Assembly (NCBI RefSeq): GCF_003627095.1
Contig: NZ_CP032627.1
Coordinates: 1,116,001-1,180,000, forward strand
DNA length: 64,000 nt
DNA from: Lactococcus allomyrinae
GTDB lineage: Bacteria > Bacillota > Bacilli > Lactobacillales > Streptococcaceae
Direction of reading: 5' to 3'
Shown: positions 1-64,000 of the stretch, in pieces
Numbering within the stretch: position 1 is the first letter of the stretch
How the letters are laid out: each line of letters opens with the position of its first letter
Program-made: the position numbers and the translations under genes
The notes under the pieces: model-generated
Seen by the model: only the letters and a program-made list of their open reading frames with translations
Told to the model about the DNA's origin: nothing
Databases searched by the model: none

Positions 1-140
1 TGACCTGTGGTAAGTTTACTCAAAAGATATTCACTATGCCCTGCACCACCTAATGTAGCATCAACGTAAATTCCATTGGGCTTGACCTCAAGCATATCTA
101 CGGTTTCATGTAATAGGACTGTATCGTGCTTGAATTCCAT
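1..140 (-). CDS. rsmH: RsmH, 16S rRNA m4C1402 methyltransferase (N-terminal part, runs off the window)
   Basis: RsmH (MraW) is the SAM-dependent enzyme that N4-methylates C1402 of 16S rRNA; in Firmicutes it usually opens the dcw cell-wall/division cluster. Reading leftward from the ATG at 140, the 46 visible codons give [17 protein letters not shown], then [15 protein letters not shown], which is the family's N-terminus and SAM-binding GGxGHS motif. The rest lies beyond base 1. The start is odd: the good Shine-Dalgarno (AGGAGG) is about 22 bases from the ATG, with a small TGGC/GCCA hairpin and an in-frame TAG between them. No other in-frame start exists after that TAG, so this ATG is the only option. 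Identity is secure because the N-terminus is so conserved. Confidence 0.9.
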
Positions 141-184
141 AGTTTTTGGCTAAGCTGCCATTCCTCCTTGTATACTTACTGTTT

Positions 185-190
185 ATTATA
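185..190 (-). promoter_or_regulatory. Extended -10 of the rsmH promoter
   Basis: On the minus strand TGATATAAT (TGN plus TATAAT) lies about 45 bases upstream of the rsmH ATG. No convincing -35 is seen. The 141-391 interval otherwise holds an inverted repeat TTTACA-N5-TGTAAA (217-233) and no gene. Confidence 0.55.
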
Positions 191-372
191 TCACTTTTTT
201 GTTATTTTTGTAGTGGTTTACACAAATTGTAAATAAAATATTTATTTTTTGAGTGCTGAACAACTCGCAAATACTTGATATTACTCGATTTTATCCTCTA
301 TGATATTTTTTCTGTCAATTGATTGACAGACAGTGTAAACAAATCACATTATTACATTATACCAACAGCAAC

Positions 373-403
373 TAAAAATAGACTGAAGTCATCAGTCTAT
401 TTT
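373..403 (-). terminator. Terminator overlapping the 3' end of the tandem DUF805 gene
   Basis: An inverted repeat AAAAATAGACTGA ... TCAGTCTATTTTT with A/T runs on both sides. The stem includes the last codons and stop of the DUF805 gene that ends at 392. It could work in both directions. Confidence 0.75.
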
Positions 404-1333
404 TCTAAATATTAGTGTTTTTTCTTCTGTTGCTAGTTCATCCGATTTCATCATTTCTACACTAAATATTGCTATGATGAGAATCATTATCAGTAGGAAT
501 AATAGATAGTTGATAAGGTCATAGTGATTCACCCCATAGCTTAAATCAATAATTTTCCATAGGATTACCTTAAAAATTACTATCGCACCTATGCCACCCA
601 GAAGAGTAGCAATTGCAAAATTTGTCAAACCAGCATCACGCAAACGACGAATATGTACTGTAAGTTGTGGGAAGAATAAGCCGATAACGTAAATAACAAG
701 AATGAATTCCATCACTTCTGTTCCTACAAAAATTTGTCCAAAAATGAGCTGATCTAACGCTTTATTCATAACAAAAAATATAATAAACAAAATTCCAAAA
801 ATCGCAAAAACAAGCTGTGTCCACCAAAAACTTCTTCTACTTGTACGTCCTGAAAAAGAGAAATAGCCTCGGAAATAATACTTTAAAGCACGTAAGATTC
901 CAATTTTTCCCTTGTCATCCAGTACAACATTTTTTCTTTTTGGAGCTATAAACTCTGGAATTTCTGCCTTATCTTTTGAGTGAGGAAGAAGATTTAAGAC
1001 CAATAGTACAAAGCTCCCTAGAATAGGGATAAAGTTAAGAAATATCAGACCATAAGCAAGTCCTGCATCTCTTAATCTCCTAACCGTCATTGAGATAAAG
1101 GGAACCAAAGTTACCAGAAAATAAATCCATAATAACAACAGGAAAAAGTAAGAGAGCGCAGTCAAAACGTTAGGAAGGACGGGGTGACCTATATGAGCGA
1201 AAATTTGATATCCTGCATAGAAAAATATCAAAAAGATAATTTGGACAAACGTGGCTAACCAGAAATCTTTCCTTGTTGTTCGCTCTCGAAAACTGCCGTA
1301 TCCTGTCCAAAATTTTTTGTAAGCTTGAAGCAC
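392..1333 (-). CDS. Membrane protein with two DUF805 domains
   Basis: A predicted integral membrane protein of 313 residues, function unknown. It contains two consecutive DUF805 units, each opening with the family pattern of an aromatic/glycine stretch followed by R-T/S-x-R-x-x-F/Y-W: first at about residues 5-30 (FRERTTRKDFW), again at about 155-180 (FSGRTSRRSFW). Each is followed by several hydrophobic segments and the RRLRDAG motif typical of DUF805, so the protein appears to be an internal duplication. The start is GTG at 1333, chosen because AGAAGGAG lies eight bases upstream. The next gene upstream on the same strand is another, single-domain DUF805 protein. Family membership is clear; no role can be assigned. 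Confidence 0.85.
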   Translation of the reverse strand: MLQAYKKFWTGYGSFRERTTRKDFWLATFVQIIFLIFFYAGYQIFAHIGHPVLPNVLTALSYFFLLLLWIYFLVTLVPFISMTVRRLRDAGLAYGLIFLNFIPILGSFVLLVLNLLPHSKDKAEIPEFIAPKRKNVVLDDKGKIGILRALKYYFRGYFSFSGRTSRRSFWWTQLVFAIFGILFIIFFVMNKALDQLIFGQIFVGTEVMEFILVIYVIGLFFPQLTVHIRRLRDAGLTNFAIATLLGGIGAIVIFKVILWKIIDLSYGVNHYDLINYLLFLLIMILIIAIFSVEMMKSDELATEEKTLIFRKID

Positions 1334-1447
1334 TTAAATTTCTCCTTCTTGTAAAACATACTCGTTTCGCTTCAAAATCATATATGATTTTATACCAATA
1401 CTATTTAAGAAAATGCAGCACATTTTAGTGAATTCAGTCTAGAAAGT

Positions 1448-1969
1448 TTATTCATAAATTCTTGAATCATCTTCTTCATCTTCTTTATATTTTGTTGGAA
1501 AAATACATAGAATATACGTAATCAATGTGATGATATTAAATAATAGGCCCAAATTTCCCAAAAAACTATTGTGAATGAAAGAATTGATAACCACGATAAA
1601 GGCACTTAAACCAAAAATAATTGCAATCCACCAAGGCATTCCTGCATCACTTAGTCGTCTTGCAGTCAGACTAGTATTTGGAATAAGGACAATCAAGCCT
1701 ACAATTGCAATAATAACACTGACTGCAAGTAAACTGCCTGTAGGTTTTAATGATAAATCTAAAACTTTTTGTCCCATTTCATTTTGTGAAAGCGATGATG
1801 ATTTCCCTAAAACTTCACTCACTTGAGGAATCATTGTAAAAAATCGAATTCCGTTAAGGATGGCAAAGATAATGGCATTGACGAGAAAAACCCACCAATA
1901 GTCTGAACGGCTTGAGTAACTTTGGAAATCGAATGATTTCTTCCAATATTTAATATAAGCTTTAATCAT
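1448..1969 (-). CDS. DUF805 family membrane protein
   Basis: A 173-residue membrane protein with one DUF805 domain: the N-terminal FQSYSSRSDYWW motif, about four hydrophobic segments and the conserved TARRLSDAGMPWW stretch before the last two. The C-terminal tail is acidic (DEEDDSRIYE). Function unknown. It lies just upstream of the two-domain DUF805 gene, 114 bases apart, and downstream of recN. There is no obvious Shine-Dalgarno before the ATG at 1969; a hairpin built on AAACTCAAT...ATTGAGTTT (about 1993-2027) sits immediately upstream, reminiscent of the termini of the foldback repeats seen elsewhere in this window. Confidence 0.8.
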   Translation of the reverse strand: MIKAYIKYWKKSFDFQSYSSRSDYWWVFLVNAIIFAILNGIRFFTMIPQVSEVLGKSSSLSQNEMGQKVLDLSLKPTGSLLAVSVIIAIVGLIVLIPNTSLTARRLSDAGMPWWIAIIFGLSAFIVVINSFIHNSFLGNLGLLFNIITLITYILCIFPTKYKEDEEDDSRIYE

Positions 1970-1991
1970 AGGTTATCAGCACAAACTCAAT

Positions 1992-2028
1992 TAATATTAT
2001 TCATATTATTGAGTTTGTTTCCTTTCAT
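1992..2028 (-). terminator. Hairpin between recN and the DUF805 gene
   Basis: CAAACTCAAT ... ATTGAGTTTG forms a stem with a few mismatches in the AT-rich middle. It lies downstream of the recN stop and may end recN transcription. It also resembles the GAGTTTG end of the foldback repeat family. Confidence 0.4.
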
Positions 2029-2079
2029 TTTATAAGTTTCTTAGTTTACATTCACTGACGAGTTTCTGTCAGCATCCAA

Positions 2080-3747
2080 TTACTTTGTCAGCAAGCGCTT
2101 TGCCTGTGCGAGGGCTTCTTTTGTCAAGTCATCGCCTGCAAGCATTTTAGCAATTTCATTGACACGTTCCTCAAACTTGAGTTTTCTTACTGTCGAAGTC
2201 GTTACATCATTTGTGGAGGCTTTTTCAATATAAAATTGAGTATCTGCAATGGCAACAACTTGCGGAAGATGAGAAATTGCTAAAACTTGACCACTTTTCG
2301 CTATTTTATAAATCTTATTGGCAATCGCTTGAGCGACACGACCCGATACACCTGTATCTACCTCATCAAAGACAATAGAAGTTTTATTTTCACGTCTTGA
2401 AAAACTTGATTTTATTGCTAACATTAATCTAGAAAGTTCGCCACCTGAGGCTGTTTTAGCTAGTGGTTTAAAACCTTCTCCTGGATTGGTTTGAATAAAA
2501 AATTCAATATGCTCATTGCCAAGCAATGAAAATTTGGCTTTCTCAAAGTTGACTCTAAAATCAGCTTTCTCCATATACAAATCAGCAAGTTCATGTTTGA
2601 TGTCTTGTTCAAGCTCTGCTGCTATCTTATGTCGCTCTTGATTTAACGCTTGGCTGGATTTTATCAGCTCATTTTGTGCTGTTCTGACTGCTTGATCTAG
2701 CCATTCTGAATCATGCTCAGAGCCTGTCAGTTCTGACAATTCTAACCGTACTTTTTCTAGATAATTGACGACATCAGTCAATTCTGGACCATACTTTTTG
2801 CGCAAAGTGTTAAGTGTCATTATCCGATCTTCGATTTGCAAAAGTTCTGACGGATTAAATTCAAGGGCATCCATAACACGACGAATTTGACTCGCAACAT
2901 CTTCAAGGATGTAATAACTTTCTGCTGTTTTGTCAGCAAGATCTCGATACTCATTGTCAAAATTGCTAATGCCATCAAGTTCTGTCATTGTTGTCCGAAT
3001 ATTGTTAAGACTAGAGTAATCTCCATCCTCGTCATCTAAAGCTAAGGCCGCAGTGCTTAAAGATTCCGCGATGTTTTTAATATTATTTAACTTTTCTCGA
3101 CGTCCAGCAAGAGACTCATCATCTATCAAATTTATGGCTGCTGCTTCGATTTCTTCTTCCTGAAATTGGAGGATTTCAATCCGCTTGGCAAATTCTTGCT
3201 CATTTTTTTGTCTGGTTGTCAATTGTTGACGAAGATTTTTAAATTGTTCAAATTTTTCTTGGTAACTATCTTTAATTTTTTCAAAATTTTCGTCCCCAAA
3301 TTCATCAAGTAAATGCAGATGACTTTTAGGATTCATTAATTCTTGACTGTCATGCTGACCATGAATATCAACAAGAAATTCACCAATCTCACGCAAAGTT
3401 GTCAGATTAACCATCTGTCCATTGATTCGACAAACTGAACGACCATTAGCAAAAATTTCACGTCTAAGAATAATCTCATGGTGAACATCTTCAAAACCGA
3501 TCGCTGTCAGTGCTGACAGGAGTCCCGATGCTTTCTCAAAGAAAAACAATCCCTCTATCTCAGCTTTCCCCGCACCATGACGGACAAAATCTGTTGACGA
3601 ACGTCCTCCCAAAAGCAGACTCATTGCATCAATAATAATTGATTTCCCTGCTCCTGTTTCTCCCGTCAAAATTGTCATTCCATTTTCAAAAGAAAGGTGA
3701 ATTTCTTCAATAATTGCAAAATTCTTGATTGAAATTTCTTGTAACAT
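2080..3747 (-). CDS. recN: DNA repair protein RecN
   Basis: RecN is an SMC-like ATPase recruited to double-strand breaks to promote end tethering and recombination. All hallmarks are present in the 555 residues: Walker A GETGAGKS near residue 30, a long central coiled coil (about 150-370), the ABC signature SGGELSRLMLAIK near 440 and Walker B SIVFDEVDTGVSG shortly after. Length is typical. The start at 3747 has GGAGG six bases upstream. It is the last gene of the classical ispA-tlyA-argR-recN run, separated from argR by about 290 bases that contain hairpins. The sequence carries two copies of the CTGTCAG/CTGACA palindrome (2724 and 3504). Confidence 0.97.
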   Translation of the reverse strand: MLQEISIKNFAIIEEIHLSFENGMTILTGETGAGKSIIIDAMSLLLGGRSSTDFVRHGAGKAEIEGLFFFEKASGLLSALTAIGFEDVHHEIILRREIFANGRSVCRINGQMVNLTTLREIGEFLVDIHGQHDSQELMNPKSHLHLLDEFGDENFEKIKDSYQEKFEQFKNLRQQLTTRQKNEQEFAKRIEILQFQEEEIEAAAINLIDDESLAGRREKLNNIKNIAESLSTAALALDDEDGDYSSLNNIRTTMTELDGISNFDNEYRDLADKTAESYYILEDVASQIRRVMDALEFNPSELLQIEDRIMTLNTLRKKYGPELTDVVNYLEKVRLELSELTGSEHDSEWLDQAVRTAQNELIKSSQALNQERHKIAAELEQDIKHELADLYMEKADFRVNFEKAKFSLLGNEHIEFFIQTNPGEGFKPLAKTASGGELSRLMLAIKSSFSRRENKTSIVFDEVDTGVSGRVAQAIANKIYKIAKSGQVLAISHLPQVVAIADTQFYIEKASTNDVTTSTVRKLKFEERVNEIAKMLAGDDLTKEALAQAKRLLTK

Positions 3748-3844
3748 CTTACCTCCGAATCCTTGTTATAACCCAATTTCTGAACCTTTTTTATTTGGCA
3801 GTAGAGAATGACCTCAAAAGCCAAACGATTTATTGACAAAGAAA

Positions 3845-3896
3845 GCTGTCAGTAAATCGGGAAAGCTATCAGCATACTGACAGCCTTTCTTTTGCA
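3845..3896. terminator. Hairpin(s) between argR and recN
   Basis: AAAGCTATCAG-CATA-CTGACAGCCTTT followed by CTTTT on the plus strand, with a further CTGTCAG half nearby. It is terminator-like but the T-run points along the plus strand, whereas the flanking genes are minus. The rest of 3748-4033 holds no gene. Confidence 0.4.
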
Positions 3897-4033
3897 GATG
3901 AAAGCCCCAAGTGTTCCCCAAACGTTCCGATATTTACAGGTGGATTATATCACCTATTTCGCGCTTATCGCTGATTCTTTGTCTATTTCTCATCTGTTTT
4001 TGTAAATCAATAAAAATGCTACTACCACTTTGC

Positions 4034-4477
4034 TTAAACAATCAGTGACTCGTAAACTTTCTTAGCCTCATCATTTGTTTCAAAAATAACTAGAACACTG
4101 TCATCATCTGTGGTTATTGAGAAAATTTCTGAGTCACATTCTTGTAATAAATATTTTTTCACAAGACTTGTCGTCCCAGGATTTGTACAGAGTGCAATCA
4201 TGCTCTCATGAATTTTTACCTTAGTAATTGCATCAAAAGCAAGTGCTTTATGCAAGCTTGATTGTAGGGCTTCATTATTTTTAGGCAAATCATACCGATA
4301 TCCACCAGTTTCAGCTGGAACTTTGATTAAAGCAAGAGATTTTATATCTCGTGAAATGGTTGCCTGAGTCACATCAATTTGATGCGCAAGTAACCGTGAT
4401 ACAAGTTCTTCTTGCGTTTTAATTTCATTTTCTTTGATGAGATTTGCAATAAAGTTTAAACGTTCTTCTCTTTTCAT
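4034..4477 (-). CDS. argR: Arginine repressor ArgR/AhrC
   Basis: A 147-residue transcription factor that senses arginine and controls its synthesis and breakdown; lactococci usually carry two partners, ArgR and AhrC. The N-terminal winged helix (residues 1-70, with QEELVSRLLAHQIDVTQATISRD) and the C-terminal oligomerisation/arginine-binding domain (TNPGTTSLVKKYL, then DDDSVLVIF) are both complete. Its ATG overlaps the tlyA stop as ATGA, so the two are translationally coupled, as in other Streptococcaceae. By position beside tlyA and recN it corresponds to the AhrC-type gene, but which paralogue it is cannot be proved from the window. Confidence 0.93.
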   Translation of the reverse strand: MKREERLNFIANLIKENEIKTQEELVSRLLAHQIDVTQATISRDIKSLALIKVPAETGGYRYDLPKNNEALQSSLHKALAFDAITKVKIHESMIALCTNPGTTSLVKKYLLQECDSEIFSITTDDDSVLVIFETNDEAKKVYESLIV

Positions 4478-5280
4478 AGTTTCTCGCTCTCTTCTTGTAA
4501 AACTGATTCAATATTGACTGTATTTTCAATTTCACCTTTTCCATCTTTGGTCAAATAAACCAAAAATTCAACATTCCCAGCACCACCTTTAATGGGCGAA
4601 AAAGTGAGATTTTTTACCGAAAATCCTAATTTTGTTGCTGTTTTTAATACTTTATCAATTGTCATTTTATGGACTTTAGGCTCTTTAATAATTCCATTTT
4701 TGCCCACCTGCTCACGTCCTGCCTCAAACTGCGGTTTAATCAAAGCCACCACATTGCCGCCTTCACACAGAATGTCATAAAGTGGCGGTAAAATCAAGTC
4801 CAAGCTGATAAAACTGACATCAATGGAGCTAAATTCTGGTTGCCCTGCCGTAAAATCCTCTAGCTGTGCATTGCGGAAATTAAACTGTTCCATAACAAGC
4901 ACACGTTCATCATTCCTGATTTTCCAAGCCAACTGATTTGTTCCGACATCAAGAGCATAAACTCGTTTCGCTCCGTTTTGCAACATGACATCCGTAAAAC
5001 CACCCGTGGAACTGCCGATGTCAAGACAAACCTGACCTGAAACAGACAATTCAAATTCATGCAAGGCTTTCTCAAGCTTCAAACCACCACGACTGACATA
5101 CTTTAACTTTTCACCTTTGAGCCGTAACTCAACTCCCTCGTCAATCTTCTGACCTGGTTTGTCAAAGCGCTCCCCGTTTTTACTATCTACAACAAGTCCC
5201 GCCATCACACCACGCCTTGCCTGCTCTCGCGTTTCAAACAGTCCTTGATTTGTCGCTAGAACATCTACTCTTTCTTTCAT
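4474..5280 (-). CDS. tlyA: TlyA family rRNA 2'-O-methyltransferase
   Basis: TlyA-type enzymes 2'-O-methylate ribosomal RNA and are often misnamed hemolysins. Residues 1-60 form an S4 RNA-binding domain (RVDVLATNQGLFETREQARRG); about 80-250 form an FtsJ-like SAM domain with CLDIGSSTGGFTDVML as motif I and DVSFISLDLILPPL further on. Length (268) is normal. It overlaps argR by four bases. The start is unusual: the ATG at 5280 follows CTCACATTTTGA, the end of a foldback element, and no Shine-Dalgarno is present. Upstream, two acetyltransferase genes separate it from ispA, which it normally follows directly. Confidence 0.93.
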   Translation of the reverse strand: MKERVDVLATNQGLFETREQARRGVMAGLVVDSKNGERFDKPGQKIDEGVELRLKGEKLKYVSRGGLKLEKALHEFELSVSGQVCLDIGSSTGGFTDVMLQNGAKRVYALDVGTNQLAWKIRNDERVLVMEQFNFRNAQLEDFTAGQPEFSSIDVSFISLDLILPPLYDILCEGGNVVALIKPQFEAGREQVGKNGIIKEPKVHKMTIDKVLKTATKLGFSVKNLTFSPIKGGAGNVEFLVYLTKDGKGEIENTVNIESVLQEESEKL

Positions 5281-5282
5281 TC

Positions 5283-5450
5283 AAAATGTGAGCTCAACTG
5301 CTCTGCAACATAGAAATTTAGAACTGAAACAATCTTGTGGACTATTTCAAATTTGGCTCCTCAAAATGCTGAGAACTAATGGTTCTGCAAAAAGCGTAAG
5401 TGATACTTTGCCTAATTTCTTAGTTTCAAAGAGAGTGAACTCAGTTCCTC
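5283..5450. repeat. Foldback intercistronic repeat, copy 1 (upstream of tlyA)
   Basis: In gene orientation the element runs from GGAACTGAGTTCACTC to GAGCTCACATTTT and its halves are imperfectly complementary. Its interior (GTGGACTATTT, TTGGCT, GGTTCTG, AGCGTAAGT) matches the interior of the copy at 13270-13438, so the two are true homologues. It ends two bases before the tlyA start codon. Confidence 0.7.
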
Positions 5451-5489
5451 GCTTTCTTTATTATACGTATTTTCTTTAAGAATGTAACA

Positions 5490-5966
5490 TCATATTGCTT
5501 TTTCCATGATGAGAAGTGGACCTAATGTCCCTTCAAAAACCTGCGGAAGCCTGTCAAAACCTGCTTTTTCATAAGTTTTTTGTGCCACAATATTTTCAGC
5601 ATTGACCGCCAAAACAATCTGATGAATCTGAGACGAAATCTGCTCGTGAATCAACGCTGGCAGACCTGTAAGTGCTGACGAAGCATAACCCTGCCTGCGA
5701 AATCGGTCATCAATCGAAAAGGCACGGAGCAAAATCACATCCTCTCCTGAAAAACCATACTGCTCAGGACCTTTCCCGATATGCAAACAGAAAAATCCAA
5801 CCAAATTCCCTTCGTCATCCAAAATGACAACAGGAAATTTTTCAGAATCCACTGCACAACGCGCAATCACATTGCCCGCACCGCCTGTATGTCTTGTATC
5901 AGCAAGCTGATAGGCTGCCGCTATAAAACTATACTTTTCATCACTATAAAGATCAATTTTTGTCAC
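5490..5966 (-). CDS. GNAT family N-acetyltransferase
   Basis: A 158-residue GCN5-related acetyltransferase; such proteins transfer acetyl from acetyl-CoA to an amine, here of unknown identity. The acetyl-CoA motif A is visible as IDDRFRRQGYASSAL (about residues 85-100), preceded by a beta strand LRAFS, and a C-terminal NIVAQKTYEKAGF typical of the fold follows. The start is GTG at 5966, overlapping the stop of the preceding acetyltransferase as GTGA with AGG eight bases before, so the two genes are translationally coupled. The foldback repeat upstream of tlyA follows. Family is clear, substrate not. Confidence 0.88.
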   Translation of the reverse strand: MTKIDLYSDEKYSFIAAAYQLADTRHTGGAGNVIARCAVDSEKFPVVILDDEGNLVGFFCLHIGKGPEQYGFSGEDVILLRAFSIDDRFRRQGYASSALTGLPALIHEQISSQIHQIVLAVNAENIVAQKTYEKAGFDRLPQVFEGTLGPLLIMEKAI

Positions 5967-6457
5967 ACTTTTAGCCTCATTACATCTACTTTTTGAATTT
6001 TAGCTCCAAAGGTCATCATCACTTCTTTAAATTTTTGATAACCTAAACCTTTCCAAAAACGCAAAGCAGTAGTATTTTTATGTAAAACACCAATTCTCAA
6101 GCTTTTTCCGCCAGCAGATTTTACTTGTTCAACCAACAGCTGATGAACTTCTTTTCCCAATCCTTGATGACGTACAGATGGGATAAAATCAAGCAGTCCA
6201 AGCATCCACTCGTTATTTTCAGGGAAATCTTTAATTAAATCTACAACACCAACCAATTCATTTGTTTGACTAAAAACACCATAAACAAACTTGTCTTGCT
6301 CCACTTTTCCATCTGGAAAATCATGTAACAGATTCATCGCTTCACTCTGCGGATTGGAAAAACCACTTTCCAGTATGGCATAATCACTCGCTTGTTCAAA
6401 AAATACTTCAATCTCAGCTTTATGATGTTCTGATAAAATTTTTAATGAAAAATTCAT
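5963..6457 (-). CDS. GNAT family N-acetyltransferase
   Basis: A 164-residue GNAT enzyme. The conserved elements are FVYGVFSQTNELVGVVDLI (central strands), motif A as IPSVRHQGLGKEVHQLL and the C-terminal TTALRFWKGLGYQKFKE. Its ATG directly abuts the ispA stop (TAAATG) and its stop overlaps the next acetyltransferase, so ispA-GNAT-GNAT read as one transcription unit. The two acetyltransferases are only distantly alike. Their presence between ispA and tlyA is an accessory insertion into an otherwise conserved operon order. Substrate unknown. Confidence 0.88.
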   Translation of the reverse strand: MNFSLKILSEHHKAEIEVFFEQASDYAILESGFSNPQSEAMNLLHDFPDGKVEQDKFVYGVFSQTNELVGVVDLIKDFPENNEWMLGLLDFIPSVRHQGLGKEVHQLLVEQVKSAGGKSLRIGVLHKNTTALRFWKGLGYQKFKEVMMTFGAKIQKVDVMRLKV

Positions 6458-7315
6458 TTATTTCACTTCCAACTGCTTAATCATTTTAAAAATATCGCTT
6501 CTGTCAGTAATGCCAAGCTCTGTCAACAATTTTTTAGCTACTGACAGCTTTTCTGTCAGTTGATTTTTCGCACCATCAAGCCCTAAAAGTGCAACATAAG
6601 TTGATTTTTCTTCAAGGATATCTTTACCAGGCGTTTTGCCGATTTCCTCAAAACTTGCGGTCACATCTAAAATATCATCACGAATCTGAAAAGCCAGTCC
6701 CACTGCCTCACCAGCCTCACGCAGTTTCTCAAGGTCTATTTCTGACTTGTCAGCAATAATGCCGCTCGCCACAAAGGGAAACGTCAGCAGACGCCCTGTT
6801 TTCAAGCGATGAATTTGCTCAATTTGAGCCAAACTCAGCGTTTCTCCCTCACCGTCCATATCCAACACCTGCCCAGCCACCATGCCAAAACTTCCAGAGG
6901 CAAAACTTAACTCCTGTATCAGTTTAACGAGTTTCTCCACAGGCAAATCAGCATTTGACAACACATAAAACGGGTCAAAAAACAAACTATCTCCAGCCAA
7001 AATCGCCGTTGCTTCATCAAATTGCTTATGATTGGTCAACTTGCCACGCCGGTAATCATCATTGTCCATCGCAGGCAAATCATCATGAATCAAAGAACCC
7101 GTGTGAATCATCTCAAGACTTGCCGCCACAAGGTAGTGCGTAGGAGTCAGCTCAACGTCAAAGCCTTCAAGTAATTCCAAAAATAACAAAGGACGAATCC
7201 GCTTGCCACCCGCCATCAACGAATAGACGGTTGCAGCCGACAAATGCGCAGGAATCTGCTTTTCCTGATAAAATGCTGTTAAAATATGCTCTAACTTCTC
7301 AATCTTCGTGTTCAT
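6458..7315 (-). CDS. ispA: Polyprenyl synthetase (farnesyl/geranylgeranyl diphosphate synthase) IspA
   Basis: A trans-prenyltransferase that condenses IPP with allylic diphosphates, feeding undecaprenyl and quinone synthesis. The first aspartate-rich motif DDLPAMDNDD (about residue 78) and the second QIRDDILD (about 210) are intact, as is GGKRIRPLLF near the N-terminus. The length, 285 residues, is typical. TGCTATAAT lies eight bases upstream of the ATG and there is no Shine-Dalgarno, so the mRNA should have almost no leader. In related genomes ispA directly follows xseB; here xseB is about 17 kb away because an accessory block intervenes. Confidence 0.95.
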   Translation of the reverse strand: MNTKIEKLEHILTAFYQEKQIPAHLSAATVYSLMAGGKRIRPLLFLELLEGFDVELTPTHYLVAASLEMIHTGSLIHDDLPAMDNDDYRRGKLTNHKQFDEATAILAGDSLFFDPFYVLSNADLPVEKLVKLIQELSFASGSFGMVAGQVLDMDGEGETLSLAQIEQIHRLKTGRLLTFPFVASGIIADKSEIDLEKLREAGEAVGLAFQIRDDILDVTASFEEIGKTPGKDILEEKSTYVALLGLDGAKNQLTEKLSVAKKLLTELGITDRSDIFKMIKQLEVK

Positions 7316-7323
7316 TACTATCT

Positions 7324-7329
7324 ATTATA
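7324..7329 (-). promoter_or_regulatory. Extended -10 immediately before ispA
   Basis: Minus-strand TGC TATAAT ends eight bases before the ispA ATG. A start site about seven bases downstream would leave a leader of roughly one base. Confidence 0.65.
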
Positions 7330-7330
7330 G

Positions 7331-7361
7331 CAAAAATCACGATTTTTAGCCGTGATTTTTG
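7331..7361 (-). terminator. Terminator after the EamA gene
   Basis: CAAAAATCACG-N9-CGTGATTTTTG, a strong stem with flanking A/T runs, between the EamA stop (7379) and the ispA promoter. It separates the accessory block from ispA. Confidence 0.8.
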
Positions 7362-7378
7362 AGTTGCATCTTTTGCTT

Positions 7379-8331
7379 TTATTTATGAAAATGTCGAATC
7401 ATTATTCGATGATAAAGATTATTCAAGATAAGCACAGCAATAACAACAATGACGCCAATCACTTCCCAAATTCCAATTTTATAGCCTATCAATGCTGATA
7501 CGATAAAAGCGGTAACAGGAAGAATATTCATAAACAAAATCGCATTGATTGACCCAAGCAGACGATTCCCGTGATTCCATGTAAAGACGGCTATAATTCC
7601 TGCTGGAATCACCATATAAGCAAGTTCAGGAGAAATCCTCCCTAGCGTGTGCAACGTTGGCATTTTCAACCAACCAAGCAACGTTGCAAAAGCAATTAAA
7701 AACACAACAGAACCCATTCCGAACAAACTTGATAACGTTGAAAATCTCAGGACTGACCAATGGTTAAAATTAGCACCGCCTGCACTATAAATCACCCAAC
7801 AAAGTGCGCCTGAAAGAAGCAAAACCGTGGCAAGAATGAGATTGCCACCTGATATGAGCACTGAGAGATTACCATTGGTCACCACGAGCAAAACACCGAT
7901 AACGGCAATACTCATTGAAAATAGTGCGACTTTTGTTGGCTTGATCTTGCGCCAAACGCGTGCAACGAGAACACCCAACAAGGGCTGAATGCCCATCATC
8001 ACTGAGGCAATGATTGAGCAGAGTTTCCAGCGATTTGTTGCCCATAAAAAACGAGAAATGAAAATCCCGCAAAAGCCGACGTCCCCAGTAACCAAAGCTT
8101 TAAGCCATTCCCTTCCGTATGAAAAGCTTTCTTTCCCTCAACGAAAAAAAGGATAATCGTAAACAGAATTGCAACTAAGCCATATCTTAGCAGGGTAAAA
8201 TAGAAGGGATCAATCATTTTGAGTGCAGCTCCCATCACAGGAAATTGTGCACCCCAGAAAATCGTGGAAACAAGACAAAGGAATATACCTAAGAGATAAT
8301 TTTGTTTTTTCAATGATAATTCTTCTTTCAT
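7379..8331 (-). pseudogene. EamA/DMT family transporter, frameshifted
   Basis: A ten-helix drug/metabolite transporter split between two frames. The first frame (8331 leftward) gives KQNYLLGIFLCLVSTIFWG up to FLVFYGQQIAGNSAQ, then hits TGA at 7999. The second frame continues with IIASVMMGIQPLLGVLVARVW through the C-terminus at 7379. The switch is near 8008-8018 and needs one extra base (for example CAATC to CAAATC). Restored, the protein would be 317 residues with both EamA halves, a normal length. The gene is divergent from a LysR-type regulator, a common pairing. It is either a recent pseudogene or a sequence error; the otherwise intact reading frame on both sides argues the event is recent. 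Confidence 0.85.
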
Positions 8332-8338
8332 TATTTGA

Positions 8339-8344
8339 TATAAT
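8339..8344 (+). promoter_or_regulatory. Extended -10 of the lysR promoter in the divergent intergenic region
   Basis: TGATATAAT on the plus strand, about 80 bases upstream of the LysR gene. The 8332-8422 gap is where a LysR-family protein would be expected to bind to control both genes. Confidence 0.5.
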
Positions 8345-8422
8345 TAGAATAACAAAACCAACTCCCAAAAAGAATTGTCTTTTTGACAACAAGACCATGC
8401 AAATTCTGCAAGAAAGAAGAGA

Positions 8423-9301
8423 ATGAACTTTCAAAATATCTCCATTGACACCTTTAAATTATTTATTGAAGTTGCAACTTTAGGTTCTCTAAGTAAGGCA
8501 GCGGAGTCACTCTATATTGACCAGTCTTCACTGAGTCGCCAAATTAAAAGGCTTGAAACAGAAGTCGGTGAAGCGTTATTTATCCGCTCAAGCAAAGGGA
8601 TGACTTTAACAGTTGCTGGAGAAAAATTTTTTGACTTTGCCCAGCAGCTATTAGAAAATCTTGCTGAATTCTCAAAATCTGAGAAAGAGAAAGTTGATTT
8701 ACCACATTGTCGGCTTGGAATTTATGATAGCCTTGCTTCTTATACTTATCCCAAATTCTTTATCAAAGCGCTTGATCACTTCCAAGAATTGTTGATCTCT
8801 AATGATACTCAGAAATTAATCAGCCAATATAACTCAAAAGATTTAGACGCCATCATCGTGGACTCCGATCTCGCCTCTCATTTATCCTCAGATTTCGTGG
8901 AACATCCTTTGTTTACTGAACCCTACTCCCTTGTTTATTCGTTAGCAAATACTGAACCCTTGCTGAAAGAGAAAAAAATGATTTTGGGAGATGATTTGAT
9001 TCATTTTGAACTTCTGCTTTACCCTACGATATACAGAGCTGTGCTTTCAAATTATTCCCTAAATTCCGCACTCCCTACAATTCATCAGATTGAGTTTTCT
9101 AGCTCTGCCGTCAGCTTCGTTGCCAGAACAAATCTTGTCACGATTCTTCCAAGATCTGTCGCCGATGCCCAAGTCAACAAAAACTCCGACAATTTGAGCC
9201 TAAAACCATTCGATGAAAGTTTCAATCGGCAGATTTCTTTATTTGCCAGAAGTCAAGATTTTGTAGACTTACTTCTTGACTCAGGGCTTACTGAGCAATG
9301 A
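8423..9301 (+). CDS. LysR-type transcriptional regulator
   Basis: A 292-residue LTTR. The N-terminal winged helix-turn-helix (residues 1-60: FKLFIEVATLGSLSKAAESL, then QSSLSRQIKRLETEVG, LFIRSSKGMTLT) is textbook. A periplasmic-binding-like effector domain follows (about 90-285). It is divergent from the broken EamA transporter gene, 91 bases away, and probably controls it, as is usual for such pairs; the effector is unknown. A purine-rich stretch (AAGAAAGAAGAG) precedes the ATG. Downstream a bidirectional terminator separates it from glycerate kinase. Confidence 0.9.
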   Translation: MNFQNISIDTFKLFIEVATLGSLSKAAESLYIDQSSLSRQIKRLETEVGEALFIRSSKGMTLTVAGEKFFDFAQQLLENLAEFSKSEKEKVDLPHCRLGIYDSLASYTYPKFFIKALDHFQELLISNDTQKLISQYNSKDLDAIIVDSDLASHLSSDFVEHPLFTEPYSLVYSLANTEPLLKEKKMILGDDLIHFELLLYPTIYRAVLSNYSLNSALPTIHQIEFSSSAVSFVARTNLVTILPRSVADAQVNKNSDNLSLKPFDESFNRQISLFARSQDFVDLLLDSGLTEQ

Positions 9302-9314
9302 AGTTTAAAAGACG

Positions 9315-9345
9315 CAAAAAATCACAGCCAAAACTGTGATTTTTA
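9315..9345. terminator. Bidirectional terminator between lysR and glycerate kinase
   Basis: AAAAAATCACAG-N6-CTGTGATTTTT lies between the two convergent genes, with suitable T-runs on both strands. Confidence 0.8.
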
Positions 9346-9356
9346 AGTTTTCTAAA

Positions 9357-10406
9357 TCATTTATACCGCGTTTTCATGACATTGGTCGCAAGCATTTGGA
9401 TGTTTTCCAGCGTGCGCTCTTTTTCCATTGCTTCTGCTAAGCTCAATGCTGAGCGCTGAATGGAGTATGATGCGAGCAAGACTTCATTCATCCCGCCCAA
9501 ATCATCGCCCAGTGCGCCACAAAAGGCAATGGTTGGAACCTTATATTTTTCAGCAATTTTTGCCATGCCGTAGGGAACTTTCCCGTTTGCGGTCTGAAAG
9601 TCCATGCGCCCTTCGCCTGTGATGATGAGGTCAGCCGTTTTGACCGCTTGCTCAATTTTTAAGAGTCTGGCGATTTTGGGAAATCCTGCTTCAATCGTGC
9701 CGCCGAGCATTGCGATAGCGCCGCCGAGTCCGCCTGCTGCGCCTGTGCCTGCGATGGATTGCAGGTCAATGCCGTATTGCACTTTGACTTGTCTTGCCAC
9801 TTTTTGAGCCTCTTGGTCTTGTTGCTCCAAAATCTCAGGTGTGCCGCCTTTTTGCTTGCCAAAAAACCGAGCATAGCCTGTCTCGCCTGCGTAAACGTTC
9901 GTCACGTCAGCCAACCCCGTGATTTTTATATTTTCAAGCTGGGGTAAATGCTCAAATGAGCCGCCAAGCCCTTGCAACAAGCCCAGACCGCCGTCTGATG
10001 TGCCCGTACCGCCCAGACTGAGCATGATTTCAGTTGCACCTCGATTTTTCGCGTCAATGAAAAGAGCCGCTAAACCGCGTGTGGTCGCCTGCTGGATGGT
10101 TTCGGCTGATGCCGTGATTTTGTCAATGCCAACGACTTCTGCGGCCTCGATGACTGCGAGCTTGTCTGCAAGCAAGTAGCTTGCTTTGATAGGGCGCTCC
10201 AGCAAATCCACGGTTTCAACGCTAATCAGCGCGCCACCAATGCCGTGCTGAAGCGCGGAAATCGTACCTTCGCCTCCATCTGCGATTTCAAAAGTCTGGA
10301 CTTCACTAGCTGGAAAAGCAGACAAAATGCCTACTTTCACTGCATTATTCAGCGCTGCGGAAGTCGCCGAGCCTTTGAAGCTGTCGATTGCTACTACTAT
10401 TTTCAT
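9357..10406 (-). CDS. glxK: Glycerate kinase (GK type 1)
   Basis: Phosphorylates D-glycerate with ATP, giving phosphoglycerate for glycolysis. The 349 residues cover the whole GckA/GlxK-type fold: KIVVAIDSFKGSATS at the N-terminus, IADGGEGTISAL around residue 42, LSLGGTGTSDGGLGLLQGLG around 128, IAGTGAAGGLGGA and ITGEGRMDFQTANGK. It is the last gene of the PTS-MngB-kinase run, which makes functional sense because MngB releases glycerate. No Shine-Dalgarno is seen: the ATG follows the foldback-repeat end CTCACATCTTGT. The gene is GC-rich compared with recN or uvrC, consistent with acquisition together with its neighbours. The symbol is by family resemblance. Confidence 0.92.
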   Translation of the reverse strand: MKIVVAIDSFKGSATSAALNNAVKVGILSAFPASEVQTFEIADGGEGTISALQHGIGGALISVETVDLLERPIKASYLLADKLAVIEAAEVVGIDKITASAETIQQATTRGLAALFIDAKNRGATEIMLSLGGTGTSDGGLGLLQGLGGSFEHLPQLENIKITGLADVTNVYAGETGYARFFGKQKGGTPEILEQQDQEAQKVARQVKVQYGIDLQSIAGTGAAGGLGGAIAMLGGTIEAGFPKIARLLKIEQAVKTADLIITGEGRMDFQTANGKVPYGMAKIAEKYKVPTIAFCGALGDDLGGMNEVLLASYSIQRSALSLAEAMEKERTLENIQMLATNVMKTRYK

Positions 10407-10408
10407 AC

Positions 10409-10656
10409 AAGATGTGAGCCCGCTCTATGGTCTTAGCGCTTTAGCGCTTAGACTTCAGGGACAGCAGAAATCTGATAACCTAGTTGTCAAATTTTCGTTG
10501 ACTGTTCAGAGACGTAGAAAATTAGGGAAATGTGATTCTGACACATCGTGTCAGGTTCCATTTCATCTGAGTGTAACAACTAGCATATCCATAAATTGCT
10601 AAAGCAACAACGGCTATCCTATATTTTCCTAGTCTCTAGGAGGGCGAACTCAATTC
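10409..10656. repeat. Foldback intercistronic repeat, copy 2 (between mngB and glycerate kinase)
   Basis: In gene orientation it runs from AGGAATTGAGTTCG to CGGGCTCACATCTTG. Outer arms pair with G-U wobbles, further pairs are GATA..CTAGTTGT with ACAACTAG, and the centre is CTGACAC-ATC-GTGTCAG (10538-10554). The left terminus overlaps the mngB 3' end and encodes its last residues. Confidence 0.7.
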
Positions 10657-13266
10657 CTTTCTTTGTTTTTGAGTCAGGTGATGCTCTGAAATCCTCACTG
10701 TAATCACCTGATTTGGGTTAACCACACCGTTAAATGCTCGGTCGCGGATGACTTCTTTGAGCGAATGAAGCACGTAGTGGTCAAAGCCTGCTAATTCCAG
10801 TTTAACAGATTTTGAGCTTAGATTGTAAAATCTAGCCAAGATTTCGCCGGTATTTTCGGCTTTTTTGACCGTTGACAAGACCAAATCATGATTTTTCACG
10901 CTAAACATCGAGTACTGACAGGCTGTGACTGGCTTGCTTTTGTTGAGTTTCATGGCGTGATAAGGCATTTGGTTGTAAGTTTCGACTTTAGCATGATAAA
11001 TTTTTTCAGCTTGTGCGACTTCGACCGCCGAATTTGCAAAGGTCAGCGCCAAATCAAGCGTGAGCTTGCCTTGCATTTGCGAGTCTGACGTTGGCAATTT
11101 GATGCCTGACGGGCGACCTGGGCGGCGGTAGAGTTCTTCTTTGCCCAGCACGCCGACGGCACGCAAGACCGTGATAGCGATTGTGTCAAACTGCTGACCG
11201 ACGATTTCGTATTCTCTTGACGAATTCGTCAGCATGGCCACGGCATGATGGTCGTCCTCCAGCCCAACGTGTCCCAAGAACGGATAAATCGCGTCAGGCC
11301 GCTCGTCCCAGCCCTCTGCCTCCCAATAAGCCAGCGCGTCATCCACCACAGGCCGCCGAATCGTGCCAAATTGGTTGCTGGCAAAGCTCATGCTTGACGC
11401 AATCCCAGTCGGTACAAGAAGGCGCAAACGGTGGTCTTTTGCCGTATTTTCCACGGTTAATTCGACTTTGATAATGCGTGAGTGCTTGCTGACAAAGAGT
11501 TTCAGGTTGACAGGAAGTTTTGACAGGCTGTCAGTCCGCTGACGGCTTTCTGTCAGCGCTGATGGAACTGTAAATTCATAATTTGAAGTCAAAATAAATT
11601 CATTTTCAAACTCCAAAATCTTGACAGCAGCTTGCGTTTGCCCAAGCGACGAAATCGGAACTTCATCAGCCAGCGGTGAAAAGTCGTATTCGTCGCCGTC
11701 ATCTGCGGTGTCGTCCAGACTGAAAACATTTTCGTAAGTGCGATTTGACCGCCTGTCAGTAATTTTGACCGTGCCGTCCGGATTTCCCGTCAGTTCAAAA
11801 TCGTCCGTCACAATCCTGTCAGCAGGCTGACAGAAAATGTCTTGCCGCGCAGCTTCCTTGACATAAAGGACTTCGTAGCCCATCGCAGGCAAGTCGCGCA
11901 TCAGCTCGATTTCATATCTGAAAAACGGTTCATAATTGCCATAATGCACGATTTGACGGTCAATCAGCCCAGGGTCAAGCTCACTGACAGCCTGTAAGTT
12001 GTAGCTGACAGCGTTTCCATCAGCATCCATCAGCTCAAAGCCCGCCCAGCGCGTTGTAACAACGGTTTTGACCAGTCTGTCCGCCGCATAAGGCAAGAAA
12101 TTGAACAGCCCCAGCTTGTCAAAACCTGCCTTGTCAGGCGTTGCCTCCACGATTTTACGCTTGTAAAAGTCAATCAAGCGGTCGCAGCGCTCCTCAGCCT
12201 CCGCATAGCGCGCTTTGATTTCACGGTGTACCTTGTCCGAGCAACACGCGCCCATCGAGTCGTGCGCATGATTTTTCAGGAGCAACTTCCAAATGACCTC
12301 GACCAAGCCATGCTCATAAGAAAATCCAAGGTCAAAAGCCATTGACATCAAGGGTTCAAGCACATTCGTCAGCTTATTTTCAATCCGCGTATTCATCGCT
12401 TTCAAATCTTGCCGCTGGGCAAAAATCGAGCGATGCACACGCGAATATTTCCCGTCAATAAACTCGCCATGCAACGTATCCAGATTTTCATGTTGCTCGA
12501 TTTCTTCAAAGACATTTTCATAGCGGGACAGGAAAAATTCACGGTCAGGATAAATTTCATTGAGCTGTTCCAAAATCTCGAAAATATTTTGCTGAATGGG
12601 CATTTGGTCATGACCGTTCGGCAGCAGCTCCGTCAGCCCCGTTGCACCCTTATCCAGCACTTTAAAATACTTATCCAGTCGCTCTTTTAAGGCTTCTGGA
12701 TCAGTTGGCAAATATTTCCCAATCGCATAACCCAGCGGAAAAAGCTGTACCAAAACACGCGAGCCATCGTCAGATTCCCAGTAAAACTCGGTCTTATCCG
12801 AGCCATGCCGCTCCGAAACCCCGCGCCAAAAAATCGAATATTGAATGTCAAATTGGTTCAAAATCATCGGCATCTGCGAAGTCTGCCCGAAAGAATCAGG
12901 AATGTAGCCAATCGCCATCGGCTGCCCTAGCTCAATGCAATCTTTGTAGCCGTAGAGCAGGTTGCGCGTGATGGACTCCGCACCGGTCGTCATCTCGTCG
13001 GTCTGCGACACCCAAGGACCAACAATCAAGCGCCCAGCCTGCACCAACTTTCGCACACGCGCCTTATTTTCAGGCTTGACCTCAAAATAATCCTCTAAAA
13101 CCGCCGTCTGACCGTCCAGCACATAGCTCGGATAATCAGGATTGGATTCCAGCATTTCCATGATTTCGTCCATATTATTCACCAGCAAAATCTGGCTTTC
13201 TTCCGTTGAGAAATACCATTCTCTGTCCCAGTGCATATGTGGGACGACGTGAACACGTTTTTTCAT
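10636..13266 (-). CDS. mngB: GH38 alpha-mannosidase, mannosylglycerate hydrolase (MngB-like)
   Basis: MngB hydrolyses 2-O-(6-phospho-alpha-mannosyl)-D-glycerate, the product of PTS import, to mannose-6-phosphate and D-glycerate. The protein (876 residues) matches E. coli MngB from memory along its length: VVPHMHWDREWYFSTEESQI, YVLDGQTAVLEDYF, YIPDSFGQ with the presumed nucleophile Asp124, FWRGVSERHG, LLPNGHDQMP, the metal-site HAHDS at 333-337, and SSDDGDEYDY-like and RPGRPSGIK segments later. PTS permease upstream and glycerate kinase downstream complete the pathway. The last residues (about KELSSPS) are encoded by the end of a foldback repeat, so the native C-terminus has probably been altered. 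No Shine-Dalgarno precedes the ATG; another repeat ends four bases before it. GC is high. Confidence 0.92.
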   Translation of the reverse strand: MKKRVHVVPHMHWDREWYFSTEESQILLVNNMDEIMEMLESNPDYPSYVLDGQTAVLEDYFEVKPENKARVRKLVQAGRLIVGPWVSQTDEMTTGAESITRNLLYGYKDCIELGQPMAIGYIPDSFGQTSQMPMILNQFDIQYSIFWRGVSERHGSDKTEFYWESDDGSRVLVQLFPLGYAIGKYLPTDPEALKERLDKYFKVLDKGATGLTELLPNGHDQMPIQQNIFEILEQLNEIYPDREFFLSRYENVFEEIEQHENLDTLHGEFIDGKYSRVHRSIFAQRQDLKAMNTRIENKLTNVLEPLMSMAFDLGFSYEHGLVEVIWKLLLKNHAHDSMGACCSDKVHREIKARYAEAEERCDRLIDFYKRKIVEATPDKAGFDKLGLFNFLPYAADRLVKTVVTTRWAGFELMDADGNAVSYNLQAVSELDPGLIDRQIVHYGNYEPFFRYEIELMRDLPAMGYEVLYVKEAARQDIFCQPADRIVTDDFELTGNPDGTVKITDRRSNRTYENVFSLDDTADDGDEYDFSPLADEVPISSLGQTQAAVKILEFENEFILTSNYEFTVPSALTESRQRTDSLSKLPVNLKLFVSKHSRIIKVELTVENTAKDHRLRLLVPTGIASSMSFASNQFGTIRRPVVDDALAYWEAEGWDERPDAIYPFLGHVGLEDDHHAVAMLTNSSREYEIVGQQFDTIAITVLRAVGVLGKEELYRRPGRPSGIKLPTSDSQMQGKLTLDLALTFANSAVEVAQAEKIYHAKVETYNQMPYHAMKLNKSKPVTACQYSMFSVKNHDLVLSTVKKAENTGEILARFYNLSSKSVKLELAGFDHYVLHSLKEVIRDRAFNGVVNPNQVITVRISEHHLTQKQRKELSSPS

Positions 13267-13269
13267 AAT

Positions 13270-13438
13270 AAGATGTGAGGCCGACTGTCCTGAAGCGTAG
13301 AAAATTAGGACTTAAATAGTCCAGTGGACTATTTAAAGTTGGCTACCCCCAAAAAGTAGAGTAACCAAGTGCTTCTGCGCAAAGCGCAGGTTCAATTTTA
13401 TCTATTTTCATAGCTTCAAGAAGACCGAACTCAATTCC
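13270..13438. repeat. Foldback intercistronic repeat, copy 3 (between the PTS gene and mngB)
   Basis: Gene orientation: GGAATTGAGTTCGG to CGGCCTCACATCTT, with inner arms TTGAAGCTATGAAAAT against CTGAAGCGTAGAAAAT. It contains a perfect palindrome TTAAATAGTCCA-G-TGGACTATTTAA (13312-13336). Interior homologous to copy 1. Confidence 0.75.
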
Positions 13439-13448
13439 TTTCTAAGCT

Positions 13449-15374
13449 TTATACAACTTTACGCAATTTCGCTTGACGAGTAACAATCAAAAGAATTGTA
13501 GAAACAGCCGCACCAAGAATCGCTGCGCCAAACCAAACTAAATCAGCTGTCCAAATATTCGAACCTCCCTGAAGCAATGCCAAAGAGAAAATGCCTGCTC
13601 CTGGAACGTTTAAGCCAATATTAGCCGAGGCAACAATACTTCCTGTTACCAAAGAACCTGCAATAAATGAACCTAACACCCGAATCGGATCTCCCATAGC
13701 AACAGGAATTGCACCTTCAGTAATTCCAGCAAATCCTAAAATCCAAGTTTGCGTTCCAATCTCACGCTCCTCTAGTGTCCAAATATCTTTTCTGATGAAC
13801 ATTGCCGCAGATAAACTGAAAGCAGAGACCATTTTAACAGAAGCAAAGATTGCATAAGGGATAAAGTTACCAGAAGCCATTGCCCCAATGCAGAAAGCGT
13901 AAGCTGCTTTATTGACAGGACCACCGAGGTCAAAACTAACCATTGCGCCAATAATTGCGCCAAGCAAAAGTGCATTTGTTCCCTGCATTGATTTTAAAAA
14001 GTCAAGGAGTGCAGTATTAAGCCAAGCAACAGGTTGACCAATGATAAAAAGCATTAAAATCGCGGTAATCAAAGTACCTACCACAGGATAGACCCAAAAA
14101 GTTACAAAACCTTTAAAAATTCCTTTTGTTTTAATGTGATTCTTCATCCACTTCATCAAAAATCCTGCAACAAGACCACCTAACATCCCACCAAGGAATC
14201 CCGAATTAATTGCAGTCGCAGCAAGACCAGCCGCAAAACCAGGAGCAAGACCCGGCTTATCTGCGATAGAATAAGCCATATAAGCCGAAAGGATAGGTAC
14301 CATCAAGACAGAAAGCATATTTCCGCCAAGTGTTTTAAGTGTAAATAACCAGAAGTTGTTAACTGCTGGCGCAATCGGGGTTGCCATCAGATTTTGTAAA
14401 TGAAAAATCTGTGTTGCCATCACAGCAAACGCCCCAATCATCCCACCTGCAATGATAACAGGAATAATGTAAGAAATCCCTGTCAATACCGCGTCTTTAA
14501 CTTCTGTCCAAAAATTCTTTTCTTCAATGTCATTGTTTTCAATCTCATCGTCATAAGATGGAGTATAGTTCTCGGATTTTAAGAGTAGGTCATTGATAAC
14601 CTTATCTGCGTTTTTTATAGGTTCTGCGACTTTGACATCAATTTTAGGTAGTTTTTTGAATCTTTCTAATTCTTTGAGCGCCACATCATGAGCGAAGATA
14701 ATCCCAACTGCATGGTTAATATCTTTTGGCGTGATGCGGTCTTCAATCCCATTCGCTCCCTGCTTTTCGACTTTAGCAGTATAGCCAAGCTCTACGGCTT
14801 TCTTGGAAATTGCTTCAGCTGCCATATAAGTATGCGCGATACCTGCTGCACAAGCGGTGATTCCAAGAATTAATCCTTTATTTTCTTCTGATGCTGGAAT
14901 TATTTTTTTATCTGTTGTTGAGAGAATTTTTAGAAGTTCAAAAGGATTTGACGCTGTCTTGATTTTTTCTAAATAATTACTATCCCCCAGTCGAGTCGCG
15001 AGTTCTGCAAGCAAGTCTAGATGCGTACTTCCTGCTTCTGTTTCTGGAATTGCAAGTACAAAAAGTGTATCCACACGACTTTCTGTATTCAATGACGGAT
15101 ATTCTGCTGCTATTAATGGTTTTTTCAATCTAATTACTGCAAAAGCTGCTTGCTTCACTGTGACTGACTTTCCATGAGGAATAGCAAGACCATTTTCAAA
15201 ACCTGTTACTCCCATACTTTCACGGTCATATAACGCCTGTTTAAAGTCTGCTGCTTTCTCAACCACACCTTGCTGCAAAAACTTTTGAGAAACAAATTCA
15301 AAAATCTCTTCTTTTGTAGTGAAGGATTGATTGAGAAAAATCAAATGTTCAGATGTTGCCGTTGATAAATTCAT
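13449..15374 (-). CDS. mngA: PTS fructose-type EIIABC permease, predicted mannosylglycerate transporter (MngA-like)
   Basis: A single-chain phosphotransferase permease that imports and phosphorylates its sugar. Order is A-B-C: EIIA with GLAIPHGKS (phospho-His67), EIIB with ILGITACAAGIAHT (phospho-Cys175), and a roughly 340-residue EIIC of the fructose family (SYIIPVIIAGGMIG, FDLGGPVNKAA, GFAGITEGAIPVA). Length 641. The start at 15374 is preferred over an ATG nine codons upstream because GGAGG lies five bases before it. mngB and glycerate kinase follow in the same direction, hence the predicted substrate 2-O-alpha-mannosylglycerate. An extended -10 (TGATAAGAT) and a palindrome TTCCCA-N7-TGGGAA lie about 150 bases upstream. 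It is paralogous to the permease at 21070-23148. Composition is less GC-rich than that paralogue. Confidence 0.88.
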   Translation of the reverse strand: MNLSTATSEHLIFLNQSFTTKEEIFEFVSQKFLQQGVVEKAADFKQALYDRESMGVTGFENGLAIPHGKSVTVKQAAFAVIRLKKPLIAAEYPSLNTESRVDTLFVLAIPETEAGSTHLDLLAELATRLGDSNYLEKIKTASNPFELLKILSTTDKKIIPASEENKGLILGITACAAGIAHTYMAAEAISKKAVELGYTAKVEKQGANGIEDRITPKDINHAVGIIFAHDVALKELERFKKLPKIDVKVAEPIKNADKVINDLLLKSENYTPSYDDEIENNDIEEKNFWTEVKDAVLTGISYIIPVIIAGGMIGAFAVMATQIFHLQNLMATPIAPAVNNFWLFTLKTLGGNMLSVLMVPILSAYMAYSIADKPGLAPGFAAGLAATAINSGFLGGMLGGLVAGFLMKWMKNHIKTKGIFKGFVTFWVYPVVGTLITAILMLFIIGQPVAWLNTALLDFLKSMQGTNALLLGAIIGAMVSFDLGGPVNKAAYAFCIGAMASGNFIPYAIFASVKMVSAFSLSAAMFIRKDIWTLEEREIGTQTWILGFAGITEGAIPVAMGDPIRVLGSFIAGSLVTGSIVASANIGLNVPGAGIFSLALLQGGSNIWTADLVWFGAAILGAAVSTILLIVTRQAKLRKVV

Positions 15375-15387
15375 GATAACCTCCAAT

Positions 15388-15502
15388 AAGCTTGAGTCCA
15401 TAACTTAAAAACGATAAAAAGTGAAATTTATGCACAAAACTATCAGTTCATATCGCTATTGTCCTAATCGTTATTCTTAGGTGTCCTCGCACTCAGTTTT
15501 AA
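15388..15502. repeat. Foldback repeat, copy 4 (in the leader of the first PTS gene)
   Basis: Gene orientation: ACTGAGTGCGAGGAC to GGACTCAAGCTT, with AACGAT-containing arms on both sides. It is a diverged copy and lies between the promoter and the Shine-Dalgarno of the PTS gene. Confidence 0.45.
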
Positions 15503-15521
15503 TTTATTTTTCTATGAATTT

Positions 15522-15561
15522 ATCTTATCATGAGAAAAGCGCTTCCCAAAAATTCTGGGAA
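15522..15561 (-). promoter_or_regulatory. Promoter and operator of the first PTS gene
   Basis: Minus-strand TGA TAAGAT (-10 at 15522-15527) with a cre-like GAAAAGCGCTTCCC and the palindrome TTCCCA-N7-TGGGAA (15543-15561) just upstream. The palindrome is a candidate RpiR operator and the cre-like site suggests CcpA control; both are inference. The second PTS gene has the same TTATCTTATCATGA block. Confidence 0.55.
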
Positions 15562-15590
15562 AAAAGAAAGGCTCTACACGAAAGCCTCTA
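15561..15590 (-). terminator. Terminator after the first rpiR gene
   Basis: Minus strand: AGGCT-N9-AGCCT followed by TTCTTTTTT. It overlaps the PTS operator palindrome. Confidence 0.55.
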
Positions 15591-15681
15591 AAATTTGTGT
15601 AATTTTACACAGGGATATTGTTAATTCAATTGGTGATTTTATAACTTATATCAAAATTAAATTCATAAATTAAAGCAATTT

Positions 15682-16398
15682 TTATTTCAAAAAAGTCTGA
15701 AATAGACTATGCATCACAATCAATATTGGTGTTTTATCCGTGACATCATAGTTATCAACGATTTCTTTTTCTGTATAACAAAAAAGCGAAATATCTGAAA
15801 GTCGTGATAGGCGATTATCTGTCAAATTAGTCAAACTGATGATGATATGTCCTAATTTTTTGGCATGAGTTGCTAGGTCAATCACAGAATCTGTTTCTCC
15901 TGATAGGCTGATAAAAAAGAAAATTTCCTGCTCTGCGTGCTCCATCCGATGCCTGAGTTTATTTGGGTAGGTATAAAACAAAAATTTATCATCTAAGGCG
16001 TAGAAATTATCCACACAAATTTTTGCGACAAGTCCCGTCTGACCCACCGCATAAAAATTGACCGCTTTAGCTTTTTGGAAAGCCGAGATTACTTTTGCTT
16101 CACGCACCTTATCTATCAAATCAATATTTTTTAACAGAAGTACTGCTTGGGGATTAGAAGGCAGTTTTTTATCTGTTATTTCATGTCTTAACTCAGCTTT
16201 TAACTCTGAAAAACCCTTATAACCTAGTTTATGACAAAAACGCGTGATTGTATTTGGCACGGTGTAAATCGTTTGAGCTAGATGAACTATTTTCATCTCA
16301 ACAACTTCTTCTTTATGGTTGAGAATATAATCTACAAGGTCATCTTCAAGTTCTGTTAATTTATAATCAAAATTTATGGTACGGCTTTCAAAATTCAT
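15682..16398 (-). CDS. MurR/RpiR family regulator (first copy)
   Basis: RpiR regulators pair an N-terminal HTH with a C-terminal SIS domain that binds phosphosugars. Here the HTH is at about residues 1-75 (TIYTVPNTITRFCHKLGYKGFSELKAEL) and the SIS domain at about 105-235, with IFFFISLSGETDSVIDLATHA as the sugar-phosphate loop. The ATG at 16398 has AAGGGAG close upstream; a TTG at 16437 overlapping the phosphorylase stop is an alternative start that would add 13 residues. The gene is the tail of the mannosidase-phosphorylase-rpiR run and lies immediately upstream of the first PTS gene. Mannose-6-phosphate or a related ester is a plausible effector, by inference. It is AT-richer than the enzyme genes before it. 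Confidence 0.88.
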   Translation of the reverse strand: MNFESRTINFDYKLTELEDDLVDYILNHKEEVVEMKIVHLAQTIYTVPNTITRFCHKLGYKGFSELKAELRHEITDKKLPSNPQAVLLLKNIDLIDKVREAKVISAFQKAKAVNFYAVGQTGLVAKICVDNFYALDDKFLFYTYPNKLRHRMEHAEQEIFFFISLSGETDSVIDLATHAKKLGHIIISLTNLTDNRLSRLSDISLFCYTEKEIVDNYDVTDKTPILIVMHSLFQTFLK

Positions 16399-16429
16399 AT
16401 CTCCCTTATTGTAACCTGTTTCACTAAAA

Positions 16430-18046
16430 TTAGTCAAGGCTTATCCAGACATACTGATAAGGGTTTAGCGTTCCCGAGAATACAGTTTGTGTGATAATAT
16501 CAAGTCCTGAGAACGAAAGTGTAACAATTTCGTCACTGATATTGATGATTGAAAGCAAGGTTTTTTTACCATATTCGCGCTTCAATGCAAAAACTCGTTC
16601 TCCAAAATCCAATATTTTTTGATTGCCATAAGGATTGAAAGCGACTTCGTTTTTCCTGAATTTGAGAAGCTGCGAGAGTTTTTCGTAAATTTGTTTTCTC
16701 TCTAGATTGCTTTCAAGTTCGGCATAAAGCCTGGTTTTATCTAGTTTTTCACGGTTGATTCGTCTTGCTATTCCTGTTTCTTGGACAGCTTTTAGGTCAT
16801 TTCTTGAGCCGAAAATAGAGTGATAATAAATGGCAGGAACGCCGAGAAAGCTGAGCAAAATCGCATGGGCAGCAAGTAGCTTTTCGGCTGAGCCAAGCGC
16901 TGACAGATAGTTGATATTTAGCTCATAGGGCGACTGGCTGCCGTCAGGATTGTTTTTGTAGCTGACTTTGCCGCCATTGTCTAACACCTGTTGGGCAATA
17001 CGTTCTCGCTCTTCGTCTGTTAAAATGCCTTCTGTGGGACGCAAGCCGATACCGTCATGACTGGCGAGAAAGTTAAAATAAGTGGCGCTGTCTGAGACAG
17101 GTTTGATGGTTTTCGCCCAGTGGGTCAGTGCTGACGAATTTCCTGAAATGAAGCTGTGCAAAACCAGCGGCGGCAAGGGGAACTGATAGACCATGTTTGC
17201 CTCGTCCGTACCGTTGCCGAAATAGCTGATGTTGTCCGCGTGCGGCACGTTGGTTTCGGTGATGATTTGGACATTTGGTGCGAGCGCGTCAAGGAGCGTC
17301 CGCCAGAGCTTGATGACTTCGTGGGTTTGCGGCAGGTGCATCGAGGTCGTGCCGGATTGTTTCCAGAGAAAGCCGATGGCGTCCAAACGGATGGAACTTG
17401 CGCCGCGCGCGACATATTCAAGCAGGACTTCGGTCAGTCGTGCCAGCATTTTTGGGTCGTGCGCATTGGTATCGACTTGGTCAGCGGAAAAGGTCGTCCA
17501 AACTTTTTTGCCGTCAATTTCTGTAAATAATGGGCTAGTGCGTGGTCGCGTGGTTTTGGAGCTGTCAAAGTTTTCGTCAAAACTGATGAAAGCGCTTTTA
17601 AATTCGTCAGCGTCTGACAAAAATTGCTGAAACCAATCTGATGATTTGGACAGATGATTGCAGACAAAGTCAAACATCAAATGGCGCTCCTGCGCGAGAT
17701 TTTCGACATCTTGCCAAGTGCCCAGCTCAGGATTAATCGCCAGATAATCGACGACTGAAAAGCCGTCATCGCTGGTGTAGGGGAACATCGGCAGGATGTG
17801 AATGTCCGTGAAATCGGGCAATTTCTCCGCGACGACTTCACGCAGCACCGAAAGTGGCGCGCGGTCTTTGTCGCGGAAACTGTCGCCGTAAGTGATGAGG
17901 TAAGCGGTTTCTTCACTGGGTTTCGCTGCATTTTTATGAACTTTTGATTTCGTCAGCAGGCTGACAAAAAGTTGTTTTGCCTCTAGCAAATCCTCGGCGG
18001 TGTAGATTTTTTCTAAATGTTGGTTGATTTTTTCTTGTAAGTTCAA
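16430..18046 (-). CDS. GH13_18 phosphorylase, probable glucosylglycerate phosphorylase (sucrose-phosphorylase family)
   Basis: The family phosphorolyses alpha-glucosides to Glc-1-P plus acceptor. Across 538 residues this protein resembles E. coli YcjM, a glucosylglycerate phosphorylase, more than classical sucrose phosphorylases: LITYGDSF, PMFPYTSDDGFSVVDY, HLMFDFVCNHLS, TRPRTSPLFT, VWTTFSADQVDTN, the nucleophile region IRLDAIGFLWK, acid/base IITETNVPH, and LASHDGIGL. Those comparisons are from memory of the family. Context agrees: glycerate kinase, two glycerate-glycoside-type mannosidases and two PTS permeases surround it. It overlaps the upstream mannosidase by four bases. Because PTS import would phosphorylate a glucosyl unit, its substrate may be glucosylglycerate released from mannosylglucosylglycerate. 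Sucrose phosphorylase remains possible. Confidence 0.82.
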   Translation of the reverse strand: MNLQEKINQHLEKIYTAEDLLEAKQLFVSLLTKSKVHKNAAKPSEETAYLITYGDSFRDKDRAPLSVLREVVAEKLPDFTDIHILPMFPYTSDDGFSVVDYLAINPELGTWQDVENLAQERHLMFDFVCNHLSKSSDWFQQFLSDADEFKSAFISFDENFDSSKTTRPRTSPLFTEIDGKKVWTTFSADQVDTNAHDPKMLARLTEVLLEYVARGASSIRLDAIGFLWKQSGTTSMHLPQTHEVIKLWRTLLDALAPNVQIITETNVPHADNISYFGNGTDEANMVYQFPLPPLVLHSFISGNSSALTHWAKTIKPVSDSATYFNFLASHDGIGLRPTEGILTDEERERIAQQVLDNGGKVSYKNNPDGSQSPYELNINYLSALGSAEKLLAAHAILLSFLGVPAIYYHSIFGSRNDLKAVQETGIARRINREKLDKTRLYAELESNLERKQIYEKLSQLLKFRKNEVAFNPYGNQKILDFGERVFALKREYGKKTLLSIINISDEIVTLSFSGLDIITQTVFSGTLNPYQYVWISLD

Positions 18047-20565
18047 AGTTTTATCTCCAAGTTTGCAAAGTCTCGCTCTGTCAGCACTGACAGGCTGTCA
18101 GTAAGCTTTTCTGTCAAATCCACTTGTGCAAAATCAGGCAATTTGACCGTCTCCTCAGTCGGATTGAAGACGCGCAAGATGGACGCGTCCGATTGCTCGG
18201 CTTTTTTGAATGCGGAGACGAAAAGATGGTTGGGCAAAGTCAATAAATTCAAGCGTTCAGGCAGATTTTTCATGGCTTCAGGTTGCGGCAATTCAAAGCG
18301 TTCCAGCCGTTCCTCAAAGGAATTGAGCGACTGCAGCTGATAGGTCAGCACATTGCTTGCAAATTGCTCTGCAGCGCGGTATTGCTCCGCCACATCGAGC
18401 TGGTCAGCCCACTGATAAACGTAGTCAAACTGCCAGTCGCCGAGCATTTGCGCATCTGGTGTTTCAACGATTTTGTTGTTAATCCCAGATGCACGTCCAG
18501 GTCGCCAAGCCAAATCATCTCGACCAAGCAAGCCAACCGCGCGGAACAGTGTCAAATTCAGACTGTCAGCCGTCGCCTCGTACTCTTTCAGCCCTTTCGT
18601 ATAAAGGCTGACCGCGCCCGTCAGCTCAGGCACGCAGACAAAGCGCTCCAGCGGATAAATCGCCTGCGGACTTTCGACAAAGCCCTCCTCGCGCCAAGTG
18701 GTGAGATATGGGTTGATATTTTGCCGTTTTTGCAGGCTGAACCCTTGGTCGCCGTAACTCACGCCCTCCGCATTTTCGCCGTGAAAGCGCACGCGCACGC
18801 GATGATTTTTGCGTTGATTGTTGATTTTATGGGAAATTTTGATGCCTTTTGAGCCTTTTTCAAGCGTGATTTCGGTCAAAATTTCTTGCCCAGAAAGCAC
18901 TGACAGAATTGTCAGCTGGCTGACAAGCGCTGATGACTGACTTTTGACCAAGCTGAAATGCCCAGAGAAAGTCGGCAGAGCGTCCTCGTCAGTTGGTGAA
19001 TAATCATAGGAATCCCCAGCGTCTGTCGCATCCTCAAAATCAAACCAATTTGACCTGACAGCGCCGTCAGAAAGCCTTGTCAGCGTCAGATTTCCCTTGT
19101 CAAATTTGACCTCATAAAAATCATTGGAAATCTCCGACTGACAGCCTGTCAGTAAGTTTGGCGCGGCATTTTCAAGCTCAAAAGTCCGATAACCAAAGCC
19201 GTCAAAGCTGACCGCCGCCAAAATCTCGCTGCGATAGTAGCCTGGCAGCTCGATTTCGTGCTCGCCGTCCGCCATCGCCTTGACCGCTTTTCCGCCCGAA
19301 ATATAATCTTGCTTGAGCAAAGTTTGCGTAAGCCCTTTCAGGCGAACCGTTTTTTCGCGGGTAAAAAGCACAAATTTCACATTTTTTGTCAGCGCTTTGG
19401 GCAATAAATTAAAAGCCAAAATCGCATTTTCGCCCACACCGCGCGCGATTTGCTTCTTCAAAATATTGATGTAGCCGTCAACCACGCGCTCGATTTTCAA
19501 CAGCCGATGCTTAATCGCCAAATTCGTCTCGTCCGAATTGCAGCCGCCAAGCGAGTCATGCGCGTGCGCATCAAACAATTCACGCAGGCAATCGTTAATC
19601 CAACTGCTCGGATAAGTGCCGCCTAGCTTTTTTGTCAGCACTGACAGCGGCTCCAACTGCTGATAAATTTTTTCTTCCACACGCGCATTGAGCATTTTCA
19701 AATCCACCCGCTGCGAGCGAATTGTATTGTGAATTCGTGACTTTTGACAGGCTGTCAGTTCGCCCGAAATCGTTTTGACAGAACTGTCAAAATTGACAGC
19801 GCTCATAAATTCCTCATAATTTGACAAAACAAATTCATACGGCAAATCTTGCGCATTCAACGCCGCCACCACTTGTGGAAAATGCGTACGCACCAGCACC
19901 TGATCGCCCCCAGCAGGCAAAAGCAAAGGCGTATCAGCAGGCGTCATCTCCGCCAACTTGTCCAAAATCGGCAACAAAGACTGCTCAAGATAAGTCGCGT
20001 CAGCCGCCAAAAATTTCCCAGGTCCATAACCAAAATACAGATTATTCGCCTGAACCGTCTCGCCATTTGGCGCTTGCCAAAGAAAATTCAAATTTTCCGC
20101 CACTTGCGCCGTATAAAGCCCACGCTGCAAGACCGCATTTTCCAAGCCAAAACGCTTAAAAATACTCGGCAGATAAGCATTTTGTCCAAAAATATCAGGC
20201 AAATATCCCACCGCCATCGCGCCACCAAGCCGATCCGCGCCCATTTTCCCCAGCAACAAATTGCGAATGACCGACTCCGTCTGATTGAGCAAAGTATCAC
20301 ATTGCGTGTACCAAGGTCCGATTTTCAAGCGACCAGCCGCCACCAATTTCTCCGCCAACTCCCGTTTTTCAGGATATTTCGCCAAAAAATCATGCATCAC
20401 CGAATACTGCCCATCAAACACATAAGACGGAAATTCCGCGTGCGCATCCAAAAAATCCAGCAAAAAATTCATATTTTGCGACAAAATGACATTGGAATCC
20501 TCCTGTGAAAAGTACCACTCACGATCCCAGTGACTGTGGGGGACGACATAAACTTTACGTTTCAT
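18043..20565 (-). CDS. GH38 alpha-mannosidase (second, diverged copy)
   Basis: A second glycoside hydrolase family 38 enzyme of 840 residues. It has VVPHSHWDREWYFS at the N-terminus, YLPDIFGQN with the presumed nucleophile Asp124 at the same position as in the MngB-like protein, a metal-site AHAHDSLGG, and RPGRASGINNK near the end. It differs clearly from the MngB-like paralogue (for example QRGLYTAQ in place of WRGVSERHG), which suggests another substrate. It overlaps the phosphorylase gene by four bases, so the two enzymes probably act on one compound; mannosylglucosylglycerate is my hypothesis. A 421-bp foldback structure separates it from the second PTS gene upstream. It is GC-rich and carries several CTGTCAG/CTGACAG words. 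Confidence 0.87.
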   Translation of the reverse strand: MKRKVYVVPHSHWDREWYFSQEDSNVILSQNMNFLLDFLDAHAEFPSYVFDGQYSVMHDFLAKYPEKRELAEKLVAAGRLKIGPWYTQCDTLLNQTESVIRNLLLGKMGADRLGGAMAVGYLPDIFGQNAYLPSIFKRFGLENAVLQRGLYTAQVAENLNFLWQAPNGETVQANNLYFGYGPGKFLAADATYLEQSLLPILDKLAEMTPADTPLLLPAGGDQVLVRTHFPQVVAALNAQDLPYEFVLSNYEEFMSAVNFDSSVKTISGELTACQKSRIHNTIRSQRVDLKMLNARVEEKIYQQLEPLSVLTKKLGGTYPSSWINDCLRELFDAHAHDSLGGCNSDETNLAIKHRLLKIERVVDGYINILKKQIARGVGENAILAFNLLPKALTKNVKFVLFTREKTVRLKGLTQTLLKQDYISGGKAVKAMADGEHEIELPGYYRSEILAAVSFDGFGYRTFELENAAPNLLTGCQSEISNDFYEVKFDKGNLTLTRLSDGAVRSNWFDFEDATDAGDSYDYSPTDEDALPTFSGHFSLVKSQSSALVSQLTILSVLSGQEILTEITLEKGSKGIKISHKINNQRKNHRVRVRFHGENAEGVSYGDQGFSLQKRQNINPYLTTWREEGFVESPQAIYPLERFVCVPELTGAVSLYTKGLKEYEATADSLNLTLFRAVGLLGRDDLAWRPGRASGINNKIVETPDAQMLGDWQFDYVYQWADQLDVAEQYRAAEQFASNVLTYQLQSLNSFEERLERFELPQPEAMKNLPERLNLLTLPNHLFVSAFKKAEQSDASILRVFNPTEETVKLPDFAQVDLTEKLTDSLSVLTERDFANLEIKL

Positions 20566-20594
20566 ATTTTTCCTCTTTTTTTCTTTTTTTTTTT

Positions 20595-21015
20595 GGAAAT
20601 GTTTCTAGTAATGAATGCTCACTGACCTATCTCAACAAGCTCTAACATCGCTTTAGTCTCGCTTTCGCGAGCCGTCAGCGCTGTAAGACCTCGTAAATCG
20701 AGGATGTCAGTTGCGCAGATTGTATGGTGCTAAAGCACCAACAATCTCATTACTAGAAAATTTCCACTTGTGGAGCGCTACGCGCTGGTCGGGCTTTGCC
20801 CGACACATAACGTTTGCGAAGCAAACTTGCGCGTAGCGCTATCTGTGGAAATTTTCTAGTAGTGAGAACAGCAATGCTTTAGCATTGACTGTTCCGCGCA
20901 GGAAGCATCCTCGATTTACAACTTCTTGACAGCCTGACGGCTCGCCCGCGAGACTAAAGGCTGTTTAGAAGTTGTTGAGATAGGCTGACGAGCACTCACT
21001 ACTAGAAACATTTCC
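20595..21015. repeat. 421-bp giant foldback (nested inverted repeat)
   Basis: The two arms run from GGAAATGTTTCTAGTA to its complement and pair over roughly 200 bases with mismatches, for instance CCTATCTCAACAA, TAAATCGAGGATG and TACTAGAAAATTTCCAC on both sides. Each arm also contains its own hairpins (GTGCTAAAGCAC, GTCGGGCTTTGCCCGAC at 20788-20804, GTTTGCGAAGCAAAC at 20812-20826). No open reading frame of note lies inside. It sits between the second PTS gene and the second mannosidase gene. Confidence 0.85.
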
Positions 21016-21069
21016 CAAACCAAACAAAAACAAAGGAGAATTGCTCCTCCTCCTTCTCAACAATTTCAA

Positions 21070-23148
21070 CTAAAAACCAATCTCCTCCCCGCGCGCTTCA
21101 CGCCGTTTGATGAGCGCAAAGCGGACAAAGATATTGAGCAATGCGACGACCAGCACGCCAACAACCAACCCCAGCAAGTAAGCTGGAATGTTCGTGACCA
21201 AAGGCCAGCCCCAAACTGCAGGCAAGGGCAACCATTGCACCGCACCGAGCGCGACCGCCGTACAAGAGCCAGCGATTGCACCAATAATGTTAATCGGCAC
21301 CACAATCAAAGGATTGCGCAGCATGAAAGGAATACCGCCCTCAGAAATCGCAATGAAACCAAGAATAAACGAAGTGCCACCAGCGACACGCAAATCTTCT
21401 GGATAAACCCGACGACGCACCACGAAGCGGTCAATAATCGTCGATAATCCAAGCCCAATCGGCGGAATGACAATCGCCAAAACACGCGCAGTCAAAGGAA
21501 AAGTCTTATCCGCAGCCAAGGCAATGTTAATCGCACCAGCCGCTTTATTGACAGGGCCACCGAGGTCAAATGCCGTACAAGCCGCAATAATCGAAGATAA
21601 AAGCAACTTTCCAGAGCCTGACATTGAAGTAATCCAGTTGGCAATCGCTGCGTTCAAACCACCGAAAACAGGTTGAACCAAAGCAAAGTTTAACACAAAG
21701 ATAATGAAAACGGAAATCCCGGGAATTAAGAACATCGGCTTAATCGCCTGCAAGTTTTTAGAAACCTTGATGTGTTCATTGAGCCATTTCACACAGAAAC
21801 CAGCAACCAGACCTAAAATCAAAGCGCCCAAGAAACCTGACGGAATCGCACCTTTATTGAACGTTCCAAGTGCTGTAATCGCTGTATCCGTTGCTTTTGC
21901 TGACCCGCCAGCCGCCGTCGTCAAGGGAATACCAAAGCCCGCACCCCAAATCGTGAATTGCAAACCGCTAGAGAACAAACCGCCCGCAAAACCAGCAACC
22001 AAGCCCGTCCGACCCGCAATCGAATAAGCTACAAACATCCCGAAAATCGGATAAATAAACTTGAGCAACAAACTCCCAAAAGCATAGAGATAGTTGGTGT
22101 AAAGCGTCAACCCGCTCGCCGCTGCTGCGCCACCAGGGAAATAAGCACTAGAGCCAACCGCCGTCATCGGCAAATGCAAAACATAGGCCCAAACCAAAGT
22201 CGCAATCCCCATCATCAACCCAGCCGCAACCAGCAGCGGAATCATGTAAGAAATCCCTGTCATGACTGACGTAGAGAGCGTTTTGAGAAAGCCTTGTTTT
22301 TGCTCAGGTTCGTCAGCGCTGACAGCATTCTCGTCAGCTGGCTGATAATTTTTCGCTTTTTCGAGCAAGTCATTCACGACTTTATCGGCATTTTTGATGG
22401 GTTCAGACACAGGCACATCGACTTTTGGCAACTTTGTAAAGCGTTCGAGTTCTTGGAGCGCGACATCGTGCGCAAAAATCACACCCATCGCTTGATTGAC
22501 ATCCGCTGCTGTGATGCGGTCTTCAATCCCATTTGCGCCTTGTTTTTCGATTTTCGCCGTGTAGCCAAGCTCTGCGGCTTTTTTGGCAATCGCTTCTGCT
22601 GCCATGTAAGTGTGCGCGATACCCGCCGCACAAGCGGTAATGCCGAGGATTAAGCCCTTATGCCCCGCGACGACTTCTGTTTTTTCTGCGCTTTTCAGTA
22701 AAGTCAAGATTTCTTGCGCACTCGCGGCCTGCTTGATTTGGTTGACATAGCTGAGGTCGCCGATCTTTGCAGATAATTCGGCAAGGAGCGTCAAGTGCGT
22801 ACTGCCTGCTTCGCGTTCTGGAATCGCAAGAATGAAAAGCGTATCGACTTGATTTTCAGGATTGAGCGAGACATATTCTGCACTTGCGAGCGCTTGTGAA
22901 AGCCGCACCACAGCAAAAGTCGCCTTTTTGACCGTGCTTGATTTGCCGTGCGGGATGGCAAGTCCATTTTCAAAACCTGTCAGTCCTTCATTTTCGCGGT
23001 CATAGAGCGCCTGCTTATAGTCCGCAGCGCTTGCGACGACGCCTACTTCAGCAAATTTCTGAGCGACAAACTCAAAAATTTCTTCTTTTGTCGTGAACGG
23101 CTGATTGAGAAAAATCAACTGCTCCGATGTTGCATGAGATAAGTCCAT
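21070..23148 (-). CDS. PTS fructose-type EIIABC permease (second copy)
   Basis: A 692-residue phosphotransferase permease with EIIA (GLAIPHGKS, His67), EIIB (ILGITACAAGIAHT) and EIIC. EIIA and EIIB are close to those of the first permease, but EIIC differs: it has an extra region around residues 340-440 (a glycine/alanine-rich loop) and SISEGGIPFML-type ends, so the substrate is probably different. The start at 23148 is chosen because GGAGG lies five bases upstream. The mannosidase and GH13 phosphorylase follow downstream and a divergent RpiR gene lies upstream. I predict a mannosyl-glycerate-type oligosaccharide as substrate. GC-rich compared with the flanking housekeeping genes. Confidence 0.87.
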   Translation of the reverse strand: MDLSHATSEQLIFLNQPFTTKEEIFEFVAQKFAEVGVVASAADYKQALYDRENEGLTGFENGLAIPHGKSSTVKKATFAVVRLSQALASAEYVSLNPENQVDTLFILAIPEREAGSTHLTLLAELSAKIGDLSYVNQIKQAASAQEILTLLKSAEKTEVVAGHKGLILGITACAAGIAHTYMAAEAIAKKAAELGYTAKIEKQGANGIEDRITAADVNQAMGVIFAHDVALQELERFTKLPKVDVPVSEPIKNADKVVNDLLEKAKNYQPADENAVSADEPEQKQGFLKTLSTSVMTGISYMIPLLVAAGLMMGIATLVWAYVLHLPMTAVGSSAYFPGGAAAASGLTLYTNYLYAFGSLLLKFIYPIFGMFVAYSIAGRTGLVAGFAGGLFSSGLQFTIWGAGFGIPLTTAAGGSAKATDTAITALGTFNKGAIPSGFLGALILGLVAGFCVKWLNEHIKVSKNLQAIKPMFLIPGISVFIIFVLNFALVQPVFGGLNAAIANWITSMSGSGKLLLSSIIAACTAFDLGGPVNKAAGAINIALAADKTFPLTARVLAIVIPPIGLGLSTIIDRFVVRRRVYPEDLRVAGGTSFILGFIAISEGGIPFMLRNPLIVVPINIIGAIAGSCTAVALGAVQWLPLPAVWGWPLVTNIPAYLLGLVVGVLVVALLNIFVRFALIKRREARGEEIGF

Positions 23149-23161
23149 GAGAACCTCCAAT

Positions 23162-23322
23162 AAGATGTGAGTCTAGTCTAAAATACTATGCTTTAGCGCT
23201 TAAAATTCAAGAATGGCAGATATAAGATTTTTGTGAACTGCTTTGAAATGATAAAAATTCGTGATTTTATACGAAGCACAAGTCCAATTTATTTTCTGGC
23301 TTTAGTAAGACAAACTCAATTC
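23162..23322. repeat. Foldback repeat, copy 5 (leader of the second PTS gene)
   Basis: Gene orientation: GAATTGAGTTTGTCTTAC to TAGACTCACATCTTA, ending just before the GGAGG of the PTS gene. Termini match the family; the interior is diverged. Confidence 0.6.
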
Positions 23323-23341
23323 ATAAATTTTCTATGCTTTT

Positions 23342-23393
23342 ATCTTATCATGAATGTAAACGTTCTTTTATCCAATTTCTGGATAATTATCCA
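23342..23393. promoter_or_regulatory. Divergent control region of the second PTS gene and rpiR
   Basis: Contains the block TATCTTATCATGA (minus -10 TAAGAT), a cre-like ATGTAAACGTTCT, and three half-sites: TTATCCA-N5-TGGATAA (23368-23386) followed at once by TTATCCA (23387-23393). The half-site array is a strong candidate operator for the adjacent RpiR protein; that assignment is inference. Confidence 0.6.
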
Positions 23394-23421
23394 AAATAAG
23401 TAAACGCTTAACTTTTTATGT

Positions 23422-23427
23422 TAAAAT
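23422..23427 (+). promoter_or_regulatory. Extended -10 immediately before the second rpiR gene
   Basis: TGT TAAAAT ends six bases before the ATG at 23434 and no Shine-Dalgarno is present, implying a leaderless message. Confidence 0.55.
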
Positions 23428-23433
23428 AATAAC

Positions 23434-24192
23434 ATGGGAATATTATTAAACAACTTTCAGAGTCAAATGAAATATTTGACTGAAAGTGAATTGTCCGTCT
23501 TCGTTGAAATGGATAATCGGCCAGAGATTCTAATTTCATCAAATCTAACAAAACTATCTGCTGAACTTTTATCATCTAATTCTACAATCATAAGACTTTG
23601 CCAAAAATTGGGGTTTACTGGGTTCAGTGAATTTCGCTCGGAGATTAAAAAATTAATTGAACAAACAAGGTATAGCGCTCAACCTGATTTACTAAATCGC
23701 TACCAATTTTTCTTTAATGAGATTTTACCTAATATTAATCAAGATAAACTCGAATTTTTTGCTGAAAAAATTCATAAATCAAATAATATTTTCATTGTTG
23801 GACTTGGATTGACCAAACCTATTGCCGAATATATGTCAAAATACTTATATCAGCTTGACCGAGCGGCGATCTATGTCTATGAAAGTCATATGCTTGATTT
23901 GCTCCCCAATCTTCTTCAGCGCTCTGATTTAGTGATTTTTATCTCTGAAAGTGGAGAAACAAAGAGCTTACTCTCATGTGCCTCAAAAGCAGCTCAAAGT
24001 GCGGCGACACTTCTTTCTATCACTAATTCCCAACACAATCCTCTTAATCACACTACTCATATGAGCCTAACTTCACGAATGCCTGAAAATCAATATCATA
24101 ACTACGATGTCACAAGTCGAGTCTTCCAGACCGCTATCATTGACCTTGTTTTAGATATCTATCTCAATAAATACCTAAAAACTCCCGAATAA
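23434..24192 (+). CDS. MurR/RpiR family regulator (second copy)
   Basis: A 252-residue RpiR regulator, the only plus-strand gene of the glycerate-glycoside block, divergent from the second PTS gene. HTH at about 1-75 (SNSTIIRLCQKLGFTGFSEFRSEI), SIS domain at about 105-240 with LVIFISESGETKSLLSCASKA. It is clearly distinct from the first RpiR protein. The three TTATCCA half-sites between it and the PTS gene are the likely binding site. The message seems leaderless: an extended -10 ends six bases before the ATG. A strong hairpin terminator overlaps the last codons. A phosphosugar inducer such as Man-6-P or the imported glycoside phosphate is expected from the family. Confidence 0.9.
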   Translation: MGILLNNFQSQMKYLTESELSVFVEMDNRPEILISSNLTKLSAELLSSNSTIIRLCQKLGFTGFSEFRSEIKKLIEQTRYSAQPDLLNRYQFFFNEILPNINQDKLEFFAEKIHKSNNIFIVGLGLTKPIAEYMSKYLYQLDRAAIYVYESHMLDLLPNLLQRSDLVIFISESGETKSLLSCASKAAQSAATLLSITNSQHNPLNHTTHMSLTSRMPENQYHNYDVTSRVFQTAIIDLVLDIYLNKYLKTPE

Positions 24193-24202
24193 CGGGAGTT
24201 TT
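24177..24202 (+). terminator. Terminator of the second rpiR gene
   Basis: AAAACTCCCG-AATAA-CGGGAGTTTT followed by AATTTT; the stem contains the stop codon. It marks the end of the accessory block facing xseB. Confidence 0.85.
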
Positions 24203-24233
24203 AATTTTATGGCACACTAGAAATTGAATAGTA

Positions 24234-24473
24234 TTAATAACTTTTTTGCTCTGGCGAGAAATCACTTTCACTATCATCTTTTCCGACAATTTTTACAAGT
24301 GTTTCTTCTGCTTCATTGAGTGTTTTTTTCAAACTTTCAGACAGCTTCATTCCTTTTTGAAATTCTGCAATCGCATCTTCTAAAGCGACATCACCTGACT
24401 CCAATTTTCGAACAATTGTTTCTAATTCTGCAAGGTTTTCTTCAAATTTTTTCTCTTCTTTTTTAGTTGGCAA
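24234..24473 (-). CDS. xseB: Exodeoxyribonuclease VII small subunit XseB
   Basis: The 79-residue small subunit of exonuclease VII. It contains the family core [19 protein letters not shown] followed by [13 protein letters not shown]. The start is TTG at 24473, with AAGGAGG upstream. Normally xseB overlaps or abuts xseA and is followed by ispA; here it is 238 bases from xseA, with hairpins between, and the next gene on its downstream side is the plus-strand rpiR of the accessory block. Function is processive degradation of single-stranded DNA together with XseA. Confidence 0.93.
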
Positions 24474-24519
24474 GATAGCCCTCCTTATATACTAACTTTA
24501 AAATCTAAGTAGTAACTGC

Positions 24520-24665
24520 GATTGACGTATATTTTTATACGCCGTCTTCCCAGTTGCTCTTGAAAATTTTCCCCACTAAGCAAACGAACAGTTTATCGAA
24601 GATAGTGGCTGGACAAAAAACAGCGCGCCTACGCAGTGTAATATCCTAGTGATATCACACAGACC
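24520..24665. other. Hairpin-rich gap between xseB and xseA
   Basis: Two palindromes are visible: GACGTATA-TTTT-TATACGCCGTC (about 24524-24546) and GTGTAATATC-CTAGT-GATATCACAC (about 24637-24661). No gene is seen. The gap is unexpected because xseA and xseB are usually tightly coupled. Confidence 0.5.
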
Positions 24666-24711
24666 GATTGTTCTGATATTGCTTTTGATTCAGACAAACC
24701 ACAACAATAGA

Positions 24712-25965
24712 CTATTGTATTTGGGCACTGACAGTACCATCACTCAATCCAATTTCAATCTTATCACCTGTTTTCACATCTTTCACACTTTTGACAATTT
24801 TTCCTTCGTTGTCAGTAATGACAGAAAAACCACGCGCTTTTATTTTAGAAATATCCAATAGAAGTAACGACTGATAAAGACGCTCCGTCAGATTTTTCTT
24901 ATGTTCAATGATTTTTGTATAAGCTGGCACTAATTTTGTAGCTGACAGTTCATAGCGATGTTGACTCGTCGCTAATTTATTTTCTGTCAGTACTGACAAA
25001 CGCTCTGTCAGACGATCTAGTTTCTGTAAGTGACCATCGTAAAGCCTTTCCGGCTGTCTGAATACCACAGAATTTGACAATTTATCGACTTGCTCTCTTT
25101 TGAGATTAATCAATGCTGACAGACGATTGGTCAATCTATTTTGCTGTTCTGCTGTCCAGCTTAAAAGGTCAATTTTCGTATTTGGCGTAGCGAGTTCCGC
25201 TGCTGCCGTGGGGGTCGCAGCTCTACTATCCGCGGCAAAATCCGCCAAAGTCACATCCGTTTCATGCCCAACAGAAGAGATGATTGGAATACGTGATTCA
25301 AAAATAGCACGTACTACAATTTCTTCATTAAATCCCCAGAGGTCTTCAATGGAGCCCCCTCCCCGCCCAATAATCATCACATCGAAATCTGTACGTGAAG
25401 AAGCTCGTCTAATATTTGTTGCGATTTCTTCTGCTGAGCCTTCACCTTGCACTTTTGTTGGATAAAGTACAATCTCACTCATTGGAAAACGTCTGCTTAC
25501 AGTCGTGATAATATCGCGAATAACCGCACCTGATGGACTTGTCACAACAGCTATTTTATGAGAAAATTGTGGCAAATTTTGTTTCCATTTTGAATCGAAT
25601 AACCCTTCAAGTGTTAATTTTTTCTTCAATTGTTCAAATTTAATCGCAAGTGCACCTACACCATCAGGTACTAAACTCTCGATATTAATAGAATAGGAAC
25701 CATTTGCGGGATAAATCGAAATTCGCCCCACAACAAGCACTTTCATGCCCTCTTCAAGCTTAAAGTCTAGCTTTCTAAATTGTCCTGCCCACATGGTCGC
25801 CTGAATGACCGCGCCTTCATCTTTCAGAGCAAAATACTGGTGATTTGGTCTTTGCCTAAAATTTGAAATCTCGCCTGTCAAGTATACACGCTCCAAATAT
25901 GGGTCGCGGTCGAATTTAGCTTTGAGATATTTTGTTAAAGTAGATACAGATAAATATTCAGTCAA
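24712..25965 (-). CDS. xseA: Exodeoxyribonuclease VII large subunit XseA
   Basis: Catalytic subunit of exonuclease VII, 417 residues. An N-terminal OB fold (about 1-100; [23 protein letters not shown]) precedes the catalytic domain with [26 protein letters not shown] and [23 protein letters not shown], then a coiled coil. The start is TTG at 25965 with GAGGGG seven bases upstream; it overlaps the preceding DUF2568-type gene by eight bases. The coding sequence contains CTGTCAGTACTGACA at 24984, giving the residues LSVLT, and another CTGACAG near 25115. Length and motifs are normal. Confidence 0.95.
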
Positions 25966-26317
25966 GATAAAGCCCCTCAGGATAAAGTCTATCCGAAATC
26001 TTAGATAAAATGCTCACAGTGAGCACTATAATAATATAAACTATGGGTAAAACTCCAGCAGAAAAATAATAATAATATAAAAATGCTATACCAAAAATAG
26101 CTCCCTCAATTAAAAATTTAACTACTAAACTAAGTTTGATTTTCGCTTTTGGAGCGATAAAAGTACCCCAAACCCCAAGTATGACAATCGGTACAAAGAT
26201 ACCTGTCAATAAATTAAGTGGAAACATAAATTTCAATCCAAAGCGGACAAATATAACTAAACTTACCATTTCGCACAAAAACCGAATAGCATTGATGATG
26301 TAAAATAAACTTTTCAT
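25958..26317 (-). CDS. Small membrane protein, YrdB/DUF2568-like
   Basis: A 119-residue protein with four hydrophobic segments. The central [33 protein letters not shown] fits the YrdB/DUF2568 pattern (W-G-x-F-x-A-P-K-A ... E). Function unknown. It overlaps xseA by eight bases and GGGAAAT lies just before its ATG, so it is co-transcribed with xseA. Together with the 60-residue protein upstream it intervenes between folD and xseA. Assignment to the family is from the motif and is moderately confident. Confidence 0.7.
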
Positions 26318-26379
26318 ATTTCCCGATTTCAGAAAGTCCGCATTAGTATACTATTTTCTTATTAGTTAACTTTGCTCAT

Positions 26380-26562
26380 TCACATATTTGGTAAAGTCCA
26401 GACTACTGCTAACCCAAACCAGATGACCAATAATACGTAACCCGCAATATAAATTACTTTATGAGCAAAATCGCTACTTGAAAAACGCTCTTTTGTGTAA
26501 TACACCCAAGCAACAAGTACAGCTAAGGGGGCGATAAACCATAAAATTGTTTCTAATGTCAT
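26380..26562 (-). CDS. Small two-helix membrane protein
   Basis: Sixty residues with two hydrophobic stretches ([17 protein letters not shown] and [20 protein letters not shown]) separated by a polar loop. Its ATG overlaps the folD stop (ATGA), indicating translational coupling. No function can be inferred. The reading frame is supported by this coupling and by the clean hairpin-like topology rather than by a recognised family. Confidence 0.65.
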
Positions 26563-27404
26563 TTTAATTTTCTCTCTGCTGCTCTCAATGTCTGTTCCAT
26601 TAGCATCGTAATCGTCATGGGTCCTACTCCACCGGGAACTGGTGTAATCAGGCTCGCAATATCTTTGACTTGCTCAAAATCAACATCGCCATGTAATTTT
26701 CCATTCTCATCACGATTCATTCCAACATCAATGACAACTGCGCCTTCTTTAACGTCATTCCTACCTATGAAACGGTCTTGGCCAATTGCAACAACTAGAA
26801 TATCTGCCTGTCTTGTAAGCTCAGATAAGTTTTTTGTCCTAGAATGTGCGATTGTTACAGTCGCATCTGCCATCATAAGGAGTTGAGCCATGGGCTTTCC
26901 AACGATATTTGAACGTCCAACTACAACCGCTCGCTTGCCGGACAACTCAACATGATACTCTCGCAGCATCTCCATAATCCCAGCTGGAGTTGATGGAATC
27001 ATCAAAGGATTTCCTGACCAAAGTCGTCCCATGTTCATTGGATGAAAACCATCTACATCCTTTTCAGGAGTAATCGCAAGCAGGACTTTTTCTTCTGAAA
27101 TATGTGCAGGTAGGGGAAGTTGTACTAAAATACCGTGCCAAGTATCATCATTATTTAATGTTTCAATCAAATTTAATAATTCAACTTCTTCTATTTCCTC
27201 AGGTAACCGAAGCACACTGGACTTCATACCTATTGCTGTCGCTTGACGTTCTTTATTTCTTACATAGATTTGGCTGGCAGGATTTTCTCCAACTAAAATC
27301 ACTATTAATCCTGGAACAATTCCAAAAGTTTTTAATTTTTCAACTCTAACTTTCAACTCTGCTTGCATTTTTGCAGCGAGTGCTTTTCCATCTATCAATT
27401 TCAT
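26559..27404 (-). CDS. folD: Bifunctional methylenetetrahydrofolate dehydrogenase/cyclohydrolase FolD
   Basis: FolD oxidises 5,10-methylene-THF and hydrolyses the methenyl product to 10-formyl-THF. Signature motifs are present: [54 protein letters not shown] and [11 protein letters not shown]. An ATG at 27413 would add three residues but overlaps the -10 hexamer TATAAT (27412-27417), so the ATG at 27404, seven bases after the -10, is the likely start of a leaderless message. It heads the folD-(two small genes)-xseA-xseB run. Confidence 0.95.
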
Positions 27405-27411
27405 ATTATTC

Positions 27412-27417
27412 ATTATA
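27412..27417 (-). promoter_or_regulatory. Extended -10 overlapping the upstream ATG of folD
   Basis: Minus-strand TGA TATAAT. A transcript starting seven bases downstream begins at or next to the ATG at 27404, and the upstream ATG could not be in the mRNA. Confidence 0.65.
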
Positions 27418-27531
27418 TCATAAGCTGAGTTGCTTCTCCTTTATCCTTTTATAATATTTCTTACTTTAAATTTGATTGTTCGTAAATTTAATTGAGTCTA
27501 TTTGATAAATACTAAATAAAATAATATAGAC

Positions 27532-27560
27532 TTGACTTTCATCATTTACAAGTGTAAACT
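27532..27560 (+). promoter_or_regulatory. copB promoter with cop box
   Basis: TTGACT, a 17-base spacer and TAAACT; the cop box TACAAGTGTA (27547-27556) overlaps the spacer and -10. The same architecture precedes copR and copA. CopY/CopR proteins bind TACANNTGTA and release it in copper. Confidence 0.85.
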
Positions 27561-27617
27561 TTAATTATAGACAAATCTTCGATATAGCGAATTAACAGTA
27601 TAAAAGGAGGAATAAAA

Positions 27618-29690
27618 ATGGTAGAAAAGCACCATCCACATTTGGAACATGAGGGGCATATGTCCATGTCCAGTTCACACCAAGTTCAGCACGAGCATCA
27701 TGATATGATGCAAACGAATCAGCCACATGACATGGATATGATGAATCATGGTGGACACATGATGCATATGGGGAATATGGCTTTAAAATTAAAAGTTGCA
27801 ATTATCCTTATGATTCCACTACTTCTTATCTCTCCAATTGCTGGCTTTACAATCTTGAAATTCCCTGGAAGTGAACTAGTACAGCTCATTCTTGGAACGG
27901 CAATCTTTTCTTACTCTGGTACCCCTTTTTTTAGCGGTGCAAAAGGTGAGCTTAAAAGTCACAAGCCTGCTATGATGATGCTCATCACAATGGGTATCAC
28001 TGTTGCTTACGCCTATTCCGTTTATGCTACAATCATCACTCTAACTGGTGGAATGGCAATGAATTTTTGGTTTGAGCTTTCCACTTTGATTGTTATCATG
28101 CTCATTGGACATTTGATTGAGATGAAAGCAATCATGGGAGCAGGTGATGCATTAAAAGACCTTGCTAGTCTTATCCCCAAAAAAGCCCATCTAAAAAACG
28201 GAAAAGATATAGATATTTCTGAGCTGCAAGTTGGTGATACGATTTTAGTCAAGGAAAATGAGAAAATTCCTGCTGATGGTTTGATTTTAGGCTCTGCAAA
28301 TATTGATGAATCAATGATTACGGGTGAAAGTCGTGCAGTAAATAAAAAGCCTAATGACCCTATCTATGGTGGTTCACTCAATCAAAATATCCCATTTGAA
28401 ATGACTGTCACAACAATCGGAAAAGACAGTTTCCTCAATCAGGTTGCTGAACTTGTAAAAAATGCCCAATCACAAAAATCTAATCTTGAAAATATGGCAG
28501 ACAAAGTAGCTGGTTATCTTTTCTATGCTGCCTTGAGTGTTGGGATTATTTCATTTATTTTTTGGGCAATAACTTCTAGTTTCAGTTTTGCTTTACTTCT
28601 TGCAGTTTCTGTCTTTGTTATTGCTTGTCCACATGCTCTCGGACTTGCAGTTCCACTTGTTGTGTCGCGTTTAACGAGTATTTCTTCCAAAAATGGTTTA
28701 TTAATTCAAAATCGTACTTCCCTTGAACAAATCCATAGCATTAAATATGCATTGATGGATAAAACAGGAACTTTGACTGATGGTAAGTTCAAAGTAAGAA
28801 AAGTTATTGATTTTACTGGGAGGACAGATATTTTACAACTAATGGCTACTTTAGAGCAAAGTTCCACTCATCCGATTGCCTTATCTATCGTGAATTCTGC
28901 CAAAGATTTGCCATTGCTTTCGGCTGAAAATGTTCAAAATATACCTGGAGTTGGTCTATCTGGACAAATTTTGGGTAAAACTTATGAGATTGTCAATCTT
29001 AAATACCTGCGTAAACAACAGCTTAAATTTGACGATACACGCGTCCTTGAATTTTTAAATCTTGGATTAACCCTTTCTTTCTTAATTGACGAAGAAAAAA
29101 ATGTCCTCGGTTTTATCGCTTTAGGAGATTCACCTAAAAATGATGCTAAAGCCTTTATTGCAGGGCTTCTTGCACAGGGTATTATACCCGTGATGCTGAC
29201 TGGTGATAATCAAGCTACTGCTGAAAAAGTTTCCACCAGCCTAAATATTCCAGAATTTCGTGCCGAATTAAATCCTGAAGATAAAGCAAACTTAGTAAAA
29301 GAATATCAGAAGAAAGGTGGCGTCCTTTTCATCGGTGATGGTGTCAATGATTCTCCTGCTCTTGCTACTGCAGACATTGGTTTCGCAATTGGAGCTGGAA
29401 CCTCTGTCGCAATCGCTACAGCTGATGTTGTGCTCGTCAACTCTAATCCTAGCGATGTTTTAGACATGATTAATATTTCTAAGAAAATGCTCAGAAAAAT
29501 GAAACAAAATCTTTGGTTTGGAGCTGGTTACAATATCATAGCCATTCCAATTGCTGCCGGGATTATCTACCCATTTACAGGACTTTATATCGATCCTTTG
29601 ATTGCAGCTGTATTGATGTCTGCTTCGACCGTTATCGTTTCTATCAATGCTATGAGTTTAAAATATGATAAAAAAACTACTGACAGATGA
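27618..29690 (+). CDS. copB: Copper-exporting P1B-type ATPase CopB
   Basis: A heavy-metal P-type ATPase of 690 residues. The N-terminus (first 55 residues) is rich in His and Met instead of a CXXC domain. Catalytic elements are ITGESRAVNKK, the CPH-type metal motif VIACPHALGLAVP, phosphorylation site DKTGTLTDGK, TGDNQATAEK and GDGVNDSPALATADIG. CPH and the His-rich leader identify a CopB rather than CopA. A cop box overlaps the promoter and AAAGGAGGAA precedes the ATG. The gene ends in a strong terminator shared with a convergent flavoprotein gene. It should export copper across the cytoplasmic membrane under CopR control. Confidence 0.95.
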   Translation: MVEKHHPHLEHEGHMSMSSSHQVQHEHHDMMQTNQPHDMDMMNHGGHMMHMGNMALKLKVAIILMIPLLLISPIAGFTILKFPGSELVQLILGTAIFSYSGTPFFSGAKGELKSHKPAMMMLITMGITVAYAYSVYATIITLTGGMAMNFWFELSTLIVIMLIGHLIEMKAIMGAGDALKDLASLIPKKAHLKNGKDIDISELQVGDTILVKENEKIPADGLILGSANIDESMITGESRAVNKKPNDPIYGGSLNQNIPFEMTVTTIGKDSFLNQVAELVKNAQSQKSNLENMADKVAGYLFYAALSVGIISFIFWAITSSFSFALLLAVSVFVIACPHALGLAVPLVVSRLTSISSKNGLLIQNRTSLEQIHSIKYALMDKTGTLTDGKFKVRKVIDFTGRTDILQLMATLEQSSTHPIALSIVNSAKDLPLLSAENVQNIPGVGLSGQILGKTYEIVNLKYLRKQQLKFDDTRVLEFLNLGLTLSFLIDEEKNVLGFIALGDSPKNDAKAFIAGLLAQGIIPVMLTGDNQATAEKVSTSLNIPEFRAELNPEDKANLVKEYQKKGGVLFIGDGVNDSPALATADIGFAIGAGTSVAIATADVVLVNSNPSDVLDMINISKKMLRKMKQNLWFGAGYNIIAIPIAAGIIYPFTGLYIDPLIAAVLMSASTVIVSINAMSLKYDKKTTDR

Positions 29691-29721
29691 TAAAATTTTC
29701 TGTCAGTACATTTATAAATTA

Positions 29722-29757
29722 AAAAAATTCTGTCAGTATGCTGACAGAATTTTTTAT
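29722..29757. terminator. Bidirectional terminator built on the CTGTCAG palindrome
   Basis: AAAAAAATTCTGTCAG-TATG-CTGACAGAATTTTTTA, a near-perfect stem between convergent genes. A further CTGACAG/CTGTCAG pair lies just before it at about 29680-29705. Confidence 0.9.
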
Positions 29758-29776
29758 TACTAATAAAACGGTATTT

Positions 29777-31084
29777 TCAATAGAAATAACCTAAATCACT
29801 AGCAACAGTCGGATAAGCAGATATCATTTTATCAAATTCTGACAAATTAATTTTCTGTTGAATTAAAATCATCAATAAATTAATGACTTCATCAGCAACT
29901 GAACTTACTGTCACAGCCCCAACAATTTCGTTCGCATCATTGACAGCCACTTTCATTTTCGCCACAGGGTCATTTATTCGTTTATAAGTGTACCATGATG
30001 ACAAATCAAAAGACTTCAACTTAATACCTTCGCCTTCTAATTGCCCAACTTGTGCAAGTTTAGTAGCACCAAAAATAACTGCTGGAATCACAGGATAGTG
30101 GATGGGATGTCTGTCAGCACTGACCAAATTTTCTCTAAGATAACGCCCTTCAAAATCCGAAACAGGGGTAAAATGGCCTTGATTTTTCGAGATAACATCA
30201 CCAAGTGCATAGATTTTTGGATGACTTGTTTGCAGAAATTCATCAACAAATACTCCTGATTGATCTGCCTTAACACCTACTGCTTCAAGATTAAGTGAAT
30301 CAATATTTGCTATGCGTCCCACTCCAGCAATGACAAGATCTGTCAGTAACTGATGAGCATTTTTATCAGTAATGACAAAGCCGTCAATACTCTTCTCAAC
30401 TTTGCTGATGTTGATGTTTTCTTTAAAAACAATTCCTTCAGCCTTGAGTTGGTTGAGAAAAACCTCCCCGATTTCTTTGTCAAAATGACCGATTTCCAAA
30501 TCCCCTGATGCAATAACAGTCACTTCCGCTCCTGTTGCGTGGGCAATTTGGGCAAGTTCTAGAGAAACTGAACCTGTACCAATAAATGTCACTTTTCGAG
30601 GCATTTCTTCAAGTGCTAGAAAATCATTGCTCGTTTTCAGAAATTCCTTACCAACAATATCTAATTGACGAGGTCGAGTTCCCGTCGCGATAATATAATT
30701 TCTAGCTTTATAAACTTTATCTGCCACTTGTATTTCACCAGTAGTGGTAAAACTTGCCGTGCCATAGAGCGTAGTAATCCCTGATTTTTGCAAACCAGCA
30801 AGCGTTTTTTCTTCAAGTGGGTCTGTGATTGTAAGTTTTCTCCCTCGAATACCTTTCCAATCTAAGCTCAACTCTCCTGTAATACCTTGATTTTTTAGAT
30901 TTTCAACCCGAGCTTTTGCTTCAACAACTGCCATCATCACTTTTGTAGGGTCACATCCATAATTGGGGCAAGTTCCACCCCATTTATCATTTTCAATGAT
31001 TGCAATTTTCCTTTTACCATCATTAAGAGAATAAGCCAATCCCAGCCCCCCAGGCCCAGCTCCAATAATAATATAATCAAACAT
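29777..31084 (-). CDS. Class I pyridine nucleotide-disulfide oxidoreductase-like flavoprotein
   Basis: A 435-residue relative of glutathione and mercuric reductases. The FAD site IIGAGPGGLGLAYS, redox pair GGTCPNYGCDPTK, NAD(P) site FIGTGSVSLELAQIA and second FAD motif IYALGDVISK are present, as is the dimerisation domain. The C-terminal catalytic HPTxxE, however, reads YPTVAS, so the usual His-Glu pair is missing; the enzyme may not reduce a small disulfide in the standard way. GGAGGAG precedes the ATG. It converges on copB across a strong terminator. Conserved position next to copper genes is suggestive but proves nothing. I give no gene symbol. Confidence 0.82.
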   Translation of the reverse strand: MFDYIIIGAGPGGLGLAYSLNDGKRKIAIIENDKWGGTCPNYGCDPTKVMMAVVEAKARVENLKNQGITGELSLDWKGIRGRKLTITDPLEEKTLAGLQKSGITTLYGTASFTTTGEIQVADKVYKARNYIIATGTRPRQLDIVGKEFLKTSNDFLALEEMPRKVTFIGTGSVSLELAQIAHATGAEVTVIASGDLEIGHFDKEIGEVFLNQLKAEGIVFKENINISKVEKSIDGFVITDKNAHQLLTDLVIAGVGRIANIDSLNLEAVGVKADQSGVFVDEFLQTSHPKIYALGDVISKNQGHFTPVSDFEGRYLRENLVSADRHPIHYPVIPAVIFGATKLAQVGQLEGEGIKLKSFDLSSWYTYKRINDPVAKMKVAVNDANEIVGAVTVSSVADEVINLLMILIQQKINLSEFDKMISAYPTVASDLGYFY

Positions 31085-31204
31085 TCTTTCGCTCCTCCAT
31101 TTTCAATTTTATTCTTTTATTAACAATTTAACATCTCCTGCTCATTTTACTTTTTTTATGCTTATTTTAAAAACATTCTGCTTACAGTAACATCTATCCT
31201 CAAA

Positions 31205-31232
31205 TAAAAAAACAGCGGTGTTACCCGCTGAA
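31205..31232 (-). terminator. Terminator after spx
   Basis: Minus strand CAGCGG-N6-CCGCTG followed by TTTTTTT, just after the spx stop. Confidence 0.8.
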
Positions 31233-31236
31233 TTCC

Positions 31237-31665
31237 CTATCCTTCATTTTTTGCTTGTTCTAACTCATACTCACGGACTCTTTCTGTCGCCACTTTAATT
31301 TCCACCTGTCTGATTTCTCTTGGTAAGAATTTTCTAATCTCATCTTCATTATAGCCAACTTGAAGTCTTTTATCATCAACAATCAATGGACGACGCAATA
31401 ATGTACGATTTTCATCCATAATCTCAATTAAATCATTAAGCATAATATTTTCAAAATCAATATTCAAGCGGTGGTAGGCTCTACTTCTCTTAGAAATAAT
31501 ATCCTCCGTTCCCCCTTCTGTTAGAGATAGAATCTCCAGAAAATCCTCTTTGCTAATTGTATCTGTTAATAAATTTACTTCCTGATACTCCATGCGATGA
31601 CTTTCTAGCCATTCTTTTGCTTTTTTACATGAACTACACGCTACCACAGTATAAATTTTTATCAT
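31237..31665 (-). CDS. spx: Transcriptional regulator Spx
   Basis: An ArsC-fold protein that binds the RNA polymerase alpha subunit under thiol stress. All 142 residues fit Spx: the redox switch CSSCKKAKEWL at residues 10-13, an RxRAY segment at about 65, and LRRPLIVDDKRLQVGYNEDEIRKFLP in the C-terminal third. A Shine-Dalgarno (GAGGT) precedes the ATG. Lactococci have several Spx paralogues and which one this is cannot be told here. It is one of two in this window; the other at 35151 lacks the CXXC. Confidence 0.92.
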   Translation of the reverse strand: MIKIYTVVACSSCKKAKEWLESHRMEYQEVNLLTDTISKEDFLEILSLTEGGTEDIISKRSRAYHRLNIDFENIMLNDLIEIMDENRTLLRRPLIVDDKRLQVGYNEDEIRKFLPREIRQVEIKVATERVREYELEQAKNEG

Positions 31666-31792
31666 AAGAACTACCTCATTTGTTTTTCATTATTTTCTCA
31701 TTCGTTCTTAATTATATTCTAACATAAATATAAGATTTGTAAATACTTTTATTAGATAAAAATTAGCATTTAATCTAAAAATAATCTATAAG

Positions 31793-31821
31793 AAAAAAGA
31801 CTGAAACTATTCAGTCTTTTT
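31793..31821. terminator. Terminator between alr and spx
   Basis: AAAAAAGACTGAA-N4-TTCAGTCTTTTT, downstream of alr on the minus strand. Confidence 0.8.
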
Positions 31822-31901
31822 AATTTGTTTTTGCACATGAACCTTTTAAATATTAATCAATCAATAAATAATGTAACGAGATGAAGATGTAATCCTCTTT
31901 A

Positions 31902-33005
31902 TTACTTATATACCCGATGAATACGGTCAGAGAGTAAACATAAAACTTCATAATTAATTGTTTTCCGCCATGCAGCAATGTCTTGTGCTGTGATTTCATT
32001 ATCACCATCATGCCCAATCAACGTAACAGGAGTCCCAATAGAATAACCCTTATCCAATTTAATCATCATTTGATCCATTGAAACTCGACCTACTATCTCA
32101 CAGAATTTACCATCGACTAAGACATGGAACCCTTGCATATCACGTGTCCAACCATCAGCGTAACCTATCGAAACTGTACCAATCCAAGTGTTTTCAGTTG
32201 CACGGTAAGTTGCACCATAACCCAAAGTATCACCAGCATGTATCTCTTTAATATGTGTGAGTTCAGATTTCAAAGAAAAAGCAGCTTCCAATTCAAATGG
32301 AAGTTCCAAAGCTGTACCACTTGGGTTTAGTCCATACATCGAAATACCTAAACGCTCAATATCTTGTACCTGATTTGTATGCCACAAAGCCGAGGCTGTA
32401 TTAGTCGAATGAACATAATGAGGACGCCTTGATAAAGCTGAAACAATCTTATCAAATTTCATTTTTTGTTCATTAAACTTTGTATCGTCTGCTTCGTCTG
32501 CGGTTGCAAAATGCGTAAACACCCCATCAAATTGAATATGATATTGATCTGCCAATGCGATCATATCATTCGCTTCTTTGGCATCACGAACACCAATTCT
32601 ACCCATTCCTGAGTCAACCGCAATATGAAGTTTTAGAGTTGAAAAATCAGCTTTTTCTTTCACAATCAATTGTAGCCACTCTAGACTCGGAGCAGTCAGA
32701 GTAATATTCAAGCTCGCTGCAATATCAACATTATCTGGAACAATACCTGACAATACCAAAATTGGCTTAGTAATCAAATTATTCCGAAGCTCAATTGCCT
32801 CGTCTAAATTTGAAACACAAAAACCATCAACTAAATCATGGATTGCTTGTGAAACAGGAATTGAGCCATGACCATAGGCATTAGCTTTAACTACTCCCCA
32901 TATTTCCGGATGAGTCCCTATATGTTTCCGAAACTTTTTGATATTATTTTGAATCGCCGCTAAGTCAATCACTGCTGGTGTATGACGATGTGGTGAAGAT
33001 TTCAT
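31902..33005 (-). CDS. alr: Alanine racemase
   Basis: PLP enzyme that makes D-alanine for peptidoglycan and teichoic acid. The PLP lysine lies in VVKANAYGHG, followed by FCVSNLDEAIELR, DSGMGRIG, VHSTNTASALW and the C-terminal tyrosine region TLGYGATYRATE and GRVSMDQMMI. The start at 33005 is preferred (MKSSPHRHTPAVI) because GTAGG lies seven bases upstream; a start 17 codons earlier lacks one. This gives 367 residues, normal for the family. It follows acpS, as in other Streptococcaceae. Confidence 0.95.
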   Translation of the reverse strand: MKSSPHRHTPAVIDLAAIQNNIKKFRKHIGTHPEIWGVVKANAYGHGSIPVSQAIHDLVDGFCVSNLDEAIELRNNLITKPILVLSGIVPDNVDIAASLNITLTAPSLEWLQLIVKEKADFSTLKLHIAVDSGMGRIGVRDAKEANDMIALADQYHIQFDGVFTHFATADEADDTKFNEQKMKFDKIVSALSRRPHYVHSTNTASALWHTNQVQDIERLGISMYGLNPSGTALELPFELEAAFSLKSELTHIKEIHAGDTLGYGATYRATENTWIGTVSIGYADGWTRDMQGFHVLVDGKFCEIVGRVSMDQMMIKLDKGYSIGTPVTLIGHDGDNEITAQDIAAWRKTINYEVLCLLSDRIHRVYK

Positions 33006-33129
33006 AAAATTACCTACTTTCACGCTGTCACATCTACTATTTATATGAACAAACAATTTCTATACCTGTTTATTTAGAAATTCCACCCAAATTCATATAA
33101 TATAAGCGAAAGTGACGATTTTCGCCACC

Positions 33130-33492
33130 TTACTCATTTTTTTCTAAAACCACAAAAGCAACAGCTTCTAGACTACTATGAGAAATGGATAAATGAACTT
33201 CCCCATTAAAAGGATGTTTGGAAAAATAAGGTTTCCCAAGTTCATCATTTTGAATCTCCAAATCATGCATTCCAAGTTGTTTGCTAATTCCTGTACCATA
33301 TGCTTTTGAATAGGCTTCTTTAGCTGCCCATCTTCCTGCAAGGAACTCTGTCTTACGATTTGTGGAGTTAAAACTTTTAAATCTCTCTAATTCTGATGCT
33401 GTCAAAACTTGTTCTACAAAACGCTCTGAATGTTCTAGGGCTTTCTGAATTCTGGTTAATTCGACATTATCTACGCCATTCCCAAAAATCAT
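33130..33492 (-). CDS. acpS: Holo-[acyl-carrier-protein] synthase AcpS
   Basis: Transfers 4'-phosphopantetheine from CoA to apo-ACP. The 120 residues contain [14 protein letters not shown] with the Mg-binding Asp and [19 protein letters not shown], the family signature, then [22 protein letters not shown] precedes the ATG. Located directly upstream of alr in the usual acpS-alr pair. No anomalies. Confidence 0.95.
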
Positions 33493-33570
33493 ATCAACAC
33501 CCTTTCTTACAACAATTTATTTCTAATCTATTGAATCTACTCAGAAACTCTACTTTTTCGCAACTTTGGC

Positions 33571-34977
33571 TCATTTGGCCAATTCGTAGATAGCCTCAGC
33601 ATAAATTGCGGCGGCTTTGAAGATATTTTCTACTGGTTTAAATTCATTGGCTTGGTGCATTGTATCCTGTTCCCCTTCAAACATTGCGCCATATGCAACA
33701 CCACGTTCAAGAAGCCGTCCAAATGTTCCACCACCGATAATTGTCTCATACCCTTTAAGTCCTGTATGTTTTTCATAAACATCAATCAAAGTTGATACAA
33801 GTGGATCTGACATTGGAACATAGTGAGGTGTGTGCAAATGTTTAGACAATTCAACTTCTACGACACCATCAAGTTTTTGAAGAATTTCTTGCATACGTTC
33901 TGGACTATTGCCCTGTGGGAAACGGAAGTTCAGAGCAATTTTTCCTTCTGTTGCTTCGTCAAATGACCAAACACCAGCATTCATTGATGTGTTACCCATA
34001 AGGTCATCAACATAAGCAATCCCAAGTTTTTCACCTTCGTGGTCTTCAAGTAATTTTTCACTCCCTACTTTGATAAATGCTGCAGCACCATCAGCAAAGT
34101 CAAATTGGTTCAAGAATAATGTAAGGTAGGTTGCACCATTAACCCCTTTTTCTGGCATCGCACCGTGAGCGGACTTACCATAAATTGTAATAGTTGCTTT
34201 TCCATCTTCTTCATTCAAATCAAAACGAAGGTTTTTATCTACGTGTTCAGCAACAAATTTTTCAAGAGCTACTTGAAGATTTTTTGCTCCCGAAATAACT
34301 GCTGTTGCAGATTCTGGTACCATATTTTCAGCAAGCCCTGCTTTAAAGCTATGAAGAACAACTGAACCTGCATTTTTTCCTGCAAAATGAAGATATTCTG
34401 TGATATTTCCCTTTTCACCGTTGATGATTGGAAATTCTGCATCTGGTGAGAAACCAAAATCAGGCAATGGTAATTCACAGTGTTCAAAGTAATAATCCAT
34501 ATCTGCCCAACCTGTTTCTTCATTGGTTCCGACGATAAAACGGATTTTTTTAGATAATGGAACATTCAATTCTTTTAAAATATTAAGCGCATAATAGCAA
34601 GCAACCGTTGGTCCTTTATCATCTGAAGCACCACGTGCATAAAGATTTCCCTCACGAATTTCTGGTTCAAAAGGATTTGAATCCCAGCCAGAGCCAGCGG
34701 GAACAACATCTAAGTGACCAATAATACCTAGGGTTTCATCCCCTTCGCCATATTCAAAATGCCCTACATAATTGTCATAATTTTTTGTTTTGTAACCATC
34801 GCGCTCAGCGATTTCAAGGAAAGCATCAAGCGCTTTACGTGGTCCAGGACCAAATGGATTTTCCGCATCTGCGTGTTCCATATCCATTGCAGAATTAATG
34901 CGCAAAAGGTTAAATAAATCTGCCATCAATGCATCTTTACGTTTTTCAACTTCAGCTGTAAAATCAATCGTTGTCAT
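33571..34977 (-). CDS. pepV: Dipeptidase PepV (M20 family)
   Basis: A dinuclear zinc aminopeptidase/dipeptidase. The 468 residues show the M20 metal sites [22 protein letters not shown] and [13 protein letters not shown], and the bimetal C-terminal GGTFGR. Length matches lactococcal PepV. AAGGAG lies before the ATG, with a TGGTATAAT promoter about 35 bases upstream. It is single-gene, 80 bases upstream of acpS. Cytoplasmic role in peptide nutrition and possibly peptidoglycan peptide turnover. Confidence 0.95.
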
Positions 34978-35150
34978 ATTTTCTCCTTGAAATTAATATA
35001 TCTTTAATTATACCAAAAAATAAACGAAAATTTTATTCTGAGATTAAAGTTTGGAGAAAGTATGGTTATCTCTCTAAATACGATATGCTACTCTTAGTTT
35101 GACAGATTCCTCTTTACGATTAACTTCGTATTTGTATTCATACATAGTTA

Positions 35151-35537
35151 TTAAAAATATTTCCTTCCATAATGAGTTCTAGGCAAAAATTTTCTAATCT
35201 CATCTCCATTAAATCCAACTAAGATTTTTTTCTCATCAAAAATTATTGGACTTCTTAACAACTCAGGAAATTCCAAGAGAATATGAACTAGCCTATTCAC
35301 TGTCATCTTCTCAAAATCAAATTTTTCATAAAATAATTTATGCGCATGAGAAACTCGAAATCTTGAAACCATGATTTCATCAAATCCCCTATCAGAAACT
35401 AATAATATTTCTTTTATTAGTTCACCAGTTAGTTCTTTTCTAGTTATAATCTTATATGGTAACTGATGAGATTCCAACCATTCAACTGCTTTATAGGCTC
35501 TTTTATCTGAATTTTCTCTTTTATAAACTTTTATCAT
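35151..35537 (-). CDS. Spx-like ArsC-family protein lacking the CXXC switch
   Basis: A 128-residue Spx paralogue. The C-terminal LLRSPIIFDEKKILVGFNGDEIRKFLP closely follows Spx, and the SRFRVSHAHKL segment parallels the RxRAYH region. At the N-terminus, where Spx has CxxC, this protein reads KRENSDKRAYKAVEWLESH, so it cannot use the thiol switch. It might compete with Spx for the RNA polymerase alpha subunit or respond to another cue; both are speculation. The Shine-Dalgarno is weak. It lies between pepV and the adhesin-locus HTH gene. Confidence 0.8.
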   Translation of the reverse strand: MIKVYKRENSDKRAYKAVEWLESHQLPYKIITRKELTGELIKEILLVSDRGFDEIMVSRFRVSHAHKLFYEKFDFEKMTVNRLVHILLEFPELLRSPIIFDEKKILVGFNGDEIRKFLPRTHYGRKYF

Positions 35538-35609
35538 CTGAAAAGTTTCCGTTCATTAAAAAATTATTATATATATTATCATCAAAGTAGGTAGAAAATT
35601 TAATAATAC

Positions 35610-36119
35610 TTATCTTATTCTTAGTAGCCAATCCAACGTTACCTCACCCAAATCTGCGATTTGAATGAGATGTTCTAGAGAAGGAGTAAACTTATTTTCT
35701 TCTATTTCCCATACGAGTCTTGAGGAAACTCTTGGTGATAACTCCCTGCCAAATTCTACTTCTGAAAGATTAAGTCGGGTTCTTATTCCTCTGATTTTCT
35801 CACCTAGATTATCTAAAAATTCAGACTGTCTACCGTTCAAATTTTGATGCGATTCATCCTTTGTATCTATTAGACATCGCTCACCGCTAATCGTACACAA
35901 GTTCACTCCTTTATCTTGAGCAGAGCTGTTCAAAACTCTTTCAAGTTTTTCCAATATCTTAATGTCTGGTTTCTTTCTCAAAAACAAAACGTCCGATACA
36001 AATGCCGCCGGATATCCAATGTCCTCTGAAAGCTTCAATATAGGAATTCTATAACGACGCATTTCTGTTCTAAAAATTTTCATTTTTTTATTGATATCTA
36101 TATCTTCCAAATCGTCCAT
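35610..36119 (-). CDS. Protein with two HTH (XRE-like) domains
   Basis: A 169-residue protein. The C-terminal half (about 105-169: EKIRGIRTRLNLSEVEFGREL ... SRLVWEIEENKFTPSLEHLIQIAD) is a Cro/C1-type helix-turn-helix; the N-terminal half (about 12-65: FRTEMRRYRIPILKLSEDIGY ... ILEKLERVLN) looks like a diverged second one. It is the last gene of the minus-strand adhesin/glycosylation run, 47 bases after the first glycosyltransferase gene, so it may regulate that locus. The start is uncertain; a weak purine-rich AAGAGAAAAG precedes the ATG at 36119. Confidence 0.65.
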   Translation of the reverse strand: MDDLEDIDINKKMKIFRTEMRRYRIPILKLSEDIGYPAAFVSDVLFLRKKPDIKILEKLERVLNSSAQDKGVNLCTISGERCLIDTKDESHQNLNGRQSEFLDNLGEKIRGIRTRLNLSEVEFGRELSPRVSSRLVWEIEENKFTPSLEHLIQIADLGEVTLDWLLRIR

Positions 36120-36166
36120 ATCTTTTCTCTTTTCAACTATTAGTCAATTTTTCATAATTCTCACTA

Positions 36167-37807
36167 TCATCTTAAAGAGTCATTCAATTTCTCATTGTTA
36201 GGATTTTGCTCCCCTATTCCCTTATGGATTGGGGTAATCTTCCTCACCTTCTTTGTAGCAGCATCTCTTAATAATTCTTGCCAAGCCTGCCAAACTCTTT
36301 CTTCCGAAAAACGCTGTGATAAATCATAAGCATTGGTAGACAATGATTGCAATAGAGTTTCATTAGAAAAGAGAGTCACGAACTTCTCCGCCATTTCTTC
36401 TACGCCATTAAAACTAACGATGTAACCATTCTTCTTATCAACAACTAAATCATTGGGACCATAGTTTACATCATTTGTTACTGTAACCATGCCATGACTT
36501 TGTGCTTCCAGCAGCGCCAAATTAAATCCCTCCATGACTGACATTAGAGCATAAACCTGATGTTCTTTTTGAACAGAAATTACTTCTTCTTTTTCTAAAT
36601 AATCATGTAAGTGTACACAATTATTTAACTCATATTTTTCAATTGCATCATCTATTGCTTTTTTAGCCTCATCTTGATTTCTATGATCAATATAACCATA
36701 AACATCTAAGGTTATATCATGGATTTTTCGTTTTGCGATTCCAACTGCCTCAATAACCTTATCTATACCTTTTTCCGGAGCAATTCGACAAGTCATTAAA
36801 ATACTATGATTTTTCCGTAATGACATCGGTAGTCTTTTCTCTCGTAAAATCTTCTCAGAATTTATTCCCACGGGAATTGTAAATAGTTTCGCGGATGGAT
36901 TAAAACGTTTCCTTATATCTTGAGTTTGTTTTTCTGTTGCGCTAATGATTGCATCATAACCATTTACATTTGTTAGACTAAATTCATAAAAATTATTTAG
37001 CATTGAATACATTGCATCTTGTGCATCACTCATGTGAGCATTATGTAAATGGAGGACGGTATAAGCTGGATGTTCCAAATTAAGTAAAGCCCAATCCGCT
37101 AAATGTGTTCTATCCATAATAAAAATATTAGCTTTTTCATCTCTCCAATACTTTTCGTTTAATCTATTAAGAAAATGTAAAGTTAATTCTTCAATATTCG
37201 AAAACATATAGATAGCACCATTATCCTCAATTAAACGCCACCCTGTTTTAATATAATTTTTTCGTGCATTATAACGATTGTATGTTTCAAGTATGGGTTG
37301 GCCATAAATATCATACCAAACTTCTGTACCTATTTTATTATCAGGAGTATACCACTGCGCAAGACTCAAAAACCCCCGAAAATCATAAAAATCAACACGG
37401 TATAAATTACCAAAACCATCAAAATATTCAACACTGCGTATACGTTCCAATGAATCTTCGGTAAAATAACTGACTCGAGCTACCAACTGCTGTTCTTGAA
37501 AAATAAGATACCTTCCTTTTTCTTCTTCTTTATCATATCTTATATTCAATAATCCAAAATCTAAATCTTTAACTTGGATAATTTTTTCAGGAAAGTTCAT
37601 TGCCTTTTGAAAATAATCAAACATCACTAAAGTTTCCTCATCATTGACTCCTACTTTAGCCAAAAAATAATGAATAGTAGGATTCCACTCTCGAAATACA
37701 AGTTTAAATGGTTGAGCATGCTTACGGAATAAGGCTGCACGTTTTAATTGTGCATGTTCAATTCCAGAATTTTTTTCATTGAACGATGAATTAATAAAAA
37801 AAATCAT
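36167..37807 (-). CDS. GT4-type protein glycosyltransferase (GtfA/SdgA-like)
   Basis: A 546-residue glycosyltransferase of the GT-B fold. It has the family N-terminus INSSFNEKNSGIEHAQLKRA, an inserted beta-rich middle (about 90-200: VEYFDGFGNLYRVDFYDFRG), a Rossmann domain with CRIAPEKGIDKVIEA, and the EX7E motif in SVMEGFNLALLEAQSHGM. Such pairs (staphylococcal SdgA/SdgB, lactobacillal GtfA/GtfB, streptococcal GtfA) attach sugars to serines of secreted serine-rich proteins. Here the serine-rich adhesin lies seven genes upstream on the same strand, the obvious substrate. GGAGGAGGG precedes the ATG. The acceptor and sugar are inferred from context. Confidence 0.82.
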   Translation of the reverse strand: MIFFINSSFNEKNSGIEHAQLKRAALFRKHAQPFKLVFREWNPTIHYFLAKVGVNDEETLVMFDYFQKAMNFPEKIIQVKDLDFGLLNIRYDKEEEKGRYLIFQEQQLVARVSYFTEDSLERIRSVEYFDGFGNLYRVDFYDFRGFLSLAQWYTPDNKIGTEVWYDIYGQPILETYNRYNARKNYIKTGWRLIEDNGAIYMFSNIEELTLHFLNRLNEKYWRDEKANIFIMDRTHLADWALLNLEHPAYTVLHLHNAHMSDAQDAMYSMLNNFYEFSLTNVNGYDAIISATEKQTQDIRKRFNPSAKLFTIPVGINSEKILREKRLPMSLRKNHSILMTCRIAPEKGIDKVIEAVGIAKRKIHDITLDVYGYIDHRNQDEAKKAIDDAIEKYELNNCVHLHDYLEKEEVISVQKEHQVYALMSVMEGFNLALLEAQSHGMVTVTNDVNYGPNDLVVDKKNGYIVSFNGVEEMAEKFVTLFSNETLLQSLSTNAYDLSQRFSEERVWQAWQELLRDAATKKVRKITPIHKGIGEQNPNNEKLNDSLR

Positions 37808-37822
37808 TTATTCCCTCCTCCG

Positions 37823-39349
37823 CTAGTTTATAAATAAATTATTTACTACCCTATTATTGTAAGCCCATCTTTCCCATACCTTATCAATACTGAATATTTG
37901 AGCTTTATCCGCTGCACCTTTAGACAATAAGTGCCATAATTTTTGATTTATAAGTATTTTTATAATACTTTTTGCTGCTTGTCTCTTACTACCATAAGGC
38001 ACAAAATACCCACTAATACCATTATCAATCAATTTTGAAAGTCCATACTTAACTTGATAAGATACGATAGGAACACCATAAGTCATCGCTTCCAATATGT
38101 TCATACCAAAACTCTCACTCTCAGAAGTATTTAAAAACAGAGAAGTCTCTTGCAAAATGCATTCTAATACCTCTTTTGTCTGATATCCCTTAAAAATCAC
38201 ATTATTCTTTAAACCATACTTATCTACTAAGTGCTGTAATTTCTGTTGAAGTATCTCTGATGAAGCATATCCATAAAATTCAAATTTAATATCTGGTATA
38301 GATTGATGTACAATTTTGATGATTTCAATAATATCCGTTGGATTTTTTTCATCAGATAATCTTCCTAGATATATAATCTTATGTTTCTGACGTTGAATCT
38401 TACTACTTCGTACTGGTTTTTCTGCATAAGTATCTGGCAAAGCTAAAATATGCTTTATTTTCCAGTTCTTTTTAATTTCTGCTGCTTCTTGTTCGGTCGG
38501 AACAAGAATCCCATCAAAATGGGATTCCAAAGTTGTAAACAAGTTTTCTAAATACTCACTCGTTTTACTTTGGGTTCCGTCTTGCCTACCTATTTCCAAA
38601 TGACTAGCGTGGAGAAATTGCCATTTTCCCCTACTGTTTTTTATTTCTGCTACAGAAGAAATCAGAGAAATTCTGTCATTGATAAATACACTTGCCTCCT
38701 GGAATGCTAATTCATTCATAAAAAATATAAAGAGTTCTTGCTCAGTATTAAAACGGTAAACTTTCTTTTGGTAATCTAACAATTTATACATTGTAGGATG
38801 TAAAACTCCATTGATATTCATGTGAGTAATTTCTAATCTTACATTTCCTCTATAATCATAAAATATCTGAGTGCCAACATTTCCGTCTGGATGAAAATAT
38901 TGAGTAGAGGATTTGAAACCTCGCCTATCCCAAATATCTTTAGCAACACTCTCACCCATTTCATTATAATAATCGATTGAGGCAATAATCCCCACTGTTG
39001 CTGGAGCAATTGTCACTTCACCAATTATATGTCCCGCATGCTTAATAAGAGATTTATTGGCATCAATTCCTTCAATATGATAGAGTTTTTTATCAATTAC
39101 TGATGCATAGCGGACATTCACATCGTTTTCATCAATATCCGTAATGTTTTGGAAATAATCATACATATTGACTACATCACTATGACTAAGTCCAACACGT
39201 TTTAAATCCCCAGCTAACTGCGAATTGTAATTTCGTGTCAAAATCTTTGCAGGGATACCTTGCGCATGAAAAAGTTTAATACGCTTAACAGCTGAAAATT
39301 CTGTTCCTGAATTCAGAGTAAAAATATTTTCATTAACAAAATAGTTCAT
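37823..39349 (-). CDS. GT4-type protein glycosyltransferase (GtfA/SdgB-like)
   Basis: The 508-residue partner of the preceding gene, sharing the layout: NIFTLNSGTEFSAVKRIKLF at the N-terminus, inserted beta domain with IDYYNEMGESVAKDIWDRRG and VGTQIFYDYRGNV, IYLGRLSDEKNPTDIIEII, and EX7E in SESFGMNILEAMTYGVPIV. The two proteins are homologous to each other but clearly distinct, as in two-enzyme systems where one primes and the other extends or where both form a complex. AAAGGAAT precedes the ATG and the next gene follows after 15 bases, so they are co-translated. Cytoplasmic. Likely acceptor: the adhesin at 43506-47641. Confidence 0.82.
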   Translation of the reverse strand: MNYFVNENIFTLNSGTEFSAVKRIKLFHAQGIPAKILTRNYNSQLAGDLKRVGLSHSDVVNMYDYFQNITDIDENDVNVRYASVIDKKLYHIEGIDANKSLIKHAGHIIGEVTIAPATVGIIASIDYYNEMGESVAKDIWDRRGFKSSTQYFHPDGNVGTQIFYDYRGNVRLEITHMNINGVLHPTMYKLLDYQKKVYRFNTEQELFIFFMNELAFQEASVFINDRISLISSVAEIKNSRGKWQFLHASHLEIGRQDGTQSKTSEYLENLFTTLESHFDGILVPTEQEAAEIKKNWKIKHILALPDTYAEKPVRSSKIQRQKHKIIYLGRLSDEKNPTDIIEIIKIVHQSIPDIKFEFYGYASSEILQQKLQHLVDKYGLKNNVIFKGYQTKEVLECILQETSLFLNTSESESFGMNILEAMTYGVPIVSYQVKYGLSKLIDNGISGYFVPYGSKRQAAKSIIKILINQKLWHLLSKGAADKAQIFSIDKVWERWAYNNRVVNNLFIN

Positions 39350-39462
39350 TTATCTATTCCTTTCTTTTTAATTAAGTATTGTCCGTACATATCAGATAAA
39401 TCTTTTAATGTCACTCTATTAATAAAATCTCCTACTTTATTTCTCCTAATTTTTACATATCA

Positions 39463-41285
39463 CTAGATTTCTTTGACAACTTCTTTTTGTGCCCGTGGTG
39501 TATACTGAATATCTAATAATAGATAGTTACTGATGAGAGGTGCTGTTAATGTAAAATCTGCCTCACCTTTATCTGTTTGGACCACACTAGGAAGTAAATC
39601 TTTACCATTCTTATCAACATATTTTATAATCACCTCATATGCTTTTGAATTCTTTCTATAATTTATGATTATATTTTTACTCAGATTTTTTGGCAAATCA
39701 GGTAAAAGATAGCCTTGATTAAAGTCTTTTTGATTGACTGGTATTAAATCTACACCAACCGCTGCTGGTATATAGCCTGATAAATAGGGGATTACCTGAT
39801 TAGTCTTACCCGTATGAGTCACATCATTAGGATTATTAAAATATTTTATTTCTTCTTCATGACCATCAGGGCTAACTACAATATATCCCCCAATAAATCG
39901 TAAACATAATTAACCTCTATTTCATCTTCTGATAGTGTTCCCTGAGCATTATCTGGGTAATTGATTAGAAAATAATTATCAATTACCACTGCTGCCGTAA
40001 TGTAATTATCACCCACATCTCCTATGTGACGAATACTGGGTACTAGTATTTTTCCTCTTTGATCCAAATAATTTATAGTCACGACACTTTTGTTCTTTAT
40101 GTAGTTAATCAAGGTATTTTCAGTTACCTTACTTGGAGTAGGAAACCAATAGCCTAGTATGGGTTTCTCATTATCTACTAGAGTTAATACCACTCCATCA
40201 GCTTGCTCTGGAGTATAACCTGAAATATAAGGAATCACGTTCGTTGATATACCAGCTTGTGTTGGATCACTTAAATCATTGGGATAGATGGTATCATCCA
40301 TACTGCCATCGGGTTTAGTAACTACATAGCTTCCCAATCGAGAATAAATATAAGTTACTTGTGTTTCATCTTTTGACAGAGTACCACTAATATTAGATGG
40401 AATAGTCGTTAAGACATAACCATCTAATATTGGAGCCATCGTTGTATAAGTATCGCCTACTTCTCCTATTCGCCGAGTGCTTGGTGCTACTTCATTACCA
40501 TTATTGTCCACATAATTCGTAATAATCTCATTGTGAGTCTGGATATAAGTAATCTGAATATCTTGTGTAGGATTACTAGAAATCTCAGGAAGTAGATATC
40601 CTTGACTTGGGTCACTTGGATTGATTGAAAGCAATGCTCTACCATCTGAACTTTCTGGTCTATACCCTAGGATAAAGGGAACTTTATTTAGTAGATTATT
40701 AACTTTACTAGGATTATTTGAATCATTTTCATACATTATTCTATCTGTATTTCCATCTGGTTTTCTTACTATATAATTCCCTAAAAGGCCATAGACATAA
40801 GTGACAGTTGTTGCATCTATTAGCTTAGTCGTAAATTCCTTATTCTGGATATATTCAATTATTATATCCTGCGTTAAATCATCTGGAAGTTCTGGAAACA
40901 GATACCCATAATCAATATTATCTAAGTCCACTGCCTCCAAAAAATTACCACTGGTTTTTGGTCTATATCCCTCAAAATATGGAATTGTATTTTGAGGATT
41001 GACAAACTTTTTAGGATTATCCCAACCATTAGGATAAATAATCTCCTCTATAGCTCCGTTAGGTGACTTAATTATATAGCATCCCACTGGAGTATATGTA
41101 TGAGTGACTATTGTTTCTCTGTTGAAAAACTTACTTCTTGAAGTACTTACAGTCTTCACTAACATGTATCCTTCTAAAACAGGGGCATATACAATGCCCC
41201 CCTTCTCTGAATCTATACGAGCTGTATTTGGTGAAATTTCATTACCGTTTTCGTCCTCATAATATTGTGTAATTAGATGACTCAT
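39463..41285 (-). pseudogene. Signal-less, anchor-less MucBP-type repeat protein, frameshifted in a G run
   Basis: Begins at the ATG 41285 with AAGGAA eight bases upstream, so it is set up for translation, yet there is no signal peptide, and the C-terminus (RAQKEVVKEI) has no LPXTG or helix. The body is about four diverged copies of the unit that makes up the adhesin's repeats: TNYVDNNGNEVAPS, GDTYTTMAPILDGYVLT, GTLSKDETQVTYIYS, LGSYVVTKPDGSMDD, NVIPYISGYTPE. The frame breaks at a G5 run (39887-39891): the first frame stops three codons later, and one more G restores GYIVVSPDGHEEE and the rest, giving 607 residues. It may be a cytoplasmic partner, a donor of repeat variants for the adhesin, or a decaying duplicate. 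Confidence 0.75.
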
Positions 41286-41317
41286 CCTGTTTTTCCTTTT
41301 TTATAGGTATTCCTGTC

Positions 41318-42529
41318 TTATTTTTCTTCAGATAAATTTGTTTGCATTTCTTTCAAAACTTTCTGTTCTTCAACTAATTTTTTACGGAGAATCTCTTTAG
41401 AAATTACTGGTTTATTTGATAATCCCTTTTTTTTAGGTTCATAATCACCTTGGTTTAAAGGAACATTAACCTCTTCCCAGATTATTCTCGCTTTTTTATA
41501 CAAACCTCTAACATTCAAAAGTTCAGAGTTCTCCACAAAAACTAAACGTTTAAAATAATCTGCTCCAATCTCATCCCTTAAACTCTCTTTTGAAATAATA
41601 TTCGCCCCTCCTCCTGTCAAAACAATACTCCTGATATCTTCAATATCAGGAAAACATTCTGTAACAAATGGTGCAATAACAAAACGTGTATATTGATTGA
41701 TTGTTTCTTCAACTATGGAAGTAATATCTTTAGTATCATTTTCATTGGAACTTGGTGAATATAAATAGTTATCTGAATCTTTTGTTTCTCGCAGCATTTT
41801 TTCAATAATAAGATTTCTTGTTGAATTAATCCTATGACTGATTTCTTTTACTATTAATTGAATACCACTAAAACGCTCTTCTTCTATCGGAGAGGGAATC
41901 GTTTGGACACAGCTATTAGCTAAAAGAGTCCCTCCCCCTATATCAACTACACCAATCTTAGACTCTCCATACATTTCTATCTCTTTGAAATCTTCATCAG
42001 AGGAAATAGAATATATAGACCCCATGTATTGAGGGAAGAATAAAATATATTCTTCAGATGGAATTTCTAAATGTATCTCTTTTCCATTAATTAAGAATTG
42101 ATGACATCCTATTAGCGATTTTTTTAGAAAAGAAAGAGTTTTAATTTCGTTTATACTCGTTACAGAAAGTCCCAAAGCTAAATGAACAACTATGTGTTCA
42201 GAATCCGTCTCATTATAATCCATAGCTAAACGCCCCAGAGCAAACTCTAATATACGAATCACTTTCTTTTGTTCTAATCTATAAGATCGAGCATAAGTAT
42301 TGATTACTTTTTCTGGTAAATGGTAATTTTCTAACTTTGGTCCCCAAATATAACACTCTTTATCATCATTTTCCCCCAAAGATTGAAAGATGTAGTTTTC
42401 ACCCATTATCAGTTGAACTTCTCCAACATATTTCATTGGTAAATACGAGGCTGGATATATATATTCTCCACGATCAGACTTCATTTTTATTAGGCTATTG
42501 CCTAAATCAATACTAAAAATAGTATCCAA
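41318..42529 (-). CDS. ParM-like actin-family ATPase
   Basis: A 403-residue protein of the ParM/StbA/Alp actin-like family. Phosphate-1 loop FSIDLGNSLIKMKS at residues 5-18, phosphate-2 loop IGVVDIGGGTLLANS near 190, and adenosine motif IVLTGGGANII near 305 are all in place, so ATP binding is likely. The start is TTG at 42529 with AAAGGAAG nine bases upstream. The C-terminal about 60 residues are charged and helical. Such proteins form filaments that move plasmids, but no ParR, repeat centromere or replication gene lies nearby; instead the neighbours are a coiled-coil protein, a surface adhesin and glycosyltransferases. The role here is unknown. Confidence 0.8.
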   Translation of the reverse strand: MDTIFSIDLGNSLIKMKSDRGEYIYPASYLPMKYVGEVQLIMGENYIFQSLGENDDKECYIWGPKLENYHLPEKVINTYARSYRLEQKKVIRILEFALGRLAMDYNETDSEHIVVHLALGLSVTSINEIKTLSFLKKSLIGCHQFLINGKEIHLEIPSEEYILFFPQYMGSIYSISSDEDFKEIEMYGESKIGVVDIGGGTLLANSCVQTIPSPIEEERFSGIQLIVKEISHRINSTRNLIIEKMLRETKDSDNYLYSPSSNENDTKDITSIVEETINQYTRFVIAPFVTECFPDIEDIRSIVLTGGGANIISKESLRDEIGADYFKRLVFVENSELLNVRGLYKKARIIWEEVNVPLNQGDYEPKKKGLSNKPVISKEILRKKLVEEQKVLKEMQTNLSEEK

Positions 42530-42557
42530 TATTAATTACTTCCTTTCATTTCATTAG

Positions 42558-43361
42558 TCAAGCTAGATATTGAGAAGGTACTGCATCAATCATTTGAATG
42601 CAGCTTTCAAGCTTAAGAGTATAATCTTCAATTTTTGAGGCAAGGTTGTCTAGCTCATTTTGTTTTTCAGATAACATATTTTCTACTCTTTGTTGAGCTT
42701 TTTTTACAATATCCGTTCCTTCTTTTTCCGCATTTTTCCTTATCAGCAAAGCCTGCTCTTCTGCATTTTTTATTTTTTCATTTAATATTTCCTCAGTAGG
42801 ATATTTTTCACGGATATTGATGATTAATTCGGAAAACTGAGTTTTTGCATGAAGAAATTCTCTCTCTATTTCTTCTCGTTTTCCAACTTCTTTTTGATTT
42901 TTTTCAAATAACTGTTTGTTTTTTTCTTCCTCCTTCTGCAATTTTTTCTCTAGTTTTTCAATATTTTCTTTTTGTTGCTTTATTTCCTCCTTTTCTTGTT
43001 CTATTTTTTTTGAAAATTGATTTATAATATTATCTTTTGTTTTTTTTAGCTCTTGTTCATTAGATAGATTTTTTGAACTATCTTTTGCCTCTTCTATTTG
43101 GGCAAGTTTTTTTGAAAGGTTTTCACAGTCTATTTTTGACTTTTCTAACTCTTTCTCACATCTTATTAGAAGTTGATATTTTATTTTATAACCTTTTTCG
43201 GAAATTCTTAATTTTTCTTCTAATTCCTGTATTTCTTTTTTGTATTTTTCTGCTTCTAAAAACTTTATATCACTCTCACTATCCGTAATCTCAGACTCTA
43301 TCAAGCTACTTTTAGGTCTAAACAAGTGCTTAAAAAAACTTTTTTCTCCTTCTGATTCCAT
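42558..43361 (-). CDS. Coiled-coil protein of the adhesin locus
   Basis: A 267-residue, highly charged protein almost entirely predicted as coiled coil (about residues 35-250, long Glu/Lys/Gln heptads such as QEKEEIKQQKENIEKLEKKL). Residues 190-250 resemble the DivIVA or ATP-synthase b-type coiled coils (AEEQALLIRKNAEKEGTDIV). There is no signal peptide or membrane helix, so it is cytoplasmic. GGAGAAG precedes the ATG and the ParM-like gene follows after 28 bases. It is a natural candidate for an adaptor or nucleator of the actin-like filament, but that is inference. No specific family recognised. Confidence 0.75.
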   Translation of the reverse strand: MESEGEKSFFKHLFRPKSSLIESEITDSESDIKFLEAEKYKKEIQELEEKLRISEKGYKIKYQLLIRCEKELEKSKIDCENLSKKLAQIEEAKDSSKNLSNEQELKKTKDNIINQFSKKIEQEKEEIKQQKENIEKLEKKLQKEEEKNKQLFEKNQKEVGKREEIEREFLHAKTQFSELIINIREKYPTEEILNEKIKNAEEQALLIRKNAEKEGTDIVKKAQQRVENMLSEKQNELDNLASKIEDYTLKLESCIQMIDAVPSQYLA

Positions 43362-43796
43362 GTCTACTCTTCTCCATTAATCTATTTTCTGATAGCTAAT
43401 ATTATATTCTCTAACGATTGTTTAATAAGATTTCTTTCTATCAAGAGCCGCGCCAAAAAATTACGCAGCTAATCTAGAAACTATATTTAAACTGTATTTT
43501 AAACTCTAATCATCAGATTTTTTTCGCTTGTTAATATTAGCTAGCCCTAATATTCCTAAAAGCATGACTAAGCCTACACCACTCATTTCTTTAGAGATTT
43601 TTTCATCATCACCAGTCTTTGGTAAATCATTTCCAGATAAGGTTAGTGTTGAAGCAGATACTGGGCTAATTCCCAATGTAGAATCTACAATAGAGCCTAT
43701 CGTTTTATCTGAAGTTTGTGCTGAATTCTCTCCTGATTCTCCAGTTTTTTTAGGGTTTTTCGTATTTCCAGAACCCTCTGAGGTCGTACTATTCTT

Positions 43797-45402
43797 GGTA
43801 TAAGTAATGGGAGTGTCTTGCGTAGGATCATCTGGGATTGCTGGAGGTAAGTAACCTTGGCTCGGATCATTAGGGTCAACTGGGGTCAATGCTGTACCAT
43901 CTGGTCCCTCTGGAGTATAACCTGGAACATAAGGAATCACGTTCGTTGGACTACCTGGTTGTGTCGGATTACTTGGATCATTAGGATAGATTGTCTCATC
44001 TGTGCTACCATCAGGATTAGTGACGACATAACTTCCTAATGGAGAGTAGACGTATGTTACTTGCGTTTCATCTTCTGATAAGGTACCACTAGCATTGGAT
44101 GGAGTGTCGGTTAATACATAACCATCTACTACTGGAGCTGTCGTTGTATAAGCATCACCTACTCCCCCTGTTTGATGAGCGCTGGGTGCCACTTCATTGC
44201 CATTACCATCCACATAATTCGCAGTAACACTACTTTGATCTTGGGTATAAGTAATGGGAGTGTCTTGCGTAGGATCATCTGGGATTGCTGGAGGTAAGTA
44301 ACCTTGGCTCGGATCACTAGGGTCAACTGGGGTCAACGCTGTACCATCTGGCCCCTCTGGAGTATAACCTGGAACATAAGGAATCACGTTCGTTGGACTA
44401 CCTGGTTGTGCGGGATTACTTGGATCATTAGGATAGATTGTCTCATCCGTGCTACCATCAGGATTAGTGACAACATAACTTCCTAATGGAGAGTAGACGT
44501 ATGTTACTTGCGTTTCATCTTCTGATAAGGTACCACTAGCATTGGATGGAGTGTCGGTTAATACATAACCATCTACTACTGGAGCTGTCGTTGTATAAGC
44601 ATCACCTACTCCTCCTGTTTGATGAGCGCTGGGTGCCACTTCATTGCCATTACCATCCACATAATTCGCAGTAACACTACTTTGATCTTGGGTATAAGTA
44701 ATGGGAGTGTCTTGCGTAGGATCATCTGGGATTGCTGGAGGTAAGTAACCTTGGCTCGGATCATTAGGGTCAACTGGGGTCAACGCTGTACCATCTGGCC
44801 CCTCTGGAGTATAACCTGGAACATAAGGAATCACGTTCGTTGGACTACCTGGTTGTGCGGGATTACTTGGATCATTAGGATAGATTGTCTCATCCGTGCT
44901 ACCATCAGGATTAGTGACAACATAACTTCCTAATGGAGAGTAGACGTATGTTACTTGCGTTTCATCTTCTGATAAGGTACCACTAGCATTGGATGGAGTG
45001 TCGGTTAATACATAACCATCTACTACTGGAGCTGTCGTTGTATAAGCATCACCTACTCCTCCTGTTTGATGAGCGCTGGGTGCCACTTCATTGCCATTAC
45101 CATCCACATAATTCGCAGTAACACTACTTTGATCTTGGGTATAAGTAATGGGAGTGTCTTGCGTAGGATCATCTGGGATTGCTGGAGGTAAATAACCTTG
45201 GCTCGGATCATTAGGGTCAACTGGGGTCAACGCTGTACCATCTGGTCCCTCTGGAGTATAACCTGGAACATAAGGAATCACGTTCGTTGGACTACCTGGT
45301 TGTGTCGGATTACTTGGGTCATTAGGATAGATTGTCTCATCTGTGCTACCATCAGGATTAGTGACAACATAACTTCCTAATGGAGAGTAGACGTATGTTA
45401 CT
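43797..45402. repeat. 447-bp tandem repeats inside the adhesin gene
   Basis: Units begin at 43797, 44244, 44691 and 45138 (period 447 bp, 149 codons): three full copies and about 0.6 of a fourth. The copies differ by only a few bases, which indicates recent duplication or gene conversion. Confidence 0.95.
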
Positions 45403-46859
45403 TGCACAGGTCCATCTCCCGAGCTAATTGTTCCAGAGGCATTGCTAGGAATAGTCGTCAAGATATATCCTTCAACGACGGTTGCACTTGTATTATAACT
45501 GTTCCCAACCTCAACTGTTTGCACATTGCTAGATGCAAGTATGCTACCTGAAGAGTCTACATAATTAGTTGTAACAGTATCTGGAATAGAAAAAATTGTT
45601 GTTGTACTGGCAGTTCCATTTGCGCTAGTATAAGTATAAGTAACGGTATAGTTCCCACTCGTTGTAGGCGTATAATCTGTCGTTCCTTCGGGTAAAGTAG
45701 TCGTGTTTCCTGATGAGTCTGTTATAGTTACAACCATATCATTAGCTGGATAAGCGATTAGCTCTCCATTATCCTCACCTGTTACTTGTCCTCCCTGCGT
45801 TAAATCAATAGGTTTATTAATCACTGCAGTGCTCGTTATTGGGGCGGTAATTGCTGGAGGTGTTGCAATAATATCAAGTTCTGTCACATTATAGTTGGCT
45901 GACAGTGGTGTCGGAGAGGCTGGTGTAGCTATGACAGGAGCAACAACAGTAGGAACTACTACTGTTAAGATTGGAGGATTATAGGCTAATGCTGAAGACA
46001 TCATCAGATGGTTTGTTTTATCGCTTCCCTCTCCTGTAGCATAAACAATCGTCCCAAAATAAAATGTAGGAGTAGAAGTTGTGAAATTAGCAAAGGAAAC
46101 ACCATATGTTTTAGCAAATGAATTTGAATCTGAATCGTTGGCACTAGGCAAATTAGAAGACCCACTGGGCACTCCGAAAATAATGTTTAATCCAGAAGGC
46201 AGTCCCAATGAGGAACCATCTACGTTTTCTGCTCCTATTCGTGCTGGATAATTTGAATCATTGGATAGAATTGCTCCCTTCGCATCAGCAGTTGTAATAT
46301 ATTCTGTCCCTCCGCTTATTACACTTAAAGAAGCTCCTAAAATAGACATCGTATTTAATTCATCTAAGGTTAAATTCTGCCCTGACTCAGGTCCCCCGAC
46401 CAAGTATAAGAAATTTGAAAATTCCCAGAAAAGCCATTAGCCGTCATAAAGGTTATAAAGTTATATGATAGTGCCATAGTTGGATTTGAGTCTTGTGTTG
46501 CTCCTACCGTAAATGTCACTGTTGCACTAACCTCATTACCATTTAATGTACCAATATTACTCCATGATTTTGTGACTGTATCTCCTACTGTCAAGTCTGA
46601 TACAATATAACCTGAAGCTCCCGCCATAGATGAACCCCAGCTTGTACCATATGATGATCCTGAGTCTGTTACAATCCATTTACCATCGCTACTAACTGTT
46701 CCTGTTCCAACTACTGCACCACCTGTAACTATGGGTGCACTGGAATCCATACCATTAGCATCTAGTACAAAGTTCTGGGACATTAGTGAACCTGTAGTTA
46801 CTGTGAAAGATCCAACGGATGATGGATTTGTTGCGGCAACAGCTGAACTTAAATATGAA

Positions 46860-47480
46860 CTAGCCGAACTGGCCTCCGAGGCAAGAGAGTTGATTGCATC
46901 AGACACTGCCGAAGAATAAATATTAGCATTTTCTGAAGCGACTGAAGCAACTTCAGATGCCGTAGCATCGCTACTCAGTGTAACATAGGAAGGAGAAATA
47001 ACTTCATTACTAGTTGCGTAAGATATATTTTCAGTTGAAGCAATATTTGAGACCGCAGATTCAGCCAAAGATGCCGCAGATGAAACAGCGTTACTTGATT
47101 GATTTGCAACTGAACTTGCAGAAGTATTTGCAGATGAAATAGCACTAGAAACCTCAGCATAACTTGCATTGATTGAAGACTGTTCAGTAGCAATTGAAGC
47201 GATGCTTGAAGCTTGACTTGCAGAATCACTTGCCATTGAGCTAGCAATAGAACTCGCAACACTACTATCATCAGCTAAAGAAATTGTAACCGTAGAACTT
47301 GAAGAACTTAACACCACTCCAGCTGAACTGGCTGCTGAAACAGCCGAATTTAAATCATTGCTTGCAGATGATGTGACTGAACCAATGGATGATGCTAGAC
47401 TATCTATATTGGAGTTAGGTGCAGCAGAACTAGAAACATCTGTAGGATTAGCTGGTTGCTCTACTGGAGAAGATGTATCC
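46860..47480 (-). repeat. Serine/alanine-rich low-complexity region of the adhesin
   Basis: Codes for long runs built from SSA, SAVS, ASS and similar tripeptides, typical of glycosylated stalks in serine-rich repeat proteins. Confidence 0.8.
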
Positions 47481-47878
47481 GCATAGACGTTTGTTACTCC
47501 TAAAGGAGAATTTATCTGAGATGCAATAATTCCCCCTCCTGCTAATATCGCTAATGCACTTGATGCATAAAGCCATGTTTTACCCCTCTTCCATGTCCGA
47601 AAATTGGTAAGCTTCACTTGTTTTTTATGTTGTATTTTCATAATTTTTGCCTTTCTTATAAATTTATAATAGTTTCTTCTCAATATGCTCAATACATTTA
47701 TATTTTAGAGTATATTTATTACCGAACTACAGGGACAACAAAGATTTTCTATCTCTTCTCTCCTTTCTACCTAAGCTTTTGATACCTTTCTTGAAAAATA
47801 TAGAATATAAAATTAAGTGTTACTCATTTATTTTCAACATTTAATTTTCTTTTTCTTCATACTGGAAATCCTATAATT

Positions 47879-47926
47879 AAAAAGATGTTTACGAAAAATA
47901 TAAATTTTTCGTAAACATCTTTTTTG
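47879..47926. terminator. Long perfect hairpin with A/T flanks
   Basis: AAAAGATGTTTACGAAAAA, six-base loop region, and its complement ending in TTTTTT. It can terminate in both directions. Confidence 0.7.
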
Positions 47927-48140
47927 GGAATATGATTAAAAATATTTATATTTGATTTCTGAACAATAAAAACAGGCATTTGTGCGAAAAAAGAACAAAA
48001 ATTCAAAAAAATTTAGTAAAACAGTTGATATTCTATAGAGTATTTTATATAATATAAGTAAACATTTCGTTAGATTAGCTTTTTAAAACCAACGAAAGTT
48101 TCAATTTGATGTCTTTTCGTGACTTAAAATGAAGTAAATA

Positions 48141-48164
48141 TCCGAAAAATTTATATTTTTCGGA
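48141..48164. repeat. Palindrome TCCGAAAAAT...ATTTTTCGGA
   Basis: A near-perfect palindrome whose core (CGAAAAATxTAxATTTTTCG) is almost that of the hairpin at 47879-47926, so the two may be related or bind the same factor. Confidence 0.6.
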
Positions 48165-48383
48165 ATACACTTTTTGTTTTTTGACGAATTAATCGGGGAT
48201 TTATCATATATATTCTCTCTTTTTTTGTTTGAATCTTATTTAAAATCATTATTTTTAACAAAAAAGATTATAAAGTTTGACTGACCACTTAGACATAAAA
48301 ATGATATGGTTTTAACAAAAATTTAATGGTTATAATTGGTATGATAGATAAAATTATCGGTTACTTGTTACTATGAATAAGAA

Positions 48384-48420
48384 AAACACTATTGGACCCT
48401 TTGAGTTCAATAGTGTTTTA
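48384..48420. terminator. Hairpin AAAACACTATTG...CAATAGTGTTTT
   Basis: A 12-base stem with a nine- to thirteen-base loop and flanking A/T. No gene immediately upstream explains it. Confidence 0.65.
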
Positions 48421-48708
48421 ATTTATCTTATTTCCTACCTTTGAATTATAATCACTTGTCCAATAAAATTAAGCATAAAAATATATGCTAGACTAAACCA
48501 TTTTGACACCAAATATGAATATTTAGATTAAACATTGAAGAATTTTGGTTCTATAAATGTATTATTTAATGCAAATGATAAGTCTTCTGTTATAAATTAA
48601 TCTCTACCAATTTTTATTGCGTATTTTCACTCTAACCCAGTAAGTCATCCTAAATCCTCTTTTATAGTTTGGCGACCAATTTTAATTCTCCATTAGTAAC
48701 AACTTGAT

Positions 48709-48906
48709 TTATTCGCAGATTATTGAGGTAACAAGTTCATCAAAAGTTAGAATTCTATTATTATTATTAATTTGTGTTAATAATTCACTCAACGCAAGAA
48801 TTGTCATCGTTGTATCTGTTTTCGGATACTCTAAAATCCCGTAATTTGCTAAATTCAAATTCTCTTCTTTATCAGTCTGGATAATATTACCTCCCAAAAA
48901 AGACAA
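48709..48906 (-). CDS. Possible small protein of unknown function
   Basis: An open frame of about 60-65 residues ending IICE. A good GGGAGG lies inside it, four bases before an in-frame ATT, with no ATG or GTG at that place; a TTG at 48906 lies within the terminator stem upstream. So either translation starts at the rare codon ATT (about 48889) or the frame is a remnant whose start was lost. The sequence (TKTDTTMTILALSELLTQI-like region, then FDELVTSIICE) matches nothing I recognise. Low confidence. Confidence 0.3.
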   Translation of the reverse strand: MSFLGGNIIQTDKEENLNLANYGILEYPKTDTTMTILALSELLTQINNNNRILTFDELVTSIICE

Positions 48907-48930
48907 AAAGTTTCTCTTTTTGTCTTTTTT
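48896..48930 (-). terminator. Terminator after the YjdJ-like gene
   Basis: AAAAAAGACAAAAAG-N5-CTTTTTGTCTTTTTT. On the minus strand it is followed at once by GGGAGG. Confidence 0.8.
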
Positions 48931-49012
48931 AAATATTAGGCAACTAATTTTCTTATACTTAGTTTAACTAATAATACTGTTACTTACCAACAAGTATATA
49001 GACTATCTGAGT

Positions 49013-49297
49013 CTATAGTTCCAACTGTCGAACATCGGAGTATTCAGGCTTACTATCAAATTCTTTTAAGGCAAATGGACATAATGGGTAGAGTTTTCTT
49101 CCTTCGCGTCGCGCTTTTTCAACGCCTTTTTCCACAAGCTTTCCAGCCAAACCTTGTCCTCTATAATCAGAATCAACTAAAGTATGGTTCACAATAAAAT
49201 AAGAGTCACGATCTAACCAAGTCATCTCTCCGATTTCTTTTGTTCCATCCAATAGAACAAGTCGATGTTTTTCTTCTTTAAATTCCATCTTAGTCAT
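49013..49297 (-). CDS. YjdJ-like short GNAT acetyltransferase
   Basis: A 94-residue protein of the short GNAT class (Acetyltransf_CG). Conserved parts: FIVNHTLVDSDYRGQGLAGKLVEKGVEKARREGRK, split as TLVDSDYRGQGLAGKLV and the following helix, then LYPLCPFALKEFD. It overlaps the ferredoxin-like gene upstream by eight bases, the usual yjdI-yjdJ pair. Its biochemical role is unknown. Confidence 0.88.
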   Translation of the reverse strand: MTKMEFKEEKHRLVLLDGTKEIGEMTWLDRDSYFIVNHTLVDSDYRGQGLAGKLVEKGVEKARREGRKLYPLCPFALKEFDSKPEYSDVRQLEL

Positions 49298-49559
49298 CCT
49301 TTCTTATAAATTTTAGTGCACCACTTGGACAGGTGTTAATAATTTCTACATTACGCTGAGCTGTTTCGTTATCCGCAATAATCCAAGGTCTTCGTCCCAC
49401 CTCATAGACATCCGCCGATCCTCTGACACAGAATCCTGCATGCTGACAGACTGACTGATTATAAAAAATATCAATGTCTTCTCCTGAATATTTTTTATAT
49501 CCTCCTGCGATCAATTCTTCCTCTGTTACTTTTTGATTCTTCAAAAGAGTTCCATCCAT
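49290..49559 (-). CDS. YjdI-like divergent 4Fe-4S mono-cluster protein
   Basis: An 89-residue protein of the Fer4_19 type. The Cys pattern is C(Q)HAGFCVRGS in the middle and INTCPSGALKF at the end, as in YjdI. GAAGGAGG precedes the ATG. Paired with the YjdJ-like acetyltransferase by an eight-base overlap. Function uncharacterised. Confidence 0.88.
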   Translation of the reverse strand: MDGTLLKNQKVTEEELIAGGYKKYSGEDIDIFYNQSVCQHAGFCVRGSADVYEVGRRPWIIADNETAQRNVEIINTCPSGALKFIRKDD

Positions 49560-49629
49560 AGATTACACCTCCTTCTTCACATTTTAGACTAATTTGGTGA
49601 ACTTTGCAATGCACGATTATCAGCAAAAG

Positions 49630-50733
49630 TTATTTCTTCAATATCTCAAACATTTTGACCTGCGGTCCAGCAAGAGGAATTGCTGACAAATCTGTCAGCC
49701 ACATTTTATCTGCTGACAGAAAATTTTCTGCAACTTCAAATTTTTCTTCAGGCACTGCTCTCATTATTGCAATATGCCATTTCTGATGGGAAAAAATATG
49801 AGTAAAATTTCCGATATATTCTGTTTTGGAAATCGTTTCCGGTAGATCCGGTAGATCCGGTAGATCTGGAAGTTTACTGACAGCTCCATCAGTAATGATT
49901 TGCCCAAACTCATTTTCTGTCAGTACTGACAAAGGAAAAGTCCACATATCAGCAAGCAAACCCGTCGCAGGGCGCTTTTCTAAATAATACTCTCCTAAAG
50001 AATTTTGCAATGCAACTGCCACAAAGTATAAATCTTTTTGCTTCAGCTTTTTTGTTTTCACTGGAAAATTCAGCGGAGTGCCGTGTGCATAAGCTTCACA
50101 GTAAACTCTAATTGGGCACACTTCACATTTCGCAATTTTAGGCGTACAAACTTTTGAACCCAAATCCATCAATGCTTGATTAAAATCACCTGGTCTGTCA
50201 GCACTGATTAATTTTCGTAAGTGCTGATCAAAAATTTTCCTCGAACCACTTTTAGAAATATCATTTGTCAGCTCAAAAAGACGACTTGTTACTCGCATCA
50301 AATTGCCATCAATTGCAGGTTCCGCCAAGCCAAATGAAATAGAAGCAATTGCAGCTGCTGTGTATGGTCCAACGCCTTTCAATGACAGAATATCTGTCAG
50401 TACTGATGGAAATATTCCCTCAAACTCTGTCATAATCTGCTGTGCAGCCAGCTTTAGATTTCTCGCCCTTGAATAATATCCTAAACCTTCCCAGAGCTTC
50501 AATAACTCCGCATCATTGGCTACTGCAAGAGTGGCTACATCTGGATATTTTTTCATAAAACGTTCATAATAAGGCATCACGGTTTCTACTTGTGTCTGTT
50601 GCGACATTATCTCCGAAATCCAAATATTATAAGCATTTGTCGTTTCTCGCCACGGTAATGGCTTTTTATTTTCATCATACCAAGCTAACAGATTCTCATT
50701 AAACTTTTTTATATTTTTTTCTGACAGATTCAT
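49630..50733 (-). CDS. mutY: Adenine DNA glycosylase MutY
   Basis: Removes A mispaired with 8-oxoG. The 367 residues include the HhH-GPD core (SLKGVGPYTAAAIASISFG with the catalytic Asp in PAIDGNLMRV), the 4Fe-4S cluster C-x6-C-x2-C-x5-C (CTPKIAKCEVCPIRVYC) and the NUDIX-like C-terminal domain. TGTTATAAT ends seven bases before the ATG and there is no Shine-Dalgarno. A 9-bp unit (TCCGGTAGA on the plus strand) is repeated three times at 49838-49864, encoding LPD repeats in the interdomain/C-terminal region. The gene also carries CTGTCAGTACTGACA words at 49917 and near 50394. Confidence 0.95.
   Translation of the reverse strand: MNLSEKNIKKFNENLLAWYDENKKPLPWRETTNAYNIWISEIMSQQTQVETVMPYYERFMKKYPDVATLAVANDAELLKLWEGLGYYSRARNLKLAAQQIMTEFEGIFPSVLTDILSLKGVGPYTAAAIASISFGLAEPAIDGNLMRVTSRLFELTNDISKSGSRKIFDQHLRKLISADRPGDFNQALMDLGSKVCTPKIAKCEVCPIRVYCEAYAHGTPLNFPVKTKKLKQKDLYFVAVALQNSLGEYYLEKRPATGLLADMWTFPLSVLTENEFGQIITDGAVSKLPDLPDLPDLPETISKTEYIGNFTHIFSHQKWHIAIMRAVPEEKFEVAENFLSADKMWLTDLSAIPLAGPQVKMFEILKK
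49838..49869. repeat. 9-bp tandem repeat inside mutY
   Basis: Three perfect TCCGGTAGA units plus a partial fourth, in frame, coding for Leu-Pro-Asp repeats. Copy number could change without a frameshift. Confidence 0.9.
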
Positions 50734-50740
50734 AAAGTTA

Positions 50741-50746
50741 ATTATA
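50741..50746 (-). promoter_or_regulatory. Extended -10 immediately before mutY
   Basis: Minus-strand TGT TATAAT, seven bases from the ATG. Confidence 0.65.
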
Positions 50747-50760
50747 ACAAATCTTTTAAT

Positions 50761-50787
50761 AAAAAATCAGCTTTCCAAGCTGATTTT
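50761..50787 (-). terminator. Terminator after uvrC
   Basis: AAAAAATCAGCTT-TCC-AAGCTGATTTT between the uvrC stop and the mutY promoter. Confidence 0.8.
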
Positions 50788-50828
50788 CATTGTCTAAATC
50801 ATTAACTTTATCAAAATAAGTCTTGACT

Positions 50829-52637
50829 TCATTGGTTGCTAACAGGAGGTTCAGTATCTTTTATGCTATTTACCAAAGTACTCTTTACTCGCTCTGCAAC
50901 TTCATAAGGTATGCCGGCTTCAGCTACTTCTTGTACTGTTGCTTCTTCAATTGCCTTTAAATTTTTAAAATTCATTAACAATTTCTGTTTACGTTTTGGA
51001 CCAAGTCCTGCAATTCCGTCTAATCTACTAGAAAAAGTATTTTTACCGCGGAGTTGTCTATGAAAAGTTATCGCAAAGCGGTGAACTTCATCTTGAATTC
51101 GAGTCAAAAGGAAAAACTCCTGCGATTGTCGAGATAAAGGAACTACCATAAGTGGCTCTCCAAAAAGCAATTCACTTGTTTGGTGCTTGTCATTTTTCTG
51201 CATCCCAGCAACAGGAATTTGCTCCAAGCCCAACTCTCGTAAGACTTTCTTAGCAATATTAACTTGACCGCTCCCTCCATCCATCGCAATTAAATCAGGA
51301 AGTTCCGTTCCTTCACGCAAAGCACGACTATATCTACGCGTCATCACTTCCCGCATAGAAGCATAGTCGTCTGCGCCGACTACTGTTTTAATCTTATACT
51401 TTCGATAATCCTTCTTAGAGGGCTTTCCATCAATAAATACCACCATTGCAGAAACAGGCGAAGTTCCCATAATATTGGAATTATCAAAACTTTCAATTCT
51501 ACTAGGCTTCGGAATACCAAGGATTTTTCCTAGATTTTCTACCGCACCAGTCGTCTTCAAAATATCACGCTCAGCAACATCAAATTTCAATTGTAATTGT
51601 GTTTGTGCATTTTTAGTAGCCATATTAACCAGTTGTTTCTTCTCACCCCGACTTGGCTGGATAATTTTTGTGGCAACTACCGCTTCAACTGATTCCTTAT
51701 CAATATTTTTAGGAACAAAAACTTCTTTTGGCAGCATATGATTATTTTCTCGATAAAACTGACCAATATAAGTTAGAAAATCTTCTTCAGCATCATTATA
51801 ATATGGGAACATATTAACATCGCGCTGAATGAGTTTACCCTGTCTGACAAAAAAGACTTGCACACACATCCAACCTTTATCTACATAGTAACCAAATACA
51901 TCGCGGTCTTTAAGGTCATGATTCATCACACGCTGCTTCGTTCTCAATGTACCAATTGACTTGATAACATCTCGATATTCAGCGGCTTGCTCAAACTCCA
52001 TTTTACCTGATGCAGCAAGCATTTTTTCTTCAAGCTCATTTATAATTTTCTTATCATCACCCGTCAAAAATTCTTTGACTTCCTGTGTCATATCTTTATA
52101 CACTTGTGGATTCACATGATTTACTACGGGACAAAGACATTGATGAATATGAAAATAAAAACATACTTTTTTCTCATTTAATCCGCATTTTCGAAATGGA
52201 AAAATTCTGTCTAGTAAACGTTTAACTTCATTTGCCGCCTTAACATCTGGATAGGGTCCAAAATAAGTTGCACCATCCTTCTGCACTCTTCGTACAACAA
52301 TTAACCGAGGATATTTTTCGTTGGTAATCTTCAAAAAAGGATAGTACTTATCATCCTTAAGCATAATATTATACTTAGGTTTATAGCGTTGTATAAGATT
52401 GATTTCAAGCACTAGTGATTCAATATTAGAGCCAACTACAATCCACTCTAAGTCATCAATCTCAGAAACTAATAATTCTGTCTTTGTATTATGTGAGCCA
52501 TGAAAATATGACCGTACTCTATTTTTAAGATTTTTAGCCTTACCAACATAAATGACCGTTCCATTTTTATCTTTATGTAAATAACAACCTGGACTATCAG
52601 GCAATAGTTCCAATTTTGCTTTTATCGTTTGATTCAT
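50829..52637 (-). CDS. uvrC: Excinuclease ABC subunit UvrC
   Basis: The dual-incision nuclease of nucleotide excision repair, 602 residues. GIY-YIG N-terminal nuclease ([21 protein letters not shown]), Cys-rich [10 protein letters not shown], a UVR motif (about 200-235), the RNase H-like C-terminal nuclease ([31 protein letters not shown]) and a HhH2 end ([16 protein letters not shown]). TGGTATAAT ends six bases before the ATG with no Shine-Dalgarno, so the mRNA is predicted to be leaderless. Confidence 0.96.
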
Positions 52638-52643
52638 TTTTCT

Positions 52644-52649
52644 ATTATA
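52644..52649 (-). promoter_or_regulatory. Extended -10 immediately before uvrC
   Basis: Minus-strand TGG TATAAT, six bases (AGAAAA) from the ATG. Confidence 0.7.
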
Positions 52650-52672
52650 CCAAATTGTCCAGTTTAACGATA

Positions 52673-52700
52673 CAAAAAAAGACGCTCTCGCGTCTTCTTG
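52673..52700 (-). terminator. Terminator after rpsA
   Basis: Minus strand AAGACGC-GAGA-GCGTCTTTTTTT. Confidence 0.85.
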
Positions 52701-52721
52701 AGGATATTTTTGAATTTTTTA

Positions 52722-53948
52722 TTACAAATCGTTAATATCGAAGTCTTCGCCGAGGAAGTCAGCAAGTGAGAAGCCTTCTTGTGTTTCTGGCAATTCGTAT
52801 GAAGGTTTAGCTGCTTTGCGTGGTGCGCGTGGTTTGCGTTCACGTTTTTCACCGTCATTGTCGTTATTACGAGCTGGACGAGCTGGTGCTTCTTCAAGTG
52901 CCTTGATAGAAAGTGAGATACGTTCTTCTTCAGGTTTTACGTCAAGAACTTTTACGTTCACAACTTGACCAACTTTAAGAACGTCTTTTGGATTTTCAAC
53001 GCGTTCCCAAGAAATTTGTGAAACGTGTACAAGTCCTTCAACACCTGGATAAAGTTCAACGAAAGCACCGAAGTCAGTCAAACGTTTAACAGTACCTTCA
53101 ACAGTTGAACCAACTGGAGCTTTTTCTTCAACTTGTTCCCATGGTCCAGGTTGAGTTGCTTTAAGTGAAAGTGAAAGACGACCAGCTTCTGGGTCAAGTT
53201 TCAAAATTTTAACGTTAACAACATCACCAGGTTTAACTGCATCTGATGGACGTTTGATACGGCTATGGCTCAATTCAGAAACGTGAACCAATCCGTCAAT
53301 ACCACCGAGGTCAACAAAGGCACCAAAGTTAGTTACACGCGAAACTGTACCTTCAACAATATCACCTTCTTGAAGTTGTGCAAAAGCTTCTTTACGAGCT
53401 TCGATTGCTTCAGCTTCAACTACAGCACGACGGCTGAGGATGAAACGGTTTTCTGAAGCGTTAACTTCGATGATTTTAGCTTCAATTTCTTCGCCGACAA
53501 ATTTCTTAGTGTCTTTTACAAAGTAAGTGTCAATCATAGATGCAGGGATAAATCCACGTACACCGTTATAGTCTACTGAAAGGCCGCCTTTAACGTCTTT
53601 AGTAACTTTAACTGTTACGACTTCACCTTCTTTGCCTTCCAGTTGAGTCCAAGCTTTACGAGCTTCAAGACGTTTCAATGAAAGGAGATATACGTTTGCA
53701 CCTTCTGCTTCTTTACCAACGATTTGTTTAATTACGAGTAAGTCAAGAACATCACCAGGTTTAACGAATGTATTGATATCAGCATCGCGGTCGTTAGTGA
53801 TTTCGCGAAGTGTAAGGACACCTTCGACACCAGTTCCTACGATAGCAACAGTTGCTTGCCCGTTTTCAACTGTAAGGATTTCGCCCTTAACGACGTCACG
53901 TACTTTAACGTCTCCAACGCTGTTTAATAGTGTTTCAAATTCGTTCAT
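52722..53948 (-). CDS. rpsA: 30S ribosomal protein S1 homologue
   Basis: An RNA-binding protein with four S1 domains: about 18-85, 105-170, 190-260 (GDIVEGTVSRVTNFGAFVDLGG) and 275-345 (GSTVEGTVKRLTDFGAFVELYPG), each with the G-x-V-x-F-G-A-F-V pattern in the last two. The tail is basic then acidic. The only in-frame ATG consistent with the family start (MNEFETLLNSVGDV) is at 53948; GGAGG lies 14 bases upstream, rather far. Codon use is strongly biased (GTT, GAA, GTA), as expected for a highly expressed gene. Length 408 is normal for Firmicutes. Confidence 0.94.
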   Translation of the reverse strand: MNEFETLLNSVGDVKVRDVVKGEILTVENGQATVAIVGTGVEGVLTLREITNDRDADINTFVKPGDVLDLLVIKQIVGKEAEGANVYLLSLKRLEARKAWTQLEGKEGEVVTVKVTKDVKGGLSVDYNGVRGFIPASMIDTYFVKDTKKFVGEEIEAKIIEVNASENRFILSRRAVVEAEAIEARKEAFAQLQEGDIVEGTVSRVTNFGAFVDLGGIDGLVHVSELSHSRIKRPSDAVKPGDVVNVKILKLDPEAGRLSLSLKATQPGPWEQVEEKAPVGSTVEGTVKRLTDFGAFVELYPGVEGLVHVSQISWERVENPKDVLKVGQVVNVKVLDVKPEEERISLSIKALEEAPARPARNNDNDGEKRERKPRAPRKAAKPSYELPETQEGFSLADFLGEDFDINDL

Positions 53949-54107
53949 TTGTAAAAAAAATTCCTCCAACAATTTGGCTGGCACACAGCCTTATGAAGTA
54001 TTATAACATAAAAAATCGCATAGGGAAAGCATTTTCCTTATTTTATTGTAAATTTTATTATAATAAATATATTATGATTTTTATCCTGTTGAAAATAAGG
54101 GAAAAAT

Positions 54108-54656
54108 CTACAATTCTTTGCGATAACATACGTTATTCTTTAATTCTTCTTCGCTTAATATTGTTTGCGAAAATAATAGTCTATCTCTTGTCTGATCACT
54201 TGGGTCATGCGAACCAGAATAGTCAATTTCACCTGTCTTGGTTCTCACTGGAATAACCACTCCCTTAGGATAAAAATAGAGCTGAGCAGTGTTGCGGTGG
54301 GAGTTTTCAGATTGCGTTTTCAAATAAAGGGTATCCTCCGCTGTTCTACCACCAAAACTTAGGAAATACCGCTTTTCTTTTACAAGAAGTATTCCCCCAT
54401 CTACCGTTAATCCAGCGAGTGTCTTTTTAGTATCATTTTTCCAAACTCCTTGTAAAGCTGAATAATTACCATTTTCTAACTGTTTATATTCTAATTCTCG
54501 AATCTCACCGTCTGTGTAATCAACTCGATGAATGAGAGAATCATGAGAAATTTTTTCTGCTTTTTGGATTTGTTTATTATTTACAATAACTCCTAAAACA
54601 CTCGGAATCATCACTATTAAACCTAGCATTAAAATGATTTTCACTGTTATTTTCAT
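54108..54656 (-). CDS. Membrane-anchored protein of unknown function
   Basis: A 182-residue protein with one N-terminal hydrophobic helix (IILMLGLIVMIPSVLGVIV) and an extracellular domain. The YSALQGVWKNDTKKTL segment resembles the start of streptococcal DUF6287-type domains, which I mention only as a possibility. There is no lipobox cysteine at the end of the helix, so it is probably membrane-anchored or secreted. AAAGGAAAG precedes the ATG. It stands alone between mnmA and rpsA. Confidence 0.6.
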   Translation of the reverse strand: MKITVKIILMLGLIVMIPSVLGVIVNNKQIQKAEKISHDSLIHRVDYTDGEIRELEYKQLENGNYSALQGVWKNDTKKTLAGLTVDGGILLVKEKRYFLSFGGRTAEDTLYLKTQSENSHRNTAQLYFYPKGVVIPVRTKTGEIDYSGSHDPSDQTRDRLLFSQTILSEEELKNNVCYRKEL

Positions 54657-54757
54657 TATTTACTTTCCTTTAATATTAGAAATAAATTATAAAATAATTA
54701 TAACATCATCATTTTTAATTTCCTAATGAAATCTTTTAGAGCTTTTATCAAAGCATC

Positions 54758-54790
54758 AAAAAACCGAAGCCTTTTAGAACTTCGGATTTT
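54758..54790 (-). terminator. Terminator after mnmA
   Basis: AAAAAACCGAAG-N10-CTTCGGATTTT between mnmA and the downstream membrane-protein gene. Confidence 0.8.
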
Positions 54791-54801
54791 ACTCTTTTGA
54801 T

Positions 54802-55929
<1,128 letters not shown>

Positions 55930-55963
55930 TCACCATCTCTTTCTATTTTGATTTTACAAAATA

Positions 55964-56023
55964 TCAGTTGAAGGCTGACTTTTGTGGTAACTTTCAGTTG
56001 AAGGCTGAAGTTAATAGGTAACT
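55964..56023. repeat. 30-bp direct repeat upstream of mnmA
   Basis: TCAGTTGAAGGCTGA begins at 55964 and again at 55994; the following bases (GGTAACT) also repeat. Two units only. Could be a control site or a chance duplication. Confidence 0.7.
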
Positions 56024-56166
56024 GATTAATTATAATTGATTTTAGGAAAATTGTAAATATGTTCACTTCAAAAATTATTCTTTAAGTAAGTGGATAGAAA
56101 CGTCAGTCTGTTTAAAGTCTAGCCATTGAATCAACCAGCTCTACGCTTCTTTGAATTGGGGTATGG

Positions 56167-56172
56167 TATAAT
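56167..56172 (+). promoter_or_regulatory. Extended -10 immediately before the DUF4931 gene
   Basis: TGG TATAAT, six bases (AATTTT) before the ATG; no Shine-Dalgarno. Confidence 0.7.
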
Positions 56173-56178
56173 AATTTT

Positions 56179-56958
56179 ATGATTGAACATACTGAAAATC
56201 CTTTAATTTTTAATACTGCTATTGGCGCTAAAAAGCGAGTGGAGACAATTTTACCTCCGACAAATTATTGCCCTTTTTGCGATGTAGAGCAGCTTACTAA
56301 TATTTTACGAACAGAGCGCAACAAAATTTGGTTGAAGAATAAATTTCCGACGATTGAAAAGGCTTTGATGACTGTGATTATCGAATCTGATAAACATTTA
56401 GGAGATGTTTCTACTTACTCTTTAAGTGAAAATCGGGAAGTTTTTCGTTTCGGTTTTGACTGTTGGGATGAAATGATCAAATCTGGTGATTTTCGCTCTG
56501 TATTGATGTTCAAGAATTTTGGTCCACATTCTGGTGGAACTTTGCGACATCCGCATTTACAAGTGGTTGGATTGCATGAGTTAGATGGCTATGAGCAAAT
56601 CTCTCCTGAACATTTTGAAGGGATCGAAATCAAGAAAAATGGGTTGACTGTGACCTTGTCTACTCGTCCTGTCATGGGCTTTGTTGAGTTTAATGTCATC
56701 ATTTCAGAACTTGAGAATGTTGAAAAACTTGCGGATAGCGTGCATGAAATCACAAGTTATTTGATGACGGACTATATGGATGGTCGATGTGATTCTTATA
56801 ATCTGTTTTTCCATCATTTTAATGGAAAATATATTTGTAAAATTGTTCCTCGTTTTATTACTTCTCCTTATTTTATCGGTTATAAGATTGCTCAGGTCAA
56901 TAAATTAGAAAAACTTGAAGAAATTGCTGATGAGATTAAAATAAGATTGGAAAAATGA
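56179..56958 (+). CDS. DUF4931 protein, HIT/GalT-like fold
   Basis: A 259-residue protein related to galactose-1-phosphate uridylyltransferases and HIT proteins. The N-terminal CPFC (residues 34-37) is a zinc-binding pair and SGGTLRHPHLQVVGL carries the HPHxQ signature of the superfamily. It likely acts on a nucleotide or sugar nucleotide, substrate unknown. The extended -10 six bases before the ATG indicates a leaderless message. A terminator built on CTGACAG/CTGTCAG follows. Family is moderately sure, function not known. Confidence 0.8.
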   Translation: MIEHTENPLIFNTAIGAKKRVETILPPTNYCPFCDVEQLTNILRTERNKIWLKNKFPTIEKALMTVIIESDKHLGDVSTYSLSENREVFRFGFDCWDEMIKSGDFRSVLMFKNFGPHSGGTLRHPHLQVVGLHELDGYEQISPEHFEGIEIKKNGLTVTLSTRPVMGFVEFNVIISELENVEKLADSVHEITSYLMTDYMDGRCDSYNLFFHHFNGKYICKIVPRFITSPYFIGYKIAQVNKLEKLEEIADEIKIRLEK

Positions 56959-56967
56959 GATTGACAG

Positions 56968-56988
56968 TTCTGTCAGTAACTGACAGGA
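56968..56988. repeat. CTGTCAG-TAA-CTGACAG palindrome after the DUF4931 gene
   Basis: A copy of the recurring palindrome just after the stop codon, followed about 45 bases later by a second pair that forms a terminator. Confidence 0.7.
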
Positions 56989-57029
56989 TGTTTATCCACA
57001 TTTTTAAAATTATTATTCAATCGCTTAGG

Positions 57030-57057
57030 ACTGACAGTTTTTTGTCAGTATTTTTTC
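57030..57057 (+). terminator. Terminator of the DUF4931 gene
   Basis: ACTGACA-GTTTTT-TGTCAGTATTTTTT on the plus strand. Confidence 0.8.
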
Positions 57058-57112
57058 TCCGTCAGCACTTGTATAACTAGGGTTTAGAGTCAAAGCACAA
57101 AAAATCAAGTGA

Positions 57113-57254
57113 TATTTTTCAACATTTCTTACCAAGCATATTCACATCTTGGTATAACTGAGTTCGTACGATTAGAAATGAATGAAAAAGATGAACCTCA
57201 CGAGATTTTCTATTTTTCAACATTTCTTGCCAATCGTACTCACATCTTGGTATA
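57113..57254 (+). promoter_or_regulatory. Duplicated promoter of the yfhO-family gene
   Basis: A 44-base direct repeat (57113-57156 and 57211-57254), each with TTxCCA, an 18-base spacer containing TCACATCTTGG, and TATAxx. The second copy has TTGCCA and TATACT ending six bases before the ATG at 57263. The stretch between carries the foldback termini CTGAGTTCGTACGATT and AATCGTACTCACATCTT. Confidence 0.75.
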
Positions 57255-57262
57255 CTATAAAC

Positions 57263-59908
57263 ATGAAGTTTATCAAAAATAATAAATGGGCATTGCTTGC
57301 AAGTTTCATTCTTCCACTTCTATTAGTGGCAGTGGGTCTTGCTATGACTGGAATTTACTGGGGCAGTGGCAGGTCTATTTTGGCTGGAGATGCTTATCAT
57401 CAGTATGTCGCCATTCATTCTCTTTATCGAAATATTCTACATTCTGGCGGTACGCAGGGATTTTTATATACCTTCACAAGTGGGCTAGGATTAAATCTTT
57501 ATGCTTTTTCCGCTTATTATATGGGGAGTTTTTTCATGCCCCTCACATTTTTCTTTAATGTTCATAATATGCCAGATGCTTTATATCTGATTACCCTTTT
57601 AAAATTTGGTTTTATTGGTTTGTCAGCTTTTGTTAGTTTCAAAAATATGTATAAAAAGCTGTCAATAATGATGGTAGTTGCTGTCAGCACTTCTTTTGCA
57701 CTGATGAGTTTTTTAACTTCACAACTTGAAATTATCATGTGGCTTGACGTTTTCATCTTACTCCCTCTAGTCATTTGGGGATTACATCGAATGATGGATA
57801 CTGGTCATCGGTGGTTATATTTTGTCACACTTCTCATTTTATTCATTCAAAATTATTATTTTGGATTTATGGTTGCGCTCTTCCTTGTTCTTTATTTCTT
57901 GGCTCGAAACCTAGCAAAGTGGTCTTGGAAAAAGACCTTTGATTTTGTGATTACATCAGGATTAGCAGGCTTTTCTAGTCTTATCATGTTACTGCCAATG
58001 TATCTTGATTTAAAGGCAAATAATTCTGATGCGTTATCAGTGCTGACAGGAACTTTCACAGACAATTCTCATCCATTAGACATTTTTGCTAAGAACTTTG
58101 TTGGCTCTTATGATACGACTCAATTTTCTGCTGTACCAATGATTTACGTTGGTATGATGCCATTTGCGCTTGCTATTCTCTTCTTTTTTACGCGTTCAGT
58201 GCGGTTTAAAACAAAGCTGGCTTATCTTGGAATTCTTGTATTCCTTATTGCTTCTTTTTACTTACAAGTTTTAGATTTATTTTGGCAAGGGATGCATTCT
58301 CCCAATATGTTTTTGCACAGATATGCCTTTTTGTTTAGTCTGATTATTGTATTGATGGCTTTAGAAAGCCTTGTCAGATGGCATGAATTTAAAACTTGGT
58401 GCATTATTTTACTGACAGCTTTTCTGTCAGTAGGATTTCTTGCCACAGTTATGTTTGGCAACTATAAATACCTTGAATCCAGTCCTGTCCTTTTGACTTT
58501 TCTCTTTGGATTAGCCTATTTCATCTTATCTATGAGTTCCATTAGAAATTGGATTCCCTCTCATCTGTTTGTTATTATTCTCTCAATTTTTATGATTATT
58601 GAAAGTGGTATTAACAGTTTATATCAGATTCAAGGTGTTCAAAAAGAATGGAATTTCGCCAGTCGCGAATACTACAATACTCAGGTCAAACTCCTCAGTC
58701 CGATTGCTAAAGAAATCCAGAATCTGACTGGAACAACATTTGCCAGAGCAGATAACACAACACCAGACACCGCTAATGATGGCATGAAGTATGGATTTAA
58801 TGCCATCTCACAATTTTCATCAGTGCGAAATAGCAATTCTAGTAGAGTCATGCGGGAACTCGGTTTTCACACTGATGATACTTTTTTAAACCTACGCTAC
58901 CCTGGTAACACGCTCTTAATGGATTCTCTGTTCGGTGTCGCTTATAACATCAATCAATTTCAGCCCGATAAATATGGATTTTCTCTTGTGTCTACTGACA
59001 AAAACCTGTCGTCACTGACAAAGAATCGTTTGGTACAAAGTCTTGGAATTTTCGTCCCAGGCGGTTTTAAAAATGCTCAACTTTCAACTTCCGATCAGAC
59101 ATCAGACATTATAAAAAATCAAACCAACTTTCTGTCAGCACTGACAAAAACAAAATCACCTATTTTTAAAGAATTTTACACGACAAGTGAGCATACAGAT
59201 GATAAAATCACAGGATATAGTAACTCAGTCACGCTGACGCGCAAGAAAACATCAACTGTAACAGACGTCTCGGTCACTTATGGCATTACTGCACCCGCTC
59301 ATAGTCAAATTTATCTGTCCGTTCCAAATATCAGCTATATCAGTGACTCCGCGACAAATACAATGATTAGCGTCAGCTCAAGTAGTCAAGGTGTAACACA
59401 TTCTTTGGCAAATTATTACGTTGGCACAAATGATACTGGTCGCTTTTTTAATCTAGGTGCTTTCTCAAATGCTACTCCCCTCAAAGTGACGCTTTCATTC
59501 CCAGAAAATTCACAAGTGAGCTTTGATACAACATCATTTTGGAGCTTAAATACACAACTCTACACAACCGAAATGAATAAACTAAGAGCACATAGCCCAC
59601 AAGTACAACTCATCAAAAATGGTGCAAAATTAGCTTATTCTGAAAAAGAAACTGGTGATATCTTCCTTACCGTTCCTTATGATAAAGGTTGGAGTGCCCA
59701 GATTGACGGTAAAACAATCAGTATCACCAGAGCGCAAAATGGCTTCAGCAAAGTCCATGTTCCCGCCGGAACACATACCTTGACTTTGCACTTTTTCCCA
59801 CAAGGCTTGAAAGTAGGTATTATTTGCTTTATCAGCGGAATTTTGTTATTTATAACATATGACCATATTGCTAAGAAAAGCAGAAAATCAGGAGGTTCAA
59901 AAAGATGA
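57263..59908 (+). CDS. YfhO-family multi-helix membrane protein
   Basis: An 881-residue GT-C-like membrane protein. YfhO proteins take part in glycosylating lipoteichoic acid or other surface polymers with undecaprenyl-linked sugars. The N-terminal half has about 12 helices, with the early loop GDAYHQYV and FTSGLGLNLYA typical of the family; the second half is mostly extracellular, with a final helix and RKSGGSKR tail. The ATG at 57263 is chosen over one 27 codons upstream because the promoter -10 lies at 57251-57256; the message would then be leaderless. A 51-residue gene overlaps the stop by four bases. Carries CTGTCAG/CTGACAG words at 58036, about 58420 and 59132. Confidence 0.88.
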   Translation: MKFIKNNKWALLASFILPLLLVAVGLAMTGIYWGSGRSILAGDAYHQYVAIHSLYRNILHSGGTQGFLYTFTSGLGLNLYAFSAYYMGSFFMPLTFFFNVHNMPDALYLITLLKFGFIGLSAFVSFKNMYKKLSIMMVVAVSTSFALMSFLTSQLEIIMWLDVFILLPLVIWGLHRMMDTGHRWLYFVTLLILFIQNYYFGFMVALFLVLYFLARNLAKWSWKKTFDFVITSGLAGFSSLIMLLPMYLDLKANNSDALSVLTGTFTDNSHPLDIFAKNFVGSYDTTQFSAVPMIYVGMMPFALAILFFFTRSVRFKTKLAYLGILVFLIASFYLQVLDLFWQGMHSPNMFLHRYAFLFSLIIVLMALESLVRWHEFKTWCIILLTAFLSVGFLATVMFGNYKYLESSPVLLTFLFGLAYFILSMSSIRNWIPSHLFVIILSIFMIIESGINSLYQIQGVQKEWNFASREYYNTQVKLLSPIAKEIQNLTGTTFARADNTTPDTANDGMKYGFNAISQFSSVRNSNSSRVMRELGFHTDDTFLNLRYPGNTLLMDSLFGVAYNINQFQPDKYGFSLVSTDKNLSSLTKNRLVQSLGIFVPGGFKNAQLSTSDQTSDIIKNQTNFLSALTKTKSPIFKEFYTTSEHTDDKITGYSNSVTLTRKKTSTVTDVSVTYGITAPAHSQIYLSVPNISYISDSATNTMISVSSSSQGVTHSLANYYVGTNDTGRFFNLGAFSNATPLKVTLSFPENSQVSFDTTSFWSLNTQLYTTEMNKLRAHSPQVQLIKNGAKLAYSEKETGDIFLTVPYDKGWSAQIDGKTISITRAQNGFSKVHVPAGTHTLTLHFFPQGLKVGIICFISGILLFITYDHIAKKSRKSGGSKR

Positions 59909-60060
59909 AAACTAAATCACTCATCCCAGCCGTACTCGGCATCTGTGTTGCTCTCGCTATCCCTGTAAGTTACTCATTAAAAACCAAGTTTATTGAAGTT
60001 AAATTCAGTAAAGGCGGGTTATTGAATCCAGAATTATACAATAAGAAAAGTGTTGATTAA
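59905..60060 (+). CDS. Small membrane or secreted peptide, 51 residues, coupled to yfhO
   Basis: Overlaps the yfhO stop (ATGA) and has AGGAGG eight bases upstream, so translation is very likely. It begins MKTKSLIPAVLGICVALAIP, a single hydrophobic helix or signal anchor, and ends NPELYNKKSVD. The sequence is not recognised. The stop codon is in a palindrome that also holds the stop of the convergent copA, so both proteins end in Lys-Ser-Val-Asp. Probably a partner of the YfhO protein. Confidence 0.75.
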   Translation: MKTKSLIPAVLGICVALAIPVSYSLKTKFIEVKFSKGGLLNPELYNKKSVD

Positions 60061-60072
60061 TCAACACTTTTT
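60047..60072. terminator. Palindromic terminator shared by convergent genes
   Basis: AAAAGTGTTGAT-TA-ATCAACACTTTT, a perfect palindrome including both stop codons (small peptide on plus, copA on minus). Confidence 0.85.
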
Positions 60073-62251
60073 ATTTTTACTTTAGTCAGTAACAATGAAT
60101 TCAAAATCACAGAAACAGAGGATAAACTCATTGCAGCGGCCGCAATCATTGGATTTAACAAACCAAAAGCCGCCAGTGGAATTCCAATAATATTATAGAC
60201 AAAAGCCCAAAAATAATTTTGCTTAATCTTCATCATCGTTCTTTTTGACACTTCAAAAAATGATAACAATTTGTGAAGTTGACCACCAATAACTGTCACA
60301 TCTCCTGCTTTCATCGCAATGTCAGATCCTGTAGCCATCGCCAGCCCAATAGTTGCCGAAGATAGCGCAATCGCGTCATTGATTCCATCACCAACCATCA
60401 TAGATTGTGGTGTTTTTTGCACGATCTCTGCTTTTTGTTCTGGTGACAATCCTGCGCTCACTTCATCAAGTTTTACAATTTCTTGAATTTTACGAGCTGA
60501 CACTTTGTTATCCCTGTCAGCATCACCGTTCTTAATCCTTGCTTGCGAAGTCTATCAATGACAGCTACACTCTCTGCTTTTACAGTGGAGGCAAATGTTG
60601 CAACAGCAAGCAGCTGCGTTTCATTCGCTAGATAAATCACTGTATCCTCCGTTTCAAAAGGAATTGTCAAATTCAAATCATTTATTAACTTATCGTTACC
60701 TGCAAAATATTTTTGACCATCAATTTCTGCTGACAAACCTCGTCCAGCGATTTCTGTCAGTGCTGACAACTCGTACAATTCTCCGTCAAATTGAATGGAT
60801 TGTGCTAATGGATGATTAGAATGCGCTTCAAGACTTGCAAGGATTTTAAAAGCATCACTACCATTCAAATCTCCAGAAAATTTACTGACGAAAGCTTTTG
60901 ATTTTCTGTCAACGTTGACAAAACTTTTGTCAACAGCTGATTGTACTCTAAAATCAGTTAATTCAAAATCTCCAGTCGTAATTGTACCCGTTTTATCAAA
61001 AAACACCGTTCCAATCATTCCTGCAAGCTCCAAAGCATTTGTATTTTTTATCAATAAACCATTCTTAGCCGCCAAGCCCGTCCCAGAAATAATCGCTGTT
61101 GGAGTCGCTAACCCCAAAGCACATGGACACGCAATCACCAACACCGCTACCGAATGCATAATCGCTGTCAACAACACTCCACCTATCAGCCAAGTTGCGA
61201 TAAAAGTCACCAGAGCAATTCCAAGTACAATTGGCACAAAAATTCCCGAAATTTTATCCGCCAATTTTTGAATATTTGGTTTAGAACCTTGTGCCTCGCT
61301 CATCATCTCTACCATTCGAGAGATTGTCGAATCATTCAAATCATGCACAACAACAGCTTTAATCTCACCATCCAGATTAATTGCGCCTTCAAAAAGTACA
61401 TCATCATCTGCTTTCACAACAGGCAATGACTCCCCCGTCAAATGACTTTCATCAAAAGAAGCTTTACCCGATAAAATCATTGCATCCAGTGGCACTTTCT
61501 CACCTGGAAGTATTTTGATAACATCACCAGTTTTGACCTGCTCAATTTCAAGGTCTCCATCCATCGTATGCACCAGTTTTGAACGGGTAGACATCAACCC
61601 AGTGATAGCAGAACTTGTTTTTTCTTTAGCATTTTGCTCAAGGAGTTTTCCCATCACCACTAAAGTAATAATTACCATCGAAGACTCAAAGTTCAACGCA
61701 TTTTTCTGTCCCATAAAGACAGCCAAAATCAAACTTGAAAAATAAGCAACAGATGTTCCTAACGCAACCAAAACATCCATATTTGCTGACTTATTTCGTA
61801 GAGCATGATAGGCGCCTACATAAAAACGACTTCCCACAACAAATTGCACAGGTGTAGCCAAAATCAACTGTAACACCGGATTATGCAAAAACATGACCCA
61901 AGCCAAATCATGAAGTCCAAATATTGAAGCAAACATTGCAATCACCAGTGGTAAAGTCAAAACCACTGCTCCCCAAAAAGAATAACGCAGATTTCTCGCT
62001 TTTCTAGCCACCTCTTGAGCAATTTTTTCCTGATGCGCTTTATCATTTACAATCGCCCCATATCCAGCTTTTTCAACCAAAGCAATGATTTCTGCATCAG
62101 ACATCGATTCATCCGAAACCACTTTTGCTTTCTCTGTTGCCAAATTTACTGTCGCCTCAGTAACTTTCTCTGAAGCATTCAACGCTTTTGAAACTGTGTT
62201 AACACAATTTGCACAAGTCATTCCTGTAATAACAAAACTCTGACTTCTCAT
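60057..62251 (-). pseudogene. copA: Copper-transporting P1B ATPase CopA, frameshifted
   Basis: CopA exports Cu(I). Reading from 62251: one HMA domain (GMTCANCVNTVSKAL), LTGESLPVV, CPC motif VIACPCALGLATPTA, DKTGTITTGDF, then VMLTG, where the frame leaves the family sequence and stops after about 12 codons. The second frame supplies VSARKIQEIVKLDEVSAGL, VGDGINDAIALSSATIG and the last two helices down to 60057. One extra G in the GGG at 60512-60514 gives the conserved TGDNKVSA and a 731-residue protein. So either copA is inactive here, or this is a sequence error. A programmed slip is unlikely at this site. It has its own cop-box promoter about 370 bases upstream and an unusually long leader. 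Confidence 0.88.
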
Positions 62252-62610
62252 CTCATAAACCTGAATTCAAACCACTTTACATCAATAAGATAAGTGAATC
62301 CAAACCCCTTCCTTTAAATCTTTTTATCACTCAAGCACATAGACACCGCCAACTTCATTGCAATGCTATTTGACGATTTATGTAAACCATTTTCGCACCC
62401 ATCGCTACACTTCAAGAAAATCAATGATTTTCTCAACATCTTAAAGCAGTAACTTCAAAATCCATCTCATCATAATTTTTGAAAAAATTAAAGATGAACT
62501 ATTATAAAAATCAAGAACAAATTGACATCACAACTTCGCTTCACGCCATGACATACCAAGTATGATTAGTATCCTATCATCCCAAAATTCTAAAATGGAC
62601 AAATACTACA
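62252..62610 (-). other. Long untranslated leader between the cop promoter and copA
   Basis: About 350 bases without a convincing reading frame. One hairpin is obvious: GAAAATCA-ATGATTTTC (about 62419-62435). In related species copZ and copA are adjacent, so this stretch is extra. Confidence 0.5.
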
Positions 62611-62616
62611 CCTTAT

Positions 62617-62645
62617 AGTTTACAATTGTAAACGAATTTTGTCAA
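62617..62645 (-). promoter_or_regulatory. copA promoter with cop box
   Basis: Minus strand TTGACA, 17-base spacer, TAAACT; cop box TACAATTGTA at 62621-62630. Confidence 0.88.
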
Positions 62646-62655
62646 GTATTAATAC

Positions 62656-62692
62656 AAAAAATCATCTTCATTAAAATAATGAAGATGATTTT
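62656..62692 (-). terminator. Terminator after copZ
   Basis: AAAAATCATCTTCATTA-AAA-TAATGAAGATGATTTTG between copZ and the copA promoter, so copR-copZ and copA are separate transcription units. Confidence 0.82.
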
Positions 62693-62809
62693 GTTATTAT
62701 CGAGCGAAACTAGATTTTGGGGATTATTTCATTCCAACTATTTTAACAAACTTGCTCTCCCCACAAATTAATTGACTTCCTAATCCTAAGAAAAATCAAA
62801 CATAAATTA

Positions 62810-63019
62810 TTATAAATTTACTTTATAACCTGCTTCAGTTACTGCAGCGCTCATTGCTTCAAGGGTTGCAGGAGTATCAAATTTCACCAAAGCTTCATTT
62901 TTCTTTAAAGAAACCTTTGCTTTTGCCACTCCCTCAACTGATTCCAATGCTTTGGTTACGTGCATTACACAATGTTCACAAGTCATACCTTCAATTTTCA
63001 ATGTTTCTTTCATCGTCAT
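62810..63019 (-). CDS. copZ: Copper chaperone CopZ
   Basis: A 69-residue heavy-metal-associated protein that carries Cu(I) to CopA and CopR. IEGMTCEHCVMHVTKALE holds the CXXC; the beta-alpha-beta-beta-alpha-beta fold fits the rest. GAGAGAAG precedes the ATG. It follows copR after 77 bases and is separated from copA by a terminator and a second promoter. Confidence 0.95.
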   Translation of the reverse strand: MTMKETLKIEGMTCEHCVMHVTKALESVEGVAKAKVSLKKNEALVKFDTPATLEAMSAAVTEAGYKVNL

Positions 63020-63096
63020 AATTTACTTCTCTCTTCTAATTATTAACCGGCTATCTTATCTTTCCAAACACACACTCACTGATAATTCTATAATTA

Positions 63097-63558
63097 TCAT
63101 ACAGCAATTTGTTCATGTTCATGTTCATGTCTACAAGCGCAAGTTCCCGTTGTTTCCAAGCAGTTACAGTGCTTAATATCTACAACTTCTTTGGCCTCAA
63201 GTGCTGTTTTCAGCAACTCAACATCTTGGGCAGTTAAAGTTGACTTTTCAATCATATCTTTTAACACATTCACATGTTTCGTAGCACAAACTTTTTCCAA
63301 AAGCCCATCTGCCATAAGATTGATTGCTGTACACTCTTCCATCAAAGGTCTATAAACAAACTTACGTCCCTCTTTCTCGGTACTCAGCATTTCTTTTTTT
63401 ACTAAGCGACCAAGCAAAGTTTTTACTGTTGCAATAGACCAATCTAAGTCTTGCGGAATTTGTCTATAAATCTCATCGACCCTTGCTTCCTCCAAAGACC
63501 AAATCACACGCATCACAATCAATTCTGCATTGGATACATTAAATTCTACGTCATTCAT
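63097..63558 (-). CDS. copR: Copper-responsive repressor CopR (CopY family)
   Basis: A BlaI/MecI-type winged-helix repressor that binds cop boxes and leaves DNA when Cu(I) displaces Zn(II). HTH at about residues 5-75 (VSNAELIVMRVIWSLEEARV ... SIATVKTLLGRLVKKEML). The metal site is CNC-x6-CAC near the C-terminus followed by RHEHEHE; the usual spacing is CxC-x4-CxC, so this one has two extra residues, and a His-rich tail. The start at 63558 (MNDVEFNVS) is chosen because AAAGGAG lies nine bases upstream. Its promoter carries a cop box, so it is autoregulated. Confidence 0.93.
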   Translation of the reverse strand: MNDVEFNVSNAELIVMRVIWSLEEARVDEIYRQIPQDLDWSIATVKTLLGRLVKKEMLSTEKEGRKFVYRPLMEECTAINLMADGLLEKVCATKHVNVLKDMIEKSTLTAQDVELLKTALEAKEVVDIKHCNCLETTGTCACRHEHEHEQIAV

Positions 63559-63852
63559 TTTGGCTCTCCTTTCCTGCAAGAGCTGAGTTCAACTCTATTA
63601 TTATATTCTACTAAATTTTCTTTACCTTTGATAAAAAATCAAAAATAATGAATCACGTGATGTAAAACACATCATTTTAGAGTCAATTTACAATTGATTT
63701 GATTAAAATATAACTCCAAATTGACAGTGAATCAAAAACTTTAATGACCATAATATCTCAGCTTCAGGCACTAATAATAAAATCTTATAGGATATCTAAA
63801 GCAGAACTACTATAAAAATTGAACTCAATTCTATTTTCATTTTTATAGTACA

Positions 63853-63881
63853 AGTTTACAATTGTAAACAAAAAAAGTCAA
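63853..63881 (-). promoter_or_regulatory. copR-copZ promoter with cop box
   Basis: Minus strand TTGACT, 17-base spacer, TAAACT; cop box TACAATTGTA at 63857-63866. A half-matching TACAATTGAT lies at 63689-63698, and a hairpin (CTATAAAAAT...ATTTTTATAG, about 63809-63849) lies in the leader. The remaining 63882-64000 shows no gene. Confidence 0.85.
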
Positions 63882-64000
63882 GTAATATCTCTCATTATCA
63901 ATAAAATCAATATCATCTATTCATATGGCAACGACTCAACATTACGACATACCCACTAACTCTCTTCAATTCATGCTAGCTCACTCAAAACAATAGGATG

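Follow-up and report, generated by a model that had tools for sequence, protein, structure and literature searches.

Our results indicate that the locus at positions 9357–24192 of the window, the 64,000-nucleotide stretch of Lactococcus allomyrinae DNA analyzed here, is likely a fusion of two PTS-hydrolase modules with one shared glycerate kinase. The first module would serve mannosylglycerate and the second mannosylglucosylglycerate. Both modules, RpiRa-EIIa-GH38a and RpiRb|EIIb-GH38b-GGaP-glxK, are also found apart from each other elsewhere. This is founded on the gene content of the locus, the separate clades of GH38b and EIIb, their conserved coupling and their intact catalytic residues, all of which were computed. 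Overall, these results support the interpretation given by an earlier sequence-only reading. The eight genes that it had reported are all present where it had placed them, and each is a single full-length open frame of the expected length whose family was recovered in profile searches with Pfam and curated models.

By its sequence, RpiRa-EIIa-GH38a is a mannosylglycerate module of the MngA/MngB type. The PTS permease EIIa (EIIABC; 13449..15401, minus strand) scored above the cut-off of the curated MngA model (PRK09765, 848.4 bits, cut-off 763), has a IIC domain with 58% identity to MngA, and falls inside the MngA clade of the EIIC tree. GH38a (10636..13266, minus strand), the predicted phospho-mannosylglycerate hydrolase, shares 48% identity with MngB of E. 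coli and lies within the clade that holds this enzyme (24 rows, SH-aLRT 100), with a score slightly below the curated MngB cut-off (PRK09819, 1089.6 vs. 1138). Hence, family membership of EIIa and GH38a, and likewise of GGaP, is established computationally at the sequence level. The MurR/RpiR regulator RpiRa (Pfam; 15682..16437, minus strand) probably regulates this module, and an RpiRa-like gene adjoins MngA/MngB-type pairs in L070, L077, L080, L082, L084 and L101. The true start of RpiRa probably lies downstream of the listed TTG, because a Streptococcaceae homologue begins MMNFKSRTIN. The module would import 2-O-mannosylglycerate as the 6-phosphate, which would be split into mannose-6-phosphate and glycerate. 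The glycerate kinase (9357..10406, minus strand; TIGR00045, 279.7 bits, cut-off 168.45) probably serves both modules.

The GH13_18 protein GGaP (16430..18046, minus strand) is a predicted glucosylglycerate phosphorylase, as it carries both published marks of these enzymes and groups with E. coli YcjM, to which it is 42% identical. According to excerpts of PMC7178133, these marks are a (T/S)ETN motif at strand beta-5 and a loop-A glutamate at the position of a glutamine in most others (N(L/V)D(I/L/V)YQ in sucrose phosphorylase). GGaP has TETN at residues 263–266 and Glu375 in the loop-A motif SPYELN, where four sucrose-phosphorylase-like rows read NNLDIYQ. Its catalytic triad D222/E264/D331 is intact. 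In the tree, GGaP grouped with YcjM on a side of 39 rows, apart from these four rows (SH-aLRT 100), which were assigned by motif rather than assay, with no characterized sucrose phosphorylase among the tree rows. Of the three characterized glucosylglycerate phosphorylases, YcjM was the one compared. The resemblance to glucosylglycerate phosphorylase that had been pointed out earlier is borne out by this phylogeny. Motifs and tree led us to reject a sucrose or sucrose-6-phosphate phosphorylase, the sucrose phosphorylase side being the four motif-bearing proteins.

GH38b (18043..20565, minus strand; Pfam GH38 N and C) is predicted to be a phospho-mannosyl-glucosylglycerate hydrolase. Its gene overlaps that of GGaP by exactly 4 bases (18043–18046), as had been noted. 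The protein retains the zinc ligands, nucleophile and acid/base of GH38 alpha-mannosidases: column counts show that the zinc ligands H12, D14, D124 and H336 are conserved in 91 of 91 aligned rows, and the acid/base D221 (SpGH38 D232) is invariant in 30 of 30. GH38b is 31% identical to MngB, scored 594 with PRK09819 (cut-off 1138), and is placed outside the MngB clade in a clade of its own (SH-aLRT 100). Beside the acid/base it reads GGDQV, against GHDQM in MngB, and the loop aligned with the leaving-group loop of SpGH38 reads WRPGRASGINN, against RPGRPSGIK in MngB. Both signatures also occur in the outlying GH38 of Vibrio maerlii. The glycine beside the acid/base is not exclusive to GGaP-linked GH38 proteins, as it is also found at L068, a locus without GGaP. 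Asp337 (SpGH38 D352, a -1 subsite residue) is replaced by Asn in 3 of 18 rows of the GH38b clade, and GH38b of the window is not one of these three. Tree, curated cut-off and active-site signatures together rule out that GH38b is a plain copy of MngB. The clade delineates a subfamily of GH38 whose predicted leaving group is new.

EIIb, a fructose-type EIIABC (21070..23160, minus strand; Pfam EIIA_2, IIB and EIIC), lies outside the MngA clade and scored 397 with PRK09765 (cut-off 763). The description of the second set as diverged is therefore apt, since EIIb and GH38b are both clearly below the curated MngA and MngB cut-offs. In the EIIC tree, EIIb falls in a clade of 17 rows (SH-aLRT 99), each of which comes from a GGaP locus. 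RpiRb (23434..24192, plus strand; Pfam HTH_6 and SIS) is a MurR/RpiR regulator divergent from EIIb. In most GH38b loci, an RpiR-type gene adjoins EIIb or GGaP, and RpiRb is the probable regulator of the second module.

We infer the substrates, the phosphorylation site and the regulation of both modules. In the second, EIIb would import an alpha-mannosyl-capped glucosylglycerate and phosphorylate its outer mannose; the cargo would most likely be mannosylglucosylglycerate, which is Man-a1,2-Glc-a1,2-glycerate according to the title of a work cited in PMC3694870. GH38b would then take off mannose-6-phosphate and leave unphosphorylated glucosylglycerate, which GGaP would convert by phosphorolysis to glucose-1-phosphate and glycerate. 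Glycerate kinase, mannose-6-phosphate isomerase and phosphoglucomutase would lead the products into glycolysis. Any alpha-mannosyl-glucosylglycerate would fit EIIb and GH38b.

The conserved coupling of GH38b and GGaP is apparent from a scan of named genomes with GH38b as sole query. In the best 80 of 588 relatives, GGaP was near GH38 in 12 loci, namely all 11 of the GH38b clade and that of Vibrio maerlii, and in none of the remaining 68, some of which are incomplete. GGaP was present at every GH38b-clade locus seen and absent where the only GH38 was of the MngB type; both kinds occur in the window and at L087, which has a glucose-type EIICB in addition to its GH38b module. The second module without a nearby MngB-type gene was found in Listeria (including Listeria goaensis), Fictibacillus, Pontibacillus, Paenibacillus, Citrobacter, G003 of the same genus, and others. 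The same-genus copies in G005 and G003 contain stops or frameshifts. The claim that such a pathway would be new for a lactic acid bacterium was drawn too narrowly, as the second module crosses phyla: it occurs in Listeria, Bacillaceae, Paenibacillus and Citrobacter, and Vibrio maerlii has it with a GH38 that does not belong to the clade.

A second line of evidence comes from 41 GGaP loci, 12 of which were brought in by the GH38b query itself and which include the near-identical pairs L054/L163 and L038/L176. L094 was left out because its GGaP match was weak (26%, 64 bits). GH38b and EIIb, without a homologue of the HAD phosphatase of G022 within 9.5 kb, were present at 19 loci, which are not 19 independent events, as linked genes of one clade may have been passed on together. 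Four loci (G022, G820, G822 and G1094) have the G022-type HAD phosphatase and a glucose-type PTS without GH38. The other 18 have neither GH38b nor the phosphatase, and 14 of these have ABC permeases. In the GGaP tree, the four phosphatase loci branch from within the GH38b lineage, as does L037, an ABC locus of the ycj type. A glycerate kinase lies within 9.5 kb of GGaP at 14 of the 19 GH38b loci and is absent nearby at five, one of them on a contig of only 9 kb. Two further arrangements were seen: L170 has a glucose-type EIICB without a HAD phosphatase and a sodium:solute symporter after its glycerate kinase, and in Alkalibacterium GGaP is followed by a GH65 gene that is superfluous to the proposed scheme.

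At the loci where a PTS would leave its phosphate on the imported sugar, a mannosidase or a phosphatase is thus at hand. This agrees with the earlier argument that the phosphate left by the PTS must go before the phosphorylase acts, as GH38b and the HAD phosphatase never occur together at any of the 41 GGaP loci. From this split, and from families and neighbourhoods, we infer that mannosylglucosylglycerate is the best candidate substrate for EIIb and GH38b. This natural exchange of a mannosidase for a phosphatase, next to GGaPs that are close kin, offers a clean comparative argument for function.

An alternative explanation might be that EIIb and GH38b form a second system for mannosylglycerate or another alpha-mannoside, while GGaP handles free glucosylglycerate from another route. 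GH38b is indeed a homologue of MngB with its catalytic residues kept, and the EIIA and EIIB domains of EIIa and EIIb are 67.5 and 84.4% alike. However, the EIIC domain, the expected substrate selector, is only 26% identical to MngA (32% to EIIa), and GGaP accompanies GH38b rather than MngB-type GH38. Moreover, the 9.5 kb around GGaP at the 19 GH38b loci hold no homologue of the HAD phosphatase, and ABC permeases at only one (L052, on the opposite strand). We therefore consider this explanation unlikely. EIIb might also import glucosylglycerate itself, with a phosphatase elsewhere in the genome stripping the phosphate and GH38b being incidental. The four phosphatase loci are arranged in such a way, yet their PTS belongs to a different family and they lack GH38. 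In addition, no such phosphatase lies near GGaP within the 9.5-kb neighbourhoods of the GH38b loci, and in the window the GH38b and GGaP genes overlap, which makes this option quite improbable.

It is more improbable still that GGaP runs in reverse or in the turnover of home-made glucosylglycerate as osmolyte. The reaction is reversible, and excerpts of PMC7178133 propose a role in regulating glucosylglycerate levels. Yet, the presence of a PTS, a regulator and a kinase indicates catabolism, and with the curated model for glucosyl-3-phosphoglycerate synthase (NF010496) all matches in the own genome stayed below the cut-off, which led us to reject home synthesis. For the degradation of mannosylglucosylglycerate that we favor, manA was found above cut-off in this genome. 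There are also two PMM-type HAD matches, one beside manA, of a type that we take to be the alpha-phosphoglucomutase of lactococci; as a control for this search, Lactococcus lactis was the only one of 14 genomes with a match. A PF02878-type phosphoglucomutase was dropped as evidence, since the only PF02878 protein of this genome is GlmM (614.8, cut-off 447.55).

The gap of 504 bases between EIIb and GH38b holds a giant imperfect hairpin (20580..21020, minus strand), with an RNA minimum free energy of -264.7 kcal/mol (z -24.2) that none of 100 shuffles equalled. Related fragments occur in G005, G007 and G002, and an Rfam search of positions 20000–24500 returned nothing relevant. The hairpin is probably a repeat that this lineage acquired by insertion and that does not belong to the conserved module. 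A search for operators found a 10-base inverted repeat near RpiRb and a 12-base one between EIIa and GH38a. CcpA sites with at most one mismatch numbered 10 in the window against 6.0 expected, and 11 of 100 shuffles had as many, so that no enrichment is claimed.

Mannosylglucosylglycerate is a rare protectant against salt stress. Petrotoga and Rhodopirellula use it as a compatible solute (PMC3694870). In the open-licence literature we found no catabolic pathway for this compound, and the locus offers a concrete, predicted route for its breakdown. According to excerpts of PMC7178133, it is puzzling that many organisms with a glucosylglycerate phosphorylase are not thought to accumulate glucosylglycerate. 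The second module may be one answer to this puzzle.

EIIa and GH38a are the counterparts of MngA and MngB in the mngR-mngA-mngB system of E. coli, which likewise combines PTS import with GH38 cleavage. In contrast, the E. coli locus includes neither a phosphorylase nor a second set, and the trees do not place EIIb and GH38b of the window in the clades of MngA and MngB. GGaP shares the family motifs and triad with the characterized GH13_18 glucosylglycerate phosphorylases (YcjM and the enzymes of Meiothermus silvanus and Spirochaeta thermophila), but its partners at the locus are a fructose-type PTS and an alpha-mannosidase rather than an ABC importer or genes for osmolyte synthesis. The phosphatase loci come from the window's own family, hold close GGaP kin and also use PTS import; they differ in their glucose-type PTS, in the phosphatase predicted to remove the phosphate, and in lacking GH38. 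In the ycj operon of E. coli (YcjM-U), a strict glucosylglycerate phosphorylase also adjoins a gene for a step that might strip an outer sugar. This operon differs in its ABC import, keto-sugar dehydrogenases, epimerase and kojibiose phosphorylase YcjT, and excerpts of PMC11543891 describe its imported substrate as not established. Tentatively, and with less confidence than in the two-module reading, we suggest that GGaP might be the common end-point of several uncapping routes: PTS and alpha-mannosidase for mannosylglucosylglycerate, glucose-type PTS and phosphatase for glucosylglycerate, and ABC import, keto-sugar epimerization and kojibiose phosphorylase for hexosyl-glucosylglycerate. The ycj substrate might then be an alpha-1,2-hexosyl-glucosylglycerate, and capped sugar-glycerates a widespread food for Bacillota and enterobacteria.

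The genes at window positions 9357–24192, which the sequence-only reading had assigned to a catabolic system for mannosylglycerate and possibly mannosylglucosylglycerate, were recovered as described: ORF calls and profile matches found all eight where it had placed them, as single open frames of the families given. The overlap of the genes for the second GH38 mannosidase (GH38b) and the putative glucosylglycerate phosphorylase (GGaP) also stands, at 4 bases (18043–18046). The minus-strand order is EIIb, GH38b, GGaP, RpiRa, EIIa, GH38a and glycerate kinase, with the regulator RpiRb divergent on the plus strand. The mannosylglycerate set (module 1: regulator RpiRa, PTS permease EIIa, mannosidase GH38a) lies between GGaP and glycerate kinase, next to module 2 (RpiRb, the permease EIIb, GH38b, GGaP).

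A passage of PMC7178133 gives a (T/S)ETN motif and a loop A Glu as separating glucosylglycerate from sucrose phosphorylases. Both marks are present in GGaP of the window and in YcjM, the characterised E. coli enzyme. Among the fetched GGaP-type homologues, TETN occurs in 36 of 37 (TESN in L173) and the loop A Glu in all 37. Four sucrose-phosphorylase-like proteins have neither mark and carry the sequence NLDIYQ instead. The phylogeny placed 39 GGaP-type rows apart from these 4 others (SH-aLRT 100). The catalytic triad of GGaP is D222/E264/D331. At E up to 1e-80, GGaP is uncommon in the class and phylum samples (13 of 398 and 8 of 398 genomes, own genome included); at the same threshold it occurs in 9 of 335 genomes of the window's family, four with GH38b, four with a HAD phosphatase and one ycj-like.

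GH38b is 31% identical to GH38a and likewise to MngB. Its clade in a 92-row GH38 tree (ORFs >700 aa) comprises 19 rows (18 distinct, the G003 copy appearing twice; SH-aLRT 100), and every locus of this clade has GGaP. The other 73 rows comprise the Vibrio maerlii enzyme (L062) of a neighbouring clade, with GGaP, and 72 labelled as lacking it, two of these labels being set by hand for the GH38a rows of the window and of L087, a Streptococcaceae MAG locus, which share their loci with GH38b and GGaP. Clade loci L158, L162, L163 and L164 were fetched via GGaP alone. The count free of this selection comes from a scan with GH38b alone (best 80 of 588 relatives), in which GGaP was found in all 11 clade loci and in V. 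maerlii, and in none of 68 others, some of which end early at contig ends.

All 91 aligned GH38 rows keep the zinc ligands H12, D14, D124 and H336. The acid/base D221, mapped via D232 of the GH38 enzyme SpGH38 (PMC2815779), is the same residue in all 30 rows compared. Asp337 (SpGH38 D352) is replaced by Asn in 3 of 18 GH38b-clade rows (L058, L059, L060); the window keeps Asp. Some of the 28 positions that separate the GH38b clade from the MngB clade lie where the leaving group is expected. GH38b has GGDQV next to the acid/base, versus GHDQM in MngB, and WRPGRASGINN versus RPGRPSGIK in the loop that the alignment matches to the leaving-group loop of SpGH38. The V. maerlii enzyme shows the GH38b version at both signatures, and L068, a locus without GGaP, also has GGDQ. 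These differences would be compatible with a leaving group larger than glycerate.

A PTS places its phosphate on the outer sugar, and alpha-mannosides are the substrates of GH38 enzymes. In the predicted pathway, EIIb would import alpha-mannosyl-glucosylglycerate and place the phosphate on mannose, GH38b would split the phosphorylated import into mannose-6-P and glucosylglycerate, and GGaP would convert the latter to glucose-1-P and glycerate. A glycerate kinase lies inside the locus, and ManA in the own genome scores over its curated cut-off. In lactococci, a PMM-type HAD enzyme serves as phosphoglucomutase. The genome's only PF02878 protein is GlmM and was rejected for this role; the phosphoglucomutase is thus more likely to be found among two PMM-type HAD proteins, of which one lies beside manA. 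The natural compound that fits the predicted pathway is mannosylglucosylglycerate, given for Petrotoga miotherma in a title cited by PMC3694870 as alpha-mannopyranosyl-(1->2)-alpha-glucopyranosyl-(1->2)-glycerate. The MngB substrate is the 6-phospho form, according to a passage of PMC2815779. Titles and abstract openings in the open-licence literature yielded no catabolic pathway for mannosylglucosylglycerate under the solute name and its variants, under glucosylglycerate with mannosidase, or, among the first 20 of 36 papers, under glucosylglycerate with PTS or glycerate kinase.

We compared 41 GGaP loci, of which 12 came from the GH38b scan. GH38b and EIIb occur together in 19, and within 9.5 kb none of these 19 encodes a protein homologous to the HAD phosphatase of G022. 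Four loci, all of the window's family (G022, G820, G822, G1094), have the HAD phosphatase and a glucose-type EIICB, with no GH38. The other 18 have neither GH38b nor HAD phosphatase, and ABC permeases are found in 14 of these. A glucose-type EIICB without the phosphatase occurs in L087, beside the GH38b module, and in L170, which has a sodium:solute symporter 3' of the kinase. The GGaP tree places the ycj-type locus of G009, like the four HAD loci, within the GH38b lineage. This pattern is as expected if GGaP needs unphosphorylated glucosylglycerate, the PTS phosphate being removed either with the outer mannose that is cut off or by a phosphatase. The 19 GH38b loci share descent, and near-identical pairs (L054/L163, L038/L176) are among the loci compared; more independent support comes from the HAD swap, from Enterococcus thailandicus, whose locus L059 is reordered (GGaP-kinase-EIIb-GH38b), and from the V. 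maerlii enzyme, which lies outside the clade. Glucose-type EIICB, RpiR, GGaP and HAD phosphatase genes were seen together in L038 (7442–13963), L175, L176 and L177, with glycerate kinase in three of the four. Possibly, such loci form a second PTS route, for glucosylglycerate itself.

In G003 of the same genus, Listeria goaensis and others, the stretch that was fetched holds module 2 with glycerate kinase (RpiRb/EIIb-GH38b-GGaP-kinase) and no MngB-type gene; one may exist elsewhere in these genomes, as in V. maerlii (L100). Five of the 19 GH38b loci have no kinase close to GGaP (L053, L057, L060, L061, and L158 on a 9-kb contig). In L057 (Alkalibacterium putridalgicola), a GH65 enzyme 27% identical to the kojibiose phosphorylase YcjT follows GGaP (14604–16901), where others have glycerate kinase. 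Proteins of about 570–580 aa, 44% alike, are encoded near the GH38b module in L059 (12672–14390) and in L060 of Citrobacter amalonaticus (15947–17692); that of L059 had no Pfam match. In L156, a GH63/MGH1-like hydrolase lies immediately 5' of GGaP (2140–3828), perhaps another uncapping enzyme.

The G+C content of the island (44.8%) exceeds that of its left (37.3%) and right (35.8%) flanks, which suggests that it was acquired from outside; its two regulators have 34%. All eight genes recur in L087 in unchanged order, with 56–80% protein identity. Copies in the same genus are split: in L035 (G005) the GH38a, RpiRa and EIIb ORFs are broken and GGaP has an in-frame stop, and in L036 (G003) the EIIb and GGaP ORFs are split. 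These stops or frameshifts reflect either decay or poor assembly. Elsewhere in the window, overlapping ORF pairs resemble single genes split by frameshift, as judged by eye: a metal P-type ATPase (60057–62251), a MucBP surface protein (43506–47692) and a drug/metabolite-type transporter, also named by eye (7379–8331).

The gap between EIIb and GH38b holds a giant hairpin of 441 bases (20580–21020, minus strand; MFE -264.7, z -24.2), which covers the most stable 440-base windows in a folding scan of the whole window and contains a repeated CTCATTACTAGAAA-type motif. No further copy was found in the own genome at E up to 0.001. Fragments occur in G005 (same gap), G002 and G007, in the last 3' of an ORF resembling, by eye, histidyl-tRNA synthetase. 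L087, with the same gene order, is without a comparable gap.

The presence of module 1 in a lactic acid bacterium is perhaps not novel, since genome papers on Lactobacillus pentosus and on Pediococcus pentosaceus already contain the terms MngB and mannosylglycerate. Comparable RpiRa-MngA-MngB sets without GGaP are found in Bacillaceae and Fictibacillaceae (L070, L077, L080, L082, L084, L101). The EIIC domain of EIIb belongs to a 17-row clade drawn entirely from GGaP loci (SH-aLRT 99), in a tree that carries a long-branch warning. The V. maerlii EIIC and one of Enterococcus raffinosus, from a locus without GGaP, lie just outside, and the EIIs of two more GGaP loci (L056, L162) are placed elsewhere. 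EIIa and EIIb are 67.5% identical in EIIA and 84.4% in EIIB, versus 32% in EIIC. This suggests a distinct substrate-selecting part, with phosphate-relay domains exchanged between neighbours or homogenised.

By sequence, EIIa and GH38a are the counterparts of E. coli MngA and MngB: EIIa is 50% identical to MngA, inside its clade and over the curated cut-off, while GH38a is 48% identical to MngB, inside its clade and narrowly under the cut-off (1089.6 versus 1138). The EIIC domain of MngA shares 58% identity with that of EIIa, in contrast to 26% with that of EIIb.
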